A DNA stretch of 64,000 nt from assembly GCF_003002055.1 (NCBI RefSeq), contig NZ_PVZF01000007.1, positions 62,001-126,000 of the forward strand. The letters run 5' to 3'. The stretch comes from Kineococcus rhizosphaerae (GTDB taxonomy: Bacteria > Actinomycetota > Actinomycetes > Actinomycetales > Kineococcaceae). Below the pieces are notes generated by a model. It was not told where the DNA came from and made no database searches. It saw nothing but the letters and a program-made list of their open reading frames with translations. A program made the position numbers and the translations under genes. Shown here in pieces: positions 1 through 64,000 of this stretch (position 1 is the first letter of the stretch; each line of letters opens with the position of its first letter).

Positions 1-741
1 GGTCTGGATCCGCGCGCCCGGGACGAGGTCGGCCACCTCGTCGTGGACGTCCTGCGAGATGCCCCGGCCGAGGAACACGACGTTCTCGGGCTGCACCGCG
101 TCGAGGGCGTCGGCCACGACGTCGGGGAGCCGGTCGGCGGCGGTGAGCAGGATGGGACGGCCGTTGAACGCCGCGGGACCGGCGGCCAGGGCGTCGGCGG
201 CGACGGTGCCGGTGGGCACGTCGCCGCGGGCGATGAACACGGTCCGCGGAGCGGTCTCACCGAAGCCGTAGATCTGGACGGCGGTGTCGTAGCGGTCCTC
301 GCCGGCCACGACGTCCGCGACGCCGATGCCGGCGGCGTCGAGCTGGTCGAGCGCGGCGTCGCCCACCGAGTTCTCGTCGCCGAGCACGACGACGTCCTCG
401 ACGCCGAGGGCGCGCAGCGCGGCGAGGGTGCTCGCCGGGACGGTGTCGCGGTCGGTCAGCAGGATCGGGGCCTTCTCCAGGCCCGCGAGGTAGGCCCCGG
501 ACAGCGCGTCGATGTTCCGCCAGCCGTTCGCGAGGATCGCGGTGCTCGCCCCGTCGGGGAACGCGTCCAGCGCGGTCCGGGCCGCGGTGTCGAAGCGGTC
601 GACGCCGCCGATCCGGCGGTCCGGGGCGTCGGGCTGGAAACCCGTGCTCGCGGCGGCGGGCAGCACCGACCCGGCGGCGGTCAGGGACGTCAGGACGAAC
701 GCGGCGGCGAGGGCGCGCAACCGCGGGGACCGCGAGGTCAT
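1..741 (-). CDS. Cell-wall-binding repeat 2 (CWB2) surface protein, 5' part only
   Basis: The reading frame starts at the ATG ending at 741, behind AAGGAG, and runs off the left edge, so the C-terminus is missing. The N-terminus (MTSRSPRLRALAAAFVLTSL, then AGSVLPAAAS) is a Sec signal peptide. It is followed by CWB2-type repeats recognisable by GVDRFDTAA, VILANG/GWRNIDALSGAYLAG, PILLT and VVVLGDENSV. CWB2 (PF04122) triplets anchor proteins non-covalently to the cell wall or S-layer, which is family knowledge. The same architecture begins the 849-residue protein at 24946-27495, so the two are paralogues. Whatever effector domain follows the repeats lies outside the window. Confidence 0.85.
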   Translation of the reverse strand, partial: MTSRSPRLRALAAAFVLTSLTAAGSVLPAAASTGFQPDAPDRRIGGVDRFDTAARTALDAFPDGASTAILANGWRNIDALSGAYLAGLEKAPILLTDRDTVPASTLAALRALGVEDVVVLGDENSVGDAALDQLDAAGIGVADVVAGEDRYDTAVQIYGFGETAPRTVFIARGDVPTGTVAADALAAGPAAFNGRPILLTAADRLPDVVADALDAVQPENVVFLGRGISQDVHDEVADLVPGARIQT

Positions 742-943
742 GGGTGGGGTTCTCCTTCAGCGCGGGGCGCGACGGCCTCCGCTGGTGGTTCGTCCCTCCA
801 CTGTAAGGACGCGACCGGCCGAGCGGGGGCTTTCGGGGAAGTCGCGCACAGGGTGGGTGCCCTGTCAGCCGCGCGTCAGGATCCCGTCAGGGCCACGTCA
901 AGGACTGTTCCGCAGCGGGTTCCGCGTCCCTAGCGTTCACGAC

Positions 944-1294
944 ATGCCCAGCACCACCAGAACGGCCACCGCGGCCGACGGTTCACCAGCCCGTCTCTTC
1001 GTCCCGGTCCTCCAGGGTTCCCACGCGAGCCTGCGCACCTTCGTCGACCCCCTCGGGAACCGCACCGGGGTGGCCTTCACCTCCCCCGACACGTTGCACG
1101 CGGTGCTCGGGGACGCGCAGGCGTACCGGGAGATGGGCCCGAACGCGTTGCGGGCGCTGCTCACCGCCGCCGGGACGCAGGAGTTGCGGATCGACCCGCG
1201 CCTCGTCGCCGCACCGCCCGCCGACCGGGGAGCGGAAGCAGCGGTGGCGTCCGTGCCCCGGGCCCGGCTGCGCGTGGAGGGGTTCGCCGCGTGA
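944..1294 (+). CDS. SAV_915-like small protein
   Basis: 116 residues from ATG 944; longer upstream extension in this frame is possible but the ATG fits the family length. The core reads ARLFVPVLQGSHASLRTFVD, then LGNRTGVAFTSPDTLHAVLG and LRALLTAAGTQELRIDP. I recognise this as the SAV_915-like family of small actinobacterial proteins, which has no established biochemical role. No signal peptide or membrane segment is seen. The stop codon overlaps the GTG start of the decarboxylase gene downstream (GTGA), so the two are translationally coupled and probably work in the same pathway. Function is unknown. Confidence 0.75.
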   Translation: MPSTTRTATAADGSPARLFVPVLQGSHASLRTFVDPLGNRTGVAFTSPDTLHAVLGDAQAYREMGPNALRALLTAAGTQELRIDPRLVAAPPADRGAEAAVASVPRARLRVEGFAA

Positions 1295-2643
1295 GCCTCC
1301 TGCTCCCCGACCCCCAGCCCACCCCCTCTTCCACCCCCGTGCCCACCGGGGCGCACCGGACGGGTTCCCCGTGGCCGCGCAGCGCCCGCACGGTCGGGGG
1401 TGACGTCCGCGTCGCGGGGGTCGCGCTCGCCGACGTCGCCGCCACCTTCGGCACCCCCGTCCACGTCCTGGACGAGACGGAGGTCCGCGCCCGGGCCCGC
1501 ACCTACCGCGAGCACTTCGGCGCCGACGGGGTGTTCTACGCCGCCAAGGCGTTCACGTGCCGGGCCCTGGTGCGCTGGCTGGCCGACGAGGGTCTGGGCA
1601 TGGACGTGTGCTCGGCCGGGGAGTTGCGCACCGCGCTGGACGGGGGCCTGCCGGCGCACCGCACGCTGCTGCACGGTGTCGCCAAGAGCCCCGCCGACCT
1701 GCGGGCGGCGATGGAGGCCGGGGTGGGGCGCATCGTGCTGGACTCCCCCGACGACGCCGACCTCGTCGCCTCGCTCCTGCCCGCCGGGGCCCGGCAGCAG
1801 GTGCTGCTGCGCCTGGTGCCCGGCATCAGCGCCGGGGCCCACCCGAAGGTCCGCACCGCGACCCCGGACCAGCAGTTCGGCACGGCCACAGCCGACGTCG
1901 ACGGTTTCGTCGACCGGGTCCTGGCGCACCGGTCGCTGGAACTCGTCGGTCTGCACTGCCACCTGGGCTCGCAGATCACCGAGATCGCGCCCTACCAGGA
2001 AGCGGCGCTGGTGATGGCCGGGGTCCTCGCCCGCGTGCGGAACCGGCACGGGCTGGTCCTGCGGGAACTGGACCTCGGCGGCGGCCACGGCATCGCCCAC
2101 CGCCCCGGCGAACCGGGGCTCGACGTCGCCGACCTGGCCCGGTGCCTGCGCCGGGAACTGCGCGACGCCTGCGACGCCCACGGTCTGCGCGTCCCGCACC
2201 TGAGCGTGGAACCGGGCCGGGCGGTGGTCGGACCGGCCGGGGTGGTGGTCTACCGCGTCGCGGTGCTCAAACGGACGCCCCACCGGACGTTCGTCGTCGT
2301 CGACGGCGGGATGAGCGACAACCCCCGTCCCGCGCTGTACGGGGCGCAGTACGCCCCGCGCCTGGTCGGCCGCGTCGCCGCCGGTGCGCAGCAGACCGTG
2401 ACGGTCGTGGGCCGCCACTGCGAGACCGGCGACGTGCTGGCCGCCGACGTCCCACTGCCCGTGGACGTCCGCCCGGGTGACCTGATCGCGTTCCCCGCCG
2501 CCGGCGCCTACCACGTGTCGATGGCCTCGAACTACAACGCGGTGCCCCGCCCGCCCGTGGTCGCCGTGCGCGGTGGCGAGGCGCGGCTGTTGGTGCGCCG
2601 CGAGACGGTCGAGGACCTCGGCCGCCGCGACGTGGGGCGGTGA
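1291..2643 (+). CDS. lysA: Type III PLP-dependent decarboxylase, diaminopimelate decarboxylase-like
   Basis: 450 residues in the alanine-racemase fold type III group. Family knowledge: LysA converts meso-diaminopimelate to L-lysine. Visible motifs are FYAAKAF with the PLP lysine at about residue 86, HCHLGSQI, DLGGGHGIAH (phosphate-binding Gly-rich loop), VEPGRAVVGPAG, VDGGMSDNPRP, HCETGDVL (the catalytic Cys-Glu motif) and SNYNAVPRP. All key residues of the LysA/ornithine decarboxylase superfamily are present. The 30-odd residue proline-rich N-terminal extension is unusual. The gene sits between a SAV_915-like gene and a small membrane protein, with 4-bp overlaps on both sides. Actinobacterial housekeeping lysA commonly lies near argS/hom, so this may be a paralogue with a specialised substrate. 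That last point is inference. Confidence 0.8.
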   Translation: MSLLLPDPQPTPSSTPVPTGAHRTGSPWPRSARTVGGDVRVAGVALADVAATFGTPVHVLDETEVRARARTYREHFGADGVFYAAKAFTCRALVRWLADEGLGMDVCSAGELRTALDGGLPAHRTLLHGVAKSPADLRAAMEAGVGRIVLDSPDDADLVASLLPAGARQQVLLRLVPGISAGAHPKVRTATPDQQFGTATADVDGFVDRVLAHRSLELVGLHCHLGSQITEIAPYQEAALVMAGVLARVRNRHGLVLRELDLGGGHGIAHRPGEPGLDVADLARCLRRELRDACDAHGLRVPHLSVEPGRAVVGPAGVVVYRVAVLKRTPHRTFVVVDGGMSDNPRPALYGAQYAPRLVGRVAAGAQQTVTVVGRHCETGDVLAADVPLPVDVRPGDLIAFPAAGAYHVSMASNYNAVPRPPVVAVRGGEARLLVRRETVEDLGRRDVGR

Positions 2644-3083
2644 GGCACCCCGTGAACCCGCCCGCCCCGTGGTCGGCGGCCCACCCCGTCCTCGCCGGCG
2701 AGGTGCACCTGTTCGTCGCGGCGGGAACCCTCGTCCTCGGCACCGGTGCCGCCGTCGCGGCGCACGCCTCCTCCGCCGCGTCCGTGCTGGTCCTCGTCGT
2801 GACGGTCCTCGTGGGGTCCTTCGGGATCCCCGTCTGGGCGGCCGGTCTGCTCGCCGCGGTGACGTGGGTCGTGCACGTCGGGTTCTTCGTCGAAGCACGG
2901 GGGTTCGGGGTCGGGCCCGAGGAGGTCGAGAACCTGCTGCTGTTCGTCGCGACCGCGGGGGCGGGGTGGTGGTTGGGGCGGCGGGCAACGGTAGGAACCG
3001 TCGCGGTTCAGCCAGCGCCCCGGGCAGGTAGGCACCGGCAGGACCCTGGCCCGGGGCACCGCGGCACCGGGAGTCCGCGGTAG
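2640..3083 (+). CDS. Small integral membrane protein of unknown function
   Basis: 147 residues starting at a GTG that overlaps the decarboxylase stop; a second in-frame GTG at 2652 is possible. At least three hydrophobic segments are visible: LFVAAGTLVLGTGAAVAAHA, SVLVLVVTVLVGSFGIPVWA into LLAAVTWVVHVGFFV, and LLLFVATAGAGWWLG. The C-terminal about 40 residues are arginine/glycine/proline-rich and probably cytoplasmic. I do not recognise the family. The 4-bp overlap with the decarboxylase gene indicates co-translation, so it may export, import or anchor something related to that enzyme. The role is inference only. Confidence 0.6.
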   Translation: MRHPVNPPAPWSAAHPVLAGEVHLFVAAGTLVLGTGAAVAAHASSAASVLVLVVTVLVGSFGIPVWAAGLLAAVTWVVHVGFFVEARGFGVGPEEVENLLLFVATAGAGWWLGRRATVGTVAVQPAPRAGRHRQDPGPGHRGTGSPR

Positions 3084-3149
3084 CGGACGGGGGCGGATCT
3101 GCCGGCAACTGCTCGCCACGTCAGGTCGAGACCATCCAGCCTCACGAAT

Positions 3150-4916
3150 TCATCGAGAGACTCGTTGGAAGTGGGCCGCCCGGCCCTTCCCCGGGCCGCG
3201 CGCCACGGTGTTCCCCGCCTCAGCCAGTGCGGTCAGGTGCTTGGAGGCGTTCGCCTGCCACATCCCGGTCAGGGTCGCGACGTCCCCGGAGGTGACACGG
3301 TCGTGCACCTCCAGCCACAGTGCCGCCACTGCCGCGACCGTGTCGGAATCGCTGCGGCGGTACCAGAAGCGTTCGTCGCGAACGGGCAACGCCCCGAAAC
3401 GACCTGAGGCGACGAGAGCCTGGAGCTCACCGCTGAGGACGTGGGCGTCGCGGACGTGGGCGAAGACCGGGTGTCCGTCGACGCGGCAGTCGGCGACGGT
3501 CTCGAGGGCGAGGTCTGCTGCCGCCTCGGAGACCTGGAGGACCTCCGCCGCCTGGACCGAGGTGAGGAAGGGACGGCGGGACAACGCATCGATGAGGACG
3601 GCGACCCGGACGTCTCGTCGCCGGGGTGCCGGTTCGATGCTGACGAGGAGTCGGGCGACGACCGGGACCTGCGGCTTCCCCGCCAGCGTGGTGCGCACCG
3701 CGGGTCCGGGAACTTCCTCCAGGAGGGGTGCACGGTGCCCCTCGGCCAGCATCGTCTGGTACATCCGGGGAACCCCGACCCCCTGCCGGTCGACCAGACG
3801 GAGGGCCTGGAACAGGTCTGCCAGCGCGGGGTACCGCGCGTGCCGGGTGCTCAACGCGTTGCCGGGGGTGACGCCGCCGGTGAAGCCACCGGGGCTCGTC
3901 ACGACCAGCGTGTCATCCTCGTCGATCCACCGGACCGTCGTCGGCTCGGACCGGAACCAGTCCCGGTGGGTCAGACCGTTGAGCACCGCCTCGCGAACGG
4001 CTCGGGGCGGTAGGGCTCGGGACGCCTCCTCGACGAGACCACGGTTCACCGGACGTACCCGGTTCAACGCGTCGAGCCGGATCTCGACCTCCCGCAGCGC
4101 TTCGAGGACGCTGGACCCGGCAGCGGGGCGGAACGTCGAGGTGACGTCGCCGCCCACGACGTCGAGCTGGGACAGTTCCAGACCCGGACGTGGTGAGGGG
4201 CACAGCAGGACGACCCCGGCCTGACTCAGCGACCCGTCCGGGCGGAGCACGCCCAGCCTCGTCAGCAGCTCCTCGTCGGTGGCGTCCGCACTTCCGGTGT
4301 CCCCCGCCTCCGCCAGCAGCGCTCTCGCCACGACGATCGCACCTCGGCTGACGTCGGTGGCCCGGCGATCCGTGGCGGCCGCCGTGGGGTCGACGCCGAT
4401 CCGTTCCGCCCTGCGGGCCCACCACTCGGCCCGGTCGACGCTGCGGCACTGGTCGCCCACCCGCCACCGCAGCCGGTGGTCGGGATCCTCCAGCGGCACC
4501 TCGCTCTCCGCGATGAGCAGGAGCAGCAGACGGTGACCGCGGACGACCCGCTCCTCGATCGCCGGAGCCACTCCGGTGGCCACGTGGAGTCGCTGTCGCA
4601 GCCACTCGACGTCGAGCCGGGTGCCGATCAGGTCGTGGGTCTTGTCATCGACCCCGAGCACGATGGCACCGCCACCAGGGCTGTTGCTGAAGCACCGGAG
4701 CTCGGGGGCCAGCTTGTCGACGGCCGCCTGGTTGCGCGGTTCGGCGGCCAGCAGGTCCCCGGAGCGGTCACGACGGCCGGCTTCCTCCTTGAGGTCGACG
4801 ACCTCCGTCTCCCACACGGGTGGCTGCTTCCCGTCCTGGAGGGCCGCCAGGATCTCGTCGGCGTGCTGCCGCAGGCGCTCGCGCGCCACGACGGGGTCGG
4901 GAATCATGGCGGACAC
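3150..4916 (-). CDS. Schlafen AlbA_2 domain / HATPase-like transcriptional regulator
   Basis: 588 residues from GTG 4916 (ATG 4907 is an alternative); GGAGAGG lies upstream. The N-terminal 150 residues carry an AlbA_2 (Schlafen) domain: ETEVVDLKEEAG, then CFSNSPGGGAIVLGVDD. Residues about 270-400 match the RecG-like/HATPase_c_4 module (REAVLNGLTHRDW, PGGFTGGVTPGN, RQGVGVPRM). The C-terminus has winged-helix-like stretches (TSVQAAEVLQVSEAAADLALE; ATLTGMWQANASKHLTALAEAG). Proteins of this build are usually DNA-binding regulators, and some occur in defence contexts (family knowledge). A perfect 11-bp inverted repeat (4934-4966) directly precedes the ribosome-binding site, suggesting autoregulation. 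It is convergent with the operon ending at 3083. Confidence 0.75.
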   Translation of the reverse strand: MSAMIPDPVVARERLRQHADEILAALQDGKQPPVWETEVVDLKEEAGRRDRSGDLLAAEPRNQAAVDKLAPELRCFSNSPGGGAIVLGVDDKTHDLIGTRLDVEWLRQRLHVATGVAPAIEERVVRGHRLLLLLIAESEVPLEDPDHRLRWRVGDQCRSVDRAEWWARRAERIGVDPTAAATDRRATDVSRGAIVVARALLAEAGDTGSADATDEELLTRLGVLRPDGSLSQAGVVLLCPSPRPGLELSQLDVVGGDVTSTFRPAAGSSVLEALREVEIRLDALNRVRPVNRGLVEEASRALPPRAVREAVLNGLTHRDWFRSEPTTVRWIDEDDTLVVTSPGGFTGGVTPGNALSTRHARYPALADLFQALRLVDRQGVGVPRMYQTMLAEGHRAPLLEEVPGPAVRTTLAGKPQVPVVARLLVSIEPAPRRRDVRVAVLIDALSRRPFLTSVQAAEVLQVSEAAADLALETVADCRVDGHPVFAHVRDAHVLSGELQALVASGRFGALPVRDERFWYRRSDSDTVAAVAALWLEVHDRVTSGDVATLTGMWQANASKHLTALAEAGNTVARGPGKGRAAHFQRVSR

Positions 4917-4933
4917 GGGCGCAGCCTCTCCGA

Positions 4934-4966
4934 TGGCTAAGATTCAGGAAGCTCTAATCTTAGCCA
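4934..4966. promoter_or_regulatory. Perfect 11-bp inverted repeat, candidate operator
   Basis: Arms TGGCTAAGATT (4934-4944) and AATCTTAGCCA (4956-4966) are exact reverse complements separated by 11 nt. The site is unusually AT-rich for this genome and lies just upstream of the Schlafen-domain regulator start at 4916, where its promoter must be. An autoregulatory operator is the simplest reading. A transcription terminator for the gene ending at 5044 is less likely because no T-tract follows in that direction. Confidence 0.6.
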
Positions 4967-5043
4967 GGCTGCCCCGGCTTCGGAAGAGACCGAGATCGCA
5001 GCAGAGCGACGGCACTCTCGTCCGTGAATGTTCCGGCACCGCC

Positions 5044-6342
5044 TCACACCAGCACGTGGTCCGACTGCTCGGTCGCGGCCGAGGTGCGCCCCACCCGACG
5101 AGCCGCCACCACCCCCGCCAGCAGCAGCACCCCCACCGCTGCCGGCAGGCTGCGGTACACGAAGAACGCGTGGATCTGCGAGTGGTTGCTCAGCACGCAG
5201 TACCAGGCCGGCACGACGAGCGCCGGCAGGCCGATCGCCGCGAACCCGAGCAACCCCGCGACGCCGTGCCGCTTCACCGCGACCGCGAGCAGGACGACGA
5301 GCAGGACGGCGGCGGCGACGACGACCGGGACCGCGGTGATGGAGTGCTCGGTCCAGAACCTCCAGTTCGCGACGACCCCCGCACCGAAGGCGTGCGACAC
5401 GTCGCCACCGTCGAGGCGGAACTGGCTGACCTCCTGGACCCGGGAGAACACCGACAGCCCTTGACCGAGGGCGCCGATGAACCAGCGGAACACCCAGGTG
5501 AACCCGAACGCGACCGGCCAGGCGGCACCGACGGCGAGGACGGTCCGCCAGGTCTCGCGCCAGTCCCGGCGCGTCACGTGGGTGACGGCGGCCGCGACGC
5601 CCGCGCACAACGCCCAGCTCATGGGCGGGACGGTCAAGAGGTCCGTGTAGCAGAACAGGGCAGCGGAGAACCCCGCGCCGAGGACCGCCGCTCGCCAGCC
5701 CCGGCTCGCCGCGACGGCCGTGACGGCCACCCCGGCGGCCACCGTCGCCAGGGCGATCCCGTGGGTGAACGCCCGGTCGGGCATGGCGAGGGCGTTGGTG
5801 GTCGCGGCGATCGGCAGGAACAGGGCGAACCCGGCGAAGGCCCCCAGCCGGCGGCTCACCGCGAGGAACGCGGCGAGCACCGCGGCGGCGAAGACGCCGG
5901 TGACGACGAGCCGCAGCCCGGGGACGTCGGTGAGGGCGAGGACCGGCCGGGTCAGCACCGAGTACCCGCTCCAGTAGCGGAAGTACGTGGCCGGGGTCTG
6001 GAAGTCCTCCCCCGCCGCGAGCTTCGCGATCTCGCCCTTGCCGTCGTCGCAGGACGACAGGCGCGGGCCACCGGTGGTGAGGTCCCACAGGCTGCGCGGG
6101 TCGTCCGGGGTGGTGACGCCGTACCCGAGTTCGGCGCACTCGGTGAACCGGTCCGCGGTGCCGCCGACGCCGTCGGGGCCGTAGGGGTCGCCGTAGTCGC
6201 CGGTCGTGACGGCCTGCGCGAGGTGGTCGACGATCGGCTGGTTCGGCACGGCCTGCGCGCCCATCAGCAGCGCGAAGAACACGACCTGCAGGACGACCAG
6301 CCCGGCGAACGCCTTGAGGACGAAGGTGACGACACCCCTCAC
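5044..6342 (-). CDS. Polytopic membrane protein, partner of the GT2 glycosyltransferase
   Basis: 432 residues. The GTG start at 6342 overlaps the stop codon of the upstream glycosyltransferase gene, so the two are translationally coupled. About ten hydrophobic segments are visible, beginning with VVTFVLKAFAGLVVLQVVFF. They are separated by a large extracytoplasmic loop near the N-terminus (DYGDPYGPDGVGGTADRFTE and following, with Cys pairs). This topology resembles GT-C-like or oligosaccharide-modifying membrane proteins that use polyprenyl-linked sugars. The coupling to a GtrB-like enzyme supports a joint role in decorating a cell-envelope polymer. No catalytic motif was identified, so the enzymatic role is inference. 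Confidence 0.65.
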   Translation of the reverse strand: MRGVVTFVLKAFAGLVVLQVVFFALLMGAQAVPNQPIVDHLAQAVTTGDYGDPYGPDGVGGTADRFTECAELGYGVTTPDDPRSLWDLTTGGPRLSSCDDGKGEIAKLAAGEDFQTPATYFRYWSGYSVLTRPVLALTDVPGLRLVVTGVFAAAVLAAFLAVSRRLGAFAGFALFLPIAATTNALAMPDRAFTHGIALATVAAGVAVTAVAASRGWRAAVLGAGFSAALFCYTDLLTVPPMSWALCAGVAAAVTHVTRRDWRETWRTVLAVGAAWPVAFGFTWVFRWFIGALGQGLSVFSRVQEVSQFRLDGGDVSHAFGAGVVANWRFWTEHSITAVPVVVAAAVLLVVLLAVAVKRHGVAGLLGFAAIGLPALVVPAWYCVLSNHSQIHAFFVYRSLPAAVGVLLLAGVVAARRVGRTSAATEQSDHVLV

Positions 6343-7343
6343 CGCTGCGCCCCCGTGCCGCGGCGGACGTCGACGGGCCGCACGTCGGCCTGCACCCCGT
6401 CCAGGAGCGAGTGCGGGCTCGGGTACTCCAGGTACACCAGCCGCGACGCCTCGTCCGAGGCGTGGCGGATCGCCTCCAGGATCACCCCGACCGCGGTGAC
6501 GACGACGGCGATCATCACGAGCGCCGACGCGAGGATCGCCGTCGGGAACTTCGGCACGAGCCCCGTCTGGAAGAACTCCACTACGACCGGGACGCCGAGG
6601 ACGAGGGCGACCAGGGCGATGAGCCCGCCGAGGATCGAGTGGACGAGCGTCGGGCGTTCGTAGCGCGCCAGGCGCACGATCCAGCGCAGGATCGCCCACC
6701 CGTCGCGGTAGGTGCGCAGCTTGCTCGTCGAGCCTTCGAGGCGGTCGCGGTAGTCGGTGAGGACCTCGGCCTGCGGCACGCGCAGGTTGATGGCGTGGAC
6801 CGTGAGCTCCGTCTCCACCTCGAAACCCCGCGAGATCGCGGGGAACGACTTCACGAACCGCCGCGACATCACCCGGTACCCCGAGAGCATGTCGGTCACC
6901 GGCTGCCCGAACACCGTCGCCACGACCCGCGTCAGCGCCTTGTTGCCCGCCACGTGCCCGGGCCGGTACGCCGCCTGCGTGCTGGCCCGCCGCGCTCCGA
7001 CGACGTGGTCCAGCCCCTCGGTGATGAGCTTGTGCACCATCTGCCCCGCGGCGGCGGCCTCGTAGGTGTTGTCCCCGTCCAGCAGGACGTACACGTCGGC
7101 CTCCACGTCGGCGAAGGCCCGCCGCACCACGTTGCCCTTGCCGGGCCGGGGCTCGTGGCGGACCAGGGCGCCGTGGGCGCGGGCGACGTCGGCGGTGGCG
7201 TCGGTGGAGCGGTTGTCGTAGACGTAGACCGCGATGCCCGGGACCGCGGCCAACAGGTCGTCGATGACGTGGCCCACCGAGCTCGCCTCGTTCAGGCACG
7301 GGACGATCGCGGCGATGCGGACGGGGTGCTGGGGCCAGGCCAT
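6339..7343 (-). CDS. GT2 family glycosyltransferase, GtrB/DPM1-like
   Basis: 334 residues from ATG 7343. The N-terminal GT-A domain shows AAIVPCLNEASSVGHVI, VYDNRSTDAT, PGKGNVVRRAF and the metal-binding DGDNTYE. It also has MLSGYRVMSRRFVKSFP and GFEVETELTVHA, typical of polyprenyl-phosphate glycosyltransferases. Two C-terminal transmembrane segments follow (LGGLIALVALVLGVPVVVEF and ILASALVMIAVVVTAVGVIL). Family knowledge: such enzymes transfer a sugar from a nucleotide donor to undecaprenyl/decaprenyl phosphate at the inner membrane face. It is co-translated with the polytopic membrane protein at 5044-6342. A decayed, internally deleted copy of this gene lies at 7994-8294. Confidence 0.85.
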   Translation of the reverse strand: MAWPQHPVRIAAIVPCLNEASSVGHVIDDLLAAVPGIAVYVYDNRSTDATADVARAHGALVRHEPRPGKGNVVRRAFADVEADVYVLLDGDNTYEAAAAGQMVHKLITEGLDHVVGARRASTQAAYRPGHVAGNKALTRVVATVFGQPVTDMLSGYRVMSRRFVKSFPAISRGFEVETELTVHAINLRVPQAEVLTDYRDRLEGSTSKLRTYRDGWAILRWIVRLARYERPTLVHSILGGLIALVALVLGVPVVVEFFQTGLVPKFPTAILASALVMIAVVVTAVGVILEAIRHASDEASRLVYLEYPSPHSLLDGVQADVRPVDVRRGTGAQR

Positions 7344-7484
7344 GGGACGAGGGTATTGGCCGGTGACGGTGGGTCAGATCAGCTCAGGCGGGGTGTCGGC
7401 GGCGGCACCGTCCCCGTAGCCTGTGGGCGTCGTGCGCTCTGCGACTCGCTGCCGCGGGTCGCTGACCGGACCAGGGGGGACACC

Positions 7485-7982
7485 GTGGACACGTTGCAGG
7501 TGCAGGGCCGGGTCCGACTGGAAGACCTGCCCGAGGACACTGCCTGGCCCAAGCACGAGATCATCGACGGGAGCTTGCTGGTGACACCCTGGGCGGGGAC
7601 CATCCACCAGGCGGTGGTCGGAGACGTCTACTTCGCCCTGCGAAGTGCCGCTCCCGGCACGGTGACGGTGTACCCGGGTGCGAACGTCCGGCACACCCGG
7701 GACGGCGAGAGCGACCTGCTCATCCCCGATGTCGTCGTCTCCGCCGCAGGCTCCGGGGACGGCACGTACCTGGACTCCAGTGACGTGCTGCTGACAGTGG
7801 AGGTCATCTCCCCCTCCACCCGGTTGACGGACACCGTGACCAAACGGGCGGTGTACGCGGAGTGGGGTGTGCCGGCCTACCTGATCATCGACCCGGTCAC
7901 CCGCACCAGCGTGTGGCACGGGAACATGGCGGGCATCGAGTGGGCCGTGGACGCGGTCGAGGTAATCCTGCCCTCGGCCTGA
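7485..7982 (+). CDS. Uma2 family protein (putative restriction-endonuclease fold), possibly 3'-truncated
   Basis: 165 residues from GTG 7485 behind AGGGGGGA. The PD-(D/E)XK-like Uma2 core is visible: KHEIIDGSLLVTPWAGTIHQ, LIPDVVVSA, LLTVEVISPSTRLTDTVTKRAVYAEWGVPAYLIIDP. The E-x-S-P-S and downstream K are the usual catalytic positions. Biological function of the family is unsettled. The related Uma2 protein at 33488-34042 is about 20 residues longer. This one stops almost exactly where a duplicated fragment of the GT2 gene begins, so its natural C-terminus may have been replaced. Activity is uncertain. Confidence 0.7.
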   Translation: MDTLQVQGRVRLEDLPEDTAWPKHEIIDGSLLVTPWAGTIHQAVVGDVYFALRSAAPGTVTVYPGANVRHTRDGESDLLIPDVVVSAAGSGDGTYLDSSDVLLTVEVISPSTRLTDTVTKRAVYAEWGVPAYLIIDPVTRTSVWHGNMAGIEWAVDAVEVILPSA

Positions 7983-7993
7983 GCCAAACGCGC

Positions 7994-8294
7994 GGCCTGC
8001 GGGACGCGCAGGTTGATCGCGTGGACGGTCAGCTCCGTCTCCACCTCGAAACCCCGCGAGATCGCCGGGAACGACTTCACGAACCGCCGCGACATCACCC
8101 GGTACCCGCTCAGCATATTGGCGACAGGCTCGACGAACACCGTCGCCAACACCCGCGTCAACGCCTTGTTGCCTGCCTTGTGCCCAGGCCGGTACGCCGC
8201 CCGGGTGCTCGCCGGCCCGCCGCACGGCGCTGTCCCTCTGCGGCCGGGGCTCGTGACGGACCAACGCATCGTGAGCACGAAGGTCGTCAGGTGA
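7994..8294 (-). pseudogene. Decayed fragment of a GT2 (GtrB-like) glycosyltransferase gene
   Basis: The minus strand encodes stretches nearly identical to residues of the intact GT2 gene at 6339-7343: RPGHKAGNKALTRVLATVF, MLSGYRVMSRRFVKSFPAIS and GFEVETELTVHAINLRVPQA. Upstream, HDALVRHEPRP matches HGALVRHEPRP of the intact protein. Between them 44 codons (132 bp, including the DGD metal motif) are missing. The junction lies in a GGCCCGCCGC decamer (8214-8223) that occurs twice, 132 bp apart, in the intact gene (6984 and 7116). Both ends of the coding region are absent and further indels break the frame. It cannot encode an active transferase. Confidence 0.8.
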
Positions 8295-8620
8295 GCGGTT
8301 AAATCATAATCTGCGGGATCGCGACTGACAGGTCGACGTCGATATAGACTGCCGCGGCTTTATTCAGCAGAGAAAGACAATAGCGATGCGGACGGAATGA
8401 AGCCAGAGTCGAGCACTAGAATGAGGTTTTGTCAGTAACGGCCAACCACCACCGATAAAGCCCCAGTGACCGGCCGGCTACTAGGCGGCAGCGTGTTCTG
8501 ATCCTGCCGAGTTCAACTACCATGGCGCTGCCGGCGAGGGCTTACGGCCCTGCATGGCCACGACGTAAGCGGCGCTCGCTCCGGACGACGGGAGGAGTCC
8601 CGCTCACGAGTGGCTATGGG
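8295..8620. other. Gene-free, lower-GC junction region at the left edge of the catabolic island
   Basis: No credible coding frame is seen. Base composition drops (for example TTAAATCATAATCTG near 8300 and GATATAGACTG near 8340) compared with the neighbouring genes. The only recognisable element is a 20-bp match to the end of the IS5-family element at 24696-24713. The sequence looks like an insertion or deletion junction between the decayed GT2 copy and the SDR gene. Confidence 0.5.
8422..8441. repeat. Solitary IS5-type terminal repeat remnant
   Basis: TGAGGTTTTGTCAGTAACGG here matches the right end of the IS at 24694-24713 (reverse complement TGAGCCCTTGTCAGTAACGG) at 17 of 20 positions, including 13 consecutive bases. 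No transposase remnant adjoins it. Its outer end points left, whereas the IS right end at 24713 points right, so the two outer ends bracket the catabolic island in inverted orientation. Confidence 0.55.
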
Positions 8621-9427
8621 TTAGGCGGCCGACCAGCCGCCGTCGGAGGCGAGGATTGCTCCGTTGACGTTAAAGGCGTCGTCGCTGAGTAGCCAGGTGA
8701 TGGAGGCTGCGAGGGCGTTCGGCATGACCGGTGCGGGCATGATGCAGCGGGCAGCGCGCAGGCGGTCCGGGCCGTGCTGGGAATCCACCGTGACCTCGAT
8801 GCCGGTCATCGTGGGGCCGGGGGCGACGGCGTTGATGCGGATGCCGTTGGGTGCGTACATGAAGGCACCGCTCATGGTTAGGCCCGCGACTGCGTGCTTG
8901 GAGGCGGTGTAGGCCGCGCCCGCCGCCGAGCCGCGAAGTGCGGCCTCGGAGGCGGTGTTGACGATGGAACCAGCACCCCTCTCCAGCATCCCGGGCAGCA
9001 CCGCCCGCATGAGCTTCATGGTGCCCTCGACGTTGACCGCGAACACTCGCTGCCATACTGCGTCGCTCATGTCGTGCAGCGCTGACATGTCGTCCATGAT
9101 TCCAGCGATGTTGGCCAAGGCGTCCACCTGACCGGCGGCGGCTTGGAGGATGGAGGCGATGGAAGCATCGTCGGTGATGTCCGCTCCCACAGGCGTCAAC
9201 CGTCCCCCGCTCTCGACGTCGGCGACTTCGGCGAGGAGGCCGTCTAGCCGGTCGGCATCGATGTCGACGCCGACGACGTGACCGCCCTCGCGGATCACGC
9301 GTGCCGCGGTGGCCCGCCCGATGCCGGAACCGGCGCCGGTGACGATGACGGTCTTGCCGGTGAATCGACCTGGGGTGGGTCGTTCAGTCCACCGCGAGGC
9401 AAAGGTGGTGGGGTCCAGTTCGGTCAT
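8621..9427 (-). CDS. SDR family NAD(P)-dependent oxidoreductase
   Basis: 268 residues from ATG 9427 behind AAGGAG. Classical SDR features: cofactor motif TGAGSGIGRATA at about residues 30-41, the acidic VGVDIDADR after beta-2 favouring NAD(H), NIAGIMDD (NAG-like), catalytic Ser in VNTASEAALRGSA and catalytic YTASK. The substrate cannot be told from sequence. It is the last minus-strand gene before the island's left boundary and lies with a second SDR, an HSL esterase and a LacI regulator on the same strand. Oxidation of a sugar or of a hydroxyl on an aglycone is the plausible role, by inference from context. Confidence 0.85.
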   Translation of the reverse strand: MTELDPTTFASRWTERPTPGRFTGKTVIVTGAGSGIGRATAARVIREGGHVVGVDIDADRLDGLLAEVADVESGGRLTPVGADITDDASIASILQAAAGQVDALANIAGIMDDMSALHDMSDAVWQRVFAVNVEGTMKLMRAVLPGMLERGAGSIVNTASEAALRGSAAGAAYTASKHAVAGLTMSGAFMYAPNGIRINAVAPGPTMTGIEVTVDSQHGPDRLRAARCIMPAPVMPNALAASITWLLSDDAFNVNGAILASDGGWSAA

Positions 9428-10040
9428 GTTTTCTTCTCCTTGGGTTCTTTTGTGGGGCTGGAGGTGGGGCTGGAGGTGACCTCGCAGCCGAACCGGGTGA
9501 TCGGGTAATCCGGTGCCAGGTCTTGCTCCTGGCGTTGACCCAGCCGCTTCCGGTTCGCTCACTTCCTCTGACTGGCACGGGAACGTCGGGCGCGGAACAC
9601 GCACCAGCGTTCAGGTCTGCCGCCGTCCCAGCGGCGAGGTCGTCGGCGGTTGCGAATTGACGTGCTCGAACACCCACCCGCATCTGCTGCGTTGTGCTGC
9701 GGCTGCGCAGTGTTGGGAAGGCGAGGTGAGGATCCGGGATTGGCGGCCATGCTCGTGGTGAAGCTGCTCATGAGACTGGATGTTCAGGCTCTGCATCATG
9801 CAGTCAGTGTCTGCACCGGTTACGCGTGGGGGGCACCGCCCGAACCCGATCGCCGCGGCCCAGCCAGCAGGGCCGCGATCTACCTGAGCTAGCCGAACAG
9901 CCGTTCGTGCTGGAGGACATGTGCTTTGGCCACTACCTCAGCAACCGGGTCCGAGTGCATCACGTTGACAGAATCCACGCGTGAGACCTCGATCATCGGG
10001 CCTTGTTCGTGGCCCTACGGTCGAGACGTTCGGTCGATCC
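9428..10040. other. 613-bp intergenic stretch without a convincing gene
   Basis: Short open frames exist on both strands but none has a good ribosome-binding site, a recognisable domain or the codon bias of the neighbours. It separates the SDR gene from the esterase gene on the same strand, so the SDR probably has its own promoter here. A small palindrome CTGCATCATGCAG (9791-9803) is the only notable symmetry. Confidence 0.4.
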
Positions 10041-11066
10041 CTACTGGGTTGGTTCCTTCGCTGCAGCCTGCAGCAGTCGAGTTACCCAGGACTCTCGCGC
10101 GGCGGTAGCCGTGTGGGCCATAACCGATCCGGGGATAAAGGCTTCCCACCCGTGCGTGCCTCCGGGCCACACGTGCAGTTCCGCGGCCACGCCGCCCTCC
10201 CACAACTTCGAGGCGTAGGCCACCGTCTCGTCGCGGAACACCTCGGCGGAGCCGACGTCGAGGTAGGTGGGAGGCAACCCCGAGAGATCGAGTGCACGTG
10301 CGGGCGCGGCGTAGATCGAGACGTCGTCGGAAGCGCGCCGTTCTCCCAGTAGCGCAGTCCACCCGGTGAGGTTGCTGCTGCGGTCCCAGGCTCCCAGGCC
10401 GTCGAACTGGTGCGTGGAAACCGTGGCGTCGCGGTCGTCGAGCATCGGGCAGAGCAGGAACTGACCGACCAGGTTCGGCCCGCCTCGATCACGGGCAAGC
10501 AGCGCCACACCTGCAGCGAGACCACCACCTGCGCTGGCCCCGGCAAGCAGGATGCGGGCGGGATCGATCTGCAGGTCATCGGCGTTCTCACCGACCCAGC
10601 ACAGGGCCGCGTAGCAGTCTTCGACCGGAACGGGGTCGGGGTGCTCTGGAGCCAGGCGGTACTCCACGCTGACCGCGACGACATCGTGCGCCGCAACCCA
10701 CGGGGCGACCAGGGAGATGCCCGTCATCCGGTTGCCCATGACCATGCCGCCACCGTGGACGTTGAAGACACCCGGGCCGGCACCGACGTGGTCGCGGCGG
10801 CGAAGGACGGTCAACGTCAGCGGCTCACCACCGTATCCGGGCACGGTGTAGTCCCGCTGCTCCAGGTCCAAGGCGCTGATGTCCTCCGGAACGGCGTACT
10901 GACGCATCTGCGTGATGCTCTCCAGCGTCAACGGGGCGAAAACGGGCGCCTTTCCGATGGTTTCCAGCGCAGCAGCTACTCCTGGGTCGTAGGGCGGCCG
11001 CCTCGTCTGCGACCGGTCTGTGGTAGTCGGTCCGGGTGGTGGTGTCGAGGTCTTGGAGGTTTCCAT
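10041..11066 (-). CDS. Alpha/beta hydrolase, HSL-type (family IV) esterase
   Basis: 341 residues from ATG 11066. Hormone-sensitive-lipase family signatures are complete: oxyanion motif HGGG (residues 104-107), VSVEYRLAPEHPDPVPVEDC, and nucleophile elbow GASAGGG with Ser about 178. The charge-relay residues lie in DVGSAEVFRDE (Asp) and PGGTHGWE (His). There is no signal peptide, so it is cytoplasmic. Family members hydrolyse short-chain acyl or aryl esters. A second enzyme of the same type sits at the other end of the glycosidase run (22736-23773), suggesting removal of acyl groups from an imported acylated glycoside (inference). Confidence 0.85.
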   Translation of the reverse strand: METSKTSTPPPGPTTTDRSQTRRPPYDPGVAAALETIGKAPVFAPLTLESITQMRQYAVPEDISALDLEQRDYTVPGYGGEPLTLTVLRRRDHVGAGPGVFNVHGGGMVMGNRMTGISLVAPWVAAHDVVAVSVEYRLAPEHPDPVPVEDCYAALCWVGENADDLQIDPARILLAGASAGGGLAAGVALLARDRGGPNLVGQFLLCPMLDDRDATVSTHQFDGLGAWDRSSNLTGWTALLGERRASDDVSIYAAPARALDLSGLPPTYLDVGSAEVFRDETVAYASKLWEGGVAAELHVWPGGTHGWEAFIPGSVMAHTATAARESWVTRLLQAAAKEPTQ

Positions 11067-11215
11067 GGTTTCTCCCGAGTGGTGAGCGGCCAGGGGATCG
11101 AGCAGCCGTGACGTGGCACGGGGACGGTCGGGGTCACGGCGGGAGAGGAGAGAACGGATTACGCTCGACGCCGGGTGAACGCTTTCGCCGTGGGTGCAGT
11201 CGGCGGTGACGTGCT

Positions 11216-11983
11216 TCAGGTGCGCATGGTGGTTCCGCCGTCCACGCAGAAAGTCTGCCCTGTGGTCCACTCCGACAGGTCTGACATGAGGAAGGCGACG
11301 GTGGCGCCGATGTCGTCGGCGTGTCCGTGGCGGTGAGACGGGGTGGAGCTGAGGATGACTTCCTGGTACTCCTGCGGCAGGTTTCGCATCGTCTGTTCGG
11401 TGAGCACCAGTCCGGGGGCGACCCCGTTGGCTCGGACACGATCTTTGCCGTAGGCGCGGGCGACGTGTCGGGTCAGGGCGCCGACCCCGGCCTTGGTGAC
11501 CGAGTAGGCGACCTTGTCGGCCATGCCGGCGTAGACGGCGCCGGACATCGTGTTCACCACTGATCCTCCGCCCCCGGCAATCATGTGGGGCAGTGCGTGC
11601 TTGAGTGTACGGAGGTAGCCGGTGAGGTTGATGTCGATGCTGCGTTGCCAGGCCTGCAGGTCGATGTCGATCGCGTTGGTGTCCAAGGCCACCTCGGCTG
11701 GGGCGATGTTGGCCGCTACGTTGAAGAGTCCGTCGATCCGGCCGTAGGTGTCCATGGCCGTACCGATCAGGCGCGCGACGTCGTCGTCGTCGCTGATGTC
11801 CATCTCCAGAGCCACTCCGTCACCACCATTCTCCACAGCGGCCTGAAGAGTGCGCTGGGCAGAACCCGTGTCGATGTCGCCGATGACGAGACGGGCTCCT
11901 CCACCGGCCAGGAGACGAGCGGCGCTGGTGGCGATGCCACCTGCTCCGGCGAAGACGACGACCTTCTCGTCCAGTCCTTGCAT
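11216..11983 (-). CDS. SDR family oxidoreductase with variant cofactor loop
   Basis: 255 residues from ATG 11983. It has NVAANIAP, the serine in VVNTMSGAVYAG, the catalytic YSVTK and a C-terminal TGQTFCVDGGTTMRT typical of classical SDRs. The cofactor loop reads AGAGGIATSAA rather than the usual TGxxxGIG: it is one residue shorter and the last glycine is alanine. GDIDTGSAQ after beta-2 suggests NAD. It is followed, on the same strand, by the HSL esterase. Three copies of a short palindrome lie upstream (12004-12061). The substrate is unknown; the context suggests carbohydrate or aglycone oxidation. Confidence 0.8.
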   Translation of the reverse strand: MQGLDEKVVVFAGAGGIATSAARLLAGGGARLVIGDIDTGSAQRTLQAAVENGGDGVALEMDISDDDDVARLIGTAMDTYGRIDGLFNVAANIAPAEVALDTNAIDIDLQAWQRSIDINLTGYLRTLKHALPHMIAGGGGSVVNTMSGAVYAGMADKVAYSVTKAGVGALTRHVARAYGKDRVRANGVAPGLVLTEQTMRNLPQEYQEVILSSTPSHRHGHADDIGATVAFLMSDLSEWTTGQTFCVDGGTTMRT

Positions 11984-12003
11984 GCGAGTTCCTCCTCATG
12001 AGG

Positions 12004-12061
12004 GCCGACGTGGTCGGCGGTGAGTACGAGCCGACGTGGTCGGCTGTGGCGACGTGGTCGG
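12004..12061. promoter_or_regulatory. Three tandem palindromic sites, candidate operator
   Basis: GCCGACGTGGTCGGC (arms GCCGAC/GTCGGC around GTG) occurs at 12004-12018 and 12030-12044, and a shorter copy GGCGACGTGGTCGGT at 12048-12062. They lie upstream of the SDR gene starting at 11983 and downstream of the lacI-type gene ending at 12198. Spacings are 26 bp and about 18 bp. They differ from the GTTAnC-type sites at 13269-13358, so a second regulator, or a role as tandem hairpins, is possible. Confidence 0.5.
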
Positions 12062-12197
12062 TAGCGGGATTGGTTCAGGAGCGGTTTCGGTCCCTGTCAC
12101 CGAGAGGTGATGGATCTTCGTCGGGATGAGCGGGGGCCCTGTCGATCCACTGAGAGTGGAGCGGTGCGCCCCCGCCGGGCGCGGTGGCGCAGTACGG

Positions 12198-13142
12198 CTA
12201 GGCCGTGCCGCCGGCGACGATGCGCAGATCGATGGGGGGCGGAGTGGGGGCGTCGTCCTGGCCCAGGGCCTGGAGGGCGATGGCGAGCACGTTCTGCGCC
12301 ACGGCGGACAACTCGTACTCGATCGTCGTCAGTCGTGGAGCGGTCACACCTGAAAGGGGGATGTTGTCCATGCCGATGAGGCCCAGATCGGTCGGCACGT
12401 TCCAGCCGCGCTGGCCGGCGGCGGTGAGGAGCGTGATGGCGACGTCGTCGTTGTAGCACGCGACCCCGTACCCCGGCGCGAGCGCGTCCAGCGCCTGAGT
12501 CGCGTCGTCAAGGTTGATGCCCAGACCGAGGACCGTCGGCGCGGGCAGCCCGGCCGCGGCGCACACCTGCGCCACGGCCTCCTCACGGCTGGCGCCGTAG
12601 GGGTCCTGCCGGCTGTCGCGCAGGTGCGCGAAGGCCAGACGCCGGTACCCGCGGGCGACCAGGTGCTGGGCCTGAAGACGGCCGATGTCAGCGTTGAGGT
12701 CACCGTCGGTCGTGGTGTCGAAGCCCGGCACGCCGCGCTCGTCCAGGATCCGCCGTTCGGCCTCACTGAACGGCTGCAGGGACAGCACCGCGCGTGGCTG
12801 CATGCCCGCCAGCAGCCGGTCCAAGGTGGTGGAGGACGCAGCCGAGAGGCGCAGGACGAGGGTGAGCCCGCGTTGGGCCAGCACGTCGGTGACGGTGTCG
12901 AAGATGTCCTGCAGGTTGGTGCCGAAGGTCGTGTGCGGGATGAGGGCGATGACGAAGTCGCTGGAGCCTCGTCGCAGCATCCGCCCTGCGACCGAGGGCT
13001 CGTAGCCGAGCTCCTCGGCCGCCCGCAGTACGCGCTGGGCGGTTTCGGGGGCGAAGCGGTGCGCGTGGCCGTTGAGCACCTGGCTCACCGTGGCACGCGA
13101 CAGCCCGGCGTGCCGTGCCACGTCCGCACTGGTGGCCGCCAT
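12198..13142 (-). CDS. LacI family transcriptional regulator
   Basis: 314 residues from ATG 13142 (in-frame GTG slightly upstream is possible). The N-terminal HTH reads TSADVARHAGLSRATVSQVL, then the hinge helix FAPETAQRVLRAAEELGYEP, followed by a periplasmic-binding-protein-like sensor domain (LIPHTTFGTNLQDIF and onward; LIGMDNIPLSGVTAPRLTTI). Family knowledge: a sugar or sugar derivative relieves repression. It is transcribed away from the MFS-glycosidase operon. The intergenic region carries three similar 16-bp dyad sites (13269-13358), so it is very likely the local repressor of that operon and of itself. The effector is unknown. Confidence 0.9.
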   Translation of the reverse strand: MAATSADVARHAGLSRATVSQVLNGHAHRFAPETAQRVLRAAEELGYEPSVAGRMLRRGSSDFVIALIPHTTFGTNLQDIFDTVTDVLAQRGLTLVLRLSAASSTTLDRLLAGMQPRAVLSLQPFSEAERRILDERGVPGFDTTTDGDLNADIGRLQAQHLVARGYRRLAFAHLRDSRQDPYGASREEAVAQVCAAAGLPAPTVLGLGINLDDATQALDALAPGYGVACYNDDVAITLLTAAGQRGWNVPTDLGLIGMDNIPLSGVTAPRLTTIEYELSAVAQNVLAIALQALGQDDAPTPPPIDLRIVAGGTA

Positions 13143-13268
13143 CTCTTCCCCACCGTCCTTGGTCACGTTCAGCCGAACCTGGACTGACCCCGGATCTTGA
13201 TCGGACCTGGGCCGGTCCCGCTCGGCCGAGCTCTCATCGCTCGATGTCGGTCGACGTTGTCTATCAGT

Positions 13269-13358
13269 GTTGACACGAGATAACAACCGGTGCTCTACTC
13301 CGTTACCACGTGACAAGCGACCCGGTCCGATGTCGGCGGCTCGTTATCACGAGGTAAC
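13269..13358. promoter_or_regulatory. Three LacI-type operator sites in the divergent promoter region
   Basis: Dyad sites: GTTGACACGAGATAAC (13269-13284), GTTACCACGTGACAAG (13302-13317) and GTTATCACGAGGTAAC (13343-13358). The shared pattern is GTTAnCACGnGnTAAC with the central CG typical of LacI-family operators. Starts are 33 and 41 bp apart, roughly three and four helical turns. A TTGACA -35-like hexamer (13270-13275) overlaps site 1, and TCTACT (13294-13299) is a possible -10 for the rightward operon. Sites 2 and 3 then lie downstream of that start, a classic repression layout. Confidence 0.7.
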
Positions 13359-13428
13359 CCTCGGTGCACAGCCACTACCCCTACCGAGGGCCACGGCACC
13401 CTTGCTTGCGATCGACGAAGGAGTCGTC

Positions 13429-14796
13429 ATGCCTGAACACCACCCCACCGCCGCCTCCGCGGCGACGGCCGCTCCGGCCGCGCCGGGCGCGCCGGTCGCC
13501 CAGGTCCTCGCCGCCGACGTCGTCGAGGCCGGTGCGGACTCGGGACCGATGCGGTCCCCGGTCAAGGCGGGCTACATCATCTTGCTGCTGGTGACCATGT
13601 TCGGCGCCTACGTCGCGCTGGTGGCCCCCATCGGCCTGTCCCTGTCGCTACGAGTGCAGCAACTGGCCCCCTCCAACGTCGAGGTCCTGGGCTACATCAT
13701 CGGCGCCGGCGCCCTCGTCAACACCGTCACCGGCCCGCTGATCGGCTTGTGGAGCGACCGCACCCGATCGCGGTTCGGCCGCCGCCGTCTCTTCTCCCTG
13801 GGCGGGGCCCTGCTCGGCATCCTCGGTCTGGTCGTCATCGCCACAGCCGGGGCGATCCCCCTGGTCTTCGTCGGCTGGATCCTGGCCTCCTTCGGCTGGA
13901 CCACGGTCATGAACTCCCTGCTGTACTCCCAGGCCGACCGCCTGCCCGAGTCGCAGTACGGGAAGGTTGCCGGCTTCAGCGGATTCGTCCAGATGGTCGC
14001 CCCCGTCGCCGGGGTTGGCCTGGCCAGCGCCTTCTTGGGCAACAACTACCTGGTCTTTCTCGTGCCCGGCGCCCTTGGCCTGCTCACCGCGCTGGCCTGG
14101 TTCGCCTTCTCTCGCGAGCAGGACACCCGCACCGTCGACCTTCCCCAGCCGCTGACGCCGCTGGCCCTGGTCCGCAGCCTCGTCTTCGACCCCCGCCGCT
14201 ACCCCGACTTCGCGTGGAATTGGCTGGCGCGTCTGCTTTTCATGACCGGGGTGACGTTCTCCTCCACCTTCACCTCCTTGTTCTTCGCCGCCCGCCTGAC
14301 CCCCAGCGGTCAGGTCGCCGACCTCGGCTCGATCCTGGTCATCGCCTCGATGGTGAGCCTGGTCACCACCGGCATCGGCGCCCTGGGCTGCGGGTTCGTC
14401 TCCGACAAGCTCGGCCGCCGCAGGATCTTCGTGCTGGGCTCCGGCGTCCTCTACACCCTCGGCGCGATCATCCTGGCCTTCGGCGGCCACAGCTTCAACG
14501 TCTTGATGGTCGGTTCGGGGATCATGGGCCTGGCCCTGGGCATCTTCTCCGCCGTCGACCAGGCCCTCGTCCTGAACGTCCTGCCGGAGAAGGACACCGA
14601 CGCCGGCCGCTTCCTGGGCATCAACGGCTATACCACCTCGATCGCCCAGGCCGTCGCCCCCCTGCTGGCCGCGCCGCTGCTGCTCATCGGCGTCAGCGCC
14701 GGGCAGAAGAACTACGCCCTGCTGTTCATGGTCGCCGCGGGCTGCACCCTCATCGCCGGATTTCTGGTCCAGGCGAAGGTTCGCGCCGTGCGCTGA
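13429..14796 (+). CDS. MFS transporter, sugar/oligosaccharide type (SLC45/GPH-like)
   Basis: 455 residues from ATG 13429 behind GAAGGAG. After a soluble alanine-rich N-terminus of about 45 residues come 12 hydrophobic segments starting at AGYIILLLVTMFGAYVALV. The conserved MFS loop 2-3 motif is visible as GLWSDRTRSRFGRRR, and its repeat in the second half as GFVSDKLGRRRIFV. Family members are proton-coupled sugar or glycoside symporters. It is the first gene of the divergent operon, immediately before four cytoplasmic glycosidases, so it probably imports the glycoside they degrade. No ABC solute-binding protein is present in the cluster. Confidence 0.85.
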   Translation: MPEHHPTAASAATAAPAAPGAPVAQVLAADVVEAGADSGPMRSPVKAGYIILLLVTMFGAYVALVAPIGLSLSLRVQQLAPSNVEVLGYIIGAGALVNTVTGPLIGLWSDRTRSRFGRRRLFSLGGALLGILGLVVIATAGAIPLVFVGWILASFGWTTVMNSLLYSQADRLPESQYGKVAGFSGFVQMVAPVAGVGLASAFLGNNYLVFLVPGALGLLTALAWFAFSREQDTRTVDLPQPLTPLALVRSLVFDPRRYPDFAWNWLARLLFMTGVTFSSTFTSLFFAARLTPSGQVADLGSILVIASMVSLVTTGIGALGCGFVSDKLGRRRIFVLGSGVLYTLGAIILAFGGHSFNVLMVGSGIMGLALGIFSAVDQALVLNVLPEKDTDAGRFLGINGYTTSIAQAVAPLLAAPLLLIGVSAGQKNYALLFMVAAGCTLIAGFLVQAKVRAVR

Positions 14797-14846
14797 CCCC
14801 TCACCCACCGCTTGGACCTGCCCCTTCCCGCCCTGGAGATCCCTCG

Positions 14847-17318
14847 ATGACGACCACGCTGTTCACCGGTGGGTGGACCTTCCACCGCGACCACAACCTC
14901 GACGCCAACGCCGTCTTGGAACTCAACTCCATCGCGGGACTCCCCGTCCGCCTGCCGCACGACGCGATGATCGCCCAGCCCCGCACCGACCAGGGGGGCT
15001 CGGGCAACCATGGCGGCTTCTTCACCGGTGGTCGCTACACCTACCGGACGTCGTGGACGGCTCCCGAGGACGCAGGAACCATCACCTACCGGCTGATGTT
15101 CGAAGGCGTTTACGGCGTTGCACGAGTCCTGGTCGACGGGGTGGAAGTCGCCCACAACGACAGCCCCTACCGCGAGTTCACCGCCTCCCTGGCCGGGGTC
15201 CGGCCCGGTTCGACGGCGAGCATCGTGGTGGAGGTGGACAACCGCGCCACCCCCAACAGCCGCTGGTACACCGGGTCGGGCATCTACCGTCCGGTGTGGC
15301 TGCAGGCTCTGACCCGCAGGCGCATCGCCGGCGACGGCCTCCGCGTCGTGACGCGATCGGTACCGGTCCCAGGCGCCACCGGTCCCACCCGCGCGGTGGT
15401 CGACGTCAAGGTCGCGCTCGAAGGTCCGCGCGTGGCGGGAGAGCGAGTGTTGGCGCAGTTCGAACGAGACGGCGCCGTGGTGGCGCAGGCTGAGGGCGCG
15501 GTGTCGGTCGATGCCGCCGATCTCACCCTCACCCTCGACGAGCCCCAGCTGTGGTCGCACGACAACCCGCACCTGTACGACCTGCGGGTCCGGCTCCTCG
15601 TGGGCGGCGAAGCCGTCGACGAGCGCGTCGAACACACCGGACTGCGCACGATCGAGGTGGATGCCCGGCGCGGCTTGCGCATCAACGGCCGCTCCGTCCT
15701 GCTGCGTGGGACCGCGGTGCACCACGACAACGGGCCGCTGGGGGCCGCAACCTTCGCCGCGGCCGAGTGGCGGCGGGCACGAGCACTCAAGGAAGCCGGC
15801 TTCAACGCCGTGCGCAGCGCCCACAACCCGCTCTCCCGCTCCTTCCTCGACGCCTGCGACGCGCTGGGCCTGTACGTCATGGACGAGCTCACCGACGTGT
15901 GGGTGCGCCACAAGACCCCCCACGACGAGGCCGAACGGTTCCTGGACAGCTGGCGCGAAGACGTCGCCTCGATGATCGCCAAGGACCGCAACCGCCCGAG
16001 TGTGATCCTCTACTCCATCGGCAACGAGATCGCTGAGTCGGCCACGCCCGAAGGCGTCGCCATCGCTCACCACATCAGCCGCCATGTGCGTGAGCAGGAC
16101 CCCACCCGCCCCACGACGATCGCGGTCAACCCGCTGCTGGCGATGATGGCTTCCCGTTCGGCCAGCGCGGGCACTGGCGAGCAGGGCCCGGCCGAGCGGT
16201 CACCGGCCACCAGCACCCTGGCCAACGAGGTCGCAGCGCGGATGGGCCGCCTCATGGTCTTGGCCTCCCGCTTGCCGGCTGCCGAGCGCGCCACCCGCGA
16301 CGTGTTCGAGGCCGTCGACGTCGCCGGGTACAACTACGGCTACGCCAGTTACCCCGCAGCCCGGCGACGTCACCCGCACCGGGTGATCGTGGGGACGGAG
16401 TCGCTGCTGGGCGACCTGCCGGCGATCTGGAAGCGCGTCACCTCCGACCCCGGGGTGATCGGTGACTTCAGTTGGACCGGCTGGGACTACCTCGGTGAGG
16501 TCGGGCTGGGGTACTGGAGCTACGGTTCCGAGCCCGGCGGCATCGCCAAGCCCTACCCCGGTGTCCTGGCCGGCTGCGGAGCCTTCGACATCACCGGCAT
16601 CTCCGGTGCCGCCCTCATGCTCGTCCAGGCCGTGTGGGGCACCACCGACGTCCCCGGCATCGCGGTGCGCCCCCTGGACCGCGCCGGGCAACGCCCCAAC
16701 CGCTCACCGTGGTTGCCCTCGGACGCCGTGGCCAGCTGGTCGTGGGGCCAGCTGAGCGGCACCGCGCAGATCGAGGTGTACACCACCGGTGACCGGGTCG
16801 AACTGCTGCTCAACGGCCAGTCCCTGGGCCGGCGCACACCGCGCGGCTTCGTGGCGCGCTTCCGCACCCCCTACCGCCCCGGGGAGCTGACCGCGATCGC
16901 CTACCGCGGCGGTGTCGAGATCGGCCGCCGCAGCCTGCGCTCGGCCGGCGCCCCCCGGTTGCGGGCGCGTGCGGAATCGGCGGACCTGCGCGGCCCGGAC
17001 GACCTGTCGTACGTCTGGCTGGAACTGGCCGACGAGGCCGGCACGGTCGCCTCCACCCACGAGGACACGATCAGCGTCAGCGTCTGCGGCCCGGCGACGC
17101 TCATCGCGCTGGGTAGCGCGGCCCCCTCCACGACCGAGGGTTTCACCAGCTTCACCCGCACGACGTTCCGCGGCCGAGTCCTGGCCATCGTGCGTGGCAC
17201 CGACGAATCCGGCGAAGTCACCGTCCGCGCCAGCTCGAAGAACCACGGTGACGCCAGCTTGACCCTGACCGCGACAGGCAGCACCCGCCACCTCGTGGCC
17301 GCCGCCCGCAAGGAGTGA
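14847..17318 (+). CDS. Glycoside hydrolase family 2 (beta-galactosidase type)
   Basis: 823 residues from ATG 14847 (GGAG upstream). Domains in order: sugar-binding jelly roll (about 1-160, with NHGGFFTGGRYTYRTSW and RWYTGSGIYRPVWL), an Ig-like domain, a TIM barrel (about 290-570), a DUF4982-like domain and a C-terminal Ig-like domain. Catalytic residues: acid/base Glu about 394 in SIGNEIAES and nucleophile Glu about 518 in IVGTESLL. An insertion within the barrel (AMMASRSASAGTGEQGPAER) is not conserved. No signal peptide is seen, so it is cytoplasmic. It likely releases beta-galactosyl or beta-glucuronyl residues; the exact sugar is not decidable from sequence. Confidence 0.88.
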   Translation: MTTTLFTGGWTFHRDHNLDANAVLELNSIAGLPVRLPHDAMIAQPRTDQGGSGNHGGFFTGGRYTYRTSWTAPEDAGTITYRLMFEGVYGVARVLVDGVEVAHNDSPYREFTASLAGVRPGSTASIVVEVDNRATPNSRWYTGSGIYRPVWLQALTRRRIAGDGLRVVTRSVPVPGATGPTRAVVDVKVALEGPRVAGERVLAQFERDGAVVAQAEGAVSVDAADLTLTLDEPQLWSHDNPHLYDLRVRLLVGGEAVDERVEHTGLRTIEVDARRGLRINGRSVLLRGTAVHHDNGPLGAATFAAAEWRRARALKEAGFNAVRSAHNPLSRSFLDACDALGLYVMDELTDVWVRHKTPHDEAERFLDSWREDVASMIAKDRNRPSVILYSIGNEIAESATPEGVAIAHHISRHVREQDPTRPTTIAVNPLLAMMASRSASAGTGEQGPAERSPATSTLANEVAARMGRLMVLASRLPAAERATRDVFEAVDVAGYNYGYASYPAARRRHPHRVIVGTESLLGDLPAIWKRVTSDPGVIGDFSWTGWDYLGEVGLGYWSYGSEPGGIAKPYPGVLAGCGAFDITGISGAALMLVQAVWGTTDVPGIAVRPLDRAGQRPNRSPWLPSDAVASWSWGQLSGTAQIEVYTTGDRVELLLNGQSLGRRTPRGFVARFRTPYRPGELTAIAYRGGVEIGRRSLRSAGAPRLRARAESADLRGPDDLSYVWLELADEAGTVASTHEDTISVSVCGPATLIALGSAAPSTTEGFTSFTRTTFRGRVLAIVRGTDESGEVTVRASSKNHGDASLTLTATGSTRHLVAAARKE

Positions 17319-17320
17319 CA

Positions 17321-18844
17321 GTGAGCAACACGCTGAGCAACACGGTGAGCAACCACGAGCCGGTCATCGCCGGCTTCTTCCCCGACCCCTCCATCTGCCG
17401 GGCGGGTGACACGTACGTCCTGGTGAACTCCAGCTTCGAGTACCTGCCCGGACTGCCCGTGCACACCAGCACCGACCTGACCACGTGGACGTTCGCCGGC
17501 AACGCGCTCACCCGGGTCGAGCAGATCGCCGAGAGCGGCGGGCACCCCAGCTCGGGGATGTTCGCCCCCACGATCCGCCACCACGACGGCCGGTACTGGA
17601 TCATCGGCACCGACGTCAACGGCATCCCCGCCGGACGCGGGCACTTCCTCATCCACGCCACCGACCCCGCAGGGCCGTGGTCGGACCCGGTTCACCTGCC
17701 CGAAGCGATCGGCATCGACCCCGACATCGCCTGGGACGAGCACGGCACCGCGCACGTGACGTGGTGCTCGCTGGACCCCAGCCAGCCGGGCATCCGCTGC
17801 GCCCCCTTCGACACCGCCACCGGTGCCCTCCTGGCCCCCTCCCGGCAGCTGTGGTCGGGCACCGGCCTGGCCGCTCCGGAAGGACCGCACCTGTACCGCC
17901 GCGACGGGTGGTGGTACCTGCTGCTGGCCGAAGGGGGGACCGAGCGCGGACACACCGCCACGATCGCCCGGGCCCGCACCCTGGAAGGTTCCTTCGAGGC
18001 CAACCCCCGCAACCCCTTCCTCACCCACCGCAGCCTGACCCACCCGGTCCAGAACGTGGGGCACGCCGACCTCGTCGAACTACCCGACGGACGGTGGGCG
18101 GCCGTGCACCTCGGGGTGCGCAACCGCGGACCGTCGCCGGGGTTCCACGTCAACGGTCGCGAGACCTTCCTCGTGGGCATCGACTGGGTGCAGGGCTGGC
18201 CCGTGGTCGACGAGGACCGCTTCGACGTCCCGCCCGCCGACCACGCGTTCCACGACAGGTTCACCGCCGCCGACCTGCACCCGCGCTGGCTCGGCGCCGG
18301 ACGCTTCCCGGCCTCCTTCGCGCGCACCGGTCCCGACGGCCTCGTCCTCGACGCCGGCGGCGGCCGTTCGCTGCTGGCGGCCCGCGCCACCGACGAGACG
18401 TGGACCGCCTCGACCGAGGTCAGCCTCGAGGACGGCAGCTGCCGCTTCCTACTGCGCATCGACGACCGCCACTGGTACGGGCTGACCTACGACGGACACG
18501 CCGTCGAGGCCGTCTTGACCATCGGCCCGGTCCAACACACCGTCGGGCGCTGGGAACCGGAAACCGACACCCCCGGCACCGCCACGCTGGGCATCCGGGT
18601 CACCGCGCCCCGATCGCTGGCTCCTGGCCTGTTCAGCGAGCCGGACGGTGTCGAACTGCTGGCCGGCTCCAACGGCTCAGGCGGCTTCGCGCACAGCTTC
18701 GGGGTCTTCGACGGCCGTTACCTGTCCACCGAGGTCGCCGGAGGGTTCACCGGCCGAGTCTTCGGCGTCGAAGCGGTCAGCGGTCAGACCCGGGTGCACG
18801 CGATCAGCTACCAGCCGGGCGACCGCACCCCGCCGACCCCCTGA
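17321..18844 (+). CDS. Glycoside hydrolase family 43 (beta-xylosidase / alpha-L-arabinofuranosidase)
   Basis: 507 residues. AAGGAG (17310-17315) places the start at GTG 17321 rather than the GTG at 17315. The five-bladed beta-propeller carries the three GH43 acids: Asp about 22 in FFPDPSI, Asp about 133-135 in GIDPDIAW and Glu about 187 in APEGPHLY. A C-terminal concanavalin-like domain (from about residue 310, DRFTAADLHPRWLGAGRFPA) matches the GH43 beta-xylosidase accessory domain. No signal peptide. Expected activity is removal of terminal beta-xylose or alpha-L-arabinose from short substrates. It is tightly packed after the GH2 gene. Confidence 0.88.
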   Translation: MSNTLSNTVSNHEPVIAGFFPDPSICRAGDTYVLVNSSFEYLPGLPVHTSTDLTTWTFAGNALTRVEQIAESGGHPSSGMFAPTIRHHDGRYWIIGTDVNGIPAGRGHFLIHATDPAGPWSDPVHLPEAIGIDPDIAWDEHGTAHVTWCSLDPSQPGIRCAPFDTATGALLAPSRQLWSGTGLAAPEGPHLYRRDGWWYLLLAEGGTERGHTATIARARTLEGSFEANPRNPFLTHRSLTHPVQNVGHADLVELPDGRWAAVHLGVRNRGPSPGFHVNGRETFLVGIDWVQGWPVVDEDRFDVPPADHAFHDRFTAADLHPRWLGAGRFPASFARTGPDGLVLDAGGGRSLLAARATDETWTASTEVSLEDGSCRFLLRIDDRHWYGLTYDGHAVEAVLTIGPVQHTVGRWEPETDTPGTATLGIRVTAPRSLAPGLFSEPDGVELLAGSNGSGGFAHSFGVFDGRYLSTEVAGGFTGRVFGVEAVSGQTRVHAISYQPGDRTPPTP

Positions 18845-18880
18845 AGCAGACTCCACCACGCCGTGAGGAACTCCATGACG

Positions 18881-18889
18881 CCCCCCCCC
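18881..18889. repeat. C9 homopolymer at the 5' end of the GH3 gene
   Basis: Nine consecutive C residues follow ATGACG (ATG at 18875, preceded by GAGGAA). With eight Cs the frame from this ATG would read MTPPPYRDAALPVEQRIDDL and join the GH3 frame; with nine it does not. The tract is either a sequencing error, a slippage hotspot or a phase-variable switch. Confidence 0.75.
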
Positions 18890-18911
18890 GTACCGCGATG
18901 CCGCGCTGCCC

Positions 18912-21155
18912 GTGGAGCAGCGGATCGACGACCTGCTGAGCCGCATGAGCTTGGAGGAGAAGGCCGGGCAGCTGACCCAGTACTTCTACCTCGGCGTCCC
19001 CGAGCTGCCCGAGGACTTCGACATCGACTCCCTGCCCCCCGAGCACCGCGCCTTCGTCGAGCAGCCCAAGCAGATCGAGAGCGCCATCGCGGCGGGCCAG
19101 GTCGGATCGGCGCTGTTCGTCAAGGACCCGGTGCTGGTGAACCGTCTGCAGCGCCTGGCGGTGGGCACCACACGCCTGGGCATCCCGCTGCTGTTCGGCT
19201 TCGACGTCGTGCACGGCCTGCGCACCGTCTTCCCCGTGCCCCTGGCCCTGGCGGCCAGCTGGGACCCGGACCTGATCAAGGACGTGCAGGCGGTCGCGGC
19301 ACGCGAGGCCCGGGCGGCGGGCATCCACTGGACGTTCGCGCCGATGATCGACATCGCCCGCGACGCCCGCTGGGGACGCATCGTCGAAGGCGCCGGTGAA
19401 GACCCAGTGCTGGGGGCTGCGGTCGCCGCCGCTCAGGTGCGCGGTTTCCAAGGCGACCTGGGCGCCCAGAGCGTCCTGGCCGGCCCCAAGCACTTCGCCG
19501 GGTACGGAGCCGCGCGCGGCGGACGCGACTACGAGGACGCCGAGGTGTCCGACAACGAGCTGTGGAACGTGCACTTCCCTCCCTTCCGCGCCGCGATCGA
19601 CGCTGGGGCGGTGAACGTCATGAGCGCCTACATGGACCTCAACGGCGTACCGGCCTCGGCCAACCGCTGGCTGCTCACCGACGTCCTGCGCCAGGAGATG
19701 GGCTTCAGCGGGTTCGTCGTCTCCGACGCCAACGCCGTGCGCTCCCTGCAGATCCAGCACCTCGCAGCCGACCCGGCCGATGCCGCGGTCCGGGCCCTGA
19801 ACGCCGGGCTCGACATGGAGATGGCCATGTCCGAGGCGGCCTTTGCGCACCTGCCCCAGGCCGTTGCCGCAGGGCGGGTGGCCGAGCGCGACATCGACGT
19901 CGCGGTACGGCGGGTACTCGAAGCGAAGTTCCGGCTCGGGTTGTTCGAGACGCCCCTCGTCGACGAAACCGCCGCCGAAGCCACGCTGAGCTCCGGCGCC
20001 CACCGCGACCTGGCCCGTACCGCCGCCGCGCGATCGATCGTGCTGCTGAAGAACGCCGAGCACACGCTGCCGCTGACCCCGTCGTCCCTGCGCTCCCCGG
20101 GGTCGGTCGCGGTGATCGGGCAACTCGCCGACAGCCAGCGTGACCTGCTGGGTCCCTGGGTCTTCGACCACGACACCAGTGAGACCGTCACGATCCTGCA
20201 CGGGCTACGCCAACGGCTGGGTGAGGACGTCGTCGCCCACGCTCCCGGAGCAGGCATCACCGAGCGGTTGTTCCCCTCCGCCTTCGACCAAGCTGACCCC
20301 ACGATCCTCACCACCCCCGCGGACTGGGACGACGACGCCGAGATCGAACACGCCGTCCAGCTCGCCGCGGCCGCCGCCGTCGCCGTGGTGGTCGTCGGTC
20401 AGCGGCAGAACCAGGCCGGGGAAAAGGCCTCGACAGCGACACTAGCGCTGCCCGGGCGCCAACTCGAGCAGCTGCAACGCATCACAGCCACGGGAACCCC
20501 CGTCGTCGTCGTGATGGTCTCCGGGCGGCCGCTGGACCTGCGGTGGGCCGATGCGCACGTGGGAGCCATCGTGCAGGCCTGGTACCCCGGTACCCGTGGG
20601 GGCGAGGCCGTCGCGGACGTCCTGCTCGGGCAGGTCTCTCCCGCCGGGCGGCTGCCCCTGCAGTGGCCCCGCCACGTCGGGCAAGTCCCGATGACCTACG
20701 CGCACTACCGCACGTTCGAGCCGGAGAACGCCGGCTCACGCTACTTCGAGGAACCCAGCACCCCGCTGTACCCGTTCGGGCACGGCCTCAGCTACGCCTC
20801 CTTCGAGTACAGCGACCTGCGTCTGGACCGTGACGAGATCACTGTCGGGCAGAGCACCACGGTCTCGGTGACGGTCCGCAACACCTCCCAGCGCGAGGGG
20901 GACGAGGTGGCGCAGCTGTACATCCACCAGCGCCACGGCACCTCCTCACGTCCCGTGCGAGAGTTGAAGGGGTTTCAGCGCATCACCCTCGCCGCCGGCG
21001 AACAGCGCGAGCTGACCTTCACCCTGGGCCCGGAACAGCTGAGCTACTGGAGCGCCGTCACCCGTGGCGTCGTGCAGGACGCCACGACCGTCGACCTGTG
21101 GATCGGTGGCGACTCCACCGCCGAGCTGAGCACCACCTTGAGCGTCCGCGCGTGA
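18912..21155 (+). CDS. Glycoside hydrolase family 3 (beta-glucosidase / beta-xylosidase)
   Basis: 747 residues from GTG 18912. The natural start is probably ATG 18875, which is out of frame only because of the C9 tract. The (beta/alpha)8 domain runs to about residue 350: LFGFDVVHGLRTVFP, GPKHFAGYGAARGGRDY and the nucleophile Asp about 272 in GFVVSDANAV. The alpha/beta sandwich domain follows (SIVLLKN, VVVVGQRQNQAGEKA) and then a C-terminal Fn3-like domain (YPFGHGLSYASFEYSDL and on). The enzyme lacks a signal peptide. It removes terminal beta-linked glucose or xylose from oligosaccharides or aryl glycosides. It is third in the glycosidase run. Confidence 0.88.
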   Translation: MEQRIDDLLSRMSLEEKAGQLTQYFYLGVPELPEDFDIDSLPPEHRAFVEQPKQIESAIAAGQVGSALFVKDPVLVNRLQRLAVGTTRLGIPLLFGFDVVHGLRTVFPVPLALAASWDPDLIKDVQAVAAREARAAGIHWTFAPMIDIARDARWGRIVEGAGEDPVLGAAVAAAQVRGFQGDLGAQSVLAGPKHFAGYGAARGGRDYEDAEVSDNELWNVHFPPFRAAIDAGAVNVMSAYMDLNGVPASANRWLLTDVLRQEMGFSGFVVSDANAVRSLQIQHLAADPADAAVRALNAGLDMEMAMSEAAFAHLPQAVAAGRVAERDIDVAVRRVLEAKFRLGLFETPLVDETAAEATLSSGAHRDLARTAAARSIVLLKNAEHTLPLTPSSLRSPGSVAVIGQLADSQRDLLGPWVFDHDTSETVTILHGLRQRLGEDVVAHAPGAGITERLFPSAFDQADPTILTTPADWDDDAEIEHAVQLAAAAAVAVVVVGQRQNQAGEKASTATLALPGRQLEQLQRITATGTPVVVVMVSGRPLDLRWADAHVGAIVQAWYPGTRGGEAVADVLLGQVSPAGRLPLQWPRHVGQVPMTYAHYRTFEPENAGSRYFEEPSTPLYPFGHGLSYASFEYSDLRLDRDEITVGQSTTVSVTVRNTSQREGDEVAQLYIHQRHGTSSRPVRELKGFQRITLAAGEQRELTFTLGPEQLSYWSAVTRGVVQDATTVDLWIGGDSTAELSTTLSVRA

Positions 21156-21190
21156 GCAGCGCCGGACCTGACGACACCGAAGGACGGACG

Positions 21191-22459
21191 ATGACCACCC
21201 CCGACGAGACCACCCCCGGGACCCGCGCCGATGAGACGAGCGCCTCCGACCAGACCACCGGTGCGATCGCACCCTCCGGTTTCCTCTGGGGAGCCTCCAC
21301 TGCTCCGCACCAGACCGAAGGCAACAACGTCGGCAGCGACTGGTGGGTCTACGAGCAGCGCATGCCGTACTTCAACCCCAGCGGTGACGCCGTGGACAGC
21401 TACCACCGTTACGAAGAGGACATGCGCCTGTTGGCCCAGGCCGGGCTGAACGCCTACCGCTTCGGGGTCGAATGGGCCCGCATCGAGCCGCTGCCGGGTC
21501 AGTTCTCCCTCGCCGAGCTCGCCCACTACCGCCGGATGATCGACACCGCCTTGAGCCTGGGGCTGACCCCAGTGGTGACCCTGCACCACTTCTCCAGCCC
21601 CCGGTGGTTCGTCGAAGGAGGCGGCTGGCTCGCCGAGAACGCTGTCGAGCGGTTCTGCGCCTACGTCGAGCGCGTCAGCGACATCCTCGACGGCGTCGAG
21701 TGGATCTGCACGATCAACGAGCCGAACATGTTCGCCTTCATGATGCTCATGGCCGCAGCGATCAACTCCGACGCGGTTCCCGCGATGGACACCCCCACCG
21801 TGCAGCGCGAAGACGGGTTCGTGCTGCCCCGCCCCCTGCCGCAGGCCACGCAGCGGTTGATCGAAGCCCACCACGCCGCCCGCGAGGTCCTGCGCCGCCG
21901 CACACGGGCCAAGGTCGGCTGGACCCTGGCCAACCTCGTCATCCACGCGACGGGACCGGAGGCTGAGGCGATGGCGCAGGAGGAACGTGAGGTCCGCGAG
22001 GACGTCTTCCTGCGCGCCGCACGAGGCGACGACTTCATCGGCGTCCAGGCCTACTCGGTGCAGCCCGTCGACAGCGATGGCCTGGTGCCGCACCCGCCGC
22101 ACCCGGACAACACCCTGGTGGGCACCCCCTACCGCCCCGACGCCCTCGGGATCGCCGCGCGGCACGCCTGGGAGGTGACCGAGCACGTCCCCGTCCTGGT
22201 CACCGAGAACGGCATCGCCACCGCTGACGACGCCCGCCGCATCGCCTACACCCGCGAGGCGCTGAAGGGCTTGTTCGGCGCCGTGGACGACGGAGTCGAC
22301 GTGCGCGGTTACCTGCACTGGAGTGCACTGGACAACTTCGAGTGGGGCCACTGGGAGCCGACCTTCGGGCTCATCGCCGTCGACCGCCAAACCTTCGCCC
22401 GCACCCCCAAGCCGAGCCTGGCCTGGCTGGGCGACACCGCTCGTCGCGGGCGGTCCTGA
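21191..22459 (+). CDS. Glycoside hydrolase family 1 beta-glycosidase
   Basis: 422 residues from ATG 21191 behind GAAGGA. GH1 landmarks: FLWGASTAPHQTEG, YRFGVEWARIEP, acid/base Glu about 177 in TINEPN, nucleophile Glu about 339 in VTENG, and YLHWSALDNFEWGHWEPTFG. About 30 Thr/Asp/Ser-rich residues precede the barrel, without a signal peptide. Family activities include beta-glucosidase, beta-galactosidase and 6-phospho-beta-glucosidase. Because import here appears to be by MFS rather than PTS, a non-phosphorylated substrate is expected (inference). Last glycosidase in the operon. Confidence 0.9.
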   Translation: MTTPDETTPGTRADETSASDQTTGAIAPSGFLWGASTAPHQTEGNNVGSDWWVYEQRMPYFNPSGDAVDSYHRYEEDMRLLAQAGLNAYRFGVEWARIEPLPGQFSLAELAHYRRMIDTALSLGLTPVVTLHHFSSPRWFVEGGGWLAENAVERFCAYVERVSDILDGVEWICTINEPNMFAFMMLMAAAINSDAVPAMDTPTVQREDGFVLPRPLPQATQRLIEAHHAAREVLRRRTRAKVGWTLANLVIHATGPEAEAMAQEEREVREDVFLRAARGDDFIGVQAYSVQPVDSDGLVPHPPHPDNTLVGTPYRPDALGIAARHAWEVTEHVPVLVTENGIATADDARRIAYTREALKGLFGAVDDGVDVRGYLHWSALDNFEWGHWEPTFGLIAVDRQTFARTPKPSLAWLGDTARRGRS

Positions 22460-22735
22460 ACACCTCAGATCGCACCAACGCCGCCGCCCGCCGGTGTTGC
22501 AACCGGAACTGATGCCGGCTCCACCGCCGACGCCGACGCCGACGGCGACGGCGGCGGCGGCGGCCTGTGCTGGCCTGCTCGATGAACCACCATGGAAGCC
22601 ACCGTGAGAACCATCCGGACTGCGCCCTCGCACCCATCCCCACCAATAGTGCTCTCACAACGGCACCGCCAAAGCTACCCCTCGTGAGCACCACGCTCGC
22701 TCAACCGACGGCACCGATCCTCGTGAGGGGGACAT

Positions 22736-23773
22736 GTGGACACCATGGATGAGCTGGTCGACCCCGCGCTGCGCCAGGCTGCCCACTTCTGGCGACGGTG
22801 GACACCCCGGACGCCGGTCGCCTACCGGCGCCAGGTCCGCGCCATCAACGCGTTGAGGATTCTCAACACCCTCAGCGCCCGCCCGCCGCGCGGTGGCGTC
22901 GGTGTCACACGCGAGCGTGTACACGGTGACCTCCGCACCAGCCATCACTGGACCACCCGGCGCGATGGCACCCCGATGCGGCTGATGGTGATGCGGCCCG
23001 CGGTGGCACGTACCGAGGTGACCGGTGTGCTCTGGATCCACGGGGGCGGCTACGCCACCGGCAGTCCAGAGCAGTCCCGCGCCCTCGCCGAACGCCTCGT
23101 CGCAGCGACCGACAGCGTGGTGGTCCTGCCGGACTACCGTCTCTCCGTCCAGATGCCGTACCCCGCCGCGCTGCACGACTGCTACGACGCACTGATCTGG
23201 TTACGCGATCACGCCGGCGAGCTCGGTGTGGCCCGTGACCAACTGGTCGTGGGCGGTGAGAGCGCCGGCGGCGGATTGACCGCGGCGGTGAGCCTGCTGA
23301 CGCGCGACCTCGGCCAGGTCGCCATCGCCTTCCAGGTCCCGCTGTACCCGATGCTGGATGACCGGCCCACCGAATCCTCGCGCTCTAGCACCGCGCCGGT
23401 GTGGAACACCGTCACCAACGACACCGCCTGGGACCTTTACCTCGGCCCCCTGCGCGCCCACGCCAAGAACGGCACCGGCCCACCAGCCTATGCCGCCCCC
23501 GCACGAGCGCTCGACCTCTCCGGATTGCCACCCACCCTGACCTTCGTCGGCGACCTGGAACCCTTCTACGACGAAGTCGTGGACTACGTGAGGCGCCTGC
23601 AGGAAGCTGGAGTGCCGGTACTGCACCGCATCTTTCCCGGCGCCTTCCATGGTTTCGACCTGGTCGCTCCCGCCGCGCCCACCAGCCAGGAGGCCCGCGC
23701 CTTCACTCTCGACGGCTTTCGCCAGTTCAGCGCGACGTTCCGGTCAGAACAACCGTCGTCAGCAGCGGACTGA
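22736..23773 (+). CDS. Alpha/beta hydrolase, HSL-type (family IV) esterase
   Basis: 345 residues; GTG 22736 is favoured by GTGAGGGGG seven bases upstream, with ATG 22745 as alternative. Motifs: HGGG (about residues 102-105), LPDYRLSVQMPYPAALHDCYDA, nucleophile Ser about 176 in GGESAGGG, Asp in FVGDLEPFYDE and His in FPGAFHGFD. Same family as the esterase at 10041-11066. It is 276 bp after the GH1 gene, a gap containing only low-complexity (GCCGAC)n-like sequence, so it may or may not be cotranscribed with the glycosidases. It is probably a cytoplasmic deacylase acting on the same substrate class. Confidence 0.85.
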   Translation: MDTMDELVDPALRQAAHFWRRWTPRTPVAYRRQVRAINALRILNTLSARPPRGGVGVTRERVHGDLRTSHHWTTRRDGTPMRLMVMRPAVARTEVTGVLWIHGGGYATGSPEQSRALAERLVAATDSVVVLPDYRLSVQMPYPAALHDCYDALIWLRDHAGELGVARDQLVVGGESAGGGLTAAVSLLTRDLGQVAIAFQVPLYPMLDDRPTESSRSSTAPVWNTVTNDTAWDLYLGPLRAHAKNGTGPPAYAAPARALDLSGLPPTLTFVGDLEPFYDEVVDYVRRLQEAGVPVLHRIFPGAFHGFDLVAPAAPTSQEARAFTLDGFRQFSATFRSEQPSSAAD

Positions 23774-23788
23774 TGACCGAACCTGGCC

Positions 23789-24713
23789 GGTGGCGTTGTG
23801 AGCAACTACTCGGGACAGGGTCCGAAACCAACGCTGATGCAGGATCCGCTGTCCTCATTACAACCAATTTCGACCACCATGCCAGCCAGGACCTCCGTGC
23901 TCTCCTATCGTTCCAGCCTTGATGTCTCCCGTGAACTCGCTCAGGCCGTTGCCCGCCTACTATCGGCTCACCGCGTCAGGGTTGGTACTCGTCGGGGACG
24001 CCGGGCTCTAGGTTGCTTCGCTCAGGCCGTACTGCTGCTGCGGTTCATGCGTCAACGTGCCGCGGTCGCCGACCTCGCCCGCGATAACGCCGTGAGTCTC
24101 AAGACGGCCTACCGCTACCTGCACGAAGCTTTGGATGTGCTCGCCGCCGAAGCACCTGAACTGCCTGAAGTCGTCGCCAAGGCCGTGACTAGGAGAACCG
24201 AGCACCTACTGCTCGACGGCACCCTCATCGAAAGCGACCGAGTTCACGACCCTGGCGGTCAAAAGGACCGCTGGTACTCCGGCAAGCACCGCCACCACGG
24301 TGGTCTCGTGCAGGTCGTTACCGATCCCGACGGTCGGCCGCTGTGGGTGTCACCGGTCGAGCCCGGCAGTACCCACGACTTGACCGCGGCGCGTGTGCAT
24401 GCCCTACCTGCCCTCTACCGTGCTTCTCGCAACGGCGTTCCCACCCTGGCCGATAAGGCGTACACCGGCGCTGGGGTCGGCATCCGCGTTCCCATCCGGC
24501 GTCCCAGGGGCAGACAAGTTCTCGACGCTCCCACGCAGGGATGGAACTCATATGTGAACTCCGCTCGTGTCTTCGTCGAGCACGGTATCGCCCACTTGAA
24601 GAGTCGCTGGCGGGCGCTCCAGCGGGTCAGCCTCTGCCCGTGGCGCATCTCCGTGATCGTCGCCACGGCCCTCGTCCTTAGTCAAATAGAAAACCGTTAC
24701 TGACAAGGGCTCA
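23789..24713 (+). mobile_element. IS5-family insertion sequence
   Basis: About 0.92 kb containing one transposase gene. Imperfect terminal repeats are visible: left core TTGTGAGCAAC (23796-23806) and right core GTTACTGACAA (24696-24706), whose reverse complement TTGTCAGTAAC matches at 9 of 11 positions. Exact outer boundaries and target duplication could not be fixed. It sits directly after the esterase gene, at the right end of the catabolic island, and is followed by an AT-rich stretch. A matching solitary end occurs at 8422-8441. Confidence 0.7.
23879..24703 (+). CDS. IS5-family transposase (DDE_Tnp_4 type)
   Basis: 274 residues from ATG 23879 (ATG 23837 is an in-frame alternative). The N-terminal helical HTH region reads VLSYRSSLDVSRELAQAV, then VADLARDNAVSLKTAYRYLHEALDVL. 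The DDE nuclease core follows: first Asp in LLLDGTLIESDRV, RWYSGKHRHHGGLVQVV, second Asp in STHDLTAAR/LADKAYTGAG and final Glu in VFVEHGIAHLKSRWR. The protein appears full length and undisrupted, so the element may still be active. GC is somewhat lower than that of neighbouring genes, in keeping with mobility. Confidence 0.85.
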   Translation: MPARTSVLSYRSSLDVSRELAQAVARLLSAHRVRVGTRRGRRALGCFAQAVLLLRFMRQRAAVADLARDNAVSLKTAYRYLHEALDVLAAEAPELPEVVAKAVTRRTEHLLLDGTLIESDRVHDPGGQKDRWYSGKHRHHGGLVQVVTDPDGRPLWVSPVEPGSTHDLTAARVHALPALYRASRNGVPTLADKAYTGAGVGIRVPIRRPRGRQVLDAPTQGWNSYVNSARVFVEHGIAHLKSRWRALQRVSLCPWRISVIVATALVLSQIENRY

Positions 24714-24857
24714 ATATAAATAGGGTTGATAAGTTAAGTTAAAAACCATTGCGAGCCAAAAAATTCTACTTTGCGCCAGTCAGCTTCAAGCCTGAACCAG
24801 CATAACTATACTTGCACTCAGTGGTTCTTATGTTCCTACGCCGGCATAGAAAACGGA
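24714..24857. other. AT-rich spacer right of the IS
   Basis: No gene seen. The stretch is strikingly AT-rich for this genome (ATAAATAGGGTTGATAAGTT near 24716, CCAAAAAATTC near 24756), resembling the low-GC junction at 8295-8620. Foreign DNA or an insertion scar is the likely explanation. Confidence 0.4.
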
Positions 24858-24889
24858 CGAGGGCCAGCACCGGTTGGTGCTGGCCCTCG
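24858..24889 (-). terminator. Rho-independent terminator of the CWB2 surface-protein gene
   Basis: A perfect 14-bp stem (CGAGGGCCAGCACC / GGTGCTGGCCCTCG) with loop GGTT. Read on the minus strand it lies 57 nt after the stop at 24946 and is followed by TCCGTTTTCTAT. It terminates the leftward surface-protein transcript. Confidence 0.85.
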
Positions 24890-24945
24890 CCTGCGCAGAA
24901 GTCCTAGTGCCTCAACTGAAGGTCACTGCGCGATGATCATTGACT

Positions 24946-27495
24946 TCAGCCAAGAGGGGTGTCGATGATCAGGTCAGTGCTTCCCGTCAGGTTGACGGTG
25001 TTACCCGCCGCGTCCGTCACCGTGGTGGAGAAGGCGTTGATGGTGCCCGGCACCTGAGCCACGTTCGGAGAGCTGGGAACGGTCCCACCGACCTTCGCCA
25101 GGTTCGCAGTCGTCACCGGAACGACCACCTGACCGTTAGTCACAGTCGCGCCCGCAGCATTGGTGTAGTTGCCGACAGTCCAAGCGTCCGTAGCCGAGTT
25201 GGTGATCTGGAAAACTTCACCATCAGCGTCCGTGAAGCGGAGTGCCGCGGTGGAGCCGACCGTCACCGCTTCGCTGAACTGCAAGGTGATCGAGTCACCA
25301 TCGTCGATGACACCGCTGATGCCGCTGCCTTCGGTCAGCGTGGTCGAGACGACCGTGGGCTTCACCGTGTCAGCGTCGCCCTTCTGAACGGTGAAGTAGG
25401 TAGCCGACGACTCATCGCTCGACGAGCCCTCAGCGGACACAGCGGTGACCGTCGCACCGTACTTGGCGTTCGGAAGGTTGAAGACCGTCGCCGTCGTAGC
25501 GGATCCAGTGGTGCTCACCGTCTGCACAGCAGTTCCAGTGATCAAGCCGGTGGTGGCGTCAACTGCGTACACATTGACGTCGTAGTGATCGACGAGTCCC
25601 GCTGCGGGGCTTGCGGGCGTCACCGAGAACTTGACGTCGTAGTTGCTCGCAGAGGTGTCGTCGAGGTTACCGATGGACGTGACCGCAGGGGCGGCAGGGG
25701 CGGCCGGGATGTCCGTAACCAGGTCGAAAGTCGACTGGAAGTTGGAGCTGTAGGTGCTCGCGGTCACCGTGTCACCAACCGAGAGCGCCGACAAGAACTG
25801 GGCCTGAGACGTCGTGTTCCCGTCGTAGGCGTACACGTCGCCGGACTTGAACACGTAGTTCGCGTAGTCCGTGCCGTCGAAGAGAACAGCCGAGCTCTTG
25901 TCGCTCGCCACACTCGTGACCGTGGCAGCGGTCACCGAGCCGGTCGCCTCTGCAGGAGTCCAAACCGTGGCTGCACCGACAGCGAAAGCTTCGACGGGTG
26001 CCTTGGGGTTGGCGTTAGCAGAGGTCGGGACGGCAAGGTCAAGGCCGCTGCTGAGCGCAGCGTCGGTGGAGTTCAGCCACACAACGGGACGAACATTGCC
26101 GTAGGTGCTGCTGTTGACCGCGAAAGTGATCGAGCCAGCGGCAGGAGTCACCGAGGTCACTCGGCTGCCAGTCGCGCTCACACCATTGACCACGGAAATC
26201 TGAGCACCAGTGCTGGAGCTCGTCTGGGTACCGTCCGCAACATTCGCCGTGCCGTCAGCGTCTGCGAAGAGGGTCGCTCCGGAGGCGTTGGTGCTGATGC
26301 TGCTCGCAGGAACGAGGGCGATGGAGTACGTCTTGGTGGAGTCGAGACCGGAGACGGAGTACTGCACGGATCCCGCGGTCGGCGCCGCGCTCGACGATGC
26401 AGGAACCGTGGCTCCGCCACCCGCGATGGTGTACGCCTGGTTGCTCGTGACGTCGCCGCCACCAGCGGTCTTGGCCGCTGCGGTCAACGAAGCCGGGACG
26501 CTGTTGACGTCACCGAAGACGGTGGCGGTCTTGAGGGTGCTGGCGTGCGTCGCCAGGTACCCAGAGGTACCGGTGCCGAGGCTGCCGGTGCCGAGGGTCA
26601 GCAGGATCGGGGCCTTGTTGATCGCGGCCCAGGGGCCGGCCGCCAGGGCGTCGATCTTGTCGCCGTTGGCGATGGAGGCGGCGGTGGTGCCGTAGGCGTT
26701 CTGCGTGATGCCGTACTCGGCGATCTTCTGCGCGGTCAGCGAACGGTCGTCACCGGCGAGCGTCGTCACGGTGGCACCGAGGGCGCCGACGGCGGTCTTG
26801 ACGGAGTCGGTGATGGCGTTACCGAGGACGACGACGTTCTTGACGCCACCGGAGGTGATGGCGGCGGCGGTCTCGGCGGGCAGCGAGTTCGCGTTCGTCA
26901 GCAGCACCGGGGTGCCGTCGTACGAGAGCGGGCTGGCGGCGAGCGCGTCGGGGGAGACCTGGCCGGCGAGGAGGTCCGCGCGGGCGAGGAAGACCGTCGT
27001 GGCCTTGGTCGACGCCAAGTTGTAGACCTTGGCGGCGGTGTCGAAGCGGTTGGCACCGGCGACGACCTGGACCGAGAGGCCAGCAGCGGTCATCTGGGCG
27101 AGCGCGGTGGCGTCGACCGAGTTGGTGTCCCCGAGGACGATCGCCTTCGTGGCGCCGAGCTTCTTGATGGCGTCGACCGTGAAGGTGGGGACGTTGCTCT
27201 TCTGCGTGAGCAGGAGCGGCGCCTTGTTCAGACCAGCGGCGTAAGCCCCGGCCTGAGCGTCGATGGCGCGGTCACCGTTGGCGACGACGACGGTGTCAGC
27301 CGTCGTGAACGCGGTGGTGGCGACGCGAGCGGCGGTGTCGAAGCGGTCGACACCGGAGACCTGCGAAGCGGCGGGGTCGAAACCAGCTGCAGCCTGAGCC
27401 GGCACGGCCGCGAGGCCGAGGCCGGACAGACCAACAAGAGCCGCAACGCCGGCCCCGATACCACGCCGGCGCAACCGGGAGGTTGCTGCGGTCAC
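24946..27495 (-). CDS. Large secreted CWB2 surface protein with Ig/Fn3-like repeats
   Basis: 849 residues from GTG 27495 (GGAGG upstream). Signal peptide with RLRRR and a hydrophobic core, cleaved near AVPAQA-AAGFDP. Residues about 35-340 hold three CWB2 repeats (GVDRFDTAARVATTAF, ANGDRAIDAQAGAYAAGLNK, APLLLTQ, VLGDTNSVDATA and two degenerate copies), which bind the cell wall. The rest is a Thr/Ser/Ala/Val-rich stalk with beta-sandwich-like units, including PAAPAVTSIGNLDD (Fn3-like) and SGISGVIDDGDSITLQFSE (bacterial Ig/Calx-type 'VDGDSITL' pattern). No enzyme domain is apparent, so an adhesin or S-layer component is likely (inference). A long GC-poorer 5' region precedes it and a strong terminator follows. 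Confidence 0.85.
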   Translation of the reverse strand: MTAATSRLRRRGIGAGVAALVGLSGLGLAAVPAQAAAGFDPAASQVSGVDRFDTAARVATTAFTTADTVVVANGDRAIDAQAGAYAAGLNKAPLLLTQKSNVPTFTVDAIKKLGATKAIVLGDTNSVDATALAQMTAAGLSVQVVAGANRFDTAAKVYNLASTKATTVFLARADLLAGQVSPDALAASPLSYDGTPVLLTNANSLPAETAAAITSGGVKNVVVLGNAITDSVKTAVGALGATVTTLAGDDRSLTAQKIAEYGITQNAYGTTAASIANGDKIDALAAGPWAAINKAPILLTLGTGSLGTGTSGYLATHASTLKTATVFGDVNSVPASLTAAAKTAGGGDVTSNQAYTIAGGGATVPASSSAAPTAGSVQYSVSGLDSTKTYSIALVPASSISTNASGATLFADADGTANVADGTQTSSSTGAQISVVNGVSATGSRVTSVTPAAGSITFAVNSSTYGNVRPVVWLNSTDAALSSGLDLAVPTSANANPKAPVEAFAVGAATVWTPAEATGSVTAATVTSVASDKSSAVLFDGTDYANYVFKSGDVYAYDGNTTSQAQFLSALSVGDTVTASTYSSNFQSTFDLVTDIPAAPAAPAVTSIGNLDDTSASNYDVKFSVTPASPAAGLVDHYDVNVYAVDATTGLITGTAVQTVSTTGSATTATVFNLPNAKYGATVTAVSAEGSSSDESSATYFTVQKGDADTVKPTVVSTTLTEGSGISGVIDDGDSITLQFSEAVTVGSTAALRFTDADGEVFQITNSATDAWTVGNYTNAAGATVTNGQVVVPVTTANLAKVGGTVPSSPNVAQVPGTINAFSTTVTDAAGNTVNLTGSTDLIIDTPLG

Positions 27496-28107
27496 GATTG
27501 CCTCCAAGGCATGTGAAGTGATGTTCCCCCCCGTGGGGGCCGGCCCGATTTCGAGCCTCGCCACCCCGCCGCTCCGCTACTCAGCGGAGTGACTCGGTGA
27601 CGGAACTGAACGTACACGAGAGTCACACCAGCAACACGGGGAGTAACGGAAGATCATCACGGTCTACGGCGTGTCGCATGGCACACACAGCGCGTGACCT
27701 GCGGTTTTGCTGTCGACAGCTCAAAGTTACAGTTTGGTAACGGACAGCATCACTCGTCCCGACTGCCCCAGGTACCCCATCCGGAGTAGTCACAAGGGGT
27801 GGGGTGACCATCTACGCACGGACCATCACTCTTAGTGACTCGTGTGGGTGAGCCTTCCTGGACCACCTCTCACTGGCTCAACTGGGTAGCCGTCGCTGAC
27901 TGTGACGAGATGGATCACGACCTGGATCCATCGGGCGCACGATGAGCCGGAACGGCCAAGCTGTGCGATCACGAAGAGTGGACCACCGCCGTACCCGGCC
28001 TCCCTACCGACTCTCACTCCACGTCACCAACCACATCGATGCGGCTACGGATATTGCGTTTGTGGGCGATGTTGCCGATGCTGTCGACCTACACCGAGGG
28101 GGACCGC
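27496..28107. other. Promoter/leader region between the surface-protein gene and the PIN module
   Basis: About 610 bp without a convincing gene. It contains the divergent promoters of the leftward surface-protein gene and the rightward antitoxin gene. One small dyad, GTTACAGTTTGGTAAC, lies at 27726-27741. I looked for a c-di-AMP or c-di-GMP riboswitch core in the leader of the surface-protein gene and did not find one. Confidence 0.4.
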
Positions 28108-28551
28108 ATGACCATCGACGCGAGCAGAGGACCCACCGACGCCGACAGAGCCCGAGAGGCGCTCGAGACGGTCCGTCGGTACCTGGCCAGCCACCCGGAG
28201 ACACCCGAGTTCGTCGAGCTGCTCGCCGCGGGCGAGAGCGAGCCGCTCGTGGTGCCCCGCCACGTGGTCGAGCTCCTGGCCACGATCCTGTCGCACATGG
28301 CGGCCGGCGAAGGCGTCGCCGTCGTGCCCAAGAACGTGGAGCTGACCACGCAGCAGGCCGCGGACATGCTCAACGTGTCCCGCCCCTACCTGATCAAGCT
28401 CCTCGAGCTGGACGAGATCGAGTACCGCAAGGTCGGCACCCACCGGCGCATCGCCTTGGAGTCGCTGCTGGCCTACAAGCGCCAGGACGACCTGCGTCGC
28501 GGCGAAGCCGTGGACGAGCTGGGCGCGCTCACCCAGGAACTCGAGGACTGA
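28108..28551 (+). CDS. Excisionase-like HTH antitoxin of a PIN-domain module
   Basis: 147 residues from ATG 28108 behind GAGGGGGA. The C-terminal half has an excisionase/MerR-type HTH (VELTTQQAADMLNVSRPYLIKLLELDEIEYRKVGTHRRI); the N-terminal half is helical and acidic. Proteins of this type commonly precede PIN_3 ribonucleases as antitoxins (family knowledge). The partner gene starts 4 bp after this stop. Because that toxin is interrupted by an amber codon, this antitoxin may now be unpartnered. Confidence 0.8.
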   Translation: MTIDASRGPTDADRAREALETVRRYLASHPETPEFVELLAAGESEPLVVPRHVVELLATILSHMAAGEGVAVVPKNVELTTQQAADMLNVSRPYLIKLLELDEIEYRKVGTHRRIALESLLAYKRQDDLRRGEAVDELGALTQELED

Positions 28552-28555
28552 GCCC

Positions 28556-29110
28556 GTGTCGTTCGTCGTCGTCTACGACGCCAACGTCCTGTACCCCAAC
28601 CTGACCAGGGACCTGCTGATCCGCATCGCCCGGCAGGGCCTCGTGCAGGCGAAGTAGTCCGAGCGCATCCTGGACGAAACCTTCGGCAACCTGCAGCGCA
28701 ACCGTCCGGACCTGCCCGCCGACAGGCTCCTGCGGACGCGAGAGCTCATGGTGAAAGCGGTGGCCGACTGCCTCGTCAGCGGCTACGAGCAGCTGATCGA
28801 CGCCGTGGACCTGCCCGACCCGGACGACCGTCACGTCCTCGCGGTCGCCATCAAGTCCCACGCCCAGGTGATCGTGACGAGCAACCTCAAGGACTTCCCG
28901 GCCAAGGAGCTGGACCGCTGGGACATCGAGGCGAAGTCACCGGACGACTTCGTCTCCGACCAGATCCACCTCGACCGCGCCGTCGTGTACGCCGAGGTCG
29001 CGCGGATCGCCGACTCCCGACAGAACCCCCCGCACACGGTGGACGACGTCCTGGACAAGCTGGAAGCGCTGGGACTCGTGAGCTCAGCGGCGCTGCTGCG
29101 TCGCACCTGA
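28556..29110 (+). pseudogene. PIN_3 domain toxin interrupted by an in-frame amber codon
   Basis: The frame from GTG 28556 encodes SFVVVYDANVLYPNLTRDLL, then LIRIARQGLVQAK, a TAG at 28655-28657 (codon 34), then SERILDETFGNLQRN to the stop at 29110. In PIN_3 relatives this position is the Trp of the W-S-E-R-I-L motif, so TGG to TAG explains the break. The remaining PIN acids are intact (DETF, LPDPDDRHVLAVA, TSNLKDFP). A restart at ATG 28748 would give a 120-residue product without the first catalytic Asp. Translation readthrough or a sequencing error would restore a 184-residue enzyme. Confidence 0.8.
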
Positions 29111-29193
29111 TACTGCCGGTAGCCCGCGCCCCACCCGTCGCGTCACCGACTCGGGCGATCCAGCCCCCTCCCCCACCGCCCGATCCCTTCCGC

Positions 29194-31422
29194 ATGAGGT
29201 CCCCCCAGCACGCCAGGCGCGCGGCCCTGTCCGCCGCGGCGCTCGCCGTGCTCGTCCCCCTCCTCCTGCTCGCCCGGGCGCGGTGGGGCGAGGCGCAGCA
29301 CCTCACCGTCGCCGTCGGCCTGCTCGCCCTGGCCGCGACCGTCCTCGTCCCCGCCCGCCGTCCCCGCGGCTCGCTGGCCGACCTCGCCAAGCACACGGGT
29401 GCGGCGGCCGTGTGGAGCACGGGCACCGCGCTCGCGGGCCTGTACCCCACGACCCTCGTCGGTCCGGTGCTGCTGAGCCACGTCGCGCACGCGTTGTCGC
29501 TGTCCGGGCTGGCGGTCATCGCCGTCCAGCAGCTGCGCCACGCCCGCGTCGGCGGCGACGACCAACCCCTGCTCGTGGAGGCGGGCCTGTACGGGTCCGT
29601 CATGGCCTCGACCGCGTGGGACGGCTTCGCCCGCGCCGGGTACTCCGGCGACGGCTGGTGGGACGCGAGCGCCGGGCTCGTCATCGCGGTGGGCTCGCTC
29701 GTGGCGGCGGGCACGATCGTCCTGGCGATCGAGCACCCGCGGCTGCGGCTGTCGAGCGCCGGGGTGGCGCTGGGGGCGCTGGGCACGGAGGTCAGCGCCC
29801 TCACCTCGACCCAGCAGCCCCTGACGGGGCAGGTCGCCCTGGTCGCAGCTCTCGTCGGGGCGGTGGCGGTCTTCGCCTTCCACCCCCGCAGCGGTCTCGT
29901 CCGGCACGGGGGCGCGGCCACGGCGCGGGCGGTCCGCCGGCTGCGCGTCGCCAGCGTCCTGCCGGCGACGCTGCTGCTCGCCGACGTCGCCGTGTTCGTC
30001 GTGTCCCCGCGCGCGGACGGGGTGGTGTTCGTGTTCTTCGCGGCCGTGATCGTCGCGGCGGGCCTGCGGTACGCCGCGACGGCCCGCGCCATCGACCGCA
30101 CCCGTGACCGGCTGTCGTTCCAGGCCCTGCACGACCAGCTGACGGGCCTGCAGAACCGGGCGGCGCTGCAGAACGCCCTCACCGGGCCCGACCGCACCCA
30201 GTCGCTGGTGATCCTCGAGGTCGGCGGCCTGGACGACATCACCGACGTCCTAGGCGTCAGCGTCGGGGAGGACGTGCTGCGCGCGGCCGCGACGAACCTG
30301 CGCGAGCACGTCCGGGCCCTGGGCGGCAGCACGTTCCGCGTCCGCCACGACGAGTTCGCGGTGCTGCTGCCGGGCTTCCCCGACGAGGTGGTGCGCCACC
30401 TGCCGGGGGCGTTCGCGGCGGTCAGCGCGGCCCCGCTGCAGGTCCCGGGGGCGGGACGTTTCCCCGTCGAGGCCGTCGCGGGCGTCTCCCGCGTGGACCC
30501 GGGGGTGCGGGCCGAGGGCGACGCGACGCTGCCGCTCGTCCACGCCGACCTCGCGCTGCGCGACGCGCGGACCACCCCGGCCGGGTCCGGGTACTCGGTG
30601 TACTCCGGTGCGGTCGCCGCCCAGCACGCGCGCCGGCTCCTGGTGCGCGAGCGCCTGGCGCTGGCCGTCACCGAGGGCGCGGTGGACGTGCACTTCCAGC
30701 CGATCGTGGACTTCTCGACGGGCCGGGTCGTGAAGTTCGAGGCGCTGGCGCGCTGGGACGACGCCGTGCTGGGGCGGGTCTCGCCGGTGGAGTTCATCGC
30801 GGTCGCCGAGGAGTCGAACCTCGTCGTCGCGCTCGGCGAGCACGTGCTGCGCCGCGCGGTGCGCTCGGCGCACGCGGCGGGGGTGTTCGCGGCGGGGGTG
30901 CGGCTGGCGGTGAACGTGTCGGTGGTGCAGCTGCAGTCGCCCGGTTTCGCGGACGTCGTGCGCGAGATCCTCTCCGCGTACCGGATCCCGCCGAGCCTGC
31001 TGACGCTGGAGCTGACGGAGTCGGTGTTCCTGGACTCCGACTCCCCCGCCGAGCGCGTCGTCACCGACCTCGCGGGCCTGGGCTGCCAGATCGCGATCGA
31101 CGACTTCGGCACGGGCTACTCCGCGTTCGGGTACCTGGACCGGCTGCCCGTGCACGTCCTGAAGATCGACCGGTCCCTGACGCAGTCGCTGACGGGTGAG
31201 GGCAACGGCCGCTCCGTCGTGCGGACCGTCGTGGACCTCGCGAACCGGCTGGGCCTGACGGTGGTCGTGGAGGGCGTGGAGACCCACGAGGAGGCGTCAA
31301 TCTGCCGGTCGATGCAGGCGGGGCTGGGGCAGGGCTGGCTGTACTCGGCGGCCGTCACGGCGGACCGGGTCGCGGCGGAGCTGGAGCGGGAGTACCCGGT
31401 GTCGCCGGAGGCGGTGCGCTGA
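29194..31422 (+). CDS. Membrane EAL phosphodiesterase with degenerate GGDEF domain
   Basis: 742 residues from ATG 29194. The N-terminal about 310 residues contain 8 or so membrane segments. The GGDEF domain (about 330-480) is degenerate: VRHDEFAVL replaces GGDEF, so cyclase activity is unlikely. The EAL domain (about 485-735) is complete: [40 protein letters not shown] and VVVEGVET. Expected activity is hydrolysis of c-di-GMP to pGpG. It is a paralogue of the protein at 34640-36895, and their EAL regions share an almost identical 167-bp segment. Confidence 0.85.
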   Translation: MRSPQHARRAALSAAALAVLVPLLLLARARWGEAQHLTVAVGLLALAATVLVPARRPRGSLADLAKHTGAAAVWSTGTALAGLYPTTLVGPVLLSHVAHALSLSGLAVIAVQQLRHARVGGDDQPLLVEAGLYGSVMASTAWDGFARAGYSGDGWWDASAGLVIAVGSLVAAGTIVLAIEHPRLRLSSAGVALGALGTEVSALTSTQQPLTGQVALVAALVGAVAVFAFHPRSGLVRHGGAATARAVRRLRVASVLPATLLLADVAVFVVSPRADGVVFVFFAAVIVAAGLRYAATARAIDRTRDRLSFQALHDQLTGLQNRAALQNALTGPDRTQSLVILEVGGLDDITDVLGVSVGEDVLRAAATNLREHVRALGGSTFRVRHDEFAVLLPGFPDEVVRHLPGAFAAVSAAPLQVPGAGRFPVEAVAGVSRVDPGVRAEGDATLPLVHADLALRDARTTPAGSGYSVYSGAVAAQHARRLLVRERLALAVTEGAVDVHFQPIVDFSTGRVVKFEALARWDDAVLGRVSPVEFIAVAEESNLVVALGEHVLRRAVRSAHAAGVFAAGVRLAVNVSVVQLQSPGFADVVREILSAYRIPPSLLTLELTESVFLDSDSPAERVVTDLAGLGCQIAIDDFGTGYSAFGYLDRLPVHVLKIDRSLTQSLTGEGNGRSVVRTVVDLANRLGLTVVVEGVETHEEASICRSMQAGLGQGWLYSAAVTADRVAAELEREYPVSPEAVR

Positions 31423-31453
31423 CACCAGCGGCCGAGGTGGCTACGGGCGGGTC

Positions 31454-31762
31454 GTGAGGACCATCGACGTGAGCGTCCTGCGCGACGACGTCGAGCCGAT
31501 CGTGCGCGACGTCGAGGCCGGCGAGACGGTCACCCTCACCCGCGACGGTCGCCCGGTGGCGCTCGTCACGCCCTGCGTCGACCCGGAGGGACCGCAGACC
31601 TGGGTGCCGGCCGCGCGAGCGGTGGGTGCCCTCGCGCACCTGGGGCTACCCGCCGACGTCGCCGCGCGGTGGCGCGGGACGGTCGACGAGAACGTCGTCA
31701 CCGAGGCGGAGGACCCGTTCACCCGCTGGGAGGAGCTCCAGGCCCGGCTCACGGAGAAGTGA
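31454..31762 (+). CDS. Phd/YefM-type antitoxin, apparently orphan
   Basis: 102 residues from GTG 31454. The N-terminal fold MRTIDVSVLRDDVEPIVRDV, then EAGETVTLTRDGRPVALVTP, is the characteristic Phd/YefM DNA-binding antitoxin domain. The C-terminal segment (VDENVVTEAEDPFTRWEEL) would be the toxin-binding tail. Such genes normally overlap a PIN/VapC or Doc toxin, but the next gene is the convergent hipA-like gene at 31820. No partner is visible, so it is either a solitary regulator or the remnant of a lost module. Confidence 0.75.
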   Translation: MRTIDVSVLRDDVEPIVRDVEAGETVTLTRDGRPVALVTPCVDPEGPQTWVPAARAVGALAHLGLPADVAARWRGTVDENVVTEAEDPFTRWEELQARLTEK

Positions 31763-31819
31763 CGCACCTCGTGACCTCCGATTCGCCGGGCGCTCCTCCG
31801 AGCGGGAGGACGGGGGACC

Positions 31820-33061
31820 TCACCCAGCCCGGGAGGCCGCCACCACGGCCTCCAGCCGCGGCTCGATCGCCTCGGCCATCAGCACGATCTCGCGTTCCCC
31901 GATCCCGTTCCTGCGCGCTCGGTCGCCCCAGTGGGCCAGCGCCTCCGCAATCTGGCGCATCCGCTCCCGAGCCTGGTCCACGGCCAGGCTGCAGTCCCCG
32001 GCGATCGCGAGCAGGCCGTCGACCTCGTCGGGAAACGTGTCGGCTCCCGCGATCGACGTCGAGCGCGGACGCCACAGGTCCGGGTTCGGGTTGACGTCGA
32101 AGGCGGGGCTCAAGGACCACGACCGGCGGTCGGCCAGGAACCCGTGGTTGCGCAGGTGGTCGTCGGTGTTGCCGAGCACCACGCCGGCGACGATCCGGTC
32201 GAAGAGGGCGTGGTGGTCCTGCCGGGGTGAGGACGACAGGTCGCGCACCGCTTCGGCGATGTCGGCGTAGTCCCGCCGCTGGCCGTCGGTCGACTCCGTG
32301 GCCGTCATGGCGCTGAGGTACCCGATGCGCACGTCGGGGCCGGCGCGGTCGAACCTGCGCAGGATCAGCACGCTGCGGTCCCCGACACGGGTGAGCCGCC
32401 GCCGGGGGGTGGTGATGCCGGCGTCCTGCAGCAGATCGAGGGCGGTGGCCTCCCACGCCATCACGTCCCACCGGTCCGCGGCGTGCGGGAACTTCGCGAT
32501 CGCCAGGTCCCCGTCCTCCAGCCGCACCGACGCCTTGGGGCGTGCGCCGCCGAGACCCGTGGTCCCGGTGTCGAGGAGCTGCTTCACCGCAGCGGAGGGG
32601 TCGGCATCGGAGGTGACCTCGTCCGAGGCGCGCAGCAGCTCCGGCAACGAGACGAGCGGCGGGACGGTCGAAGGGCTGCCGAGGAACTCCTCGTGGCCGG
32701 GGGACCGGAACCTCAGCGCACCCTGTCGCGTGTCGTCGCTGACGCCCAGGAGGAAGTCGAGGTCGTCCAGCCGGCGCGGAGTCCGCTGCTCCTCCCGAGC
32801 CCGGACCCGCTCCGCCTTCTCGATGAGGTTCCGTCCCCACCGGTCCGGGGCGCTGTCGGCGAAGGCGCGGACCAGTCCCCGCTGGTGCTGGGAACCCGTG
32901 ACGAGCGGCAGGGCGGGGTCGATGCTCGTACCGTCACCGACGAGGTAGCCGGGGTCGTAGAGGAAGGTCGTGGAAATCTGTCCCCGCGTCCTGGTGACGT
33001 GCGCCTGCCCCACCAGCCGGGTGCGTCCGTTCTCGTCGACGAGGACCTCGACGGTCGTCAC
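31820..33061 (-). CDS. hipA: HipA-like serine/threonine kinase toxin
   Basis: 413 residues from GTG 33061, whose start overlaps the hipB-like stop by 4 bp. HipA features: N-terminal subdomain (TTVEVLVDENGRTRLVGQAH), DSAPDRWGRNLI, ATP-binding GTTGLGGARPKASV and IAKFPH, catalytic GNTDDHLRNHGF and metal-binding FDVNPNPD. Family knowledge: HipA phosphorylates glutamyl-tRNA synthetase or other targets, inducing growth arrest, and is restrained by HipB. All key residues are present, so it should be active. It is convergent with the Phd-type gene. Confidence 0.88.
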   Translation of the reverse strand: MTTVEVLVDENGRTRLVGQAHVTRTRGQISTTFLYDPGYLVGDGTSIDPALPLVTGSQHQRGLVRAFADSAPDRWGRNLIEKAERVRAREEQRTPRRLDDLDFLLGVSDDTRQGALRFRSPGHEEFLGSPSTVPPLVSLPELLRASDEVTSDADPSAAVKQLLDTGTTGLGGARPKASVRLEDGDLAIAKFPHAADRWDVMAWEATALDLLQDAGITTPRRRLTRVGDRSVLILRRFDRAGPDVRIGYLSAMTATESTDGQRRDYADIAEAVRDLSSSPRQDHHALFDRIVAGVVLGNTDDHLRNHGFLADRRSWSLSPAFDVNPNPDLWRPRSTSIAGADTFPDEVDGLLAIAGDCSLAVDQARERMRQIAEALAHWGDRARRNGIGEREIVLMAEAIEPRLEAVVAASRAG

Positions 33062-33345
33062 CGCGCCCGCCTGCGGGTGAGGTGGCCGGCACGCAGACGG
33101 CCGAGGTCGGAGTTCAGGGGGTCGATCGACTCGACGACCTGGTCGAGCACGCCGAGGGCGCGCAGCACCTGCGCCACGTTGCCGAAACCCACGCTCGGAT
33201 CACCTGCTTCGACCTTGCGCAGGGTGTCCCTCGTGATGCCCGCCCGTTCGGACACCTGCGCGGCCGTCAGCCCCAGCACCATCCGCCACCCGCGCACGTG
33301 CTCGCCGAAGGAGGTGAGCTGTCGCTCGATGCGGTAGCCGGACAC
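33058..33345 (-). CDS. hipB: HipB-like XRE family antitoxin
   Basis: 95 residues from GTG 33345, with AGGAGG upstream. The XRE-type HTH reads VLGLTAAQVSERAGITRDTLRKVEAGDPSVGF, followed by a short C-terminal arm (LGRLRAGHLTRRRAR). Together with the overlapping kinase gene it forms a hipBA operon. The upstream region contains an inverted GTGGCGA (33362-33368) / TCGCCAC (33406-33412) pair that could be operator half-sites. HipB typically represses its own promoter. Confidence 0.88.
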   Translation of the reverse strand: MSGYRIERQLTSFGEHVRGWRMVLGLTAAQVSERAGITRDTLRKVEAGDPSVGFGNVAQVLRALGVLDQVVESIDPLNSDLGRLRAGHLTRRRAR

Positions 33346-33487
33346 TTCAACCTCCTACGTTGTGGCGATCCAGACAGTCCAAATGCATCTTTGTGACGAG
33401 TGTAGTCGCCACTAGTCTCTTTCCGGGCATGTCGTCCTCCCGGCTGACAGACTGGGCCGACCGCGCAGTGAGGGGAGGGTGAGGCAC

Positions 33488-34042
33488 GTGAGCGCTCAGC
33501 TCGCCTGGTTGCACCGCGACGACTGGACGTTCGAGGACCTCGCCGGCCTGCCCGACGACGGCTACCGCTACGAGATCCTGGACGGACGGCTCCACGTGAC
33601 TCCCCCGCCCGAGACCCGCCACCAGGACGTGATCGAGAACCTGCGCGACATCATCCGGCCGCGGCTGCCGGACGGCATGCGCTTCAAGGTGGGGCAGGGG
33701 CTGCGAGTGCCCGTGCTGGGCCCGGAGCGCTACGTCATCCCTGATGCCGTGATCGTCACCGGGAGCAGGCCCGACCTGTACTGGGCTCCGGAGAACGTGG
33801 TCACAGCGATCGAGGTCACGAGCCCTGGGAGCCAGCTCGACGACCGCGGCAACAAGAAGGAGCTCTACTGCGAGGCCGGGATCGAGCAGTACCTCCTGGT
33901 CGACCTCGCTCAGGAGCGTGTCACGAGCTACGGCCTCGAACGGGGCGAGTACGTCGTGTCGTGGGTCCTCGACCGGGACACCGACCCCGTGGGGACGTGG
34001 TTGGGGGGCCACCGGTTCGAGACGCTCCTGCGGGACGCCTGA
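33488..34042 (+). CDS. Uma2 family protein (putative restriction-endonuclease fold)
   Basis: 184 residues from GTG 33488; AGGGGAGG (33471-33478) favours this over GTG 33479. The Uma2 core is complete: YRYEILDGRLHVTPPPETRH, YVIPDAVIV, TAIEVTSPGSQLDDRGNKKELYCEAGIEQYLLVD and a C-terminal strand TWLGGHRFETLL. The pattern E-V-x-S-P-x(n)-D-x(n)-K fits a PD-(D/E)XK nuclease fold. The biological role of Uma2 proteins is unsettled. It is divergent from hipBA and ends in a bidirectional hairpin. Confidence 0.8.
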   Translation: MSAQLAWLHRDDWTFEDLAGLPDDGYRYEILDGRLHVTPPPETRHQDVIENLRDIIRPRLPDGMRFKVGQGLRVPVLGPERYVIPDAVIVTGSRPDLYWAPENVVTAIEVTSPGSQLDDRGNKKELYCEAGIEQYLLVDLAQERVTSYGLERGEYVVSWVLDRDTDPVGTWLGGHRFETLLRDA

Positions 34043-34046
34043 CCTG

Positions 34047-34089
34047 GACGTCCCGACCCGCTCACGACGCGTGTGCAGGTCGGGACGTC
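34047..34089. terminator. Bidirectional terminator hairpin
   Basis: A perfect 12-bp inverted repeat (GACGTCCCGACC / GGTCGGGACGTC) with a 19-nt loop between the convergent Uma2 gene (stop 34042) and the cold-shock gene (stop 34103). No T-tract, as often in high-GC actinobacteria. Confidence 0.7.
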
Positions 34090-34102
34090 GGACTCACGAG
34101 AG

Positions 34103-34525
34103 TCAGCGGCGGCTGTCCTCCACCACGAACCCGCGGTCCAGGCCGTAGTCGGACAGGTAGTCGCGCACCTGCCGGATCTGCGCGGAGCCGATCCCGTCGA
34201 CGCTGAGCAGGATCTCGGTGACCTCGCGGCGGAACTCGCGCAGCGACGGGGGACGGTTGCCCCCCGCGGGCGGGCGCCGCTCGGAGGACGCCGCCGGGGC
34301 GCCCGTGCGGCGCGACTCGACCTTGACGTTCGACGCCTTCGGCCCGCGCTCGCCCTCGGACAGCGTGAACTCGACGGTGGCGCCCTCGAAGTCGCCGTCC
34401 TCGCCGCCGACCACGTCCTTGAAGTGGAAGAAGACGTCGTCGGGCGCCTCGGGGCTGCGGATGAACCCGAAGCCGCGCTCCTCGTCGTACGAACGGACCT
34501 TGCCCTTGGCCACTGCACCCACCAC
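34103..34525 (-). CDS. Cold-shock domain protein with C-terminal extension
   Basis: 140 residues from GTG 34525 (GTG 34513 gives MAKGKVRSYDEERGFGFI and is an alternative). The cold-shock domain occupies about residues 5-70, with RNP1-like RGFGFI and RNP2-like DVFFHF. After an Arg/Pro-rich linker, about 45 residues (REFRREVTEILLSVDGIGSAQIRQVRDYLSDYGL) resemble a small helix-hairpin-helix-like module. This makes the protein twice the length of a classical CspA. It probably acts as an RNA chaperone. No cold-shock leader is recognised. Confidence 0.85.
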   Translation of the reverse strand: MVGAVAKGKVRSYDEERGFGFIRSPEAPDDVFFHFKDVVGGEDGDFEGATVEFTLSEGERGPKASNVKVESRRTGAPAASSERRPPAGGNRPPSLREFRREVTEILLSVDGIGSAQIRQVRDYLSDYGLDRGFVVEDSRR

Positions 34526-34639
34526 TTCCTGCTGAACGATCCCGAGCGGACCCCATCCTCTCGCACCTCGCGGGGCCCGACCGCCGGGAGGACGGGGCCC
34601 CGGTCAAGTTCGCCCGGCCGGACGCCGACAACGGACACC

Positions 34640-36895
34640 ATGGCCTCCCCCCTCGCCCCGACGCGCCCCACCGCGGGCCGCGTCCTCGGCGGGCTGGCTC
34701 TCGTCGCCCTCGCGGGGGGCCTGACGGCGCTCGCGGTGCACCAGCCGGGCACGGTGCGGGGCCCGGTCGCGCTGACGGGGATCGCGGCCGTCGTCGTCTC
34801 CGCCGTGGCGCTCACCACGCTCTACCACGGGCGCAACTCCGACAAGTACCTCGCCGCGGGCACCCTGTGGGGGCTCGCGACGCTGACGGCGGGTCTGCTC
34901 CCGACGTCGACGCTCGGCCCGTTCCCGCTGGTGCAGCTGGCGTTCGCGGCCGGGGAGGCGGGTGTGCTCGTCGTCCTGCTGCAGCTGCTCGTGCGCGCCC
35001 GCGCGGGCAGCGCCGACCCGCCCCTGGTCGTCGACGCGCTCATGCTCGGCAGCGCCCTGGCCACCGCGGGGTGGGACGCCCTGTCCCGCGCGGGCCTGCA
35101 CGGCGGCGCCGGCTGGACGGGCGCGACCGTCCTCGTGCTGGCCGTCGCCTCCCTCGTGGCGTGCTCGGCGATCGCGCTGGCCGTCGAGCAACCGCGGCTG
35201 CGCGTCGCCGCCGCCGGGCTGACGCTCAACGGCGTCGGGACGGCCCTGGCCGCGGTCTGCTTCCACCACCGGTTCGCCGTGGCGTGCGCGGCGGCGGCGC
35301 TCGCGCTGGCCGGCGGAGCCGTCGGTCTCCTGCTGCTGCCCCGCGACGGGGTCGTCCGCCACGGCGGGCAGGACGCCGAGCGCGCCGCCCGCCGGCTCGA
35401 GACCGCCTCGCTGGTGCCCGGGCCGATCCTGCTCGTCGACCTCGTCCTGCTCGTGATCAGCCCCCGTGCCGACTCCGTCCTGTACGGCTTCTACGTCACG
35501 GTGCTCGTGACGTTCACGATCCGGCACGCCGCGACGGCCCGCTCCATCGACCGCACGACCGCGAGCCTGCGGTTCCAGGCGCTGCACGACGGCGCCACCG
35601 GGCTCGGCAACCGCACCCTGCTCGAACGGGCCCTGACCGAACCCGACCGCGAGCAGTCCCTCGTCCTGCTCGAGCTCACCGGCCTCGACGACCTCAACGA
35701 CGTCCTCGGCGTCGGCACCGGTGACGCCGTCATCGCGGCCGCCGCCGAGGAGGTGCGCGCGGTCGTCGCCGGGCTGGCCGGGACCGCCTACCGCACCAGC
35801 GGCGACCAGTTCGCCGTCGTCCTGCCCGGGGGACCCGCCGAGGTCCTGCGGCACGCCGAGACCGTCGTCGCCGCGATCACGACGGCGCCCGGCAGGGTCG
35901 AGGGCGCGGCCCGGTTCCCCCTGTCGGCCGTCGCCGGGGTCGCCGGGTGCCCGTCCGGGGCGCAGCCGGGCTCGGCCGACGTCATGAAACCGTTCGTCCA
36001 GGCCGACATCGCCCTGCGCGACGCCCGGCCGCTGGGGGCCGGGTCGGTGTCGGTGTACTCCGGGACCGTCGCCGCCGAGCACGCCCGGCGCAGCCTGCTG
36101 CGCGACCGTCTCGCCTCGGCGATCCACGACGGCGCCATCGACGTCCACCACCAGCCGGTGGTCTCCTTCACGACCGGGCGGGTCGAGAAGTTCGAGGCCC
36201 TCGCCCGCTGGGAGGACCCCGTGCTCGGCCGGATCTCCCCCGTGGAGTTCATCGCGGTCGCCGAGGAGTCGAACCTCGTCGTCGCGCTCGGCGAGCACGT
36301 GCTGCGCACCGCCGTCCGCCACGCGCACGAGGCGGGGGTGTTCTCCGTGGGCGTCGGTCTCGCGGTGAACGTCTCGGTGGTGCAGCTGCAGTCGCCCGGT
36401 TTCACCGACATCGTCACCGACCTCCTGCGCGAGTACCGCATCGCCCCCGCCCTGCTGACGCTGGAACTCACCGAGTCGGTGTTCCTGGACCCCGACTCCC
36501 CCGCCGAGCGCGTCGTCACCGACCTCGCGGGCCTGGGCTGCCAGATCGCGATCGACGACTTCGGCACGGGCTACTCCGCGTTCGGGTACCTGGGCCGGCT
36601 GCCCGTGCACGTCCTGAAGATCGACCGGTCCCTGACGCAGTCCCTGACCGAGGACGTCCACGGCCAGTCCGTCGTGACGTGCGTCGTCGACCTCGCGACG
36701 CGGCTGGGGCTGACCGTGGTGGTCGAGGGCGTCGAGACCGAGCAGCAGGCCGAGATCTGCCGCTCCATCTCCGCACCGCTGGGGCAGGGGTGGTTGTACT
36801 CCCCCGCGGTGCCCCGCGAACTCCTCGGCGAGCAGCTCACCCGCGTCCACCCCGTGCCGGCCCTGCTCGTGGCGGACGGCGCGCACCCCGCCTGA
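34640..36895 (+). CDS. Membrane EAL phosphodiesterase with degenerate GGDEF domain
   Basis: 751 residues from ATG 34640. About eight N-terminal membrane segments (from [19 protein letters not shown]) are followed by a GGDEF-like domain. Its signature is SGDQF, so cyclase activity is unlikely. The EAL domain has every canonical motif ([48 protein letters not shown]). It should therefore degrade c-di-GMP, perhaps with the GGDEF remnant sensing GTP. Same architecture as 29194-31422. It is divergent from the cold-shock gene and followed 85 bp later by a third GGDEF/EAL gene. Confidence 0.85.
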
Positions 36896-36980
36896 CGCCG
36901 TACCGGCCGGACGCGTCCGAACCGGTGACGGGTCCCCGGCCCGGCTTCAGGTTCTAGAACGGCACGACGACAACCCCATC

Positions 36981-39218
36981 GTGCGACGGTGGTGGATCGG
37001 GTACCTGGTGGCGGGGGCGGTGCTCCTGGGGTACGTCCTCACCCTGCCCGTCGGCCTGCTGCGCTCGGCGGTGTACGAGCTGTTCCCGCTGGCCTCGGCC
37101 GCCGCCGTGGTCGCCGGGGTCGTCCTGCACCGCCCGCCGCGGCGCCTGCCGTGGCTGCTCATCGCCGGCGGGCAGCTGTGCTCGGCCGTCGGGGACCTCC
37201 TCTACGCCTGGCTCGACGTGGTCCTGCACGTCTCGCCGTTCCCCTCCGTCGCCGACCTGGGTTACCTGGCCGCCTACCCGCTGCAGGCCGCCGGGATCGT
37301 GCTGCTGACGCGGGGGCGGCGGCTGAACGCCGCCGGCCGGCTGGACGTGGGGATCGTGACCGTCGCCCTGGCCCTGCCGCTGTGGGTCTTCCTGGTGGAA
37401 CCGGTGGTCCTGAGTCCTGCCGAACCGCTGCTGGACCGGCTCGCGGACCTGTCCTACCCCCTGGCCGACCTCGTCGTGCTGGCCCTGCTCGTGCGCTGCG
37501 GCGCCGTCACCCGCGGGCTGAACCCGGCCGCCCGGCTCCTGGCCCTGGGCGCGCTCGTGCTGCCCGTGGCCGACCTCGCCTACGCCGCCTTCGGCAACGA
37601 CGGCGTCCTGGCGCACCTGAACACGGCGTGCTGGCTGACGACGTACCTGTGCTGGGGCGCCGCGGGGCTGCACCCCTCGATGGCGAGCGTGGACACCCCG
37701 GACCGCACCGCGGACCCCGCCGGGTGGCGCCGCCTCGGCCTGGTCGCGGCGTCCATGCTCGCCGTCCCGGGGGTCCTGGTCCTGGAGGCCTTGGAGGTGA
37801 CCGGCGAGCACCAGCTCGACGTCGCCCTGGCCGCCCTGCTCATCGTCGTCCTGGGCATCACCCGCACCCAGCTGGCCCTCGGCGCCGCCCAGCGCCACGC
37901 GCGCCGCTCCGAGCGGCTGCGCGCCGAGGTCGACCACCACCTCGCCCACGACCCCCTGACGCTGCTGCCGAACCGGGCGACGGCGCTGGGCCTGCTGCGG
38001 CGCAGCCAGGAACGGGCCGGACGCACCGGCATCGGGGTCCTCGTCGTCGACGTCGACCACCTCGCCCGCGTCAACGACCGGTTCGGCGACCACGTCGGCG
38101 ACGACGTGCTGCGCGCCGTCGCCCGTGAACTCGGGCGGGTCGTGCCCGCCGGGAGCCACCTCGGCCGGCTCGGCGGGGACGAGTTCGTCGTCGTCGTCGA
38201 GGACGTCCGGGACGAGACCGTCCTGGCCCGGGCCGCCGAACGCCTGACCCGCCTGGACCTGCACCTGGACGCGCGCGACCTCACCCTCAGCTGCTGCGTC
38301 GGGATCGCCGTGCAGACCGGCGGCCGCACCGTCGGGCCCACCGAACTGCTGCACGAGGCGCTGTCGGCCGCCGCCCGCGCCAAGAGCCTCGGCGAGGGCC
38401 GCACGTGGTTCTCCGACGACGCGCTGCGCGCCGAACTCACCGAGCAGGCCGACCTCGAGGCCGCCCTGTCCGACGCCCTGGCCCGCGGGGAGTTCGAACT
38501 GCACTACCAGCCCGTGGTCGACCTCGCGACGCGGGACGTCACGGGTTTCGAGGCCCTGATCCGCTGGAACCGCCCCCGGTGCGGGACCGTCCGCCCCGAC
38601 CTGTTCATCCCCGCCGCCGAACGCAGCGACCTCATCTGCGACATCGGCCGCTGGGTCCTGCACGAGGCCGGCCGGCAACTCGTGGCCTGGCGCGCCGAGG
38701 GCACCGTCGGGGAGCACGTGCGGGTCGCCGTGAACCTGTCGGGCCGGCACCTGGCCCGCCCGACGCTCGTGGCCGACGTCGTCGCGGCGCTGACGGCGAC
38801 CGGGGTGCCGCCGCAGGCGCTGGTCGTCGAGGCGACCGAGACGACCGTCCTGGACGGCGACGAGGTCCTGGCGAACCTGCGCGCGCTGCGCGCGCTCGGG
38901 ATCTGCGTGAGCCTGGACGACTACGGCACCGGGTACACGTCGATCGAGCACTTCCGCACGCTGCCCCTGGACACCCTCAAGATCGACCGGAGCTTCCTGT
39001 CCTCGACGCAGGCCCAGGACGAGGCGCTGCTGGGGCTGATGGTCCACGCCGCGCACACGTTCGGGCTGAAGGTCGTCGCCGAGGGCGTCGAACGCCCCGA
39101 GCAGGTGGAACTGCTGCGTTCGCTGGGCTGCGACCTCGGGCAGGGTTTCCTGTTCTCCCGGCCGGTCCCCGCGGCCGCCGTCGCCGAGCTCGCCGACCTC
39201 CTGCGGGCCGCGGCGTAG
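36981..39218 (+). CDS. Membrane GGDEF-EAL bifunctional c-di-GMP protein
   Basis: 745 residues from GTG 36981. About eight N-terminal membrane segments ([19 protein letters not shown] and on) precede an intact GGDEF domain ([37 protein letters not shown]). A C-terminal EAL domain follows ([47 protein letters not shown]). Unlike the two preceding paralogues the cyclase motif is canonical, so it may both make and break c-di-GMP. A GC-rich hairpin (39224-39238) follows the stop. Confidence 0.87.
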
Positions 39219-39239
39219 CCGGACGGGCCGCGGGCCCGG

Positions 39240-39512
39240 TCAGAGCGGGGCGGGTTCGGGGGCCTGCAGGACGAGCCGTTCGCGCAGGAACGTCTGCAGG
39301 TTCGCCCCCAGCGGGTCACCGGGCTGCGCCTTCTCGGGGTCGTCGAGACCGCGCTCGCGGCGGGAGATCGTCGGGCCGTCCCGGCGCAGCGACTCCAGCA
39401 GCTTCCGGGAGTAGGTGCCGGACAGCAGGCAGTGCAGCGCTTCGGCGCGCAGGGCGTCGTCGAGGCCGGCGAGCCACTCGTCGTGCGAGGCGATCACGTG
39501 AACAGTGTGCAC
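39240..39512 (-). CDS. Small hypothetical protein
   Basis: Up to 90 residues from GTG 39512 (GTG 39497 is also possible). Sequence: IASHDEWLAGLDDALRAEAL, then HCLLSGTYSRKLLESLRRDG and LGANLQTFLRERLVLQAPEP. It is soluble, probably helical, with no motif I recognise. It lies between the GGDEF-EAL gene and the LOV-phosphatase gene, on the opposite strand to both. Coding potential is moderate. Confidence 0.45.
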   Translation of the reverse strand: MHTVHVIASHDEWLAGLDDALRAEALHCLLSGTYSRKLLESLRRDGPTISRRERGLDDPEKAQPGDPLGANLQTFLRERLVLQAPEPAPL

Positions 39513-39688
39513 CCCGGCCGTTCACGGGGACGACACTCGTCGGAGTCCGGCCCAGTGCCGTCACCCACCGTGCTGAGCCCTTGACGCAGACGCAGTGACA
39601 AGCGCGTCGACGGCGCCGGCGCGCCCGCCGCCCGGGCCGCGCACCGCGCTCGCTCGCAGGTGTCCGACCCCACGGTTACGCTCCCCCG

Positions 39689-41812
39689 GTGGACGGGACG
39701 AGCGCGGCTCTGGCCGGGGCAGCCCTCGGCGACCAGCTGCCCCAGGTGCTGCACGGCCAGCCCGGCGCCGTGCTGCTCGTGCGGGTGAGCGACGCGACGG
39801 TGCTGTTCGCCAACCCCCTGGCCGAGCAGCTCGCCCCCGACGTGCACCTGCCGTGCCCGGTCGACGACTGGTCGCGGCACGCCGGTCTGGAGAGCTCCCC
39901 GGGCGACGACATCACCGACCCCGCCAACGACGCCTCGCCGCTGTCGCGCATCGCCCACGGCGAGCCCGTCCACGGCGAGCGGGTCACCGCGGCGCGCGCC
40001 TCGGGGATGTCGGGCGCGCGCGAGGCGCTGTGGGTCGTCGGGCTGCCGCTGAGCGACGCCCCCGTGGACCAGCTCACCGGCCTGGCCCTGGTCGTCCTGC
40101 TGCCGTTGCGCGAGGAAGGGGCGGTCCGCGACGCCAAGGAGTCCGCCGAACGCCTGCACAGCCGGGCCGTGCTGGCCAGCGACCTGTCCTTCACGATCTC
40201 GGACCCGAACCAGCCCGACGACCCGCTGGTCTGGGTCAACCCCGCGTTCGAGAAGGTCACCGGGTACGGCCGGGAGGTCCTGGGGCAGAACTGCCGGTTC
40301 CTGCAGGGGTCCGACACCGACCGCGAGGCGGTGCGCCGGCTGCGGGCCGCCCTCGACGCGGGCGAGACCGTCACCGAGCTCCTGCTGAACTACCGCAAGG
40401 ACGGGACGGCGTTCTGGAACGAGGTCGTCATCTCCCCCGTCCGCGACGCGGAGGGCCGCCTGACGCACTTCGTCGGGGTGCAGTCCGACGTCACGCTGCG
40501 GGTGCAGGCCGAACGCGAACGCGACGCCGCGCTGGCCGTCGCCCGCGACGCCAAGCACCGCCTGGAGTTCCTGTCGCGCGTCACCGACCAGTTGTCCGAG
40601 GTCCTGGACCCCGTTGCGGCGCAGGACCTCCTGCCGTCCCTGGTGGTCCCGGAGTTCGCCGAGTGGGCGTTCGCGACCCTCGTCGACGGGACGGGCCGGA
40701 CCCGGCACATCCGGGCCACCCACGCCAACCCGGACCGCGCCGACGACGCCGCGCGCTTCCAGGAACTGCACGCCGGCCTGGGCGACAACTCGATCTCGAT
40801 GCGCGTCCTGCGCGGTGAGCTCGGCCCGACGCTGGTCGAGGACGTCGCCGACCAGCACGTCGACGACGTGACCCGCAGCCCCGAGACGGCGCAGGTGCTG
40901 CGGCGGCTGGGGCTGGGCACCGCCGTCGTCGTCCCGCTGCGCGCCCGGGGGCTGGTCACGGGGTCGCTGACGCTGCTGTCGGGCCCGGACCGGCCGCCGT
41001 TCACCGAGGACGACCTGGCGACCGCCACCGACCTCGGCGCCCGCGCCGGGGTGGCGCTGGAGAACGCCCGGCTGTACGCCCAGCAGCGCACCTCCTCCGA
41101 GACGCTGCAGCGCAGCATGCTCACCCCGCCGCACCCGTCGCCGGGGCTGTCCATCGCGACGCGCTACCACCCGGCCGCCGAGGCCGCGCAGGTCGGCGGC
41201 GACTGGTACGACGCGTTCATCCAGCCCGACGGCTCGACGGTCGTGGTCATCGGCGACGTCATGGGGCACGACGTGTCGGCCGCGGCCGCCATGGGCCAGG
41301 TGCGCACTCTCGTGCGGGCCCTGGCCTACGACCGCTCGGCCCAGCCCGCGGAGGTGGTCCGCCGCCTCGACGAGCTCCTGGAGGGGCTCGGGATCACGAC
41401 GCTGGCGACGGCGGTCGTGCTGCAGGTCGCGCCCGCGCAGTCGTCGCCGGCCGGGGGGCGGACCATCCGGTGGTGCACCGCGGGGCACCTGCCGCCCGTC
41501 GTCGCGGCGCCGGACGGCACGGCGGTCCTGCTGGCCGGCGACGGGATCGTCCTGGGCCTGGGCTCCGGCCAGCACCGCGCGCAGCAGGAGACGACGCTCG
41601 TCGACGGGGCGACGCTGCTGCTCTACACCGACGGTCTCGTCGAACGGCGGGACCGGCCCATGGACGTGCGGCTGGCGGAGCTGCGCGACGCGGTGCGCGA
41701 CCTCGGGCCCGTCGACGTGGACGACCTGTGCGACGAGCTGCTGGAGCGGATGCTGCCCGACGGCAGCGACGACGACGTGGCCGTCGTCGCGGTCCGGGTC
41801 GACCCCTCCTGA
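39689..41812 (+). CDS. PAS-LOV-GAF-PP2C (SpoIIE/RsbU-type) blue-light-responsive phosphatase
   Basis: 707 residues from GTG 39689. Domains in order: an N-terminal PAS-like domain (about 15-140); a LOV domain (about 160-275) with [13 protein letters not shown], whose Cys about 202 is the flavin-adduct cysteine, plus [20 protein letters not shown] and [11 protein letters not shown]; a coiled linker; a GAF domain (about 300-455); and a PP2C/SpoIIE phosphatase (about 475-707) with [17 protein letters not shown] and [10 protein letters not shown] plus the final DDDVAVV. Family knowledge: LOV domains bind FMN and sense blue light, and RsbU-like phosphatases dephosphorylate STAS anti-anti-sigma factors. 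The gene next to it, on the opposite strand, encodes an RsbW-type kinase fold, consistent with a partner-switching circuit. Confidence 0.88.
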
Positions 41813-41821
41813 CCTCGCGGC

Positions 41822-42190
41822 TCAGGCGGGCACGTCGCACCAGACCGTCTTGCCCGCACCGTCCCGGCGCACCCCCCAGTCCGAGCAGATCGTCGCGACC
41901 AGCCCCACGCCGCGGCCGGACTCGGCCTGCGGTCCGGGGCTCAGGTGCTGCGGGAACGCCGGGCTGCCGTCGCTGACCTCCAGCCGCAGCACGTCGCTGC
42001 GGCAGTCCACGCGCGCCCGCACGGGCGGGGCACCGTGCTCGACCGCGTTCACGATGAGCTCGGAGACGACCAGGAGCACCCCCTCGAGGGCGTCCCCGCC
42101 GTGGTCCGGGCACCACCGGGCGCGCACGAACTCCCTCGCCCGCCGGGCGGCGCTGAGGTCCACCGGCAGGTCGAGATCGGCCACCGGCAT
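41822..42190 (-). CDS. RsbW/anti-sigma-type histidine-kinase-like ATPase
   Basis: 122 residues from ATG 42190; the frame is open further upstream but homology begins here. It is a single HATPase_c_2 domain: N-box [12 protein letters not shown]1-box [12 protein letters not shown]2-box [17 protein letters not shown]. Such proteins bind sigma factors and phosphorylate STAS antagonists (family knowledge). It is convergent, 9 bp apart, with the LOV-PP2C phosphatase gene. No STAS protein or sigma factor is visible in the window. Confidence 0.82.
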
Positions 42191-42347
42191 CGCCCCGCAC
42201 ACGGCTCCATGGTGCTGCCGGGACGGACGGGGCGCCTCTGGTGGAGAGCGCAACCACCCGGGTCGTGGTCACGCCGACGTCGGGATACGGTCGGGGCGGC
42301 GCAACGACGCGCGTGACCATGATCCCCCCCGAAGTGCAGGAGACGTC

Positions 42348-43391
42348 GTGCCCACCACCGTCAAGGCCTACGCCGCAACGTCGGCCACCGAACCGCAGAA
42401 GCCCTTCGAGATCCAGCGTCGTGACGTCGGCCCCAAGGACGTCGCGATCGACATCAAGTTCGCCGGCATCTGCCACTCCGACATCCACACCGCCCGCAGC
42501 GAGTGGGGCCCGGCCAACTACCCCGTGGTCGTCGGCCACGAGATCGCCGGCGTCGTCACCGAGGTCGGCTCCGAGGTGACGAAGTACGCCGTCGGCGACC
42601 GCGTCGGCGTCGGCTGCATGGTCGACTCGTGCGGTGAGTGCGTGAACTGCGAGGCCGGCGAGGAGCAGTTCTGCCTCAAGGGCATGATCGGCACCTACAA
42701 CAGCGTCGGCAAGGACGGCGAGCCCACCCAGGGTGGCTACTCGCAGGCCATCGTCGTCACCGAGGGCTTCGTCTGCCGGATCCCCGACGGCCTCGAGCTC
42801 GACGTCGCGGCCCCGCTGCTGTGCGCCGGCATCACGACCTACTCCCCGCTGCGCCACTGGGGCGCGGGCCCGGGCAAGAAGGTCGCCGTCATCGGCCTCG
42901 GCGGGCTCGGCCACATGGCCGTCAAGATCGCCCACGCCATGGGCGCCGAGGTGACCGTGCTGTCGCAGTCGCTGAAGAAGCAGGAGGACGGACTGCGCCT
43001 GGGCGCGGACCACTACCACGCCACCTCCGACGAGGACACCTTCTCGGCCCTGCGCGGGCAGTTCGACCTCATCGTCAACACCGTCAGCGCCCAGCTGGAC
43101 TTCGACAAGTACATGTCGCTGCTGGCCGTGCGCGGCGCGCTCGTGAACGTCGGCCTGCCCGAGGACCCGATCTCCCTGCGCATGTTCTCCGTCGTCGGCG
43201 GCAGCAAGAACTTCGCCGGCTCGAACATCGGCGGGATCCGCGAGACCCAGGAGATGCTCGACTTCTGCGCCGAGCACGGCATCGGGGCCGAGGTCGAGGT
43301 CATCCCGGCCGAGAAGATCAACGAGGCGTACGAACGCGTCGTCGCCTCGGACGTGCGGTACCGGTTCGTGATCGACACCGCCACCCTCTGA
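42348..43391 (+). CDS. Zinc-dependent NAD(P)-dependent alcohol dehydrogenase
   Basis: 347 residues from GTG 42348 behind CAGGAGA. MDR superfamily: catalytic zinc ligands in GICHSD and GHEIAG, structural zinc lobe [16 protein letters not shown], Rossmann motif [13 protein letters not shown]. The sequence most resembles the cinnamyl-alcohol/YahK-type aldehyde reductases ([19 protein letters not shown]). It would interconvert primary alcohols and aldehydes. A perfect 20-bp inverted repeat follows 15 bp after the stop. Confidence 0.88.
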
Positions 43392-43406
43392 GAGGTCGCG
43401 CGTTCC

Positions 43407-43457
43407 GGCACGTTGACTCCGCGGTCTCTTTCACCGGGACCGCGGAGTCAACGTGCC
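43407..43457. terminator. Perfect 20-bp inverted repeat, likely terminator
   Basis: Arms GGCACGTTGACTCCGCGGTC (43407-43426) and its exact complement (43438-43457) with an 11-nt loop, 15 bp after the alcohol dehydrogenase stop and 31 bp before the next start. The stem is longer than most intrinsic terminators and no T-run follows, so a repeat element or attenuator is also possible. Confidence 0.65.
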
Positions 43458-43488
43458 GCAACCCCTGCCCGGTCGTAGCGTCGCGGCC

Positions 43489-44157
43489 ATGGACATCGGG
43501 ATCATCGGCGCCGGCAACATCGGCGGCAACCTCACGCGCGCGTTCACCCGCCTCGGGCACACGGTCCGCGTCGCGAACTCGCGCGGACCGGAAACCCTGG
43601 CGGACCTCGCCGAGGAGACGGGCGCGACGCCCGTCCTCGCCGACGACGCGGCCCGCGGGGCGGAACTGGTCGTCGTGACGATCCCGCAGGGCAAGGTCCC
43701 CGACCTGCCGCGCGGCGTGCTCGACCCCCTGCCCGACGGGTCGGTCGTCGTCGACACCGGGAACTACTACCCGCAGCGCGACGGCAGGCTCGACGAGGTC
43801 GAAGCCGGGACGCCGGAGACGGTCTGGACCGCGCAGCACCTCGACCCGACCGAGCGGCTGCACTGGGTGAAGGCCTTCAACGGCATCCAGGCCGAGCACC
43901 TGCTGACGGCCGGCCGGCCCCCGGGCGACCTCGAACGCCGGGCCCTGCCGATCGCCGGGGACTCCGCGGACGCCAAGCGCACCGTCTCCGGGCTCGTCGA
44001 GCAGCTGGGTTTCGACGTCGTCGACGCCGGTCCGCTGGCCGAGTCGTGGCGCCAGCAGCCGGGAACCCCGGTCTACGGCGCCGAGGCGGGTGTCGAGGGC
44101 ATCACCGCCGCGCTGGAGGCCGCCCCTTCCGAGCGGCCGGCGGAGTTCCGCGCCTGA
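43489..44157 (+). CDS. NADP/F420-dependent oxidoreductase-like protein
   Basis: 222 residues from ATG 43489. The N-terminal Rossmann domain MDIGIIGAGNIGGNLTRAFT, then LGHTVRVANSRGPETL, matches the F420_oxidored/NADPH:F420 oxidoreductase (Fno-like) family. The SRGPE stretch after beta-2 is typical of NADPH binding. VVVTIPQGKVPDLP and NGIQAEHLL further support it. The true substrate of many members is unknown. The long inverted repeat lies in its 5' region and could affect expression. Confidence 0.8.
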   Translation: MDIGIIGAGNIGGNLTRAFTRLGHTVRVANSRGPETLADLAEETGATPVLADDAARGAELVVVTIPQGKVPDLPRGVLDPLPDGSVVVDTGNYYPQRDGRLDEVEAGTPETVWTAQHLDPTERLHWVKAFNGIQAEHLLTAGRPPGDLERRALPIAGDSADAKRTVSGLVEQLGFDVVDAGPLAESWRQQPGTPVYGAEAGVEGITAALEAAPSERPAEFRA

Positions 44158-44228
44158 CGGGCGGACGGACCGGGTTCCGAATGTGAGCGACGCCTCAAGG
44201 GTCGCCGGACGAGGTCGATCTTCCACCC

Positions 44229-45830
44229 ATGACCTCGTCCGGGCCCCGGCTGCGTCGCGCGTGGCGCGACGCCGGGCTGCGCCGCAAGCTCAACGCGCTC
44301 ACCGCCGTGGCCGTGCTGGCGGTCGCGGCCCTGTCGGCGCTGACCGTGGACGTCCTGCGCGACACCACCGCCACGACCACCGAACTCACCCGGGTGAACG
44401 CGGCGACCCGCGCGACGCTGGAAGCCGACATGGCCCACGACGCCCTGCGCGGCAACGTGCTGCAGGCGTTGCTGTTCCCCGCCGGGGACCAGTACGCCGA
44501 AGCCCGCGACGGTGGTGCGGAGGCGGCGCAGGGGCTCACCGGTGAGCTCGCCGGCGTCCGCGGGGCCCACCTCGGGGCGGCCGTCGACGCCGCCCTCGAC
44601 GCCGCGGACCCCGCCGTCGCGGCCTACGTCAGCGCCGGTCAGGACCTCATCGCGCTGGCCGGGCAGGACCCCGCGGGCGCCCGGGCCGCCTACACCGCCT
44701 TCCTGGCGAGGTTCACCGAGGTCGAGCGGCTGCTGCCGCAGGTCGCGGACGCGGTCCGCGCCCGGGCGCAGGCGCAGACGCAGACGGTCGCCGCGGTCCG
44801 GGCCCGCAGCGTCCGCGTCCTGGCCGTCGTCGCCCCGGCCACGGTCCTGGCCGCGTTGTTCGTGGCCTGGCAGGTCACCCGCAGCGTGGTCGAACCGCTG
44901 AACGGCGTGGCCCGGGTCGCTGCCGCCCTCCGCGCCGGCGACCTCACCGAACGCGCCCGTCCCCGGGCCCGCGACGAGGTCGGCCTGGTCGGTGCGGCCC
45001 TCGACGACGCCCTCGACTCCCTGTCCGCCCTCGTCGACGGCATCGGCGGCACCGCCGACCGCCTCGAAGGGGCCTCGGGCCGGCTCAGCGCCACCGCCGT
45101 CGAGATCCAGCGGGCGGGCGAACGGTCCACGCGCCTGGCGTCGTCGGCCGTCGCCGAGGCCCACCGGGCGCGCGACGCCGCCGACGGGATGGCCGCCGCC
45201 GGCGAGCAGATGGTGGCCGTGATCGCTCAGGTCTCGGCCAGCGCGCTGACGTCGCGGGACGTCGCCGAGCAGGCCGTCGCCGCCGCCGCCGCGACGTCGT
45301 CGGTGATGGACCGGCTCGCCGGGTCCAGCCAGCGGATCGGCGCGGTGGTGCAGTCCATCGCGGGCATCGCGGCGCAGACGAACCTGCTGGCCCTGAACGC
45401 GACCATCGAGGCCGCCCGCGCCGGGGACGCCGGCCGCGGTTTCGCCGTCGTCGCCGGTGAGGTGAAGACGCTGGCCCGGGAGACGGCGACGGCCACCGAG
45501 GAGATCACCCGGACCGTGGAGGCCCTGCAGCAGGACAGCGTCGACGCCCGTCGGCAGATCGACGAGATCACCGACGTCATCGACCGGATGTCCCGCTTCC
45601 AGACCGACATCGCCGCCGCCGCCGACGAGCAGGGCCACGTGAGCGCGGACAACAGCGACCGGGTGTCGCGGGTCGCGCAGTCCACGCGCAGCTCGGTCGA
45701 CGACCTGACGACGCTGGCCACCAGCGTGGGGGAGACCGCCGACCGCGGTCGCTCCACGGGCGAGGCCGCGCAGGACGTGGCGGCGCTGACCGCCGACCTG
45801 CGGACCGCGGTCGGCCGGTTCCGGGTCTGA
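44229..45830 (+). CDS. Methyl-accepting chemotaxis protein
   Basis: 533 residues from ATG 44229. One N-terminal membrane segment ([20 protein letters not shown]) and a second near residue 200 ([18 protein letters not shown]) flank a periplasmic helical sensor domain. A HAMP domain follows ([25 protein letters not shown]), then the cytoplasmic signalling coiled coil with the hairpin tip [20 protein letters not shown]. It is full length. It should feed CheA/CheY signalling, and the che operon lies at 56151-60038. The ligand is unknown. Confidence 0.9.
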
Positions 45831-45844
45831 CGCGCCCCACCCGA

Positions 45845-45884
45845 CCACCACCGCGATCAAGGAATCCATCGTGGTGATCAAGGA
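45845..45884. repeat. Left array of the 21-bp repeat (two units, inverted)
   Basis: CCACCGCGATCAAGGAATCC (45848-45867) is the exact complement of a 20-bp segment in the right array (46979-46998). A second degenerate unit (GTGGTGATCAAGGACTACC) follows with 21-bp spacing. It lies immediately after the stop of the DUF559-like gene. Confidence 0.75.
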
Positions 45885-46712
45885 CTACCACTTCCGTGGT
45901 CTCCCGTTCCACGGCAACCCGAGCAGGTTCCCGACCGCTTCTTCGAAGTGCTGCCTGCACCCGAGGACGTCACCCTTGCCGACGACGAGGACCTCCCAGC
46001 CGACGCTGCGCAGGTGGTCCCGGCGCCGCTGGTCGTGCCGGCGGTCGGCGGCGCTGTCGTGGTGCTCGATCCCGTCGTACTCGACGGCCTTGCGCAGGTG
46101 CGGCCACCCCATGTCGAGGCGGTAGGGCCGTCCCACCCCCGGCCGCCGGACCGGGACCTGCGTCTGCGGCGGTTCGAACCCCGCGTCGACGATCCGCAGC
46201 CGGGTGCACGACTCGAGCTCCGACTCAGCCCCCGGGTCGGCCATCTCGACCAGTGCGCGGGCCTGCGCCACGAACCGGTGCCCGCGCGCGCTGCGCAACC
46301 GTTCCAGCAGTTTCACGCGATCCAGGACCTCCTGCGCCGCAGCCTGGTCGAGAGTGGCCAGCGCCACCGGGCGGGACGCGAAGCGCGCGACGTCGAGCAA
46401 GGTCCGATCCAGGTCGGTGACGGGGAGGCCGTCCAGGACGGTCACGTCGTGGAACAGTTCCGCGACGTACGGGCGAACACCGGCGCGGGAGACCGGTTCG
46501 GTGCCGAAGGGGACCGTGACCTCCAGCGCGAAGGTCGCGTCCTGCTCGAACGGCATCCGGACGTCGAACCCGTGCAGGCGTGCGGCCGTGCGGCGGGAGA
46601 ACGCCGCCCCGGGTGGCAGGTGGGGGACGAGGAGTTCTCGGCGGTGGGCCTCGTCGACCGAGAGGTCGCTCAGCAGGGCGCGACGGTGACGGGTGGACGG
46701 CGGGGTGGGCAC
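45885..46712 (-). CDS. DUF559 / AbiEi-like protein with C-terminal endonuclease-type domain
   Basis: 275 residues if started at GTG 46712; the frame is open further upstream and the start is uncertain. The N-terminal part (FSRRTAARLHGFDVRMPFEQ, VTVLDGLPVTDLDRTLLDVAR) resembles AbiEi-type antitoxin or actinobacterial 'type IV TA AbiEi family' proteins. The C-terminal part (LDMGWPHLRKAVEYDGIEHHDSAADRRHDQRRRDHLRSVGWEVL) matches DUF559/Vsr-like PD-(D/E)XK folds (D-x(n)-E-Y-D-G). Function is unknown. The gene is flanked by inverted arrays of a 21-bp repeat, so it may sit on an invertible or mobile cassette. Confidence 0.7.
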   Translation of the reverse strand: MPTPPSTRHRRALLSDLSVDEAHRRELLVPHLPPGAAFSRRTAARLHGFDVRMPFEQDATFALEVTVPFGTEPVSRAGVRPYVAELFHDVTVLDGLPVTDLDRTLLDVARFASRPVALATLDQAAAQEVLDRVKLLERLRSARGHRFVAQARALVEMADPGAESELESCTRLRIVDAGFEPPQTQVPVRRPGVGRPYRLDMGWPHLRKAVEYDGIEHHDSAADRRHDQRRRDHLRSVGWEVLVVGKGDVLGCRQHFEEAVGNLLGLPWNGRPRKW

Positions 46713-46877
46713 GCCGCAACCCTGTTCGTCACGCGGCGCCGGTGGGGCTGTTCGAGACGCGCCTGTGGACGAGGGTGTGTCGTCCACCGCCACGACGTCC
46801 TCGATCGCGACGCAGGGGTGCTGCGCCGTCACGCAGGGACTCCTCGTCGACACCGCCGAGGCCGCCGCCTCGCCCGC

Positions 46878-47019
46878 TCCTCGACCGCGGTGGTGCGGTC
46901 CTCGATCGCGGTGGCGCGGTCCTCGACCGCGGTGGTGGGTTCCTTGATCGCGGTGGTGGGTTCCTTGATCGCGGTGGCGGATTCCTTGATCGCGGTGGCG
47001 GATTCCTTGATCGCGGAGG
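46878..47019. repeat. Right array of the 21-bp repeat (6.6 units)
   Basis: Six full 21-bp units and one partial unit with the core TCCTTGATCGCGGTGG (early units read TCCTCGACCGCGGTGG). Units start at 46878, 46899, 46920, 46941, 46962, 46983 and 47004. The array ends just before the ribosome-binding site of the dehydrogenase gene at 47033. Translated on the minus strand it gives a TAIKESA-type heptapeptide repeat. Inverted units occur at 45845-45884. Confidence 0.85.
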
Positions 47020-47032
47020 GGAGGATGGGCGG

Positions 47033-48070
47033 GTGGACACACCTCCCGCCTCCGTCCCCACCCCCGAACCCGAATCCGAACCCGCCCTCGAACCCGACCC
47101 CGCGCTCCTCGTCGTCCCCGTCGGCAGCTCCCCCGACACCGCGGCGCTGCCCGGGACGGTGGAGGTCGTCGCCCCCGACGACCCCGCGCTGCCCGGCGCC
47201 CTCGCCCGCGCGGACGGGCTCGTGGTGTGGGACGGGTCGCACCCCGGGGTGGAACGGGCGTGGCGGGCGGCCGACCCGCGACGGCTGCGGTGGGTGCACA
47301 CCTCCAGCGCGGGCCCGGACCGGCTCCTGTTCCCGGCCCTGCGGGCCCACCCGAGCGTGCTCACGTGCAGCCGCGGGGTCCTCGACACCGACATCGCCGA
47401 GTACGTCCTGGCGTGCGTCCTGGGTTTCCTGAAGGACCTGCCGACGACGGTCCGGCTGCAGGGGCAGCACCGGTGGCAGCACCGCCTGACCCGCGGTCTG
47501 GCGGGCCGGCGCGTCCTCGTCGTCGGGGCCGGTTCCATCGGGACCCGGGTGGCGCAGGTGTTCTCCGTCCTCGGCGCGCACGTCGACGGCGTGGTGCGCT
47601 CGCCGAGGCCGGCGCGGGCCCCGTTCGGGGCCCTGCACGGACCGGGAGAGCTGGCGGACGTCGTCGCCGGGTACGACGTGGTGGTCGTCACCGCACCCCT
47701 GACGGACGCGACCCGGGGGCTGCTCGGCGCCGCGGTCGTGGACCGGGTGCGGCCGGGCGCGATCGTCGTGAACGTGGGCCGCGGGCCCGTCGTGGACGCC
47801 GGGGCGCTGCGGCGGGGGCTGCTGGAGGGCCGCCTCGGGGGCGTCGCGCTCGACGTGTGGGACGTCGAGCCGCTGCCCGCCGACAGCCCGTGGTGGGACA
47901 CCCCCGGCGCGCTGGTCTCCCCGCACCTGGCGGGCGACGCCGAGGGTTTCGCCGAGCGCCTCGAGGTGCTGCTGCGCGAGCAGGCGCGCCGGTTCGTGGC
48001 CGGTGAGGAGCTCCTGCACGTCGTCGACAAGGAGCACGGTTACGCGATCACCCCTAGTCTCACGACGTGA
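47033..48070 (+). CDS. D-2-hydroxyacid dehydrogenase
   Basis: 345 residues from GTG 47033 behind GGAGGGGAGGA. After a Pro/Glu-rich N-terminus of about 25 residues comes the standard fold: VHTSSAGPDRL, NAD-binding GAGSIGTRVAQV, catalytic Arg in NVGRGPVVD, Glu in DVWDVEPLP and His in SPHLAGD. It should reduce a 2-keto acid to a D-2-hydroxyacid, or the reverse, with NAD(P)H. The substrate is undefined. The stop overlaps the next start (GTGA), so it is cotranslated with the lipid-kinase-like gene. The 21-bp array immediately upstream could influence its promoter. Confidence 0.85.
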   Translation: MDTPPASVPTPEPESEPALEPDPALLVVPVGSSPDTAALPGTVEVVAPDDPALPGALARADGLVVWDGSHPGVERAWRAADPRRLRWVHTSSAGPDRLLFPALRAHPSVLTCSRGVLDTDIAEYVLACVLGFLKDLPTTVRLQGQHRWQHRLTRGLAGRRVLVVGAGSIGTRVAQVFSVLGAHVDGVVRSPRPARAPFGALHGPGELADVVAGYDVVVVTAPLTDATRGLLGAAVVDRVRPGAIVVNVGRGPVVDAGALRRGLLEGRLGGVALDVWDVEPLPADSPWWDTPGALVSPHLAGDAEGFAERLEVLLREQARRFVAGEELLHVVDKEHGYAITPSLTT

Positions 48071-48933
48071 GCGAGCTGAGCCGTGTCGTCGTGGTCCTCA
48101 ACCCGAACAGCACGGGGGACGGACCGTCGAACGCGCGCGGCCTGCGCGACGAGCTCGACGGCGTGGTGGACGTCGAACTGGTCGAGACGCAGCACGCCGG
48201 GCACGCCGAGGACCTCGCGCGCGACGCCGTCCGGCAGGACCCGGGGACCCTCGTCGTGTCCGCCAGCGGGGACGGCGGCTACCACGAGGTCGTCAACGGG
48301 GTGTTCGACGCAGGGCGGGGCATGGCGGCCGTGCTGCCCTCGGGGAACGCCAACGACCACGCCACCGCGGTGCAGGAACGTCCACTGGGGGAGGCGATCC
48401 GGGCGGTCGTCGGCGGCGAGCCGGTGACCCGCATGGACCTGCTGGAGGTCAGCGGCGCCGGTCGGCGCAGGGTCGCCCACTCCTACGCCGGGGTCGGGAT
48501 CACCCCCGTCGCGGCTGCGGCGCTCAACGAGCACGACCTCGACGCCGTCAAGGAGGCGCAACTGGTCGTCCGCGCGTTCTGGAGGTACCGGCCGCTGACG
48601 ATCACCCACGACGGCAACGACATCAGCATCGACAGCCTCGTGTTCGCGAACATCGACCGGATGGCCAAGTACGCGCAGCTGGCCGAGGGCTCCGCCCCCG
48701 ACGACGGCCGGTACGAGACGCTGCTCATCCCGCACCGCAGCAAACTCCGCCTGGTCCTGGACTTCACGCGCGTCCTGCGCGGGGCGCACCCGGTGCGCTC
48801 GCGCTCGGAACCGTACGAGTTCACGACCCACACCCCGATGCCGCTGCAGCTCGACGGCGAGGTCTTCCACGTCGACGCCGGGTCGTCGGTGACGGTGCGC
48901 TGCCTACCGCGGGCCCTGCGCACCGTCCTCTGA
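48067..48933 (+). CDS. Diacylglycerol/lipid kinase catalytic-domain protein
   Basis: 288 residues from GTG 48067, coupled to the dehydrogenase stop. The DAGK_cat domain shows VVVVLNPNSTGDGPSNARGL, the nucleotide loop VSASGDGGYHEVVNGVFD (variant of GGDGTxxEVxNG) and VLPSGNANDHA. A C-terminal beta domain with HTPMPLQLDGEVFHVDAG is typical of YegS/DgkB-like kinases. It probably phosphorylates a lipid or related alcohol using ATP. Its last 30 bp overlap the convergent nucleotidyltransferase gene. Confidence 0.82.
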   Translation: MSELSRVVVVLNPNSTGDGPSNARGLRDELDGVVDVELVETQHAGHAEDLARDAVRQDPGTLVVSASGDGGYHEVVNGVFDAGRGMAAVLPSGNANDHATAVQERPLGEAIRAVVGGEPVTRMDLLEVSGAGRRRVAHSYAGVGITPVAAAALNEHDLDAVKEAQLVVRAFWRYRPLTITHDGNDISIDSLVFANIDRMAKYAQLAEGSAPDDGRYETLLIPHRSKLRLVLDFTRVLRGAHPVRSRSEPYEFTTHTPMPLQLDGEVFHVDAGSSVTVRCLPRALRTVL

Positions 48934-49710
48934 GACGACGGCGAGGGTCTCGGCGAGGAGCCCGGCGGCGCCGTCCAGCGCCGGTCCCGGGTCGAGGGCG
49001 AACACCTCCTGGGCGCGACGGGCGAAGCCCCTCGGGCTGCGGGGCAACGAGTCCGTCGCCGCGACCGCGCCCTTCTCGTTGAGCACGAAGCGGCCCGCGT
49101 CGGCGTGCAGCGCGTGCACGCACAGCAGGACGACCCGGAACGCGCACGCCGCGACGTAGGCCCGGTCACCGCGCGGGACGGCCTTGGCCGCGCCGCCGAG
49201 CAGGAACCGCGCCTCGTCGAGCCGGCCCACCACGGCGGTCCGCAACGCGGGTGAGAAACCCTGCAGCCGCGACGCCGCCAGTTCCCCGGAGGGGTCGGCC
49301 AGCAGCACCCCGTGGAACAGTTCCCCCGCGTAGGTGGTCCCGGGGAAACCCAGCGGGTGACCGACCTGGAAGTGCCAGTCGAAGGTCCCCGCGAGCGCGC
49401 CGGAGCAGCTCGCCCGGACGCGGTCGACGTCGCGGTAGATCCAGTCGACGGCGGCGCCGTCCACGCGCAGCCACCCGCCGCCGTCCACCCACGGTCCCCA
49501 CCCGCCGGGTTCGGTGACCGCGGCCGGCACCTGGGACAGCTCGTCCACGAGCGCCTGCAACCGGGCGGTGTCCAGGGGTGGGCGGTAGTACAGGCCGAGG
49601 TCGGTGTCGGAGTCGGGCCGGTGCTCGCCGCGGGCGCGGCTGCCGCCGAGGCTCACCCCGACGATCCCGGGGACCTGCACGAGCCGGGCGGCGACGTCGA
49701 CGGGTTCCAC
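48904..49710 (-). CDS. Nucleotidyltransferase-fold protein
   Basis: 268 residues from GTG 49710. The polymerase-beta-type nucleotidyltransferase signature is clear: VSLGGSRARGEHRPDSDTDLGLYY (G-S-x10-D-x-D), with the third acid in AAVDWIYRD. The C-terminal part is helical and resembles a HEPN-like or substrate-binding bundle (RLDEARFLLGGAAKAVPRGD, AACAFRVVLLCVHALHADAG). Single-protein nucleotidyltransferases of this type include aminoglycoside adenylyltransferase-like enzymes. I cannot assign the substrate. It overlaps convergently with the kinase-like gene. Confidence 0.78.
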   Translation of the reverse strand: MEPVDVAARLVQVPGIVGVSLGGSRARGEHRPDSDTDLGLYYRPPLDTARLQALVDELSQVPAAVTEPGGWGPWVDGGGWLRVDGAAVDWIYRDVDRVRASCSGALAGTFDWHFQVGHPLGFPGTTYAGELFHGVLLADPSGELAASRLQGFSPALRTAVVGRLDEARFLLGGAAKAVPRGDRAYVAACAFRVVLLCVHALHADAGRFVLNEKGAVAATDSLPRSPRGFARRAQEVFALDPGPALDGAAGLLAETLAVVSEDGAQGPR

Positions 49711-49753
49711 CCTGCGATCCTGCTCCCGGACCGGGTGGGGTCGTCCACCGGTT

Positions 49754-50539
49754 TCAGCTCAGGAAAGCGGCCACGAGGCCGGAGGCGGCGGGCCGGAACT
49801 CCTCGAGGTAGCCGTGGCGGGCGCCGGGCAGGACGTGCAGGTGCGCGCCGGGGACGCGGCCGGCGAGCAGTTCGGCGTTCGCGACGGGGGTCATGGCGTC
49901 GTCGGCACCGTGCAGGACGAGCGTGGGGGCGCTGATGCGTGCCAGCAGGTCCCAGCCGTCGTGGCCGGTGCTGGCCGCGTGGTGGGCGCGGCGCACGCGG
50001 GGGCTGCCGGTGGGCAGGAACCGGCGGGCGACGTCCGGGTGCGCGGCGCTCCAGGCGGGGGTGAAGAACAGGTCGAGCAGGCCGTCGCGGCCCTGCGGGC
50101 TGGAGCTGAACCGCAGGGTCCGGTCGACCTGCGGGTCGCGGGCGACCTCGTGGGGCCCGCCGGGTCCGCTCGCGGCGAGGACGAGGCGGTCGACGCGCCC
50201 GGGGTGGTGGGCGGCGAGGACGGTCGCGACGCGCCCGCCCATGGAGAACCCGTGGACGTGGGCGCGCTCGAGGCCGAGGGCGTCGAGGACGGCGACGGCG
50301 TCGGCGGCGAACAGCGCGGTGGTCCAGGGGCCGGGTTCGGCCTGCGAGGCGCCGGTCCCGCGGGTGTGGACGACGGCGGTGCGGAACGCGGGCGCGAGGT
50401 CGGCGGCCAGCCCGGCGCACACGTCCGGCCCCAGCGACTGGCCGGGCAGCAGCAGGACCGTCGGGTCCTCGTCGCGGCCGGCCACGTCGGCCGCCACGTG
50501 GCCGCCGTCGACGGGCACGAGCAGGCGGCGGGACGACAT
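49754..50539 (-). CDS. Alpha/beta hydrolase
   Basis: 261 residues from ATG 50539. Standard alpha/beta hydrolase: oxyanion/lid region LLLPGQSLGPDVC, nucleophile elbow GFSMGG, acid in LHGADDAMTPVANAE and His in PGARHGYLEEF. No signal peptide. Related to 3-oxoadipate enol-lactonase/haloperoxidase-type hydrolases, without enough to name a substrate. It is 10 bp downstream of the diguanylate cyclase gene on the same strand and probably cotranscribed. Confidence 0.85.
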   Translation of the reverse strand: MSSRRLLVPVDGGHVAADVAGRDEDPTVLLLPGQSLGPDVCAGLAADLAPAFRTAVVHTRGTGASQAEPGPWTTALFAADAVAVLDALGLERAHVHGFSMGGRVATVLAAHHPGRVDRLVLAASGPGGPHEVARDPQVDRTLRFSSSPQGRDGLLDLFFTPAWSAAHPDVARRFLPTGSPRVRRAHHAASTGHDGWDLLARISAPTLVLHGADDAMTPVANAELLAGRVPGAHLHVLPGARHGYLEEFRPAASGLVAAFLS

Positions 50540-50549
50540 CCGCGGGAGG

Positions 50550-52184
50550 TTACCGATCGGCCGCGGCGGACTCGCGGTGGGCCCGCTTGACGACGTACAT
50601 CCGAGCGTCGGCGGCGGCCAGGAGCGCTTCGACGACCTCCTCGACGGGGTCGGTCGCGGCGGTGGGGAGCGCGGCGAGCAGACGGCGGGGGTCCTCGCGC
50701 ACGGCGCCGATGCTCGCGGTGGCCCGCCACGGCCGCCCGGCGACCGGCAGGGGGTCGAGGAGGGCCGCGCCGAGCCGGTCGGCGACGGCGTGCGCGTCGG
50801 CCCCGGGGTCGGTGACGAGGACGGCGAACTCGTCGCCGCCCCAGCGGGCCGCGCAGTCGTCGTCGCGCACGCAGGTCCGCAGGCGGGCCGCGACGCCGCG
50901 CAGGAGGTCGTCGCCGGCGGCGTGGCCCAGGGTGTCGTTGACGAGCTTGAACCGGTCGAGGTCGACGAAGGCGACGACGAGGGGGACCCCGGTCCGCAGC
51001 GAGGAGCGCACGGCCTCGGCCGTGCGCTCGGCGAACCGGCGGCGGTTCTCCAGCCCGGTGAGGGGGTCGACGTGCGCGACGGCGTCGAGCAGGCCCCGCT
51101 GGTGCTCGGCGACGGCGAGCAGCCGGCGGTGGTCGTCGAGGGCGACGACCTGGCGGACCACCACGAGGACGACCATGACCAGCCCGGCGACGAGGACGAA
51201 GCGGTCGGGGTGGACCCACAGCCGGGTGACGCCCACGGCGGCGGCGGGGACCACCGCGGCGCAGGGCACGATCCACGCCCACGACCCCGCCGACGGGGTC
51301 CGCAGCCGGGGGTGCCCCCCGGGGGTCAGCCGGGCGCCGACGGCGAACAGGCCGAACGCGGCGATCCACCCGAAGTCGGCGAGGCCGCCGGTGCGGTAGC
51401 TGCCGGTGGCGACCACGCCGTAGAAGTAGACGGCGTCCGACAGGGCCATCGCGGTGGCGGCGGCCAGGCACAGGAGCCCGACGCGGGAGACCCGCAACCG
51501 GACCAGCTGGATGATCGTCACGGTGAGGAACACGACGTCCATCACGGGGTAGACGAGCGGGACGAGGAGGTCGGTCAGGGGGTACGGGGCGACGCGGACG
51601 GCCTCGGCGAGCCAGCCGACCCAGACGACGGTGAGCAGCGCGGTGCCGAGCAGGAGCCCGTCGAGGGTGGCGGCGATCCCCAGGTGGGAGCGGCCCCAGA
51701 CCCACAGGTGCAGCAGCCCCGAGGCGACGGAGAGCACGGAGAACACGACGAAGGGGCCGTCGGCCCAGGTGGTGGCGCCCGAGATGAGGTGCAGGCAGTC
51801 CTGCACGGCGTACAGCCCCTGCCCCACCCCCCAGGCCAGGCACGCGCACCCGAGCAGCACCCAGGGGGCGCGGACCCAGCCGGTCAGGCGCCGGTGCCGG
51901 CCGGGCACCAGGAGGCACGCGCCGGCGACGAGGGCGGCCACGGCCTCGGTGACGCCGAAGAGGGTCAGGGCGCCGTCGCTGCCGCGGCCGAGGAGGGCCT
52001 GCGCGACGGCGACCGCGACCAGGACGGCCGCGAGGACACCGAGGTCCACGCCGAGGCGGCCCGCGGCCCCCGGCGCGTGGGCCTCGCTGGAACGTCCCCG
52101 CACGTCCTGCTGATCGTCACGTCCGGGCCCGGACTGGACACCCCTCACCCGTCGGCCCGTCCTCTCACCCGTCCGGCGCACCAC
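50550..52184 (-). CDS. Membrane diguanylate cyclase (GGDEF)
   Basis: Up to 544 residues from GTG 52184; several in-frame GTGs between there and 52040 leave the start uncertain. About ten membrane segments (LGVLAAVLVAVAVAQALL onward) fill the first 340 residues. The C-terminal GGDEF domain is canonical: DPLTGLENRRRF, AFVDLDRFKLVNDTLGHAAGD, RWGGDEFAVL. An inhibitory I-site RDDD lies five residues before the GGDEF motif. It should make c-di-GMP with product inhibition, opposing the EAL proteins of this region. Confidence 0.87.
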   Translation of the reverse strand: MVRRTGERTGRRVRGVQSGPGRDDQQDVRGRSSEAHAPGAAGRLGVDLGVLAAVLVAVAVAQALLGRGSDGALTLFGVTEAVAALVAGACLLVPGRHRRLTGWVRAPWVLLGCACLAWGVGQGLYAVQDCLHLISGATTWADGPFVVFSVLSVASGLLHLWVWGRSHLGIAATLDGLLLGTALLTVVWVGWLAEAVRVAPYPLTDLLVPLVYPVMDVVFLTVTIIQLVRLRVSRVGLLCLAAATAMALSDAVYFYGVVATGSYRTGGLADFGWIAAFGLFAVGARLTPGGHPRLRTPSAGSWAWIVPCAAVVPAAAVGVTRLWVHPDRFVLVAGLVMVVLVVVRQVVALDDHRRLLAVAEHQRGLLDAVAHVDPLTGLENRRRFAERTAEAVRSSLRTGVPLVVAFVDLDRFKLVNDTLGHAAGDDLLRGVAARLRTCVRDDDCAARWGGDEFAVLVTDPGADAHAVADRLGAALLDPLPVAGRPWRATASIGAVREDPRRLLAALPTAATDPVEEVVEALLAAADARMYVVKRAHRESAAADR

Positions 52185-52193
52185 GGACGCGGG

Positions 52194-52583
52194 TCAGTCG
52201 GGGACGTCACCCGCGGCCGGCGGGCGCATGAGCCCCAGCAGCGGGCCGGTGAGCAGCCGCTGGCGCACGAGGGCGGCCGAGACGAGGAGGACCACGATGG
52301 CCAGGAAGCCCAGGGGCCAGAAGTTCAGCAGGAACGCCGCGGCCAGCAGCGCGAGGACCGCGACGACGGGGACCGCCAGGGGCATCCGGTTGTACCAGCG
52401 CGGTTGCAGCACGGCGGCGGCGTACCACCAGGCGACGGCGGCGACGCGCTCGTCGGGGTGCCGGCGGCCCTGCCGGGCCAGGGCGAGGACGTCCTCGCGG
52501 TCCTCCTTGGGCAGGGTGTGGAACGCCCGGAGCGCCGTCGCCCGCCGCTGGGGGGTCATCTCCGGACCCACGACCGCACTCAC
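52194..52583 (-). CDS. Small membrane protein of unknown function
   Basis: 129 residues from GTG 52583 (GGGAG eight bases upstream); ATG 52560 is an alternative. The N-terminal half is soluble (QRRATALRAFHTLPKEDRED) and the C-terminal half has two adjacent hydrophobic segments (LAVPVVAVLALLAAAFLLNF and LGFLAIVVLLVSAALV). No family recognised. It lies just after tRNA-Ser on the same strand. Confidence 0.6.
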   Translation of the reverse strand: MSAVVGPEMTPQRRATALRAFHTLPKEDREDVLALARQGRRHPDERVAAVAWWYAAAVLQPRWYNRMPLAVPVVAVLALLAAAFLLNFWPLGFLAIVVLLVSAALVRQRLLTGPLLGLMRPPAAGDVPD

Positions 52584-52612
52584 CGTTCCGACTCCCGTCG
52601 TTCGTCCGCTGG

Positions 52613-52705
52613 CGGAGGGCATGGGATTCGAACCCATGAGGAAGGAGTGGGTACCTCCCTAGCGGTTTTCAAGACCGCCGCCTTCAACCACTCGGCCAGC
52701 CCTCC
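52613..52705 (-). tRNA. tRNA-Ser (anticodon UGA)
   Basis: Minus-strand cloverleaf: acceptor GGAGGGC pairs with GCCCTCC, discriminator G; anticodon stem GCGGT/ACCGC around loop CTTGAAA (anticodon TGA); a long variable arm; T-loop GGTTCGAATCC. The length of 93 nt and the extended variable arm are typical of class II serine tRNA. CCA is not encoded. Confidence 0.93.
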
Positions 52706-52854
52706 CTGCGCGGCCCAGTCTACGGACCCGCGGGCCGGCGACCCGCCCGACCGCGTCCTTCCCCCGGGCAGGCGACGGCACGGAGCGGGGTTGACGGTGC
52801 GGGCCGCCCGTGAACACTGGAGCGCGTGCCCCGCGATCGGCCGAGGGACCGCCC

Positions 52855-53853
52855 GTGAGGCGGCAGCGCCGGGGCCTGCGGGCGCTGGCCCTGTTCGTCC
52901 TGGCCCCCTACGTCGGGGAGTTCGTGCTGGGGAACCAGCCGATCACCGCCCTGCTGGAACTGCCGCTGCTCGCGACCATGTACGGCGGGGGCGCCGTGCT
53001 CGTCCGGGAGGTCGGGCGGCGCACCCGCTCCGGGTGGCCCGTGATGGTGCTGCTGGCCGTCGCCTACGCACTGGTCGAAGAGGGGCTGGTCGACCAGATG
53101 CTCTTCAACCCGGCCTACCTGGGGTTGACCAGCTTCGCCGACCAGGCCGCGGTCCCCGGCATGGGCATCAGCGCCCGGTTGACGGTGGACTCCGTGGCGC
53201 TGCACGCCACCGGCAGCACGTGCGTGCCCATCGCCCTCGTGGAGGCCTTCGACCGGGGCGCCCCCCGGCCGTGGTTGGGACGACGGGGTCTGGTGGCGGT
53301 GGCCGTGGTGTTCGTCGCCGGGTCGGCCGGGCTCGCCGTGCTGCAGGCGGTCGACCTGCGTTTCGTCGGCAGCCCTGCGCAGTTCGCCGTCACGGCCGCC
53401 GCCGTCGCCGGGCTGATCGCCCTCGCCGTCCGCCGGGCGCGGCAGGTCGTCGACGACCGGCGCGGCCCCGCGGGGGCGGTCCCCCGGCCCCGGACCGTCC
53501 TGCTCGCCGCGTTCGGCGTCACGACCGGTTTCTGGCTGCTCGACCTGTTCCTGGTCCCGGTGGCCGGGGCGTGGGTGGGCGTCTGCTGCGGGGCGGCGGT
53601 CCTGGCCGGCGGGGCGGTGCTGCTGTCCCGGGCCTCGCGCCGGGCGGGCTGGGGTTCGCAGCACCGTCTCGCCGCGGCCTGCGGTGCTCTCCCGACGTAC
53701 CTGTGGCTGGCCCCGGTGAACACGGCCCAGCTCGGGATCCCCCCGGCCCTGGGCGCGGCCGGCAACGTCGTGTTCGGTGCGAGCGCGGTGCTGCTGGCGG
53801 TGGCCGCGTGGCGGGCGGACGCGCACCGGCGCCCGGTGGAGGCCCGCGTCTGA
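52855..53853 (+). CDS. Polytopic membrane protein of unknown function
   Basis: 332 residues from GTG 52855, with GAGGGA upstream; an earlier GTG (52810) is less well placed. About nine hydrophobic segments are visible, starting ALALFVLAPYVGEFVLG. A charged motif within membrane, AVAYALVEEGLVDQMLFNPA, stands out, but I cannot tie it to a named family. A TTGACG -35-like hexamer is about 65 bp upstream. It is divergent from tRNA-Ser. Confidence 0.65.
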   Translation: MRRQRRGLRALALFVLAPYVGEFVLGNQPITALLELPLLATMYGGGAVLVREVGRRTRSGWPVMVLLAVAYALVEEGLVDQMLFNPAYLGLTSFADQAAVPGMGISARLTVDSVALHATGSTCVPIALVEAFDRGAPRPWLGRRGLVAVAVVFVAGSAGLAVLQAVDLRFVGSPAQFAVTAAAVAGLIALAVRRARQVVDDRRGPAGAVPRPRTVLLAAFGVTTGFWLLDLFLVPVAGAWVGVCCGAAVLAGGAVLLSRASRRAGWGSQHRLAAACGALPTYLWLAPVNTAQLGIPPALGAAGNVVFGASAVLLAVAAWRADAHRRPVEARV

Positions 53854-54009
53854 CGAGGTGACGAGGCGGTGGCGGGGTCGAACGGGGCGACCTCCACCCG
53901 ATCCCCACCCGACCCCCTCCCGCCCGCGGGCCCGACCGGCGCGATCGCGGCCCGGAACCGGTGTAGCGTCGGGCGACCTGTTCGCCCCGAGCACCCGAGC
54001 GAGTTCCCG

Positions 54010-54753
54010 TTGCCCGAAGCCCTGCGCTGCGTCGTCGTCCTGCCCACGTACGACGAGGCCGAGAACATCGCCGGGATGCTGGACCGGGTCCTGGCCTCCC
54101 CCGTCGTGCCCGACGTCCTGGTCGTGGACGACTCATCCCCCGACGGCACGGGGGCGCTCGTGGAGCAGGTCGCGGCGCGCTACCCCTCCGGCCGGGTGCG
54201 GTTGCTGACGCGCACCACGAAGGACGGGCTGGGCGCCGCCTACCGGGCGGGGTTCGCGCACGTCCTCGCCACGGGGGACCACGACGTCGTCGTGCAGATG
54301 GACGCCGACGGCTCGCACCCCGTGGAGGCGCTGACGCGGATGCTGGCGCAGATCGACCACGGCGCGGACCTGGTCCTGGGTGCGCGGTACGTGCGCGGCG
54401 GCGCGCTCGACGAGGCGTGGCCCTGGTACCGCAAGGCCCTCTCGCGCGGGGCGAACGTCTACGCGCGGGTCCTGCTGGGGGCTCCGGTGGCCGACCTGAC
54501 GGGCGGTTTCAAGGCCTGGCGCGCGGACCTGCTGCGGTCGCTGGACCTGTCGCAGCTGACCGCGGCCGGCTACGCGTTCCAGATCCAGACGACGCTGGCG
54601 GCGCTGCAGCGGGGGGCGACGGTCCGCGAGGTCCCGATCCTGTTCACCGAGCGGACCCACGGGACGTCGAAGATGAGCGGGGACATCATCCGCGAGGCGA
54701 TGGTCTCGGTCGTGCGGATGCGGCGGTACGGCCCGACGGGCCGCCGTCCCTGA
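54010..54753 (+). CDS. Polyprenol-phosphate mannosyltransferase (Ppm1/DPM1-like, GT2)
   Basis: 247 residues if started at TTG 54010; the frame is open back to GTG 53869, so the start is uncertain. GT2 motifs: VVVLPTYDEAENIAGML, VVDDSSPDGTG, metal-binding QMDADGSHP, LVLGARYVRGG and LTGGFKAWRADLL, then EVPILFTERTHGTSKMSG. This is the soluble catalytic domain of actinobacterial polyprenol monophosphomannose synthase. It makes mannosyl-phosphoryl-polyprenol for lipoglycan and protein mannosylation (family knowledge). No acyltransferase (Lnt) fusion is present here. Confidence 0.85.
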   Translation: MPEALRCVVVLPTYDEAENIAGMLDRVLASPVVPDVLVVDDSSPDGTGALVEQVAARYPSGRVRLLTRTTKDGLGAAYRAGFAHVLATGDHDVVVQMDADGSHPVEALTRMLAQIDHGADLVLGARYVRGGALDEAWPWYRKALSRGANVYARVLLGAPVADLTGGFKAWRADLLRSLDLSQLTAAGYAFQIQTTLAALQRGATVREVPILFTERTHGTSKMSGDIIREAMVSVVRMRRYGPTGRRP

Positions 54754-54797
54754 GCCGCCGCCCGGATCGGGCGCCGCGTGAGCCAGAACACGCAGGG

Positions 54798-54827
54798 TCA
54801 CGAGTGGTCGCTGTGACTCGCTCGTGA
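54798..54827. promoter_or_regulatory. Dyad TCACGAG-N16-CTCGTGA upstream of the EAL gene
   Basis: TCACGAG at 54798-54804 and CTCGTGA at 54821-54827 form an inverted pair, with an inner near-copy GTGACTCG. It lies 134 bp upstream of the GTG start at 54961 and 45 bp after the mannosyltransferase stop. It could be an operator or a hairpin. Confidence 0.35.
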
Positions 54828-54960
54828 TTGTGTAGAGCGCAGGGTTCTGGAAAGGTCAGCCGAGCGCACGATCCCGACGCACCGACCCGCGCGGTGCCCG
54901 ATCGGACTGCGGACACGGTGGGGCAGGCAGGCGACGGGCACGTCCGCGGGAGGTCGACAG

Positions 54961-56082
54961 GTGCAGGTGCACGCGCAGGACGACGACGCCGACGCCGTCG
55001 CCCAACTCCTGGACCTGGCGCGTGACATCTTCGGCACGCCCGTCGCCGCCCTGACCCGCCCCACCGTCACCACGCCCCACCACGTGGAGCAGACCAGCAG
55101 CGAGCTGGACCCGCACGCCACCGTCCGGTTGCTGGCGGCGACGGACCTGGCCCTGGCGTCCCCGGCGGTCGACGTCGTCCGTCCCGACGGTGCGGCCGAC
55201 GGCCGGATCGTCGGGGTCGGCGCGGACCCCTCCGAACGGCTCGAACCGCGGCAGCTGGAGGCCCTGCACGTCGTGGCGGCGCTCATCGCGGGGGTCCTGC
55301 ACCACCGCGACCGGCGCCGCGCCGACCGCGAGGACCGGCTGGCCTCCCTCGACGCGCTCGTCGCGGGCTCGGGTCGCAGCACGGTCCTGCAACCCATCGT
55401 GGACCTGCGCTCGGGAGCGGTGGTGGGCGCGGAGGCGCTGAGCCGGTTCACGAGCCCGGCCGGGACGGCCCGCCGGCCCGAGCAGGTGTTCTCCGACGCC
55501 CGGACGGCCGGCGTCGGCGTGGAGCTCGAACAGGCCGCCATCGCCTCCGCGCTGGATCAGCTGCCGCTCGTCCCGATGGGCGGCTACCTCAGCGTCAACG
55601 CCTCGGCCGACGCCCTGCTCGACCCCCGCACGCGTGACCTGCTGACCGCGGACGGGTCCGAGCGCCTCGTCGTGGAGATCACCGAGCACGACCCCGTCGC
55701 CGACTACGAGGCCCTCACCGGCGTCACCTCCGCCCTGCGCCGGCACGGTGTCCGCATCGCCGTCGACGACGCCGGCGCCGGTTTCGCCAGCCTCCAGCAC
55801 GTGCTGCACCTGACCCCGGACATCGTGAAGCTCGACATCGCGTTCGTGCGCGGGATCGACACCGACCCCGCGCGGCGCGCCGTCGCGCGGGCCCTGGTGG
55901 GTTTCGCCTCCGAACTCGGCTCGACGATGGTCGCCGAGGGGGTCGAGCGCGAGGACGAGCTCGCCGTCCTCACCGAGCTCGGCGTCGAGTGCGGGCAGGG
56001 GTACCTGCTGGGCCGGCCCACCGCGACGCCCTACTGGGGCGCCGGCCCCGACGGCACGACCGCGATCGTCCTGCCCCGCTGA
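54961..56082 (+). CDS. Soluble EAL-domain protein with GAF-like N-terminus
   Basis: 373 residues from GTG 54961 behind GGGAGG. The N-terminal about 115 residues form a GAF-like sensor. The EAL domain follows: VGAEALSRF, VEITEHDPV, VDDAGAGFASLQHV (DDAGAG replaces DDFGTG), IVKLDIAFV and VAEGVE. Most metal ligands are kept, so c-di-GMP hydrolysis is plausible, but the altered loop 6 motif could weaken it. It is convergent with the che operon, and a strong bidirectional hairpin lies between them. Confidence 0.82.
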   Translation: MQVHAQDDDADAVAQLLDLARDIFGTPVAALTRPTVTTPHHVEQTSSELDPHATVRLLAATDLALASPAVDVVRPDGAADGRIVGVGADPSERLEPRQLEALHVVAALIAGVLHHRDRRRADREDRLASLDALVAGSGRSTVLQPIVDLRSGAVVGAEALSRFTSPAGTARRPEQVFSDARTAGVGVELEQAAIASALDQLPLVPMGGYLSVNASADALLDPRTRDLLTADGSERLVVEITEHDPVADYEALTGVTSALRRHGVRIAVDDAGAGFASLQHVLHLTPDIVKLDIAFVRGIDTDPARRAVARALVGFASELGSTMVAEGVEREDELAVLTELGVECGQGYLLGRPTATPYWGAGPDGTTAIVLPR

Positions 56083-56101
56083 ACGACCCGCGCCGGACGC
56101 A

Positions 56102-56137
56102 CGAGAACCCCCCGCCCGGACGGGCGAGGGGTTCTCG
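56102..56137. terminator. Bidirectional terminator between the EAL gene and the che operon
   Basis: CGAGAACCCC (56102-56111) pairs with GGGGTTCTCG (56128-56137), and the interior CGCCCG/CGGGCG extends the stem, giving a near-continuous hairpin. It lies 20 bp after the EAL stop and 14 bp before the leftward operon's last stop. Confidence 0.8.
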
Positions 56138-56150
56138 GGACGGACGCGGC

Positions 56151-57047
56151 TCAGAACGTGACGATGCTCAGCGCGCCCTTGCCGTAGCGGGACACCTCGA
56201 CGGCCAGGTCGAGACGGCTGCCCGTGCGGGTGGCCCAGTCCACGACGTCCGGGCGCAGGACCTCACCCGGGACGTACGACGCGTACAGCTTCAGGTGCGC
56301 GGCACCCTCGACGTTGAACAGCGACGCCATGATGTTGAGCACCTCCCGCGCGTTCACGGCGAGGTTCTCGGGCAGTTCGCGGTCCTCGACGGCGGCCTCG
56401 CTGGCCCCGGGGGGCAGCAGGCCGATCGCGGCACCGGCGTGGGCGGCCAGGGCGAAGTCGAAGACCACGACGGCCTTGGACTTCAGGTGGTCGTCCACGT
56501 ACAGGCCCACGAGCGAGCCGGGCGCGCCGCCGACGGGGACGGCCGAACCGTCCTTGAGGTCGACGTCGCGGTTCAGCAGGTCCGAGAGGAGGTTGCGGAT
56601 CGCCAGGTTCGACGGCAACGGGTTGACCTCGAACCTGACCTCGCCCTGGGCGACGGAGGTCTCGGCCGCACCGGACCCGGCGTCGCCGCCGAGGACGGGG
56701 GCGAGCGCCGCGGCGAACGCCTCGGGGGTGAAGGGCTTGGCGATGAGGAACAGGGCGCCGGCAGCGGCCGCCTTGTCGCGCATCTCCTCCGAGCCCTCCG
56801 AGGTGACGAAGCCGAACGGCACGTCGATGCCCGAACCGCGCAGGTTCTGCAGCATCTCGATGCCCGTGGCCTCGGGCATGTTCCAGTCCGAGAGGACGAT
56901 GTCCGGGTTCTCCGAGCGGACGAGGTCGAAACCCTCCTTGCCGTTCTCGGCCTGGACGACGTCGACCCAGTCGTAGCCCGCCTGCCGCAGCGTGCGGATG
57001 ACGATCTGCCGCATGACGCGGCTGTCGTCGACCACCAGCGCCTTCAC
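56151..57047 (-). CDS. Response regulator with C-terminal CheX-like domain
   Basis: 298 residues from GTG 57047, behind AGGGGTGAC. A CheY-like receiver (1-120) has LVVDDSRVMRQIV, phospho-acceptor in VLSDWNMPEATG, VTSEGS and IAKPFTPE. After a linker, residues about 140-298 form a domain whose motif NAREVLNIMASLFN parallels the catalytic E-V-x-N motif of CheX-type phosphatases (GEVANIVGGN in the neighbouring protein). It may be a CheY-like phosphatase or adaptor acting on itself or on CheY. It is the last gene of the che operon. Confidence 0.78.
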   Translation of the reverse strand: MKALVVDDSRVMRQIVIRTLRQAGYDWVDVVQAENGKEGFDLVRSENPDIVLSDWNMPEATGIEMLQNLRGSGIDVPFGFVTSEGSEEMRDKAAAAGALFLIAKPFTPEAFAAALAPVLGGDAGSGAAETSVAQGEVRFEVNPLPSNLAIRNLLSDLLNRDVDLKDGSAVPVGGAPGSLVGLYVDDHLKSKAVVVFDFALAAHAGAAIGLLPPGASEAAVEDRELPENLAVNAREVLNIMASLFNVEGAAHLKLYASYVPGEVLRPDVVDWATRTGSRLDLAVEVSRYGKGALSIVTF

Positions 57048-57051
57048 GACG

Positions 57052-57552
57052 TCACCCCTGCCCGTTCTCGGAACCGCCGGCCAGCCACACTTCGAAGGTG
57101 AGCCACTGACCCTGCCAGTTCGCGTCCAGACGCGCTGCCAGGCGGTCCGAGGCGCCGTGCAGGGGCTTGGCGGTCGACACGACCGGCAGACCCAGTGGTC
57201 CCGCGTCGGGGACGAGGGCCTTGATGTTGCCGCCGACGATGTTCGCGACCTCACCCAGGGAGTCGTACACGTCCTCGTCCTCCAGCTCGCCGTCCTCCTG
57301 CAGGAGGGCGGCGGCCAGCGGGGTGGCGAGCGGGCGCTCGACGCTGACGGTGACGATGCCCGGGCGGGCGCCCGAGATCGTCACCGACGCGCAGAGGATG
57401 TCGCCCTCGATGTCGTGCTGCTCGAACGACGGCAGCAGGAACTCGGTGTGCGCGAAGTACGACGACCACATGGCGTCGACGATCTGGCCCAGGGCCTCGT
57501 CCTCGACGTAGTCGGTCGGTTCGTCGTAGAACTCCTCGACCAGTTCGGTCAC
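57052..57552 (-). CDS. cheX: CheX-like CheY-phosphate phosphatase
   Basis: 166 residues from GTG 57552, overlapping the cheY stop by 3-4 bp. The CheC/CheX/FliY signature is YDSLGEVANIVGGNIKALVP, whose Glu and Asn positions form the phosphatase site. The N-terminus is acidic (ELVEEFYDEPTDYVEDEALG). Family knowledge: CheX dimers remove phosphate from CheY. Absence of CheZ in the window is consistent with this protein resetting the signal. Confidence 0.82.
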   Translation of the reverse strand: MTELVEEFYDEPTDYVEDEALGQIVDAMWSSYFAHTEFLLPSFEQHDIEGDILCASVTISGARPGIVTVSVERPLATPLAAALLQEDGELEDEDVYDSLGEVANIVGGNIKALVPDAGPLGLPVVSTAKPLHGASDRLAARLDANWQGQWLTFEVWLAGGSENGQG

Positions 57553-57932
57553 GCCTGCACCCCTTCCGGCAGCAACCCGAGGAGCGACAGCTTCTCCTCG
57601 AGGGACTCGACCGTGAACGGCTTGATGAGGTACTCGTGCGCACCGGCGGCCAGGGCGCGGACGATCTGCCCGTGCTCGGCCTCGGTGGTGACCATCATCA
57701 GGGTGAGCGCGCGGTAGTCACGGTTCGCCCGGACCTGGGTGACGAACGTGAGCCCGTCCATCACCGGCATGTTCCAGTCGACCGTGGCGAGGTCGGGCAG
57801 CGGGCCCGCCTCCAGAGCCTTCAGCGCCTCGGCGCCGTCGGCCGCCTCGACCGTTTCGTACCCGAGCTTCCGCAGCGCACCGGCGATGATCTTCCGCATG
57901 GCGCGGGAGTCGTCGACAACAAGAGCCCTCAT
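57549..57932 (-). CDS. cheY: Chemotaxis response regulator CheY
   Basis: 127 residues from ATG 57932. Single receiver domain: acidic pocket VVDDSRAMRKII, phospho-acceptor Asp in TVDWNMPVMDG, Thr in MMVTTEAEHG, Lys in YLIKPFT. It overlaps cheR (4 bp) and cheX. In its phosphorylated form it should bind the flagellar switch. Confidence 0.9.
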   Translation of the reverse strand: MRALVVDDSRAMRKIIAGALRKLGYETVEAADGAEALKALEAGPLPDLATVDWNMPVMDGLTFVTQVRANRDYRALTLMMVTTEAEHGQIVRALAAGAHEYLIKPFTVESLEEKLSLLGLLPEGVQA

Positions 57933-58759
57933 GCCTGACCTCCGTTCTTGGGACGGTGGACCGAAACCCGTCCGATGAGTTCGCGGTCCCAGTTCTCATC
58001 GACGCCCAGCGTCGTTTCTGCACCCCCGAGGAACATGTATCCACCGGGGCGGAGGACCTTCCTGACCCGGGACAGGATGTCCCGCTTGGTCTCGAGGTCG
58101 AAGTAGATGAGCACGTTGCGCAGGAACACCACGTCGAACTGACCGAGGGCCGCGTACGAGCTCGTGAGGTTCAGCTGCTGGAAACGCACCATGCGCTTGA
58201 TGTCGTCGTTCACCTGCCACTGGGTGCCCACGCGGGTGAAGTGGCGGACCAGCAGGGGCGCCGGCAGACCGCGGTTCATCTCCAACTGCGAGTAGCGTCC
58301 CGCCTTGGCCTTCTCCAGCACCTCGTTCGAGAGGTCGGTCCCGATGATCTCGGCCCGCCACCCCTCCGCGACCAGGCTGTCCTGCAGCGAGATCGCGAGG
58401 CTGTAGGCCTCCTGACCCGTCGAGCTGGCCGCGGACCAGACGCGCAGCGACCGGGTGGTCGCCCGCGCCTGCTTCAGGGCCGGCAGGACCGACGTCGAGA
58501 AGGCCTGGAACGGGGCGCCGTCGCGGAACCACGACGTCTCGTTCGTCGTGAGGGCTTCGACGATGGCGGTCTGCGCCCGGCGGTCGGGACGCAGCCGGAC
58601 ACCGTCGACGTACGCGGAGACGTCGGCGGCGCCGGCGGCACGCGCCAGCGGCACGAGCCGGGACTCGACGAGGTACTCCTTGCCCTTCTCGAGGACGATC
58701 GCACTCTCCTTGCGCACGAGGGTGCAGACCCAGTCGAAGGCCGTGGGTGTGAGTGCCAT
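57929..58759 (-). CDS. cheR: Chemotaxis protein methyltransferase CheR
   Basis: 276 residues from ATG 58759. The N-terminal helical domain (FDWVCTLVRKESAIVLEKGKEYLVESRL) and TTNETSWFRD precede the SAM-binding fold: VWSAASSTGQEAYSLAI, EIIGTDLSNEVLEKAKAG, FDVVFLRNVLIYFD and VLRPGGYMFLG. It methylates glutamates of chemoreceptors with S-adenosylmethionine. Its stop overlaps the cheY start by 4 bp and its start follows cheB by 1 bp. Confidence 0.93.
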   Translation of the reverse strand: MALTPTAFDWVCTLVRKESAIVLEKGKEYLVESRLVPLARAAGAADVSAYVDGVRLRPDRRAQTAIVEALTTNETSWFRDGAPFQAFSTSVLPALKQARATTRSLRVWSAASSTGQEAYSLAISLQDSLVAEGWRAEIIGTDLSNEVLEKAKAGRYSQLEMNRGLPAPLLVRHFTRVGTQWQVNDDIKRMVRFQQLNLTSSYAALGQFDVVFLRNVLIYFDLETKRDILSRVRKVLRPGGYMFLGGAETTLGVDENWDRELIGRVSVHRPKNGGQA

Positions 58760-58760
58760 G

Positions 58761-60038
58761 TCACCACCTGCCTTGGGGGGGACGGGCCGCCGGGGCGGCC
58801 GGACGGAACGTCGACGGGCGGGCCGACGGGGAACTGGAGGAACCGGAGGAACCGGCAGAACCGGTGGAGCGGGGGGTGGTGCCGAACGGGGTGGACCTGA
58901 CCGCCGGGGCGGGGGCCGTCGTCCGGGGCGCGGCGGCGGGCGCCACCCGGCCCGCCGGCCCCAGCCGGCGCTGGACGGCGTCAGCGATGGAGCCCAGGGG
59001 AAGGACCTCGTCCGCGATGCCCTCGCGGGTGACGGCTCCGGGCATCCCCCAGACGACCGAGGTGGCCTCGTCCTGGGCGAGGACCTGTCCCCCGGCCGCG
59101 GCGACGGCCTTGCACCCGAGCTTGCCGTCCGAGCCCATCCCGGTGAGGATCACCGCGAGGAGCTCGCCGCCGTACGTCGCGACCGCCGAGCGGATCATGA
59201 CGTCGACCGCGGGTCTGCAGAAGTTCTCGGCAGGCCCCTGGTTCAACTTGATCACCGTCTGCGGACCGCGCCGGACGACCTCCATGTGGAAGTCCCCCGG
59301 GGCGACGTAGACGGTGCCCGGCACCACGACGTCGCCGTCGGCGGCCTCGACGACGCGCAGCGCGCTGACCTTGTCCAGGCGCTGGGCGTACAGGCGGGTG
59401 AAGACGGGCGGCATGTGCTGGGTCACCAGCACGGGGACGCCGAGGTTCGCGGGGAGCTTGGCCAGGACCGCCGACAGCGCCTCGGGGCCGCCGGTGGAGG
59501 AACCGACGACGAGGGCGCGGGGCGCCTTGAGGGCACCGGTGCGCTCGCGGGTCGTGACGGGGGTGGCCGCGCGGGCCGGCTCGGCCGCGGCGGGGCGGGC
59601 GAGGGCCGGGGCGGCGGGCGCACCGTGCCCGGGGACGAGCGCCTTGATCTTGGGGATGAGCTGCTGGCGGACCGACTCCATGGACTCCTGGACGCTGCCG
59701 ACGTTGGCCGGCTTCGTCACGTAGTCCGAGGCGCCCGAGGACAGGGCCTCCAGGGTCGCGGTCGCGCCGCGCTCGGTGAGCGTGGAGAACATGATGACCG
59801 GCAGCTTCCGGTCGACCTTGCGGATCTCCTTGACGGTCTCGAGGCCGTCCATGACGGGCATCTCGATGTCCAGGGTCACCGCGTCGGGCTTGAGCTGGGC
59901 GATCTTCTCGAGCGCGATCCTGCCGTTGGCCGCCGTGCCGACGACCTCGATGGCCGGGTCCGAGGCCAGGACGTCGGTCACGATCCGCCGGACGACGACG
60001 GAGTCGTCCACCGTGAGCACACGGATCCTCTGGCCCAC
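58761..60038 (-). CDS. cheB: Protein-glutamate methylesterase/response regulator CheB
   Basis: 425 residues from GTG 60038. Receiver domain (1-120): VLTVDDSVVVRRIV, phospho-acceptor in VTLDIEMPVMDG, TKPANVGS. After an Ala/Pro-rich linker comes the methylesterase domain (about 165-355) with nucleophile Ser in VVGSSTGGPEAL, His in VTQHMPPVF and Asp in LTGMGSDGKLG. A low-complexity Ser/Gly/Pro/Ala tail of about 60 residues is unusual for CheB. It demethylates or deamidates chemoreceptors in adaptation. First gene of the che operon. Confidence 0.93.
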   Translation of the reverse strand: MGQRIRVLTVDDSVVVRRIVTDVLASDPAIEVVGTAANGRIALEKIAQLKPDAVTLDIEMPVMDGLETVKEIRKVDRKLPVIMFSTLTERGATATLEALSSGASDYVTKPANVGSVQESMESVRQQLIPKIKALVPGHGAPAAPALARPAAAEPARAATPVTTRERTGALKAPRALVVGSSTGGPEALSAVLAKLPANLGVPVLVTQHMPPVFTRLYAQRLDKVSALRVVEAADGDVVVPGTVYVAPGDFHMEVVRRGPQTVIKLNQGPAENFCRPAVDVMIRSAVATYGGELLAVILTGMGSDGKLGCKAVAAAGGQVLAQDEATSVVWGMPGAVTREGIADEVLPLGSIADAVQRRLGPAGRVAPAAAPRTTAPAPAVRSTPFGTTPRSTGSAGSSGSSSSPSARPSTFRPAAPAARPPQGRW

Positions 60039-60283
60039 CTCGCACCGCCCTTCCTCACCGTCGGCGCGCGGTCCGGCGCCGTGGGACACCGCCCGCGACG
60101 GGCGACTCCCTATCCATCGGCGGCGGGGCCGCAACCTTGAACGACGGCACGCACCTCGTGACTGTCCCTACCCAGCTACTGTGCGTCGCCGAGCGCTCAC
60201 TCGTCGACCGGGCCCGCGTCGGGGCCGGCCGCCGGGCGCCCAGCACCCGGCGAACCCCCAGCGGGACCGGCGATGATGCGCGG

Positions 60284-61084
60284 GTGCCCCGCCGCCTGAC
60301 CGCCGCCGACATGCCCAGCGGGCTCACCGTCCGCATCGACCGCGTCCGCCGGGACGGCGCGTGGCTGCGGACGTGGACGATGTGGATCGCCGAGACCGAC
60401 GACGTCCCCCCGCAGCACCGGCACGACGTCGTCCTCGTCCACGGCCTCGGGGTCTCCTCGGCGTACTTCCAGCGCCTCGCCGTGGAACTGGCCCGCTTCG
60501 GCACCGTGCACCTCGTGGAGCTGCCGGGCTTCGCGGGCGTCCCGCACCCGGACCGGCGCATGACGACGCAGGAGATGGGCAGGCTCGTCGCCTCCTGGGT
60601 CCGCGAGCAGGGCCTGACGGGGGTGCTGCTCCTGGGGCACTCGATGGGCGCCCAGGTCGTGACCGAGGTCGCCCTGCGCGACCCCGACCTCGTCGGGCAC
60701 GTCGCGCTCGTCGGGCCGCCGGTGAACCTGGAGGAACGCTCGGTCCCGAAGCAGGTGGCCCGGTTGCTGCAGGCCGCGGTCTTCGAACCCCCCGCGGTGC
60801 GCCGGATGTCGATCGAGGGCTACCTGCGCTGCGGGTGGCGGTGGATCGCCCACACGCTCCCGTCGATGATGCGCTACCCCATCGAGGACCGGATCACCGG
60901 CGTCGACGTCCCCGTCCTCGTCCTGCGCGGCGCCCACGACGCCGTCGCGCCCGAGGGATGGTGCCGGATGCTCGCCGACCGTGCCCGCAAGGGGACCTTC
61001 GCGCAGGTCCCCGGCGCCCACTCGGTCGTGTTCGACCACGCCCGCGAGGTCGCCGACCACCTCGCCGGGCTCGTCACCCGGTGA
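60284..61084 (+). CDS. Alpha/beta hydrolase
   Basis: 266 residues from GTG 60284; ATG 60312 and further upstream starts are possible. Alpha/beta hydrolase features: VVLVHGLGVSSAYFQRLA, nucleophile elbow LLGHSMGAQV, acid in LRGAHDAVAPE and His in VPGAHSVVFDH. Substrate unknown. The next gene begins 8 bp after the stop and encodes another hydrolase, so they form an operon, divergent from cheB. Confidence 0.8.
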   Translation: MPRRLTAADMPSGLTVRIDRVRRDGAWLRTWTMWIAETDDVPPQHRHDVVLVHGLGVSSAYFQRLAVELARFGTVHLVELPGFAGVPHPDRRMTTQEMGRLVASWVREQGLTGVLLLGHSMGAQVVTEVALRDPDLVGHVALVGPPVNLEERSVPKQVARLLQAAVFEPPAVRRMSIEGYLRCGWRWIAHTLPSMMRYPIEDRITGVDVPVLVLRGAHDAVAPEGWCRMLADRARKGTFAQVPGAHSVVFDHAREVADHLAGLVTR

Positions 61085-61091
61085 CCGCCCC

Positions 61092-61748
61092 GTGAACCTC
61101 ACCGCCCGGCTGGCCGACTACGCCTGGCTCGTGCGGGCCCAGCTGCGGTTGCGGACCCCGGACTGGTCCGCTGGCACGGGTGCCCCGGTGCTGCTGGTCC
61201 CGGGGATCTGGGAGACGTGGCACGTGATGCGCGGGCTCGGGGACGCGCTGCACCGGGCCGGGCACCCCGTCCACGGCCTCGACCTCGGGACGAACTCCGC
61301 GGACCTGGCGTCCTCGGCGGAGCGGCTGTGCGCGCGCCTCGACGGCCTCGACCTGCGGCACGCGGTCGTCGTCGCCCACTCCAAGGGCGGGCTCGTCGCC
61401 AAGCTCGCCCTCGGGCGCACCGACCGCCTCGACGGGGTCGTGGCGCTGGCGACCCCCTTCGCCGGGTCCCGGTACGCGACGTGGTTCCCGGCCCGGCCCG
61501 TGCGGCGGCTGTCCCCGCGCGACCCGGAGATCCGGGCCCTGGCCGCCGACGCGAGCCGGCACGCGCGCATCGTCGCGTTCCGGCCCCGCTACGACCCGCA
61601 CGTCCCCCGGGCCGCGACGGGGGCGGCCGCGCTCACCGGGGCCGTGGAGATCGAGGTCGACCTGGAGGGCCACTTCCGGCTGCTGGGGGACCCGGGCGTC
61701 CAGGCGGCCGTCGTGCGCGCGGTGGAGGGGTTCGGCGCCGGCCGGTGA
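61092..61748 (+). CDS. Lipase/esterase-like alpha/beta hydrolase
   Basis: 218 residues from GTG 61092 (GTG 61081 is an alternative). VLLVPGIWETWHVMRGLGDA and the nucleophile AHSKGGLVAKLAL are typical of triacylglycerol lipase/PGAP1-like hydrolases. ALATPFAGSRYATWF and the final EVDLEGHFRLLGDPG supply the likely His. No signal peptide is seen. Likely acts with the neighbouring hydrolase on a membrane lipid or ester (inference). Confidence 0.75.
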   Translation: MNLTARLADYAWLVRAQLRLRTPDWSAGTGAPVLLVPGIWETWHVMRGLGDALHRAGHPVHGLDLGTNSADLASSAERLCARLDGLDLRHAVVVAHSKGGLVAKLALGRTDRLDGVVALATPFAGSRYATWFPARPVRRLSPRDPEIRALAADASRHARIVAFRPRYDPHVPRAATGAAALTGAVEIEVDLEGHFRLLGDPGVQAAVVRAVEGFGAGR

Positions 61749-61785
61749 GCCCGACGGCCCCCGCGGGACGGGGAGGCCGTCGGGC
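61749..61785. terminator. Bidirectional terminator hairpin
   Basis: Perfect 11-bp inverted repeat GCCCGACGGCC / GGCCGTCGGGC with a 15-nt loop, starting right after the lipase stop and ending 6 bp before the stop of the convergent YcnI-type gene. Confidence 0.78.
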
Positions 61786-61791
61786 CGGTCG

Positions 61792-62514
61792 TCAGGACCG
61801 CTGGCGGCGCAGCAGCACGACCACCAGCGCGGCCAGCCCGAGGACGAGACCGCCCCCGGCCAGGCCGCGGGCCAGCGGGTCCGCCCCCGAGCCCGTCGCC
61901 GTCGTCGCGGCCACGGGTTCGGTCGCGGCCGTCGTGGCGTGCCCCGAGCCGTGCTCGTCGTCGGCCGCGGCGGTCGTCGTGAACTCCGGCGCCGGGTGCT
62001 CCGGTTCGGCCGCCCCCGCGGCGGCGACCTCGGTCCAGTTCGAGACCTCGCCGTCGGCGTAGGTCTGCACGGTCGGCAGGGTGACGCGGGTGCCCGCCGC
62101 GGGCAGCGGGCCGACCTGGGCCTCGAACTCCTGGAACTGGTGGACGGGGATGCCCGGGGTCCCGGGGTCGGCGGTCCAGGTGATCGTCAGCGGCGCCTTC
62201 GTGACGGTCGCGCCGGCCACGTCCACCGGCTCCGGCAGGGCCCCCTCGATGACCTGGGCGGTCCACCCGGTGAGGGGTTTCGTCGCGACGTAGGTGAGCG
62301 GGTGGTCGGTCGGCAGGGACACGACGATCGACGTCGTGGCGGCCGCGTCGGACTCGTTGGGGACGCGGAACGTCACGACGCTGTACCCGTCGGCGGCCGT
62401 CGCGTCGGGGGTGGCGTGGACGTGCGCGGAGGCGGGGACGGCGGCGAGCAGGACTGCGGCGCAGGCGGTCGCGGACACGGCCAAGGCGCGGGTGGGCAGG
62501 GTGGAACGGTTCAC
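61792..62514 (-). CDS. YcnI-like (DUF1775) copper-binding membrane-anchored protein
   Basis: 240 residues from GTG 62514 behind GAAGGA. Signal peptide ending VPASA, leaving mature HVHATP: the N-terminal His is the copper ligand of the family. The YcnI domain follows (YSVVTFRVPNESDAAATTSI, LTGWTAQVIEG, LTITWTADP). Then comes a His/Ala/Thr linker and a C-terminal membrane helix with RRQRS, so it is anchored extracytoplasmically. Family knowledge: Cu(II) binding and copper homeostasis. It is downstream of a small membrane protein gene on the same strand. Confidence 0.85.
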   Translation of the reverse strand: MNRSTLPTRALAVSATACAAVLLAAVPASAHVHATPDATAADGYSVVTFRVPNESDAAATTSIVVSLPTDHPLTYVATKPLTGWTAQVIEGALPEPVDVAGATVTKAPLTITWTADPGTPGIPVHQFQEFEAQVGPLPAAGTRVTLPTVQTYADGEVSNWTEVAAAGAAEPEHPAPEFTTTAAADDEHGSGHATTAATEPVAATTATGSGADPLARGLAGGGLVLGLAALVVVLLRRQRS

Positions 62515-62536
62515 GGTGGGTCCTTCAGGGGTGTCG

Positions 62537-63133
62537 TCAGAACGTGGTGGCGAGGGCGGGGACCCTCGGCGGACCACGTCGGCGGACCCGGCGCGCGACG
62601 ACCGCGCGCGGCCGCGGGACGACCGGCACCGGCGCGGGGACGACCCGCGCACGGACGAAGCGCACGAGCGCGAGCAGCACCCGGACGACGGGGCGCAGCC
62701 ACGCCCACAGCGACCACACCAGGGACTCGCCGTGCTGCAGGGCGACCACCGCCAGGACCGTCGCCAGCAGGTGGGCACCCGTCATCACCGGCGACGGCGT
62801 CATCGGGTCGGCCGTCCCGGACAGGACCAGCGTCTGGTGGTGCCCGGAGGTGACGACCGTCGCCATCGGCCCCGAGCAGGCGTCGAAGACCTCGTGCAGC
62901 GCGAGCTGCCCGCCGCCCAGGACGGCCGACAGCACGGGCCAGGACAGCCGCCGGCCCGCCAGCAGCAGGCACACCGCGCTCACCACGACCGCGACGGCCG
63001 TGAACAGGAACGGGCCCGGCAAGCGGCCGCCGGCCGCGACGTGGGCCCCCGCGGCCAGGCCCAGGACTGTGGCCGACACCGCCCCGGCCCGCCACCGGCG
63101 CAGGACGCCGGTCGTGGGGGCGGGGGTCAGCAC
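62537..63133 (-). CDS. Membrane protein of unknown function upstream of the YcnI-type gene
   Basis: 198 residues from GTG 63133. Four hydrophobic segments: AGAVSATVLGLAAGAHVAAG, FLFTAVAVVVSAVCLLLA, VLSAVLGGGQLALHEVF and AHLLATVLAVVALQHGESLV. Several His residues (LHEVFDACSG, TSGHHQT, GAHL) could bind metal. An Arg/Pro-rich cytoplasmic tail ends the protein. Proteins of this kind often accompany YcnI in actinobacteria, which suggests a copper link (inference). Confidence 0.65.
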   Translation of the reverse strand: MLTPAPTTGVLRRWRAGAVSATVLGLAAGAHVAAGGRLPGPFLFTAVAVVVSAVCLLLAGRRLSWPVLSAVLGGGQLALHEVFDACSGPMATVVTSGHHQTLVLSGTADPMTPSPVMTGAHLLATVLAVVALQHGESLVWSLWAWLRPVVRVLLALVRFVRARVVPAPVPVVPRPRAVVARRVRRRGPPRVPALATTF

Positions 63134-63158
63134 CCGCCCACGGTACCGGGGCGGTCGA

Positions 63159-64000
63159 TCACTCCGGGCCGAACGCGGCCTCCCACGGCCGCAGCAGGAC
63201 CGCGCGGGCGTCCGAGCTCAGCAGGTCGGCCACGACCTCGGCGTGCACGACGCCGCTGACGACGTTCCACAACCCGTTCGCCCCGTCCGCGGCGTCCAGC
63301 CCCCCGGCGCGGAACGCGCGCACGGCCAGCAGCTGCGCGGCGGCCGCGGTGCGGACGCGGTCGGACAAGTGCACCGCCCACGAGGCGTCGTGCACGGCGG
63401 AGGCCCACTCCCCCGCCGACGGACGGCCGCCGGCGGCGACGGCCCGCAGGCAGGCGCGGTCGGTGCCGTCGAGGCGGCGCAGGGTGTCCAGGACGCGCGC
63501 GACCCCGGCCTGCTCGGGTCCCAGGCCCGCCGGCTGCTCGGGCAGCGGCGCCAGGTCGCGGACGGCCTGCAGGTAGGGGTGGGCCAGGACGCGCCGGACG
63601 TGGTCGGGCAGCCGGTCGCCGAGGTAGGCGGACACGGCCGCGTCGGCCAGGACGTCCGCGGCCCGGCCGGCGTCCTCGGTGCGCAGCCGGGGACCACCGG
63701 CCAGCGGCGTCGACCACGTCCAGTCGAAGACGTCGTGGTGGACGAGCCGCACGAGGGCGTCGGCGTCGGCGATGGTGCTGGTCTGCAGGACGCGCACGAC
63801 GCCGTCCTCCACGCGGGCGCCGGAGACCTCGTCGGCGAAGTCGTCGTGCTTGAGCCCGTTGGCGACCTGGTGCAGGACGTCGGTGATCTGCGGCAGGTTG
63901 TCCACCGCGCGGCGGACCGTCTCCCACGCCGACGCGCGGGCCTGCGGGTCGTGGCGGGCGGCGAGGACCGCGATCTCGCGCGGGCCGCACTCCAGCGCGC
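63159..64000 (-). CDS. Unknown protein, 5' end beyond the window
   Basis: At least 280 residues; the frame is open to the right edge (ALECGPREIAVLAARHDPQA and on), so the start is not in the window. GTG 63905 is an internal candidate but would discard conserved-looking sequence. The protein is soluble and helical (ITDVLHQVANGLKHDDFADE, VLAHPYLQAVRDLAPLPEQP), without a motif I recognise. It lies 25 bp upstream of the membrane-protein/YcnI pair on the same strand and may be in their operon. Confidence 0.55.
   Translation of the reverse strand, partial: ALECGPREIAVLAARHDPQARASAWETVRRAVDNLPQITDVLHQVANGLKHDDFADEVSGARVEDGVVRVLQTSTIADADALVRLVHHDVFDWTWSTPLAGGPRLRTEDAGRAADVLADAAVSAYLGDRLPDHVRRVLAHPYLQAVRDLAPLPEQPAGLGPEQAGVARVLDTLRRLDGTDRACLRAVAAGGRPSAGEWASAVHDASWAVHLSDRVRTAAAAQLLAVRAFRAGGLDAADGANGLWNVVSGVVHAEVVADLLSSDARAVLLRPWEAAFGPE

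Follow-up and report, generated by a model that had tools for sequence, protein, structure and literature searches.

A glycoside-catabolism block of Kineococcus rhizosphaerae with IS5-type ends at both borders and a possible role for a 44-bp palindrome in its movement

Introduction

Transporter IS (tIS) are insertion sequences that carry passenger genes, as set out in the accessible part of the source (PMC9330008), and TIMEs are Tn3-derived inverted-repeat miniature elements of 262 bp that, in the available text of the report, supply ends mobilising adjacent DNA and have AT-rich targets (PMC4133298). As regards catabolism, the available portions of two reports describe a GH2/GH3/GH78 cluster that deglycosylates glycoalkaloids in Arthrobacter S41 and Glutamicibacter S2 (PMC9597252, PMC10653915), and an excerpt of a third links Trp291 and Gln229 of the Streptomyces griseus GH1 enzyme SGR_2426 to a preference for sophorose (PMC12369401). 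The open-licence literature on IS5/MITE catabolic composite transposons in actinobacteria and on IS5-family transporter IS describes, in the portions available, no equivalent of the arrangement reported here.

In the present work we analyse a glycoside-catabolism block of Kineococcus rhizosphaerae that spans 16.3 kb (8422-24713), about 15 kb of which are passenger genes. It lies in a 64-kb stretch of DNA, hereafter the window, to which all coordinates refer. We describe its genes, its two borders and the same locus in related genomes, and weigh the ways in which the block may have arrived.

Results

Gene content and regulation

Pfam and NCBIfam profiles bore out the gene set of the original prediction: two SDRs, two HSL-type esterases, a LacI-family regulator, an MFS transporter, GH2, GH43, GH3 and GH1 enzymes, and a DDE transposase. 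The minus strand carries SDR1 (8621-9427, in an ORF at 8621-9604; PF00106/PF13561, start placed by eye at MTELDPTTF), the ORF of an HSL-type esterase, EstA (10041-11270; PF07859, HGGG and GASAG motifs, start probably near 11006 by eye), SDR2 (11216-11983; Pfam SDR profile) and the LacI-family regulator (12198-13142; Pfam profile, start by eye). The plus strand carries the MFS transporter (13429-14796, in an ORF at 13267-14796; PF07690, start by eye with AAGGAG upstream), GH2 with DUF4982 and GH2_C5 domains (14847-17318; Pfam and NCBIfam profiles), GH43 (17315-18844) and GH3 (18912-21155), each by Pfam profile, a short-type GH1 (21191-22459; TINEP and TENG present, start by eye) and a second HSL-type esterase, EstB (22736-23773; PF07859, HGGG and GESAG). 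Catalytic motifs were found in GH1, GH2, GH3 and both esterases. The glycosidases had been predicted to lack signal peptides, and none is obvious, but their N-termini were judged by eye only.

The best NCBIfam models for GH2 were GalB and GalA, with scores far below their cut-offs, and for GH3 BglX, whose score of 645 bits falls short of its cut-off of 666. EstA has two lipases and a heroin esterase as its closest solved chains, and neither esterase had a match of at least 50% identity in 80 related loci. For GH1 the closest solved structures, matched over nearly the full domain, are SGR_2426 (PDB 8kap, 9u98) and BGL167 (4r27). Sophorose (beta-1,2) specificity was considered for GH1 and is not supported, Trp291 and Gln229 of SGR_2426 aligning to Thr and Leu here.

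GH43 has the arabinofuranosidase BoGH43A as its closest solved relative, followed by a beta-xylosidase. BoGH43A comes from a xyloglucan locus of Bacteroides in which GH2 and GH3 enzymes are encoded as well, and HSL-type esterases could be acetyl-esterases, both of which would suit a cargo that uses acetylated hemicellulose-derived oligosaccharides of the arabino- or galacto-xyloglucan type and not a secondary-metabolite glycoside. We regard such a substrate as possible, if rather doubtful: no GH31 or endo-acting enzyme was found among the block ORFs scanned, and the SDRs fit it poorly, their homologues (55-72% identity) occurring also in loci L093, L167 and L169. The highest of these values, 72%, is that of SDR2 against an SDR of the Streptomyces sp. 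yr375 locus, L167.

The lacI gene lies beside the transporter and GH genes, together with three LacI-operator-like 16-bp palindromes (13269-13358; at 13269, 13302 and 13343), and a pattern made from these sites, with up to three mismatches allowed, matched nothing else in the window. The same operator-like motif precedes lacI in two Microbacterium clusters (L092, L093) and was not found in the five other loci scanned (L090, L096, L169, L180, L188); the regulator itself is 54-58% identical to LacI of L092, L093, L096 and L169. The cargo is a predicted LacI-controlled operon, MFS-GH2-GH43-GH3-GH1, plus the two SDRs and the two HSL-type esterases. Upstream of SDR2 the sequence CCGACGTGGTCGG is repeated on the plus strand (12005-12061), exactly at 12005 and 12031 and with one mismatch at 12049; with up to two mismatches allowed, 39 places in the 64 kb match it, and only the exact pair stands out.

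The two borders

An IS5-type element (23774-24713, plus strand) forms the right border, its presumed left boundary being placed according to the length of the copies in another genome of the genus, G001. The ends and the AGT flanks of this IS were defined from two identical G001 copies, which have terminal inverted repeats and AGT on both sides of each. The transposase ORF (23798-24703, plus strand) matches the Pfam profile DDE_Tnp_4 above cut-off and the NCBIfam IS5 models below theirs (110 versus 140 bits). The element had been predicted to be intact, and this holds for its transposase ORF and for its right end, where the repeat (24694-24713) agrees with the consensus at 19 of 20 positions, but not for its left repeat, which is not recognisable at the expected end (near 23774): the best ungapped match there is 9/20, and alignment needs a 3-bp gap. 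A genome-wide IS search, with 8 of 187 candidates scored, gave only this IS and two places on contig C29; in viral contigs no occurrence of the transposase was confirmed.

At the left border lies a degenerate 44-bp palindrome (8422-8465), with a left arm at 8422-8441, a spacer at 8442-8445 and a right arm at 8446-8465. A solitary IS end had been predicted here; the end match is real, but it is one arm of the palindrome. The 20-bp ends at 8422 and 24713 are identical at 17 of 20 positions. To account for the 20-bp match the palindrome alone suffices, and joint transposition is not required.

Throughout the 5.6-Mb draft genome there are just two occurrences of the 13-mer TTGTCAGTAACGG, at 8429-8441 (plus strand) and 24694-24706 (minus strand), and none of a control; in the window alone, at up to two mismatches, the 13-mer has two matches, both exact, a number reached in 5 of 100 shuffles. 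End-like 20-mers at up to three mismatches number four in the draft genome, including the pair on either side of the block, in a count from which IS copies may be absent, the draft consisting of 63 contigs. On these frequencies, the concern that the 8422 match might be a common unrelated motif is rejected.

Relative to a 44-bp palindrome of G001, 8422-8465 differs at eight positions, all transitions, and transitions affect 7 of the 24 bases of 8442-8465. Four copies of the 44-bp palindrome occur in three of ten other same-genus genomes at up to three mismatches, with more in G011; the window palindrome, which needs four mismatches in that pattern, is the sole copy seen in its own genome. The family is short and non-coding, has IS-family ends and is dispersed, as MITEs are, and the 8422 palindrome is, judging from its sequence, a MITE-like repeat built from ends of the same IS family as the right-border IS.

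The proposal that outward-facing ends from a single IS family bracket the island is supported, but the palindrome at the left faces both ways. Two inverted, outward-facing ends would also be left by a classical composite transposon whose full left IS at 8422 was later deleted down to its tip. We consider this history very improbable, since inside the 8422 tip the sequence continues as the second arm of the palindrome, and a comparison of 8100-9100 with the IS gave nothing above noise other than the end repeat itself (14 bases, E 0.003), with no IS body found. A left IS copy at 8422, as in a two-IS composite, is largely refuted by the same observations.

Flanking triplets and base composition

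Both outer flanks of the block read AAT (8420-8422 and 24713-24715), the two copies of a proposed 3-bp target duplication, and the inner flank of the palindrome reads AGT. Of 29 distinct end copies in the loci compared, those of the window left aside, 26 have ANT flanks, and with the two window copies the figure is 28 of 31, in keeping with a 3-bp ANT target duplication of the ISL2 type for this IS family. An outer AAT with an inner AGT would be expected if the unit had moved together, the inner flank being inherited from the donor site. In an ANT-targeting family, AAT/AAT effectively offers one informative base; a triplet with a middle A on this strand is uncommon (two AAT and three ATT of the 29). 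The difference between AAT and AGT is a single transition, in a region rich in transitions. The inner flank of the IS is not safely readable because the left repeat is unrecognisable, and so it neither supports nor opposes a single insertion.

Low GC had been noted at both borders, and this was confirmed: throughout the 64 kb, every 130-bp segment with GC of at most 0.53 lies within 8253-8473 or 24613-24889. The AT-rich outer left flank (8253-8421) has a GC of 0.508 over 8292-8421, and the right one (24714-24889), which runs into a terminator-like hairpin beside a CWB2 gene, 0.415 over 24717-24846, values in the lowest 0.27% and 0.09%, respectively, of 130-bp segments. The low-GC runs extend into the repeat (to 8473) and into the IS end (from 24613), and the inner flanks are ordinary in GC (0.685 and 0.662).

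The locus in related genomes

In G001 and G006, of the same genus, the two genes that flank the locus lie close together, with 1.8 and 2.1 kb between their matched parts, and roughly 17 kb is missing. Conservation of the block at this locus in all relatives, which would have spoken against an island, was not seen. The precise empty site that had been proposed as a check was not found: the block is missing from G001 and G006, but within wider boundaries, the absent stretch starting about 1.1 kb left of 8422, which implies more than a single event in the history of the locus. The extra DNA left of 8422 includes a Uma2 gene and a 225-bp duplication at 88%. A search of each flank in same-genus genomes gave no exact empty site, nor did one of the joined flanks in 149 genomes of the order, its own among them, where the other 148 gave only three short matches of 24-31 bases. 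No second copy of the whole unit was found among the top-ranking places from 18 other genomes, and in K. radiotolerans (G007) the same families form a diverged cluster at a different place.

The island may instead have come another way, by homologous recombination or with a lost conjugative element, the palindrome and the IS having inserted independently at the borders of an insertion-prone locus. The Uma2 gene and the duplication are in line with such a locus, as is the variable spacing in the genus, the same flanking genes being, in G005, G003 and G002, more widely separated or in another orientation than in G001 and G006; the 8422 element is also complete as a palindrome, and the transposase was found in 0 of 80 related GH2 loci. 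However, the outer and inner triplets of the palindrome differ while the two outer triplets agree, the inner flanks are not AT-rich, low-GC runs being confined to the two borders, and the draft genome yielded just four ends of this kind. We hold independent insertion to be a serious contender, though on balance doubtful.

Discussion

Our preferred reading, which comes very close to an even call without quite reaching it, is a single insertion of 8422-24713 by way of the IS right end and the palindrome arm, with a LacI-repressed small-glycoside operon as cargo. The 16.3-kb unit would have entered an AT-rich spacer in one piece. The IS5-type transposase with ANT targets, encoded at the right edge of the unit, would have paired its own right repeat (24694-24713) with the outer arm of the palindrome (8422-8441), 16.3 kb off, in place of the left repeat of the IS, now unrecognisable. 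Everything between these two ends would have moved, with duplication of AAT, and it is in this sense that we infer one transposition to have made the block.

By extension, a 44-bp MITE may serve as a second IS: an end-deficient IS5-type element would move a 15-kb catabolic operon by means of a dispersed miniature palindrome, and in genera that carry the palindrome one IS copy could make any nearby operon a transposon. We advance this tentatively, at somewhat less than even confidence. If true, it would offer entire catabolic operons of high-GC actinobacteria a minimal way to acquire mobility, requiring neither a second IS nor a conjugative element, and AT-rich outer borders together with matching outer and non-matching inner triplets would be diagnostic signs for use elsewhere.

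As to function, LacI would repress the cargo operon, the MFS permease would import a small beta-linked glycoside, GH2, GH43, GH3 and GH1, which have no obvious secretion signals, would strip sugars inside the cell, and the esterases and SDRs would deacylate and oxidise the substrate or its aglycone. The probable role of these genes is the removal of sugars from a small compound of plant origin; uptake of the intact glycoside, the order of the reactions and the class of substrate (a plant secondary glycoside, perhaps saponin-like) are what we infer from this scheme. A saponin-like substrate is plausible, and saponin specificity is assignable to no enzyme here.

The block points to a LacI-MFS-GH2-GH1-GH3 type of glycoside cluster, with an operator-like motif common to Microbacterium. 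A search for the same gene set in other actinobacteria had been suggested, and partly similar clusters do occur there. The tomato-derived Clavibacter michiganensis plasmid pVQ28-1 (NZ_CP076350) likewise holds GH2, GH3, GH1, GH43, MFS and LacI families in one cluster, at identities of 58% for GH1, 47% for GH2, 38% for LacI, 33-36% for GH3 and 31% for MFS; at E 1e-8 it gave no match for GH43, SDR, esterase or transposase, and unlike the Kineococcus block it has GH78, P450 and other genes. The glycoalkaloid cluster of S41 and S2, as far as the available text describes it, shares clustered GH2 and GH3 exo-glycosidases, which there act on a branched plant glycoside. Compared by gene families and not by sequences, the Kineococcus block differs in having no GH78 and in having GH43, GH1, SDRs, esterases, LacI and MFS.

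With respect to movement, the TIMEs and mosaic non-autonomous transposons resemble the proposed unit in the use of a miniature repeat as a transposon end and in an AT-rich target (PMC4133298). The Kineococcus unit would differ from them in having IS5-type ends, a miniature of 44 bp in place of one of 262 bp, a single end supplied by that miniature, and a transposase gene of its own within its borders. The tIS, as described in the accessible part of the source (PMC9330008), likewise combine a single transposase with passenger genes enclosed by terminal repeats from the same IS family; the Kineococcus unit would differ from these in having a palindromic miniature at its left in place of the left end of the IS itself, and in enclosing approximately 15 kb of passenger genes.

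Gene content and genomic setting of the island

The block at 8422-24713 carries, from left to right, SDR1, EstA, SDR2 and LacI on the reverse strand, followed by MFS, GH2, GH43, GH3, GH1, EstB and an IS5-like DDE transposase. Pfam and NCBIfam assignments bear out the gene set of the original prediction (two SDRs, two esterases, LacI, MFS, GH2-GH43-GH3-GH1 and a transposase), with GH2, GH3, GH1 and the transposase named at family level only, because their NCBIfam scores fall below the cut-offs of the models seen. All 11 chosen reading frames are free of stop codons, the starts of SDR1, LacI, MFS, GH2 and GH1 having been picked by eye.

The draft genome comprises 5.6 Mb in 63 contigs, and the window is C7:62001-126000. 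A relative in the genus, G007, has the Kineococcus radiotolerans plasmid NC_009660 (100% identity across the 3000 bases compared), which gives the genus as Kineococcus. GC content is 0.735 at 1-7300 and 0.745 at 29001-64000, as compared to 0.694 in the block and 0.633 in the IS element at its right edge (about 23774-24713). When the 64 kb were scanned, all 130-bp windows with GC of 0.53 or less lay in 8253-8473 or 24613-24889, and the flanks on the inner side of the block were of ordinary composition.

Conservation of the block in close relatives had been named as a check on its mobility. In two genomes of the genus, G001 and G006, matches to 5095-7320/7355 and 26437-27932/27935 are separated by only 1.8 and 2.1 kb. 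Since the diverged 3' part of a CWB2 gene fills most of this gap, these genomes lack about 17 kb of the window. Other genes separate the two flanking stretches in G005 and G003, and among the best places listed, no other genome of the genus (10 compared) has the block as such. At another site, K. radiotolerans carries a diverged cluster of these gene families (L180, G007:C2:4468500-4488000; MFS, GH43, GH3, GH3, LacI, MFS, GH2, GH1, SDR), with identities of 60% for GH1, 52% for GH43 and 45% for GH2.

The border elements

Relatives of the IS, at 82% identity or less, match in 16 of 59 genomes searched at the nucleotide level, its own included. Two copies in G001, identical over a 951-bp stretch, define an element of 944 bp with ends TGAGCCTTTGTCAGTARCGG and AGT flanking both sides. 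Outside the window, the loci compared contain 29 distinct end copies, of which 26 are flanked by ANT; such target flanks are typical of the ISL2 subgroup. The IS had been described as intact, which holds for its right end (19/20 identical to the G001-derived consensus) and fails for its left. The left end, expected near 23774 directly 3' of the EstB stop codon, aligns only poorly and with a 3-bp gap, and no repeat is recognisable there (9/20 ungapped). Elsewhere, in G008, a second inverted pair of these ends stands 2.1 kb apart (L179:2262-4380), enclosing, by eye, an apparent Lrp-type regulator and a small hydrolase beside the transposase; its outer triplets, AGT and ACT, are mismatched.

The solitary 20-bp IS end proposed at 8422 is a genuine match, its 13-base core occurring only twice in the whole draft genome, but it forms part of a 44-bp palindrome (8422-8465). 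In relatives such palindromes are built from a pair of IS5-type ends set back to back around a 4-bp spacer. Four copies, allowing up to 3 mismatches, occur in 3 of the 10 other same-genus genomes (G001:C1:5423938-5423981 and 4981308-4981351; G006:C4:364648-364691; G010:C40:24992-25035), with further copies in G011 and at 1568 and 3188 of locus L183; the family spans Kineococcus and one related genus. A G001 copy folds into a near-perfect hairpin. The window element aligns end to end with one G001 palindrome. Its 8 mismatches are all transitions, 1 of them in the left 20 bases and 7 in the remaining 24. A scan of the 64 kb, both strands included, for 24-mers that differ from the second part by at most 7 mismatches, transitions only, hits just 8422 and 8442, both inside the element. 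Since relatives carry matching palindromes and IS similarity at 8100-9100 besides this element does not rise above noise, the 8422 element is, judged by its sequence, a MITE-like miniature rather than the isolated tip of an IS.

One insertion or several

The outer triplets of the block are AAT (8420-8422) and AAT (24713-24715), as expected if the unit moved together. An independent insertion of the palindrome would be expected to leave identical triplets on its two sides, but its outer AAT differs from its inner AGT. The low-GC border runs with ordinary inner flanks resemble the two halves of a single interrupted AT-rich spacer, and of four end-like 20-mers in this genome (up to 3 mismatches), two bracket the block. 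The single-insertion reading is limited in that each triplet argument concerns one base in an ANT-targeting family, the IS inner triplet is unreadable because the left repeat is lost, the low-GC runs extend slightly into the palindrome and IS themselves, and IS copies could be lacking from the draft assembly, affecting the count of four ends. It is further limited by other changes left of 8422, in the stretch also absent from G001 and G006: a 225-bp direct duplication, 88% identical (6767-6991 and 7993-8217), and a Uma2-family gene between its two copies. The copy at 7993-8217 may be what is left of a paralogue of the neighbouring gene. Also against a single insertion, an exact empty site was not found in genus genomes with each flank, nor were joined flanks in 148 other genomes of the order.

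Over any single alternative, and at a little under even odds, we tentatively favor one IS5-type transposition unit whose left end is a MITE arm and whose cargo is a LacI-controlled glycoside operon; operons of this kind occur in parts elsewhere.

Regulatory sites

Three 16-bp palindromes lie in the LacI-MFS gap (13269, 13302 and 13343). The rest of the window has none at up to 3 mismatches. Because the pattern was built from those three sites, their own number is no test; five mononucleotide-shuffled windows gave no site at up to 2 mismatches and four with 3. The motif also precedes homologous lacI genes, with 1-2 mismatches, in Microbacterium sp. cf046 (one place) and M. aoyamense (two places), which supports, in some members of the group, a predicted LacI-controlled operon MFS-GH2-GH43-GH3-GH1. 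The motif was not found, with up to 3 mismatches allowed, in loci L090, L096, L169, L180 and L188, the L090 sequence including the stretch before lacI, and L091 and L094 have one weak match each (3 mismatches) elsewhere than before lacI. The gap before SDR2 (12005-12061) contains two exact copies of CCGACGTGGTCGG and one with a mismatch, which may be bound by a second regulator; with up to 2 mismatches allowed, the window has as many as 39 matches.

Related clusters and substrate

Among 80 loci around GH2 relatives, of at least 570, block genes were matched (E 1e-10, 40% coverage) as follows: LacI in at least 14, MFS 9, GH43 7, GH3 34, GH1 8, SDR1 15, SDR2 8, EstA 4 and EstB 2. These are lower bounds because only 49 of the 80 loci are 22 kb or longer, and the SDR1 and SDR2 counts overlap, the two cross-matching. 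At 50% identity or more the counts are at least 5 for LacI, 2 for MFS, 1 for GH43, 2 for GH3, 5 for GH1, 4 for SDR1 and 1 for SDR2, with neither esterase in any of the 80; the IS transposase is in none at the original threshold. The fullest clusters among the loci listed are those of a Demequinaceae MAG (L090; GH3 76%, GH43 66%, GH2 64%, MFS 55%, LacI 52%), Rathayibacter (L169; GH1 77%, SDR1 61%, LacI 53%) and Streptomyces yr375 (L167; SDR2 72%, GH1 66%), and none of the related loci listed holds the complete set. Some hosts presumably live with plants; a Clavibacter record is the sole related one that states such a source, tomato.

The Clavibacter plasmid pVQ28-1 (NZ_CP076350.1; loci L188 and L190) is 131,593 bp, near the 131,602 bp given in PMC7692107 for a separate chp/tomA contig of another Chilean strain; the record may represent a circular form of that island or arise from assembly.

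The closest solved relatives of the GH1 are SGR_2426 and BGL167. No linkage can be drawn for it because the two SGR_2426 residues discussed for sophorose preference align with Thr and Leu. Our reading of the substrate, for which a plant glycoside had been proposed, is a small, acylated, branched beta-glycoside of uncertain class; a role on hemicellulose oligosaccharides is possible. Passages of PMC9597252 and PMC10653915 describe deglycosylation of glycoalkaloids by GH2/GH3/GH78 and GH3/GH39 enzyme sets. The Clavibacter plasmid cluster runs LacI-GH2-GH3-GH1-...-GH43-MFS-GH78.
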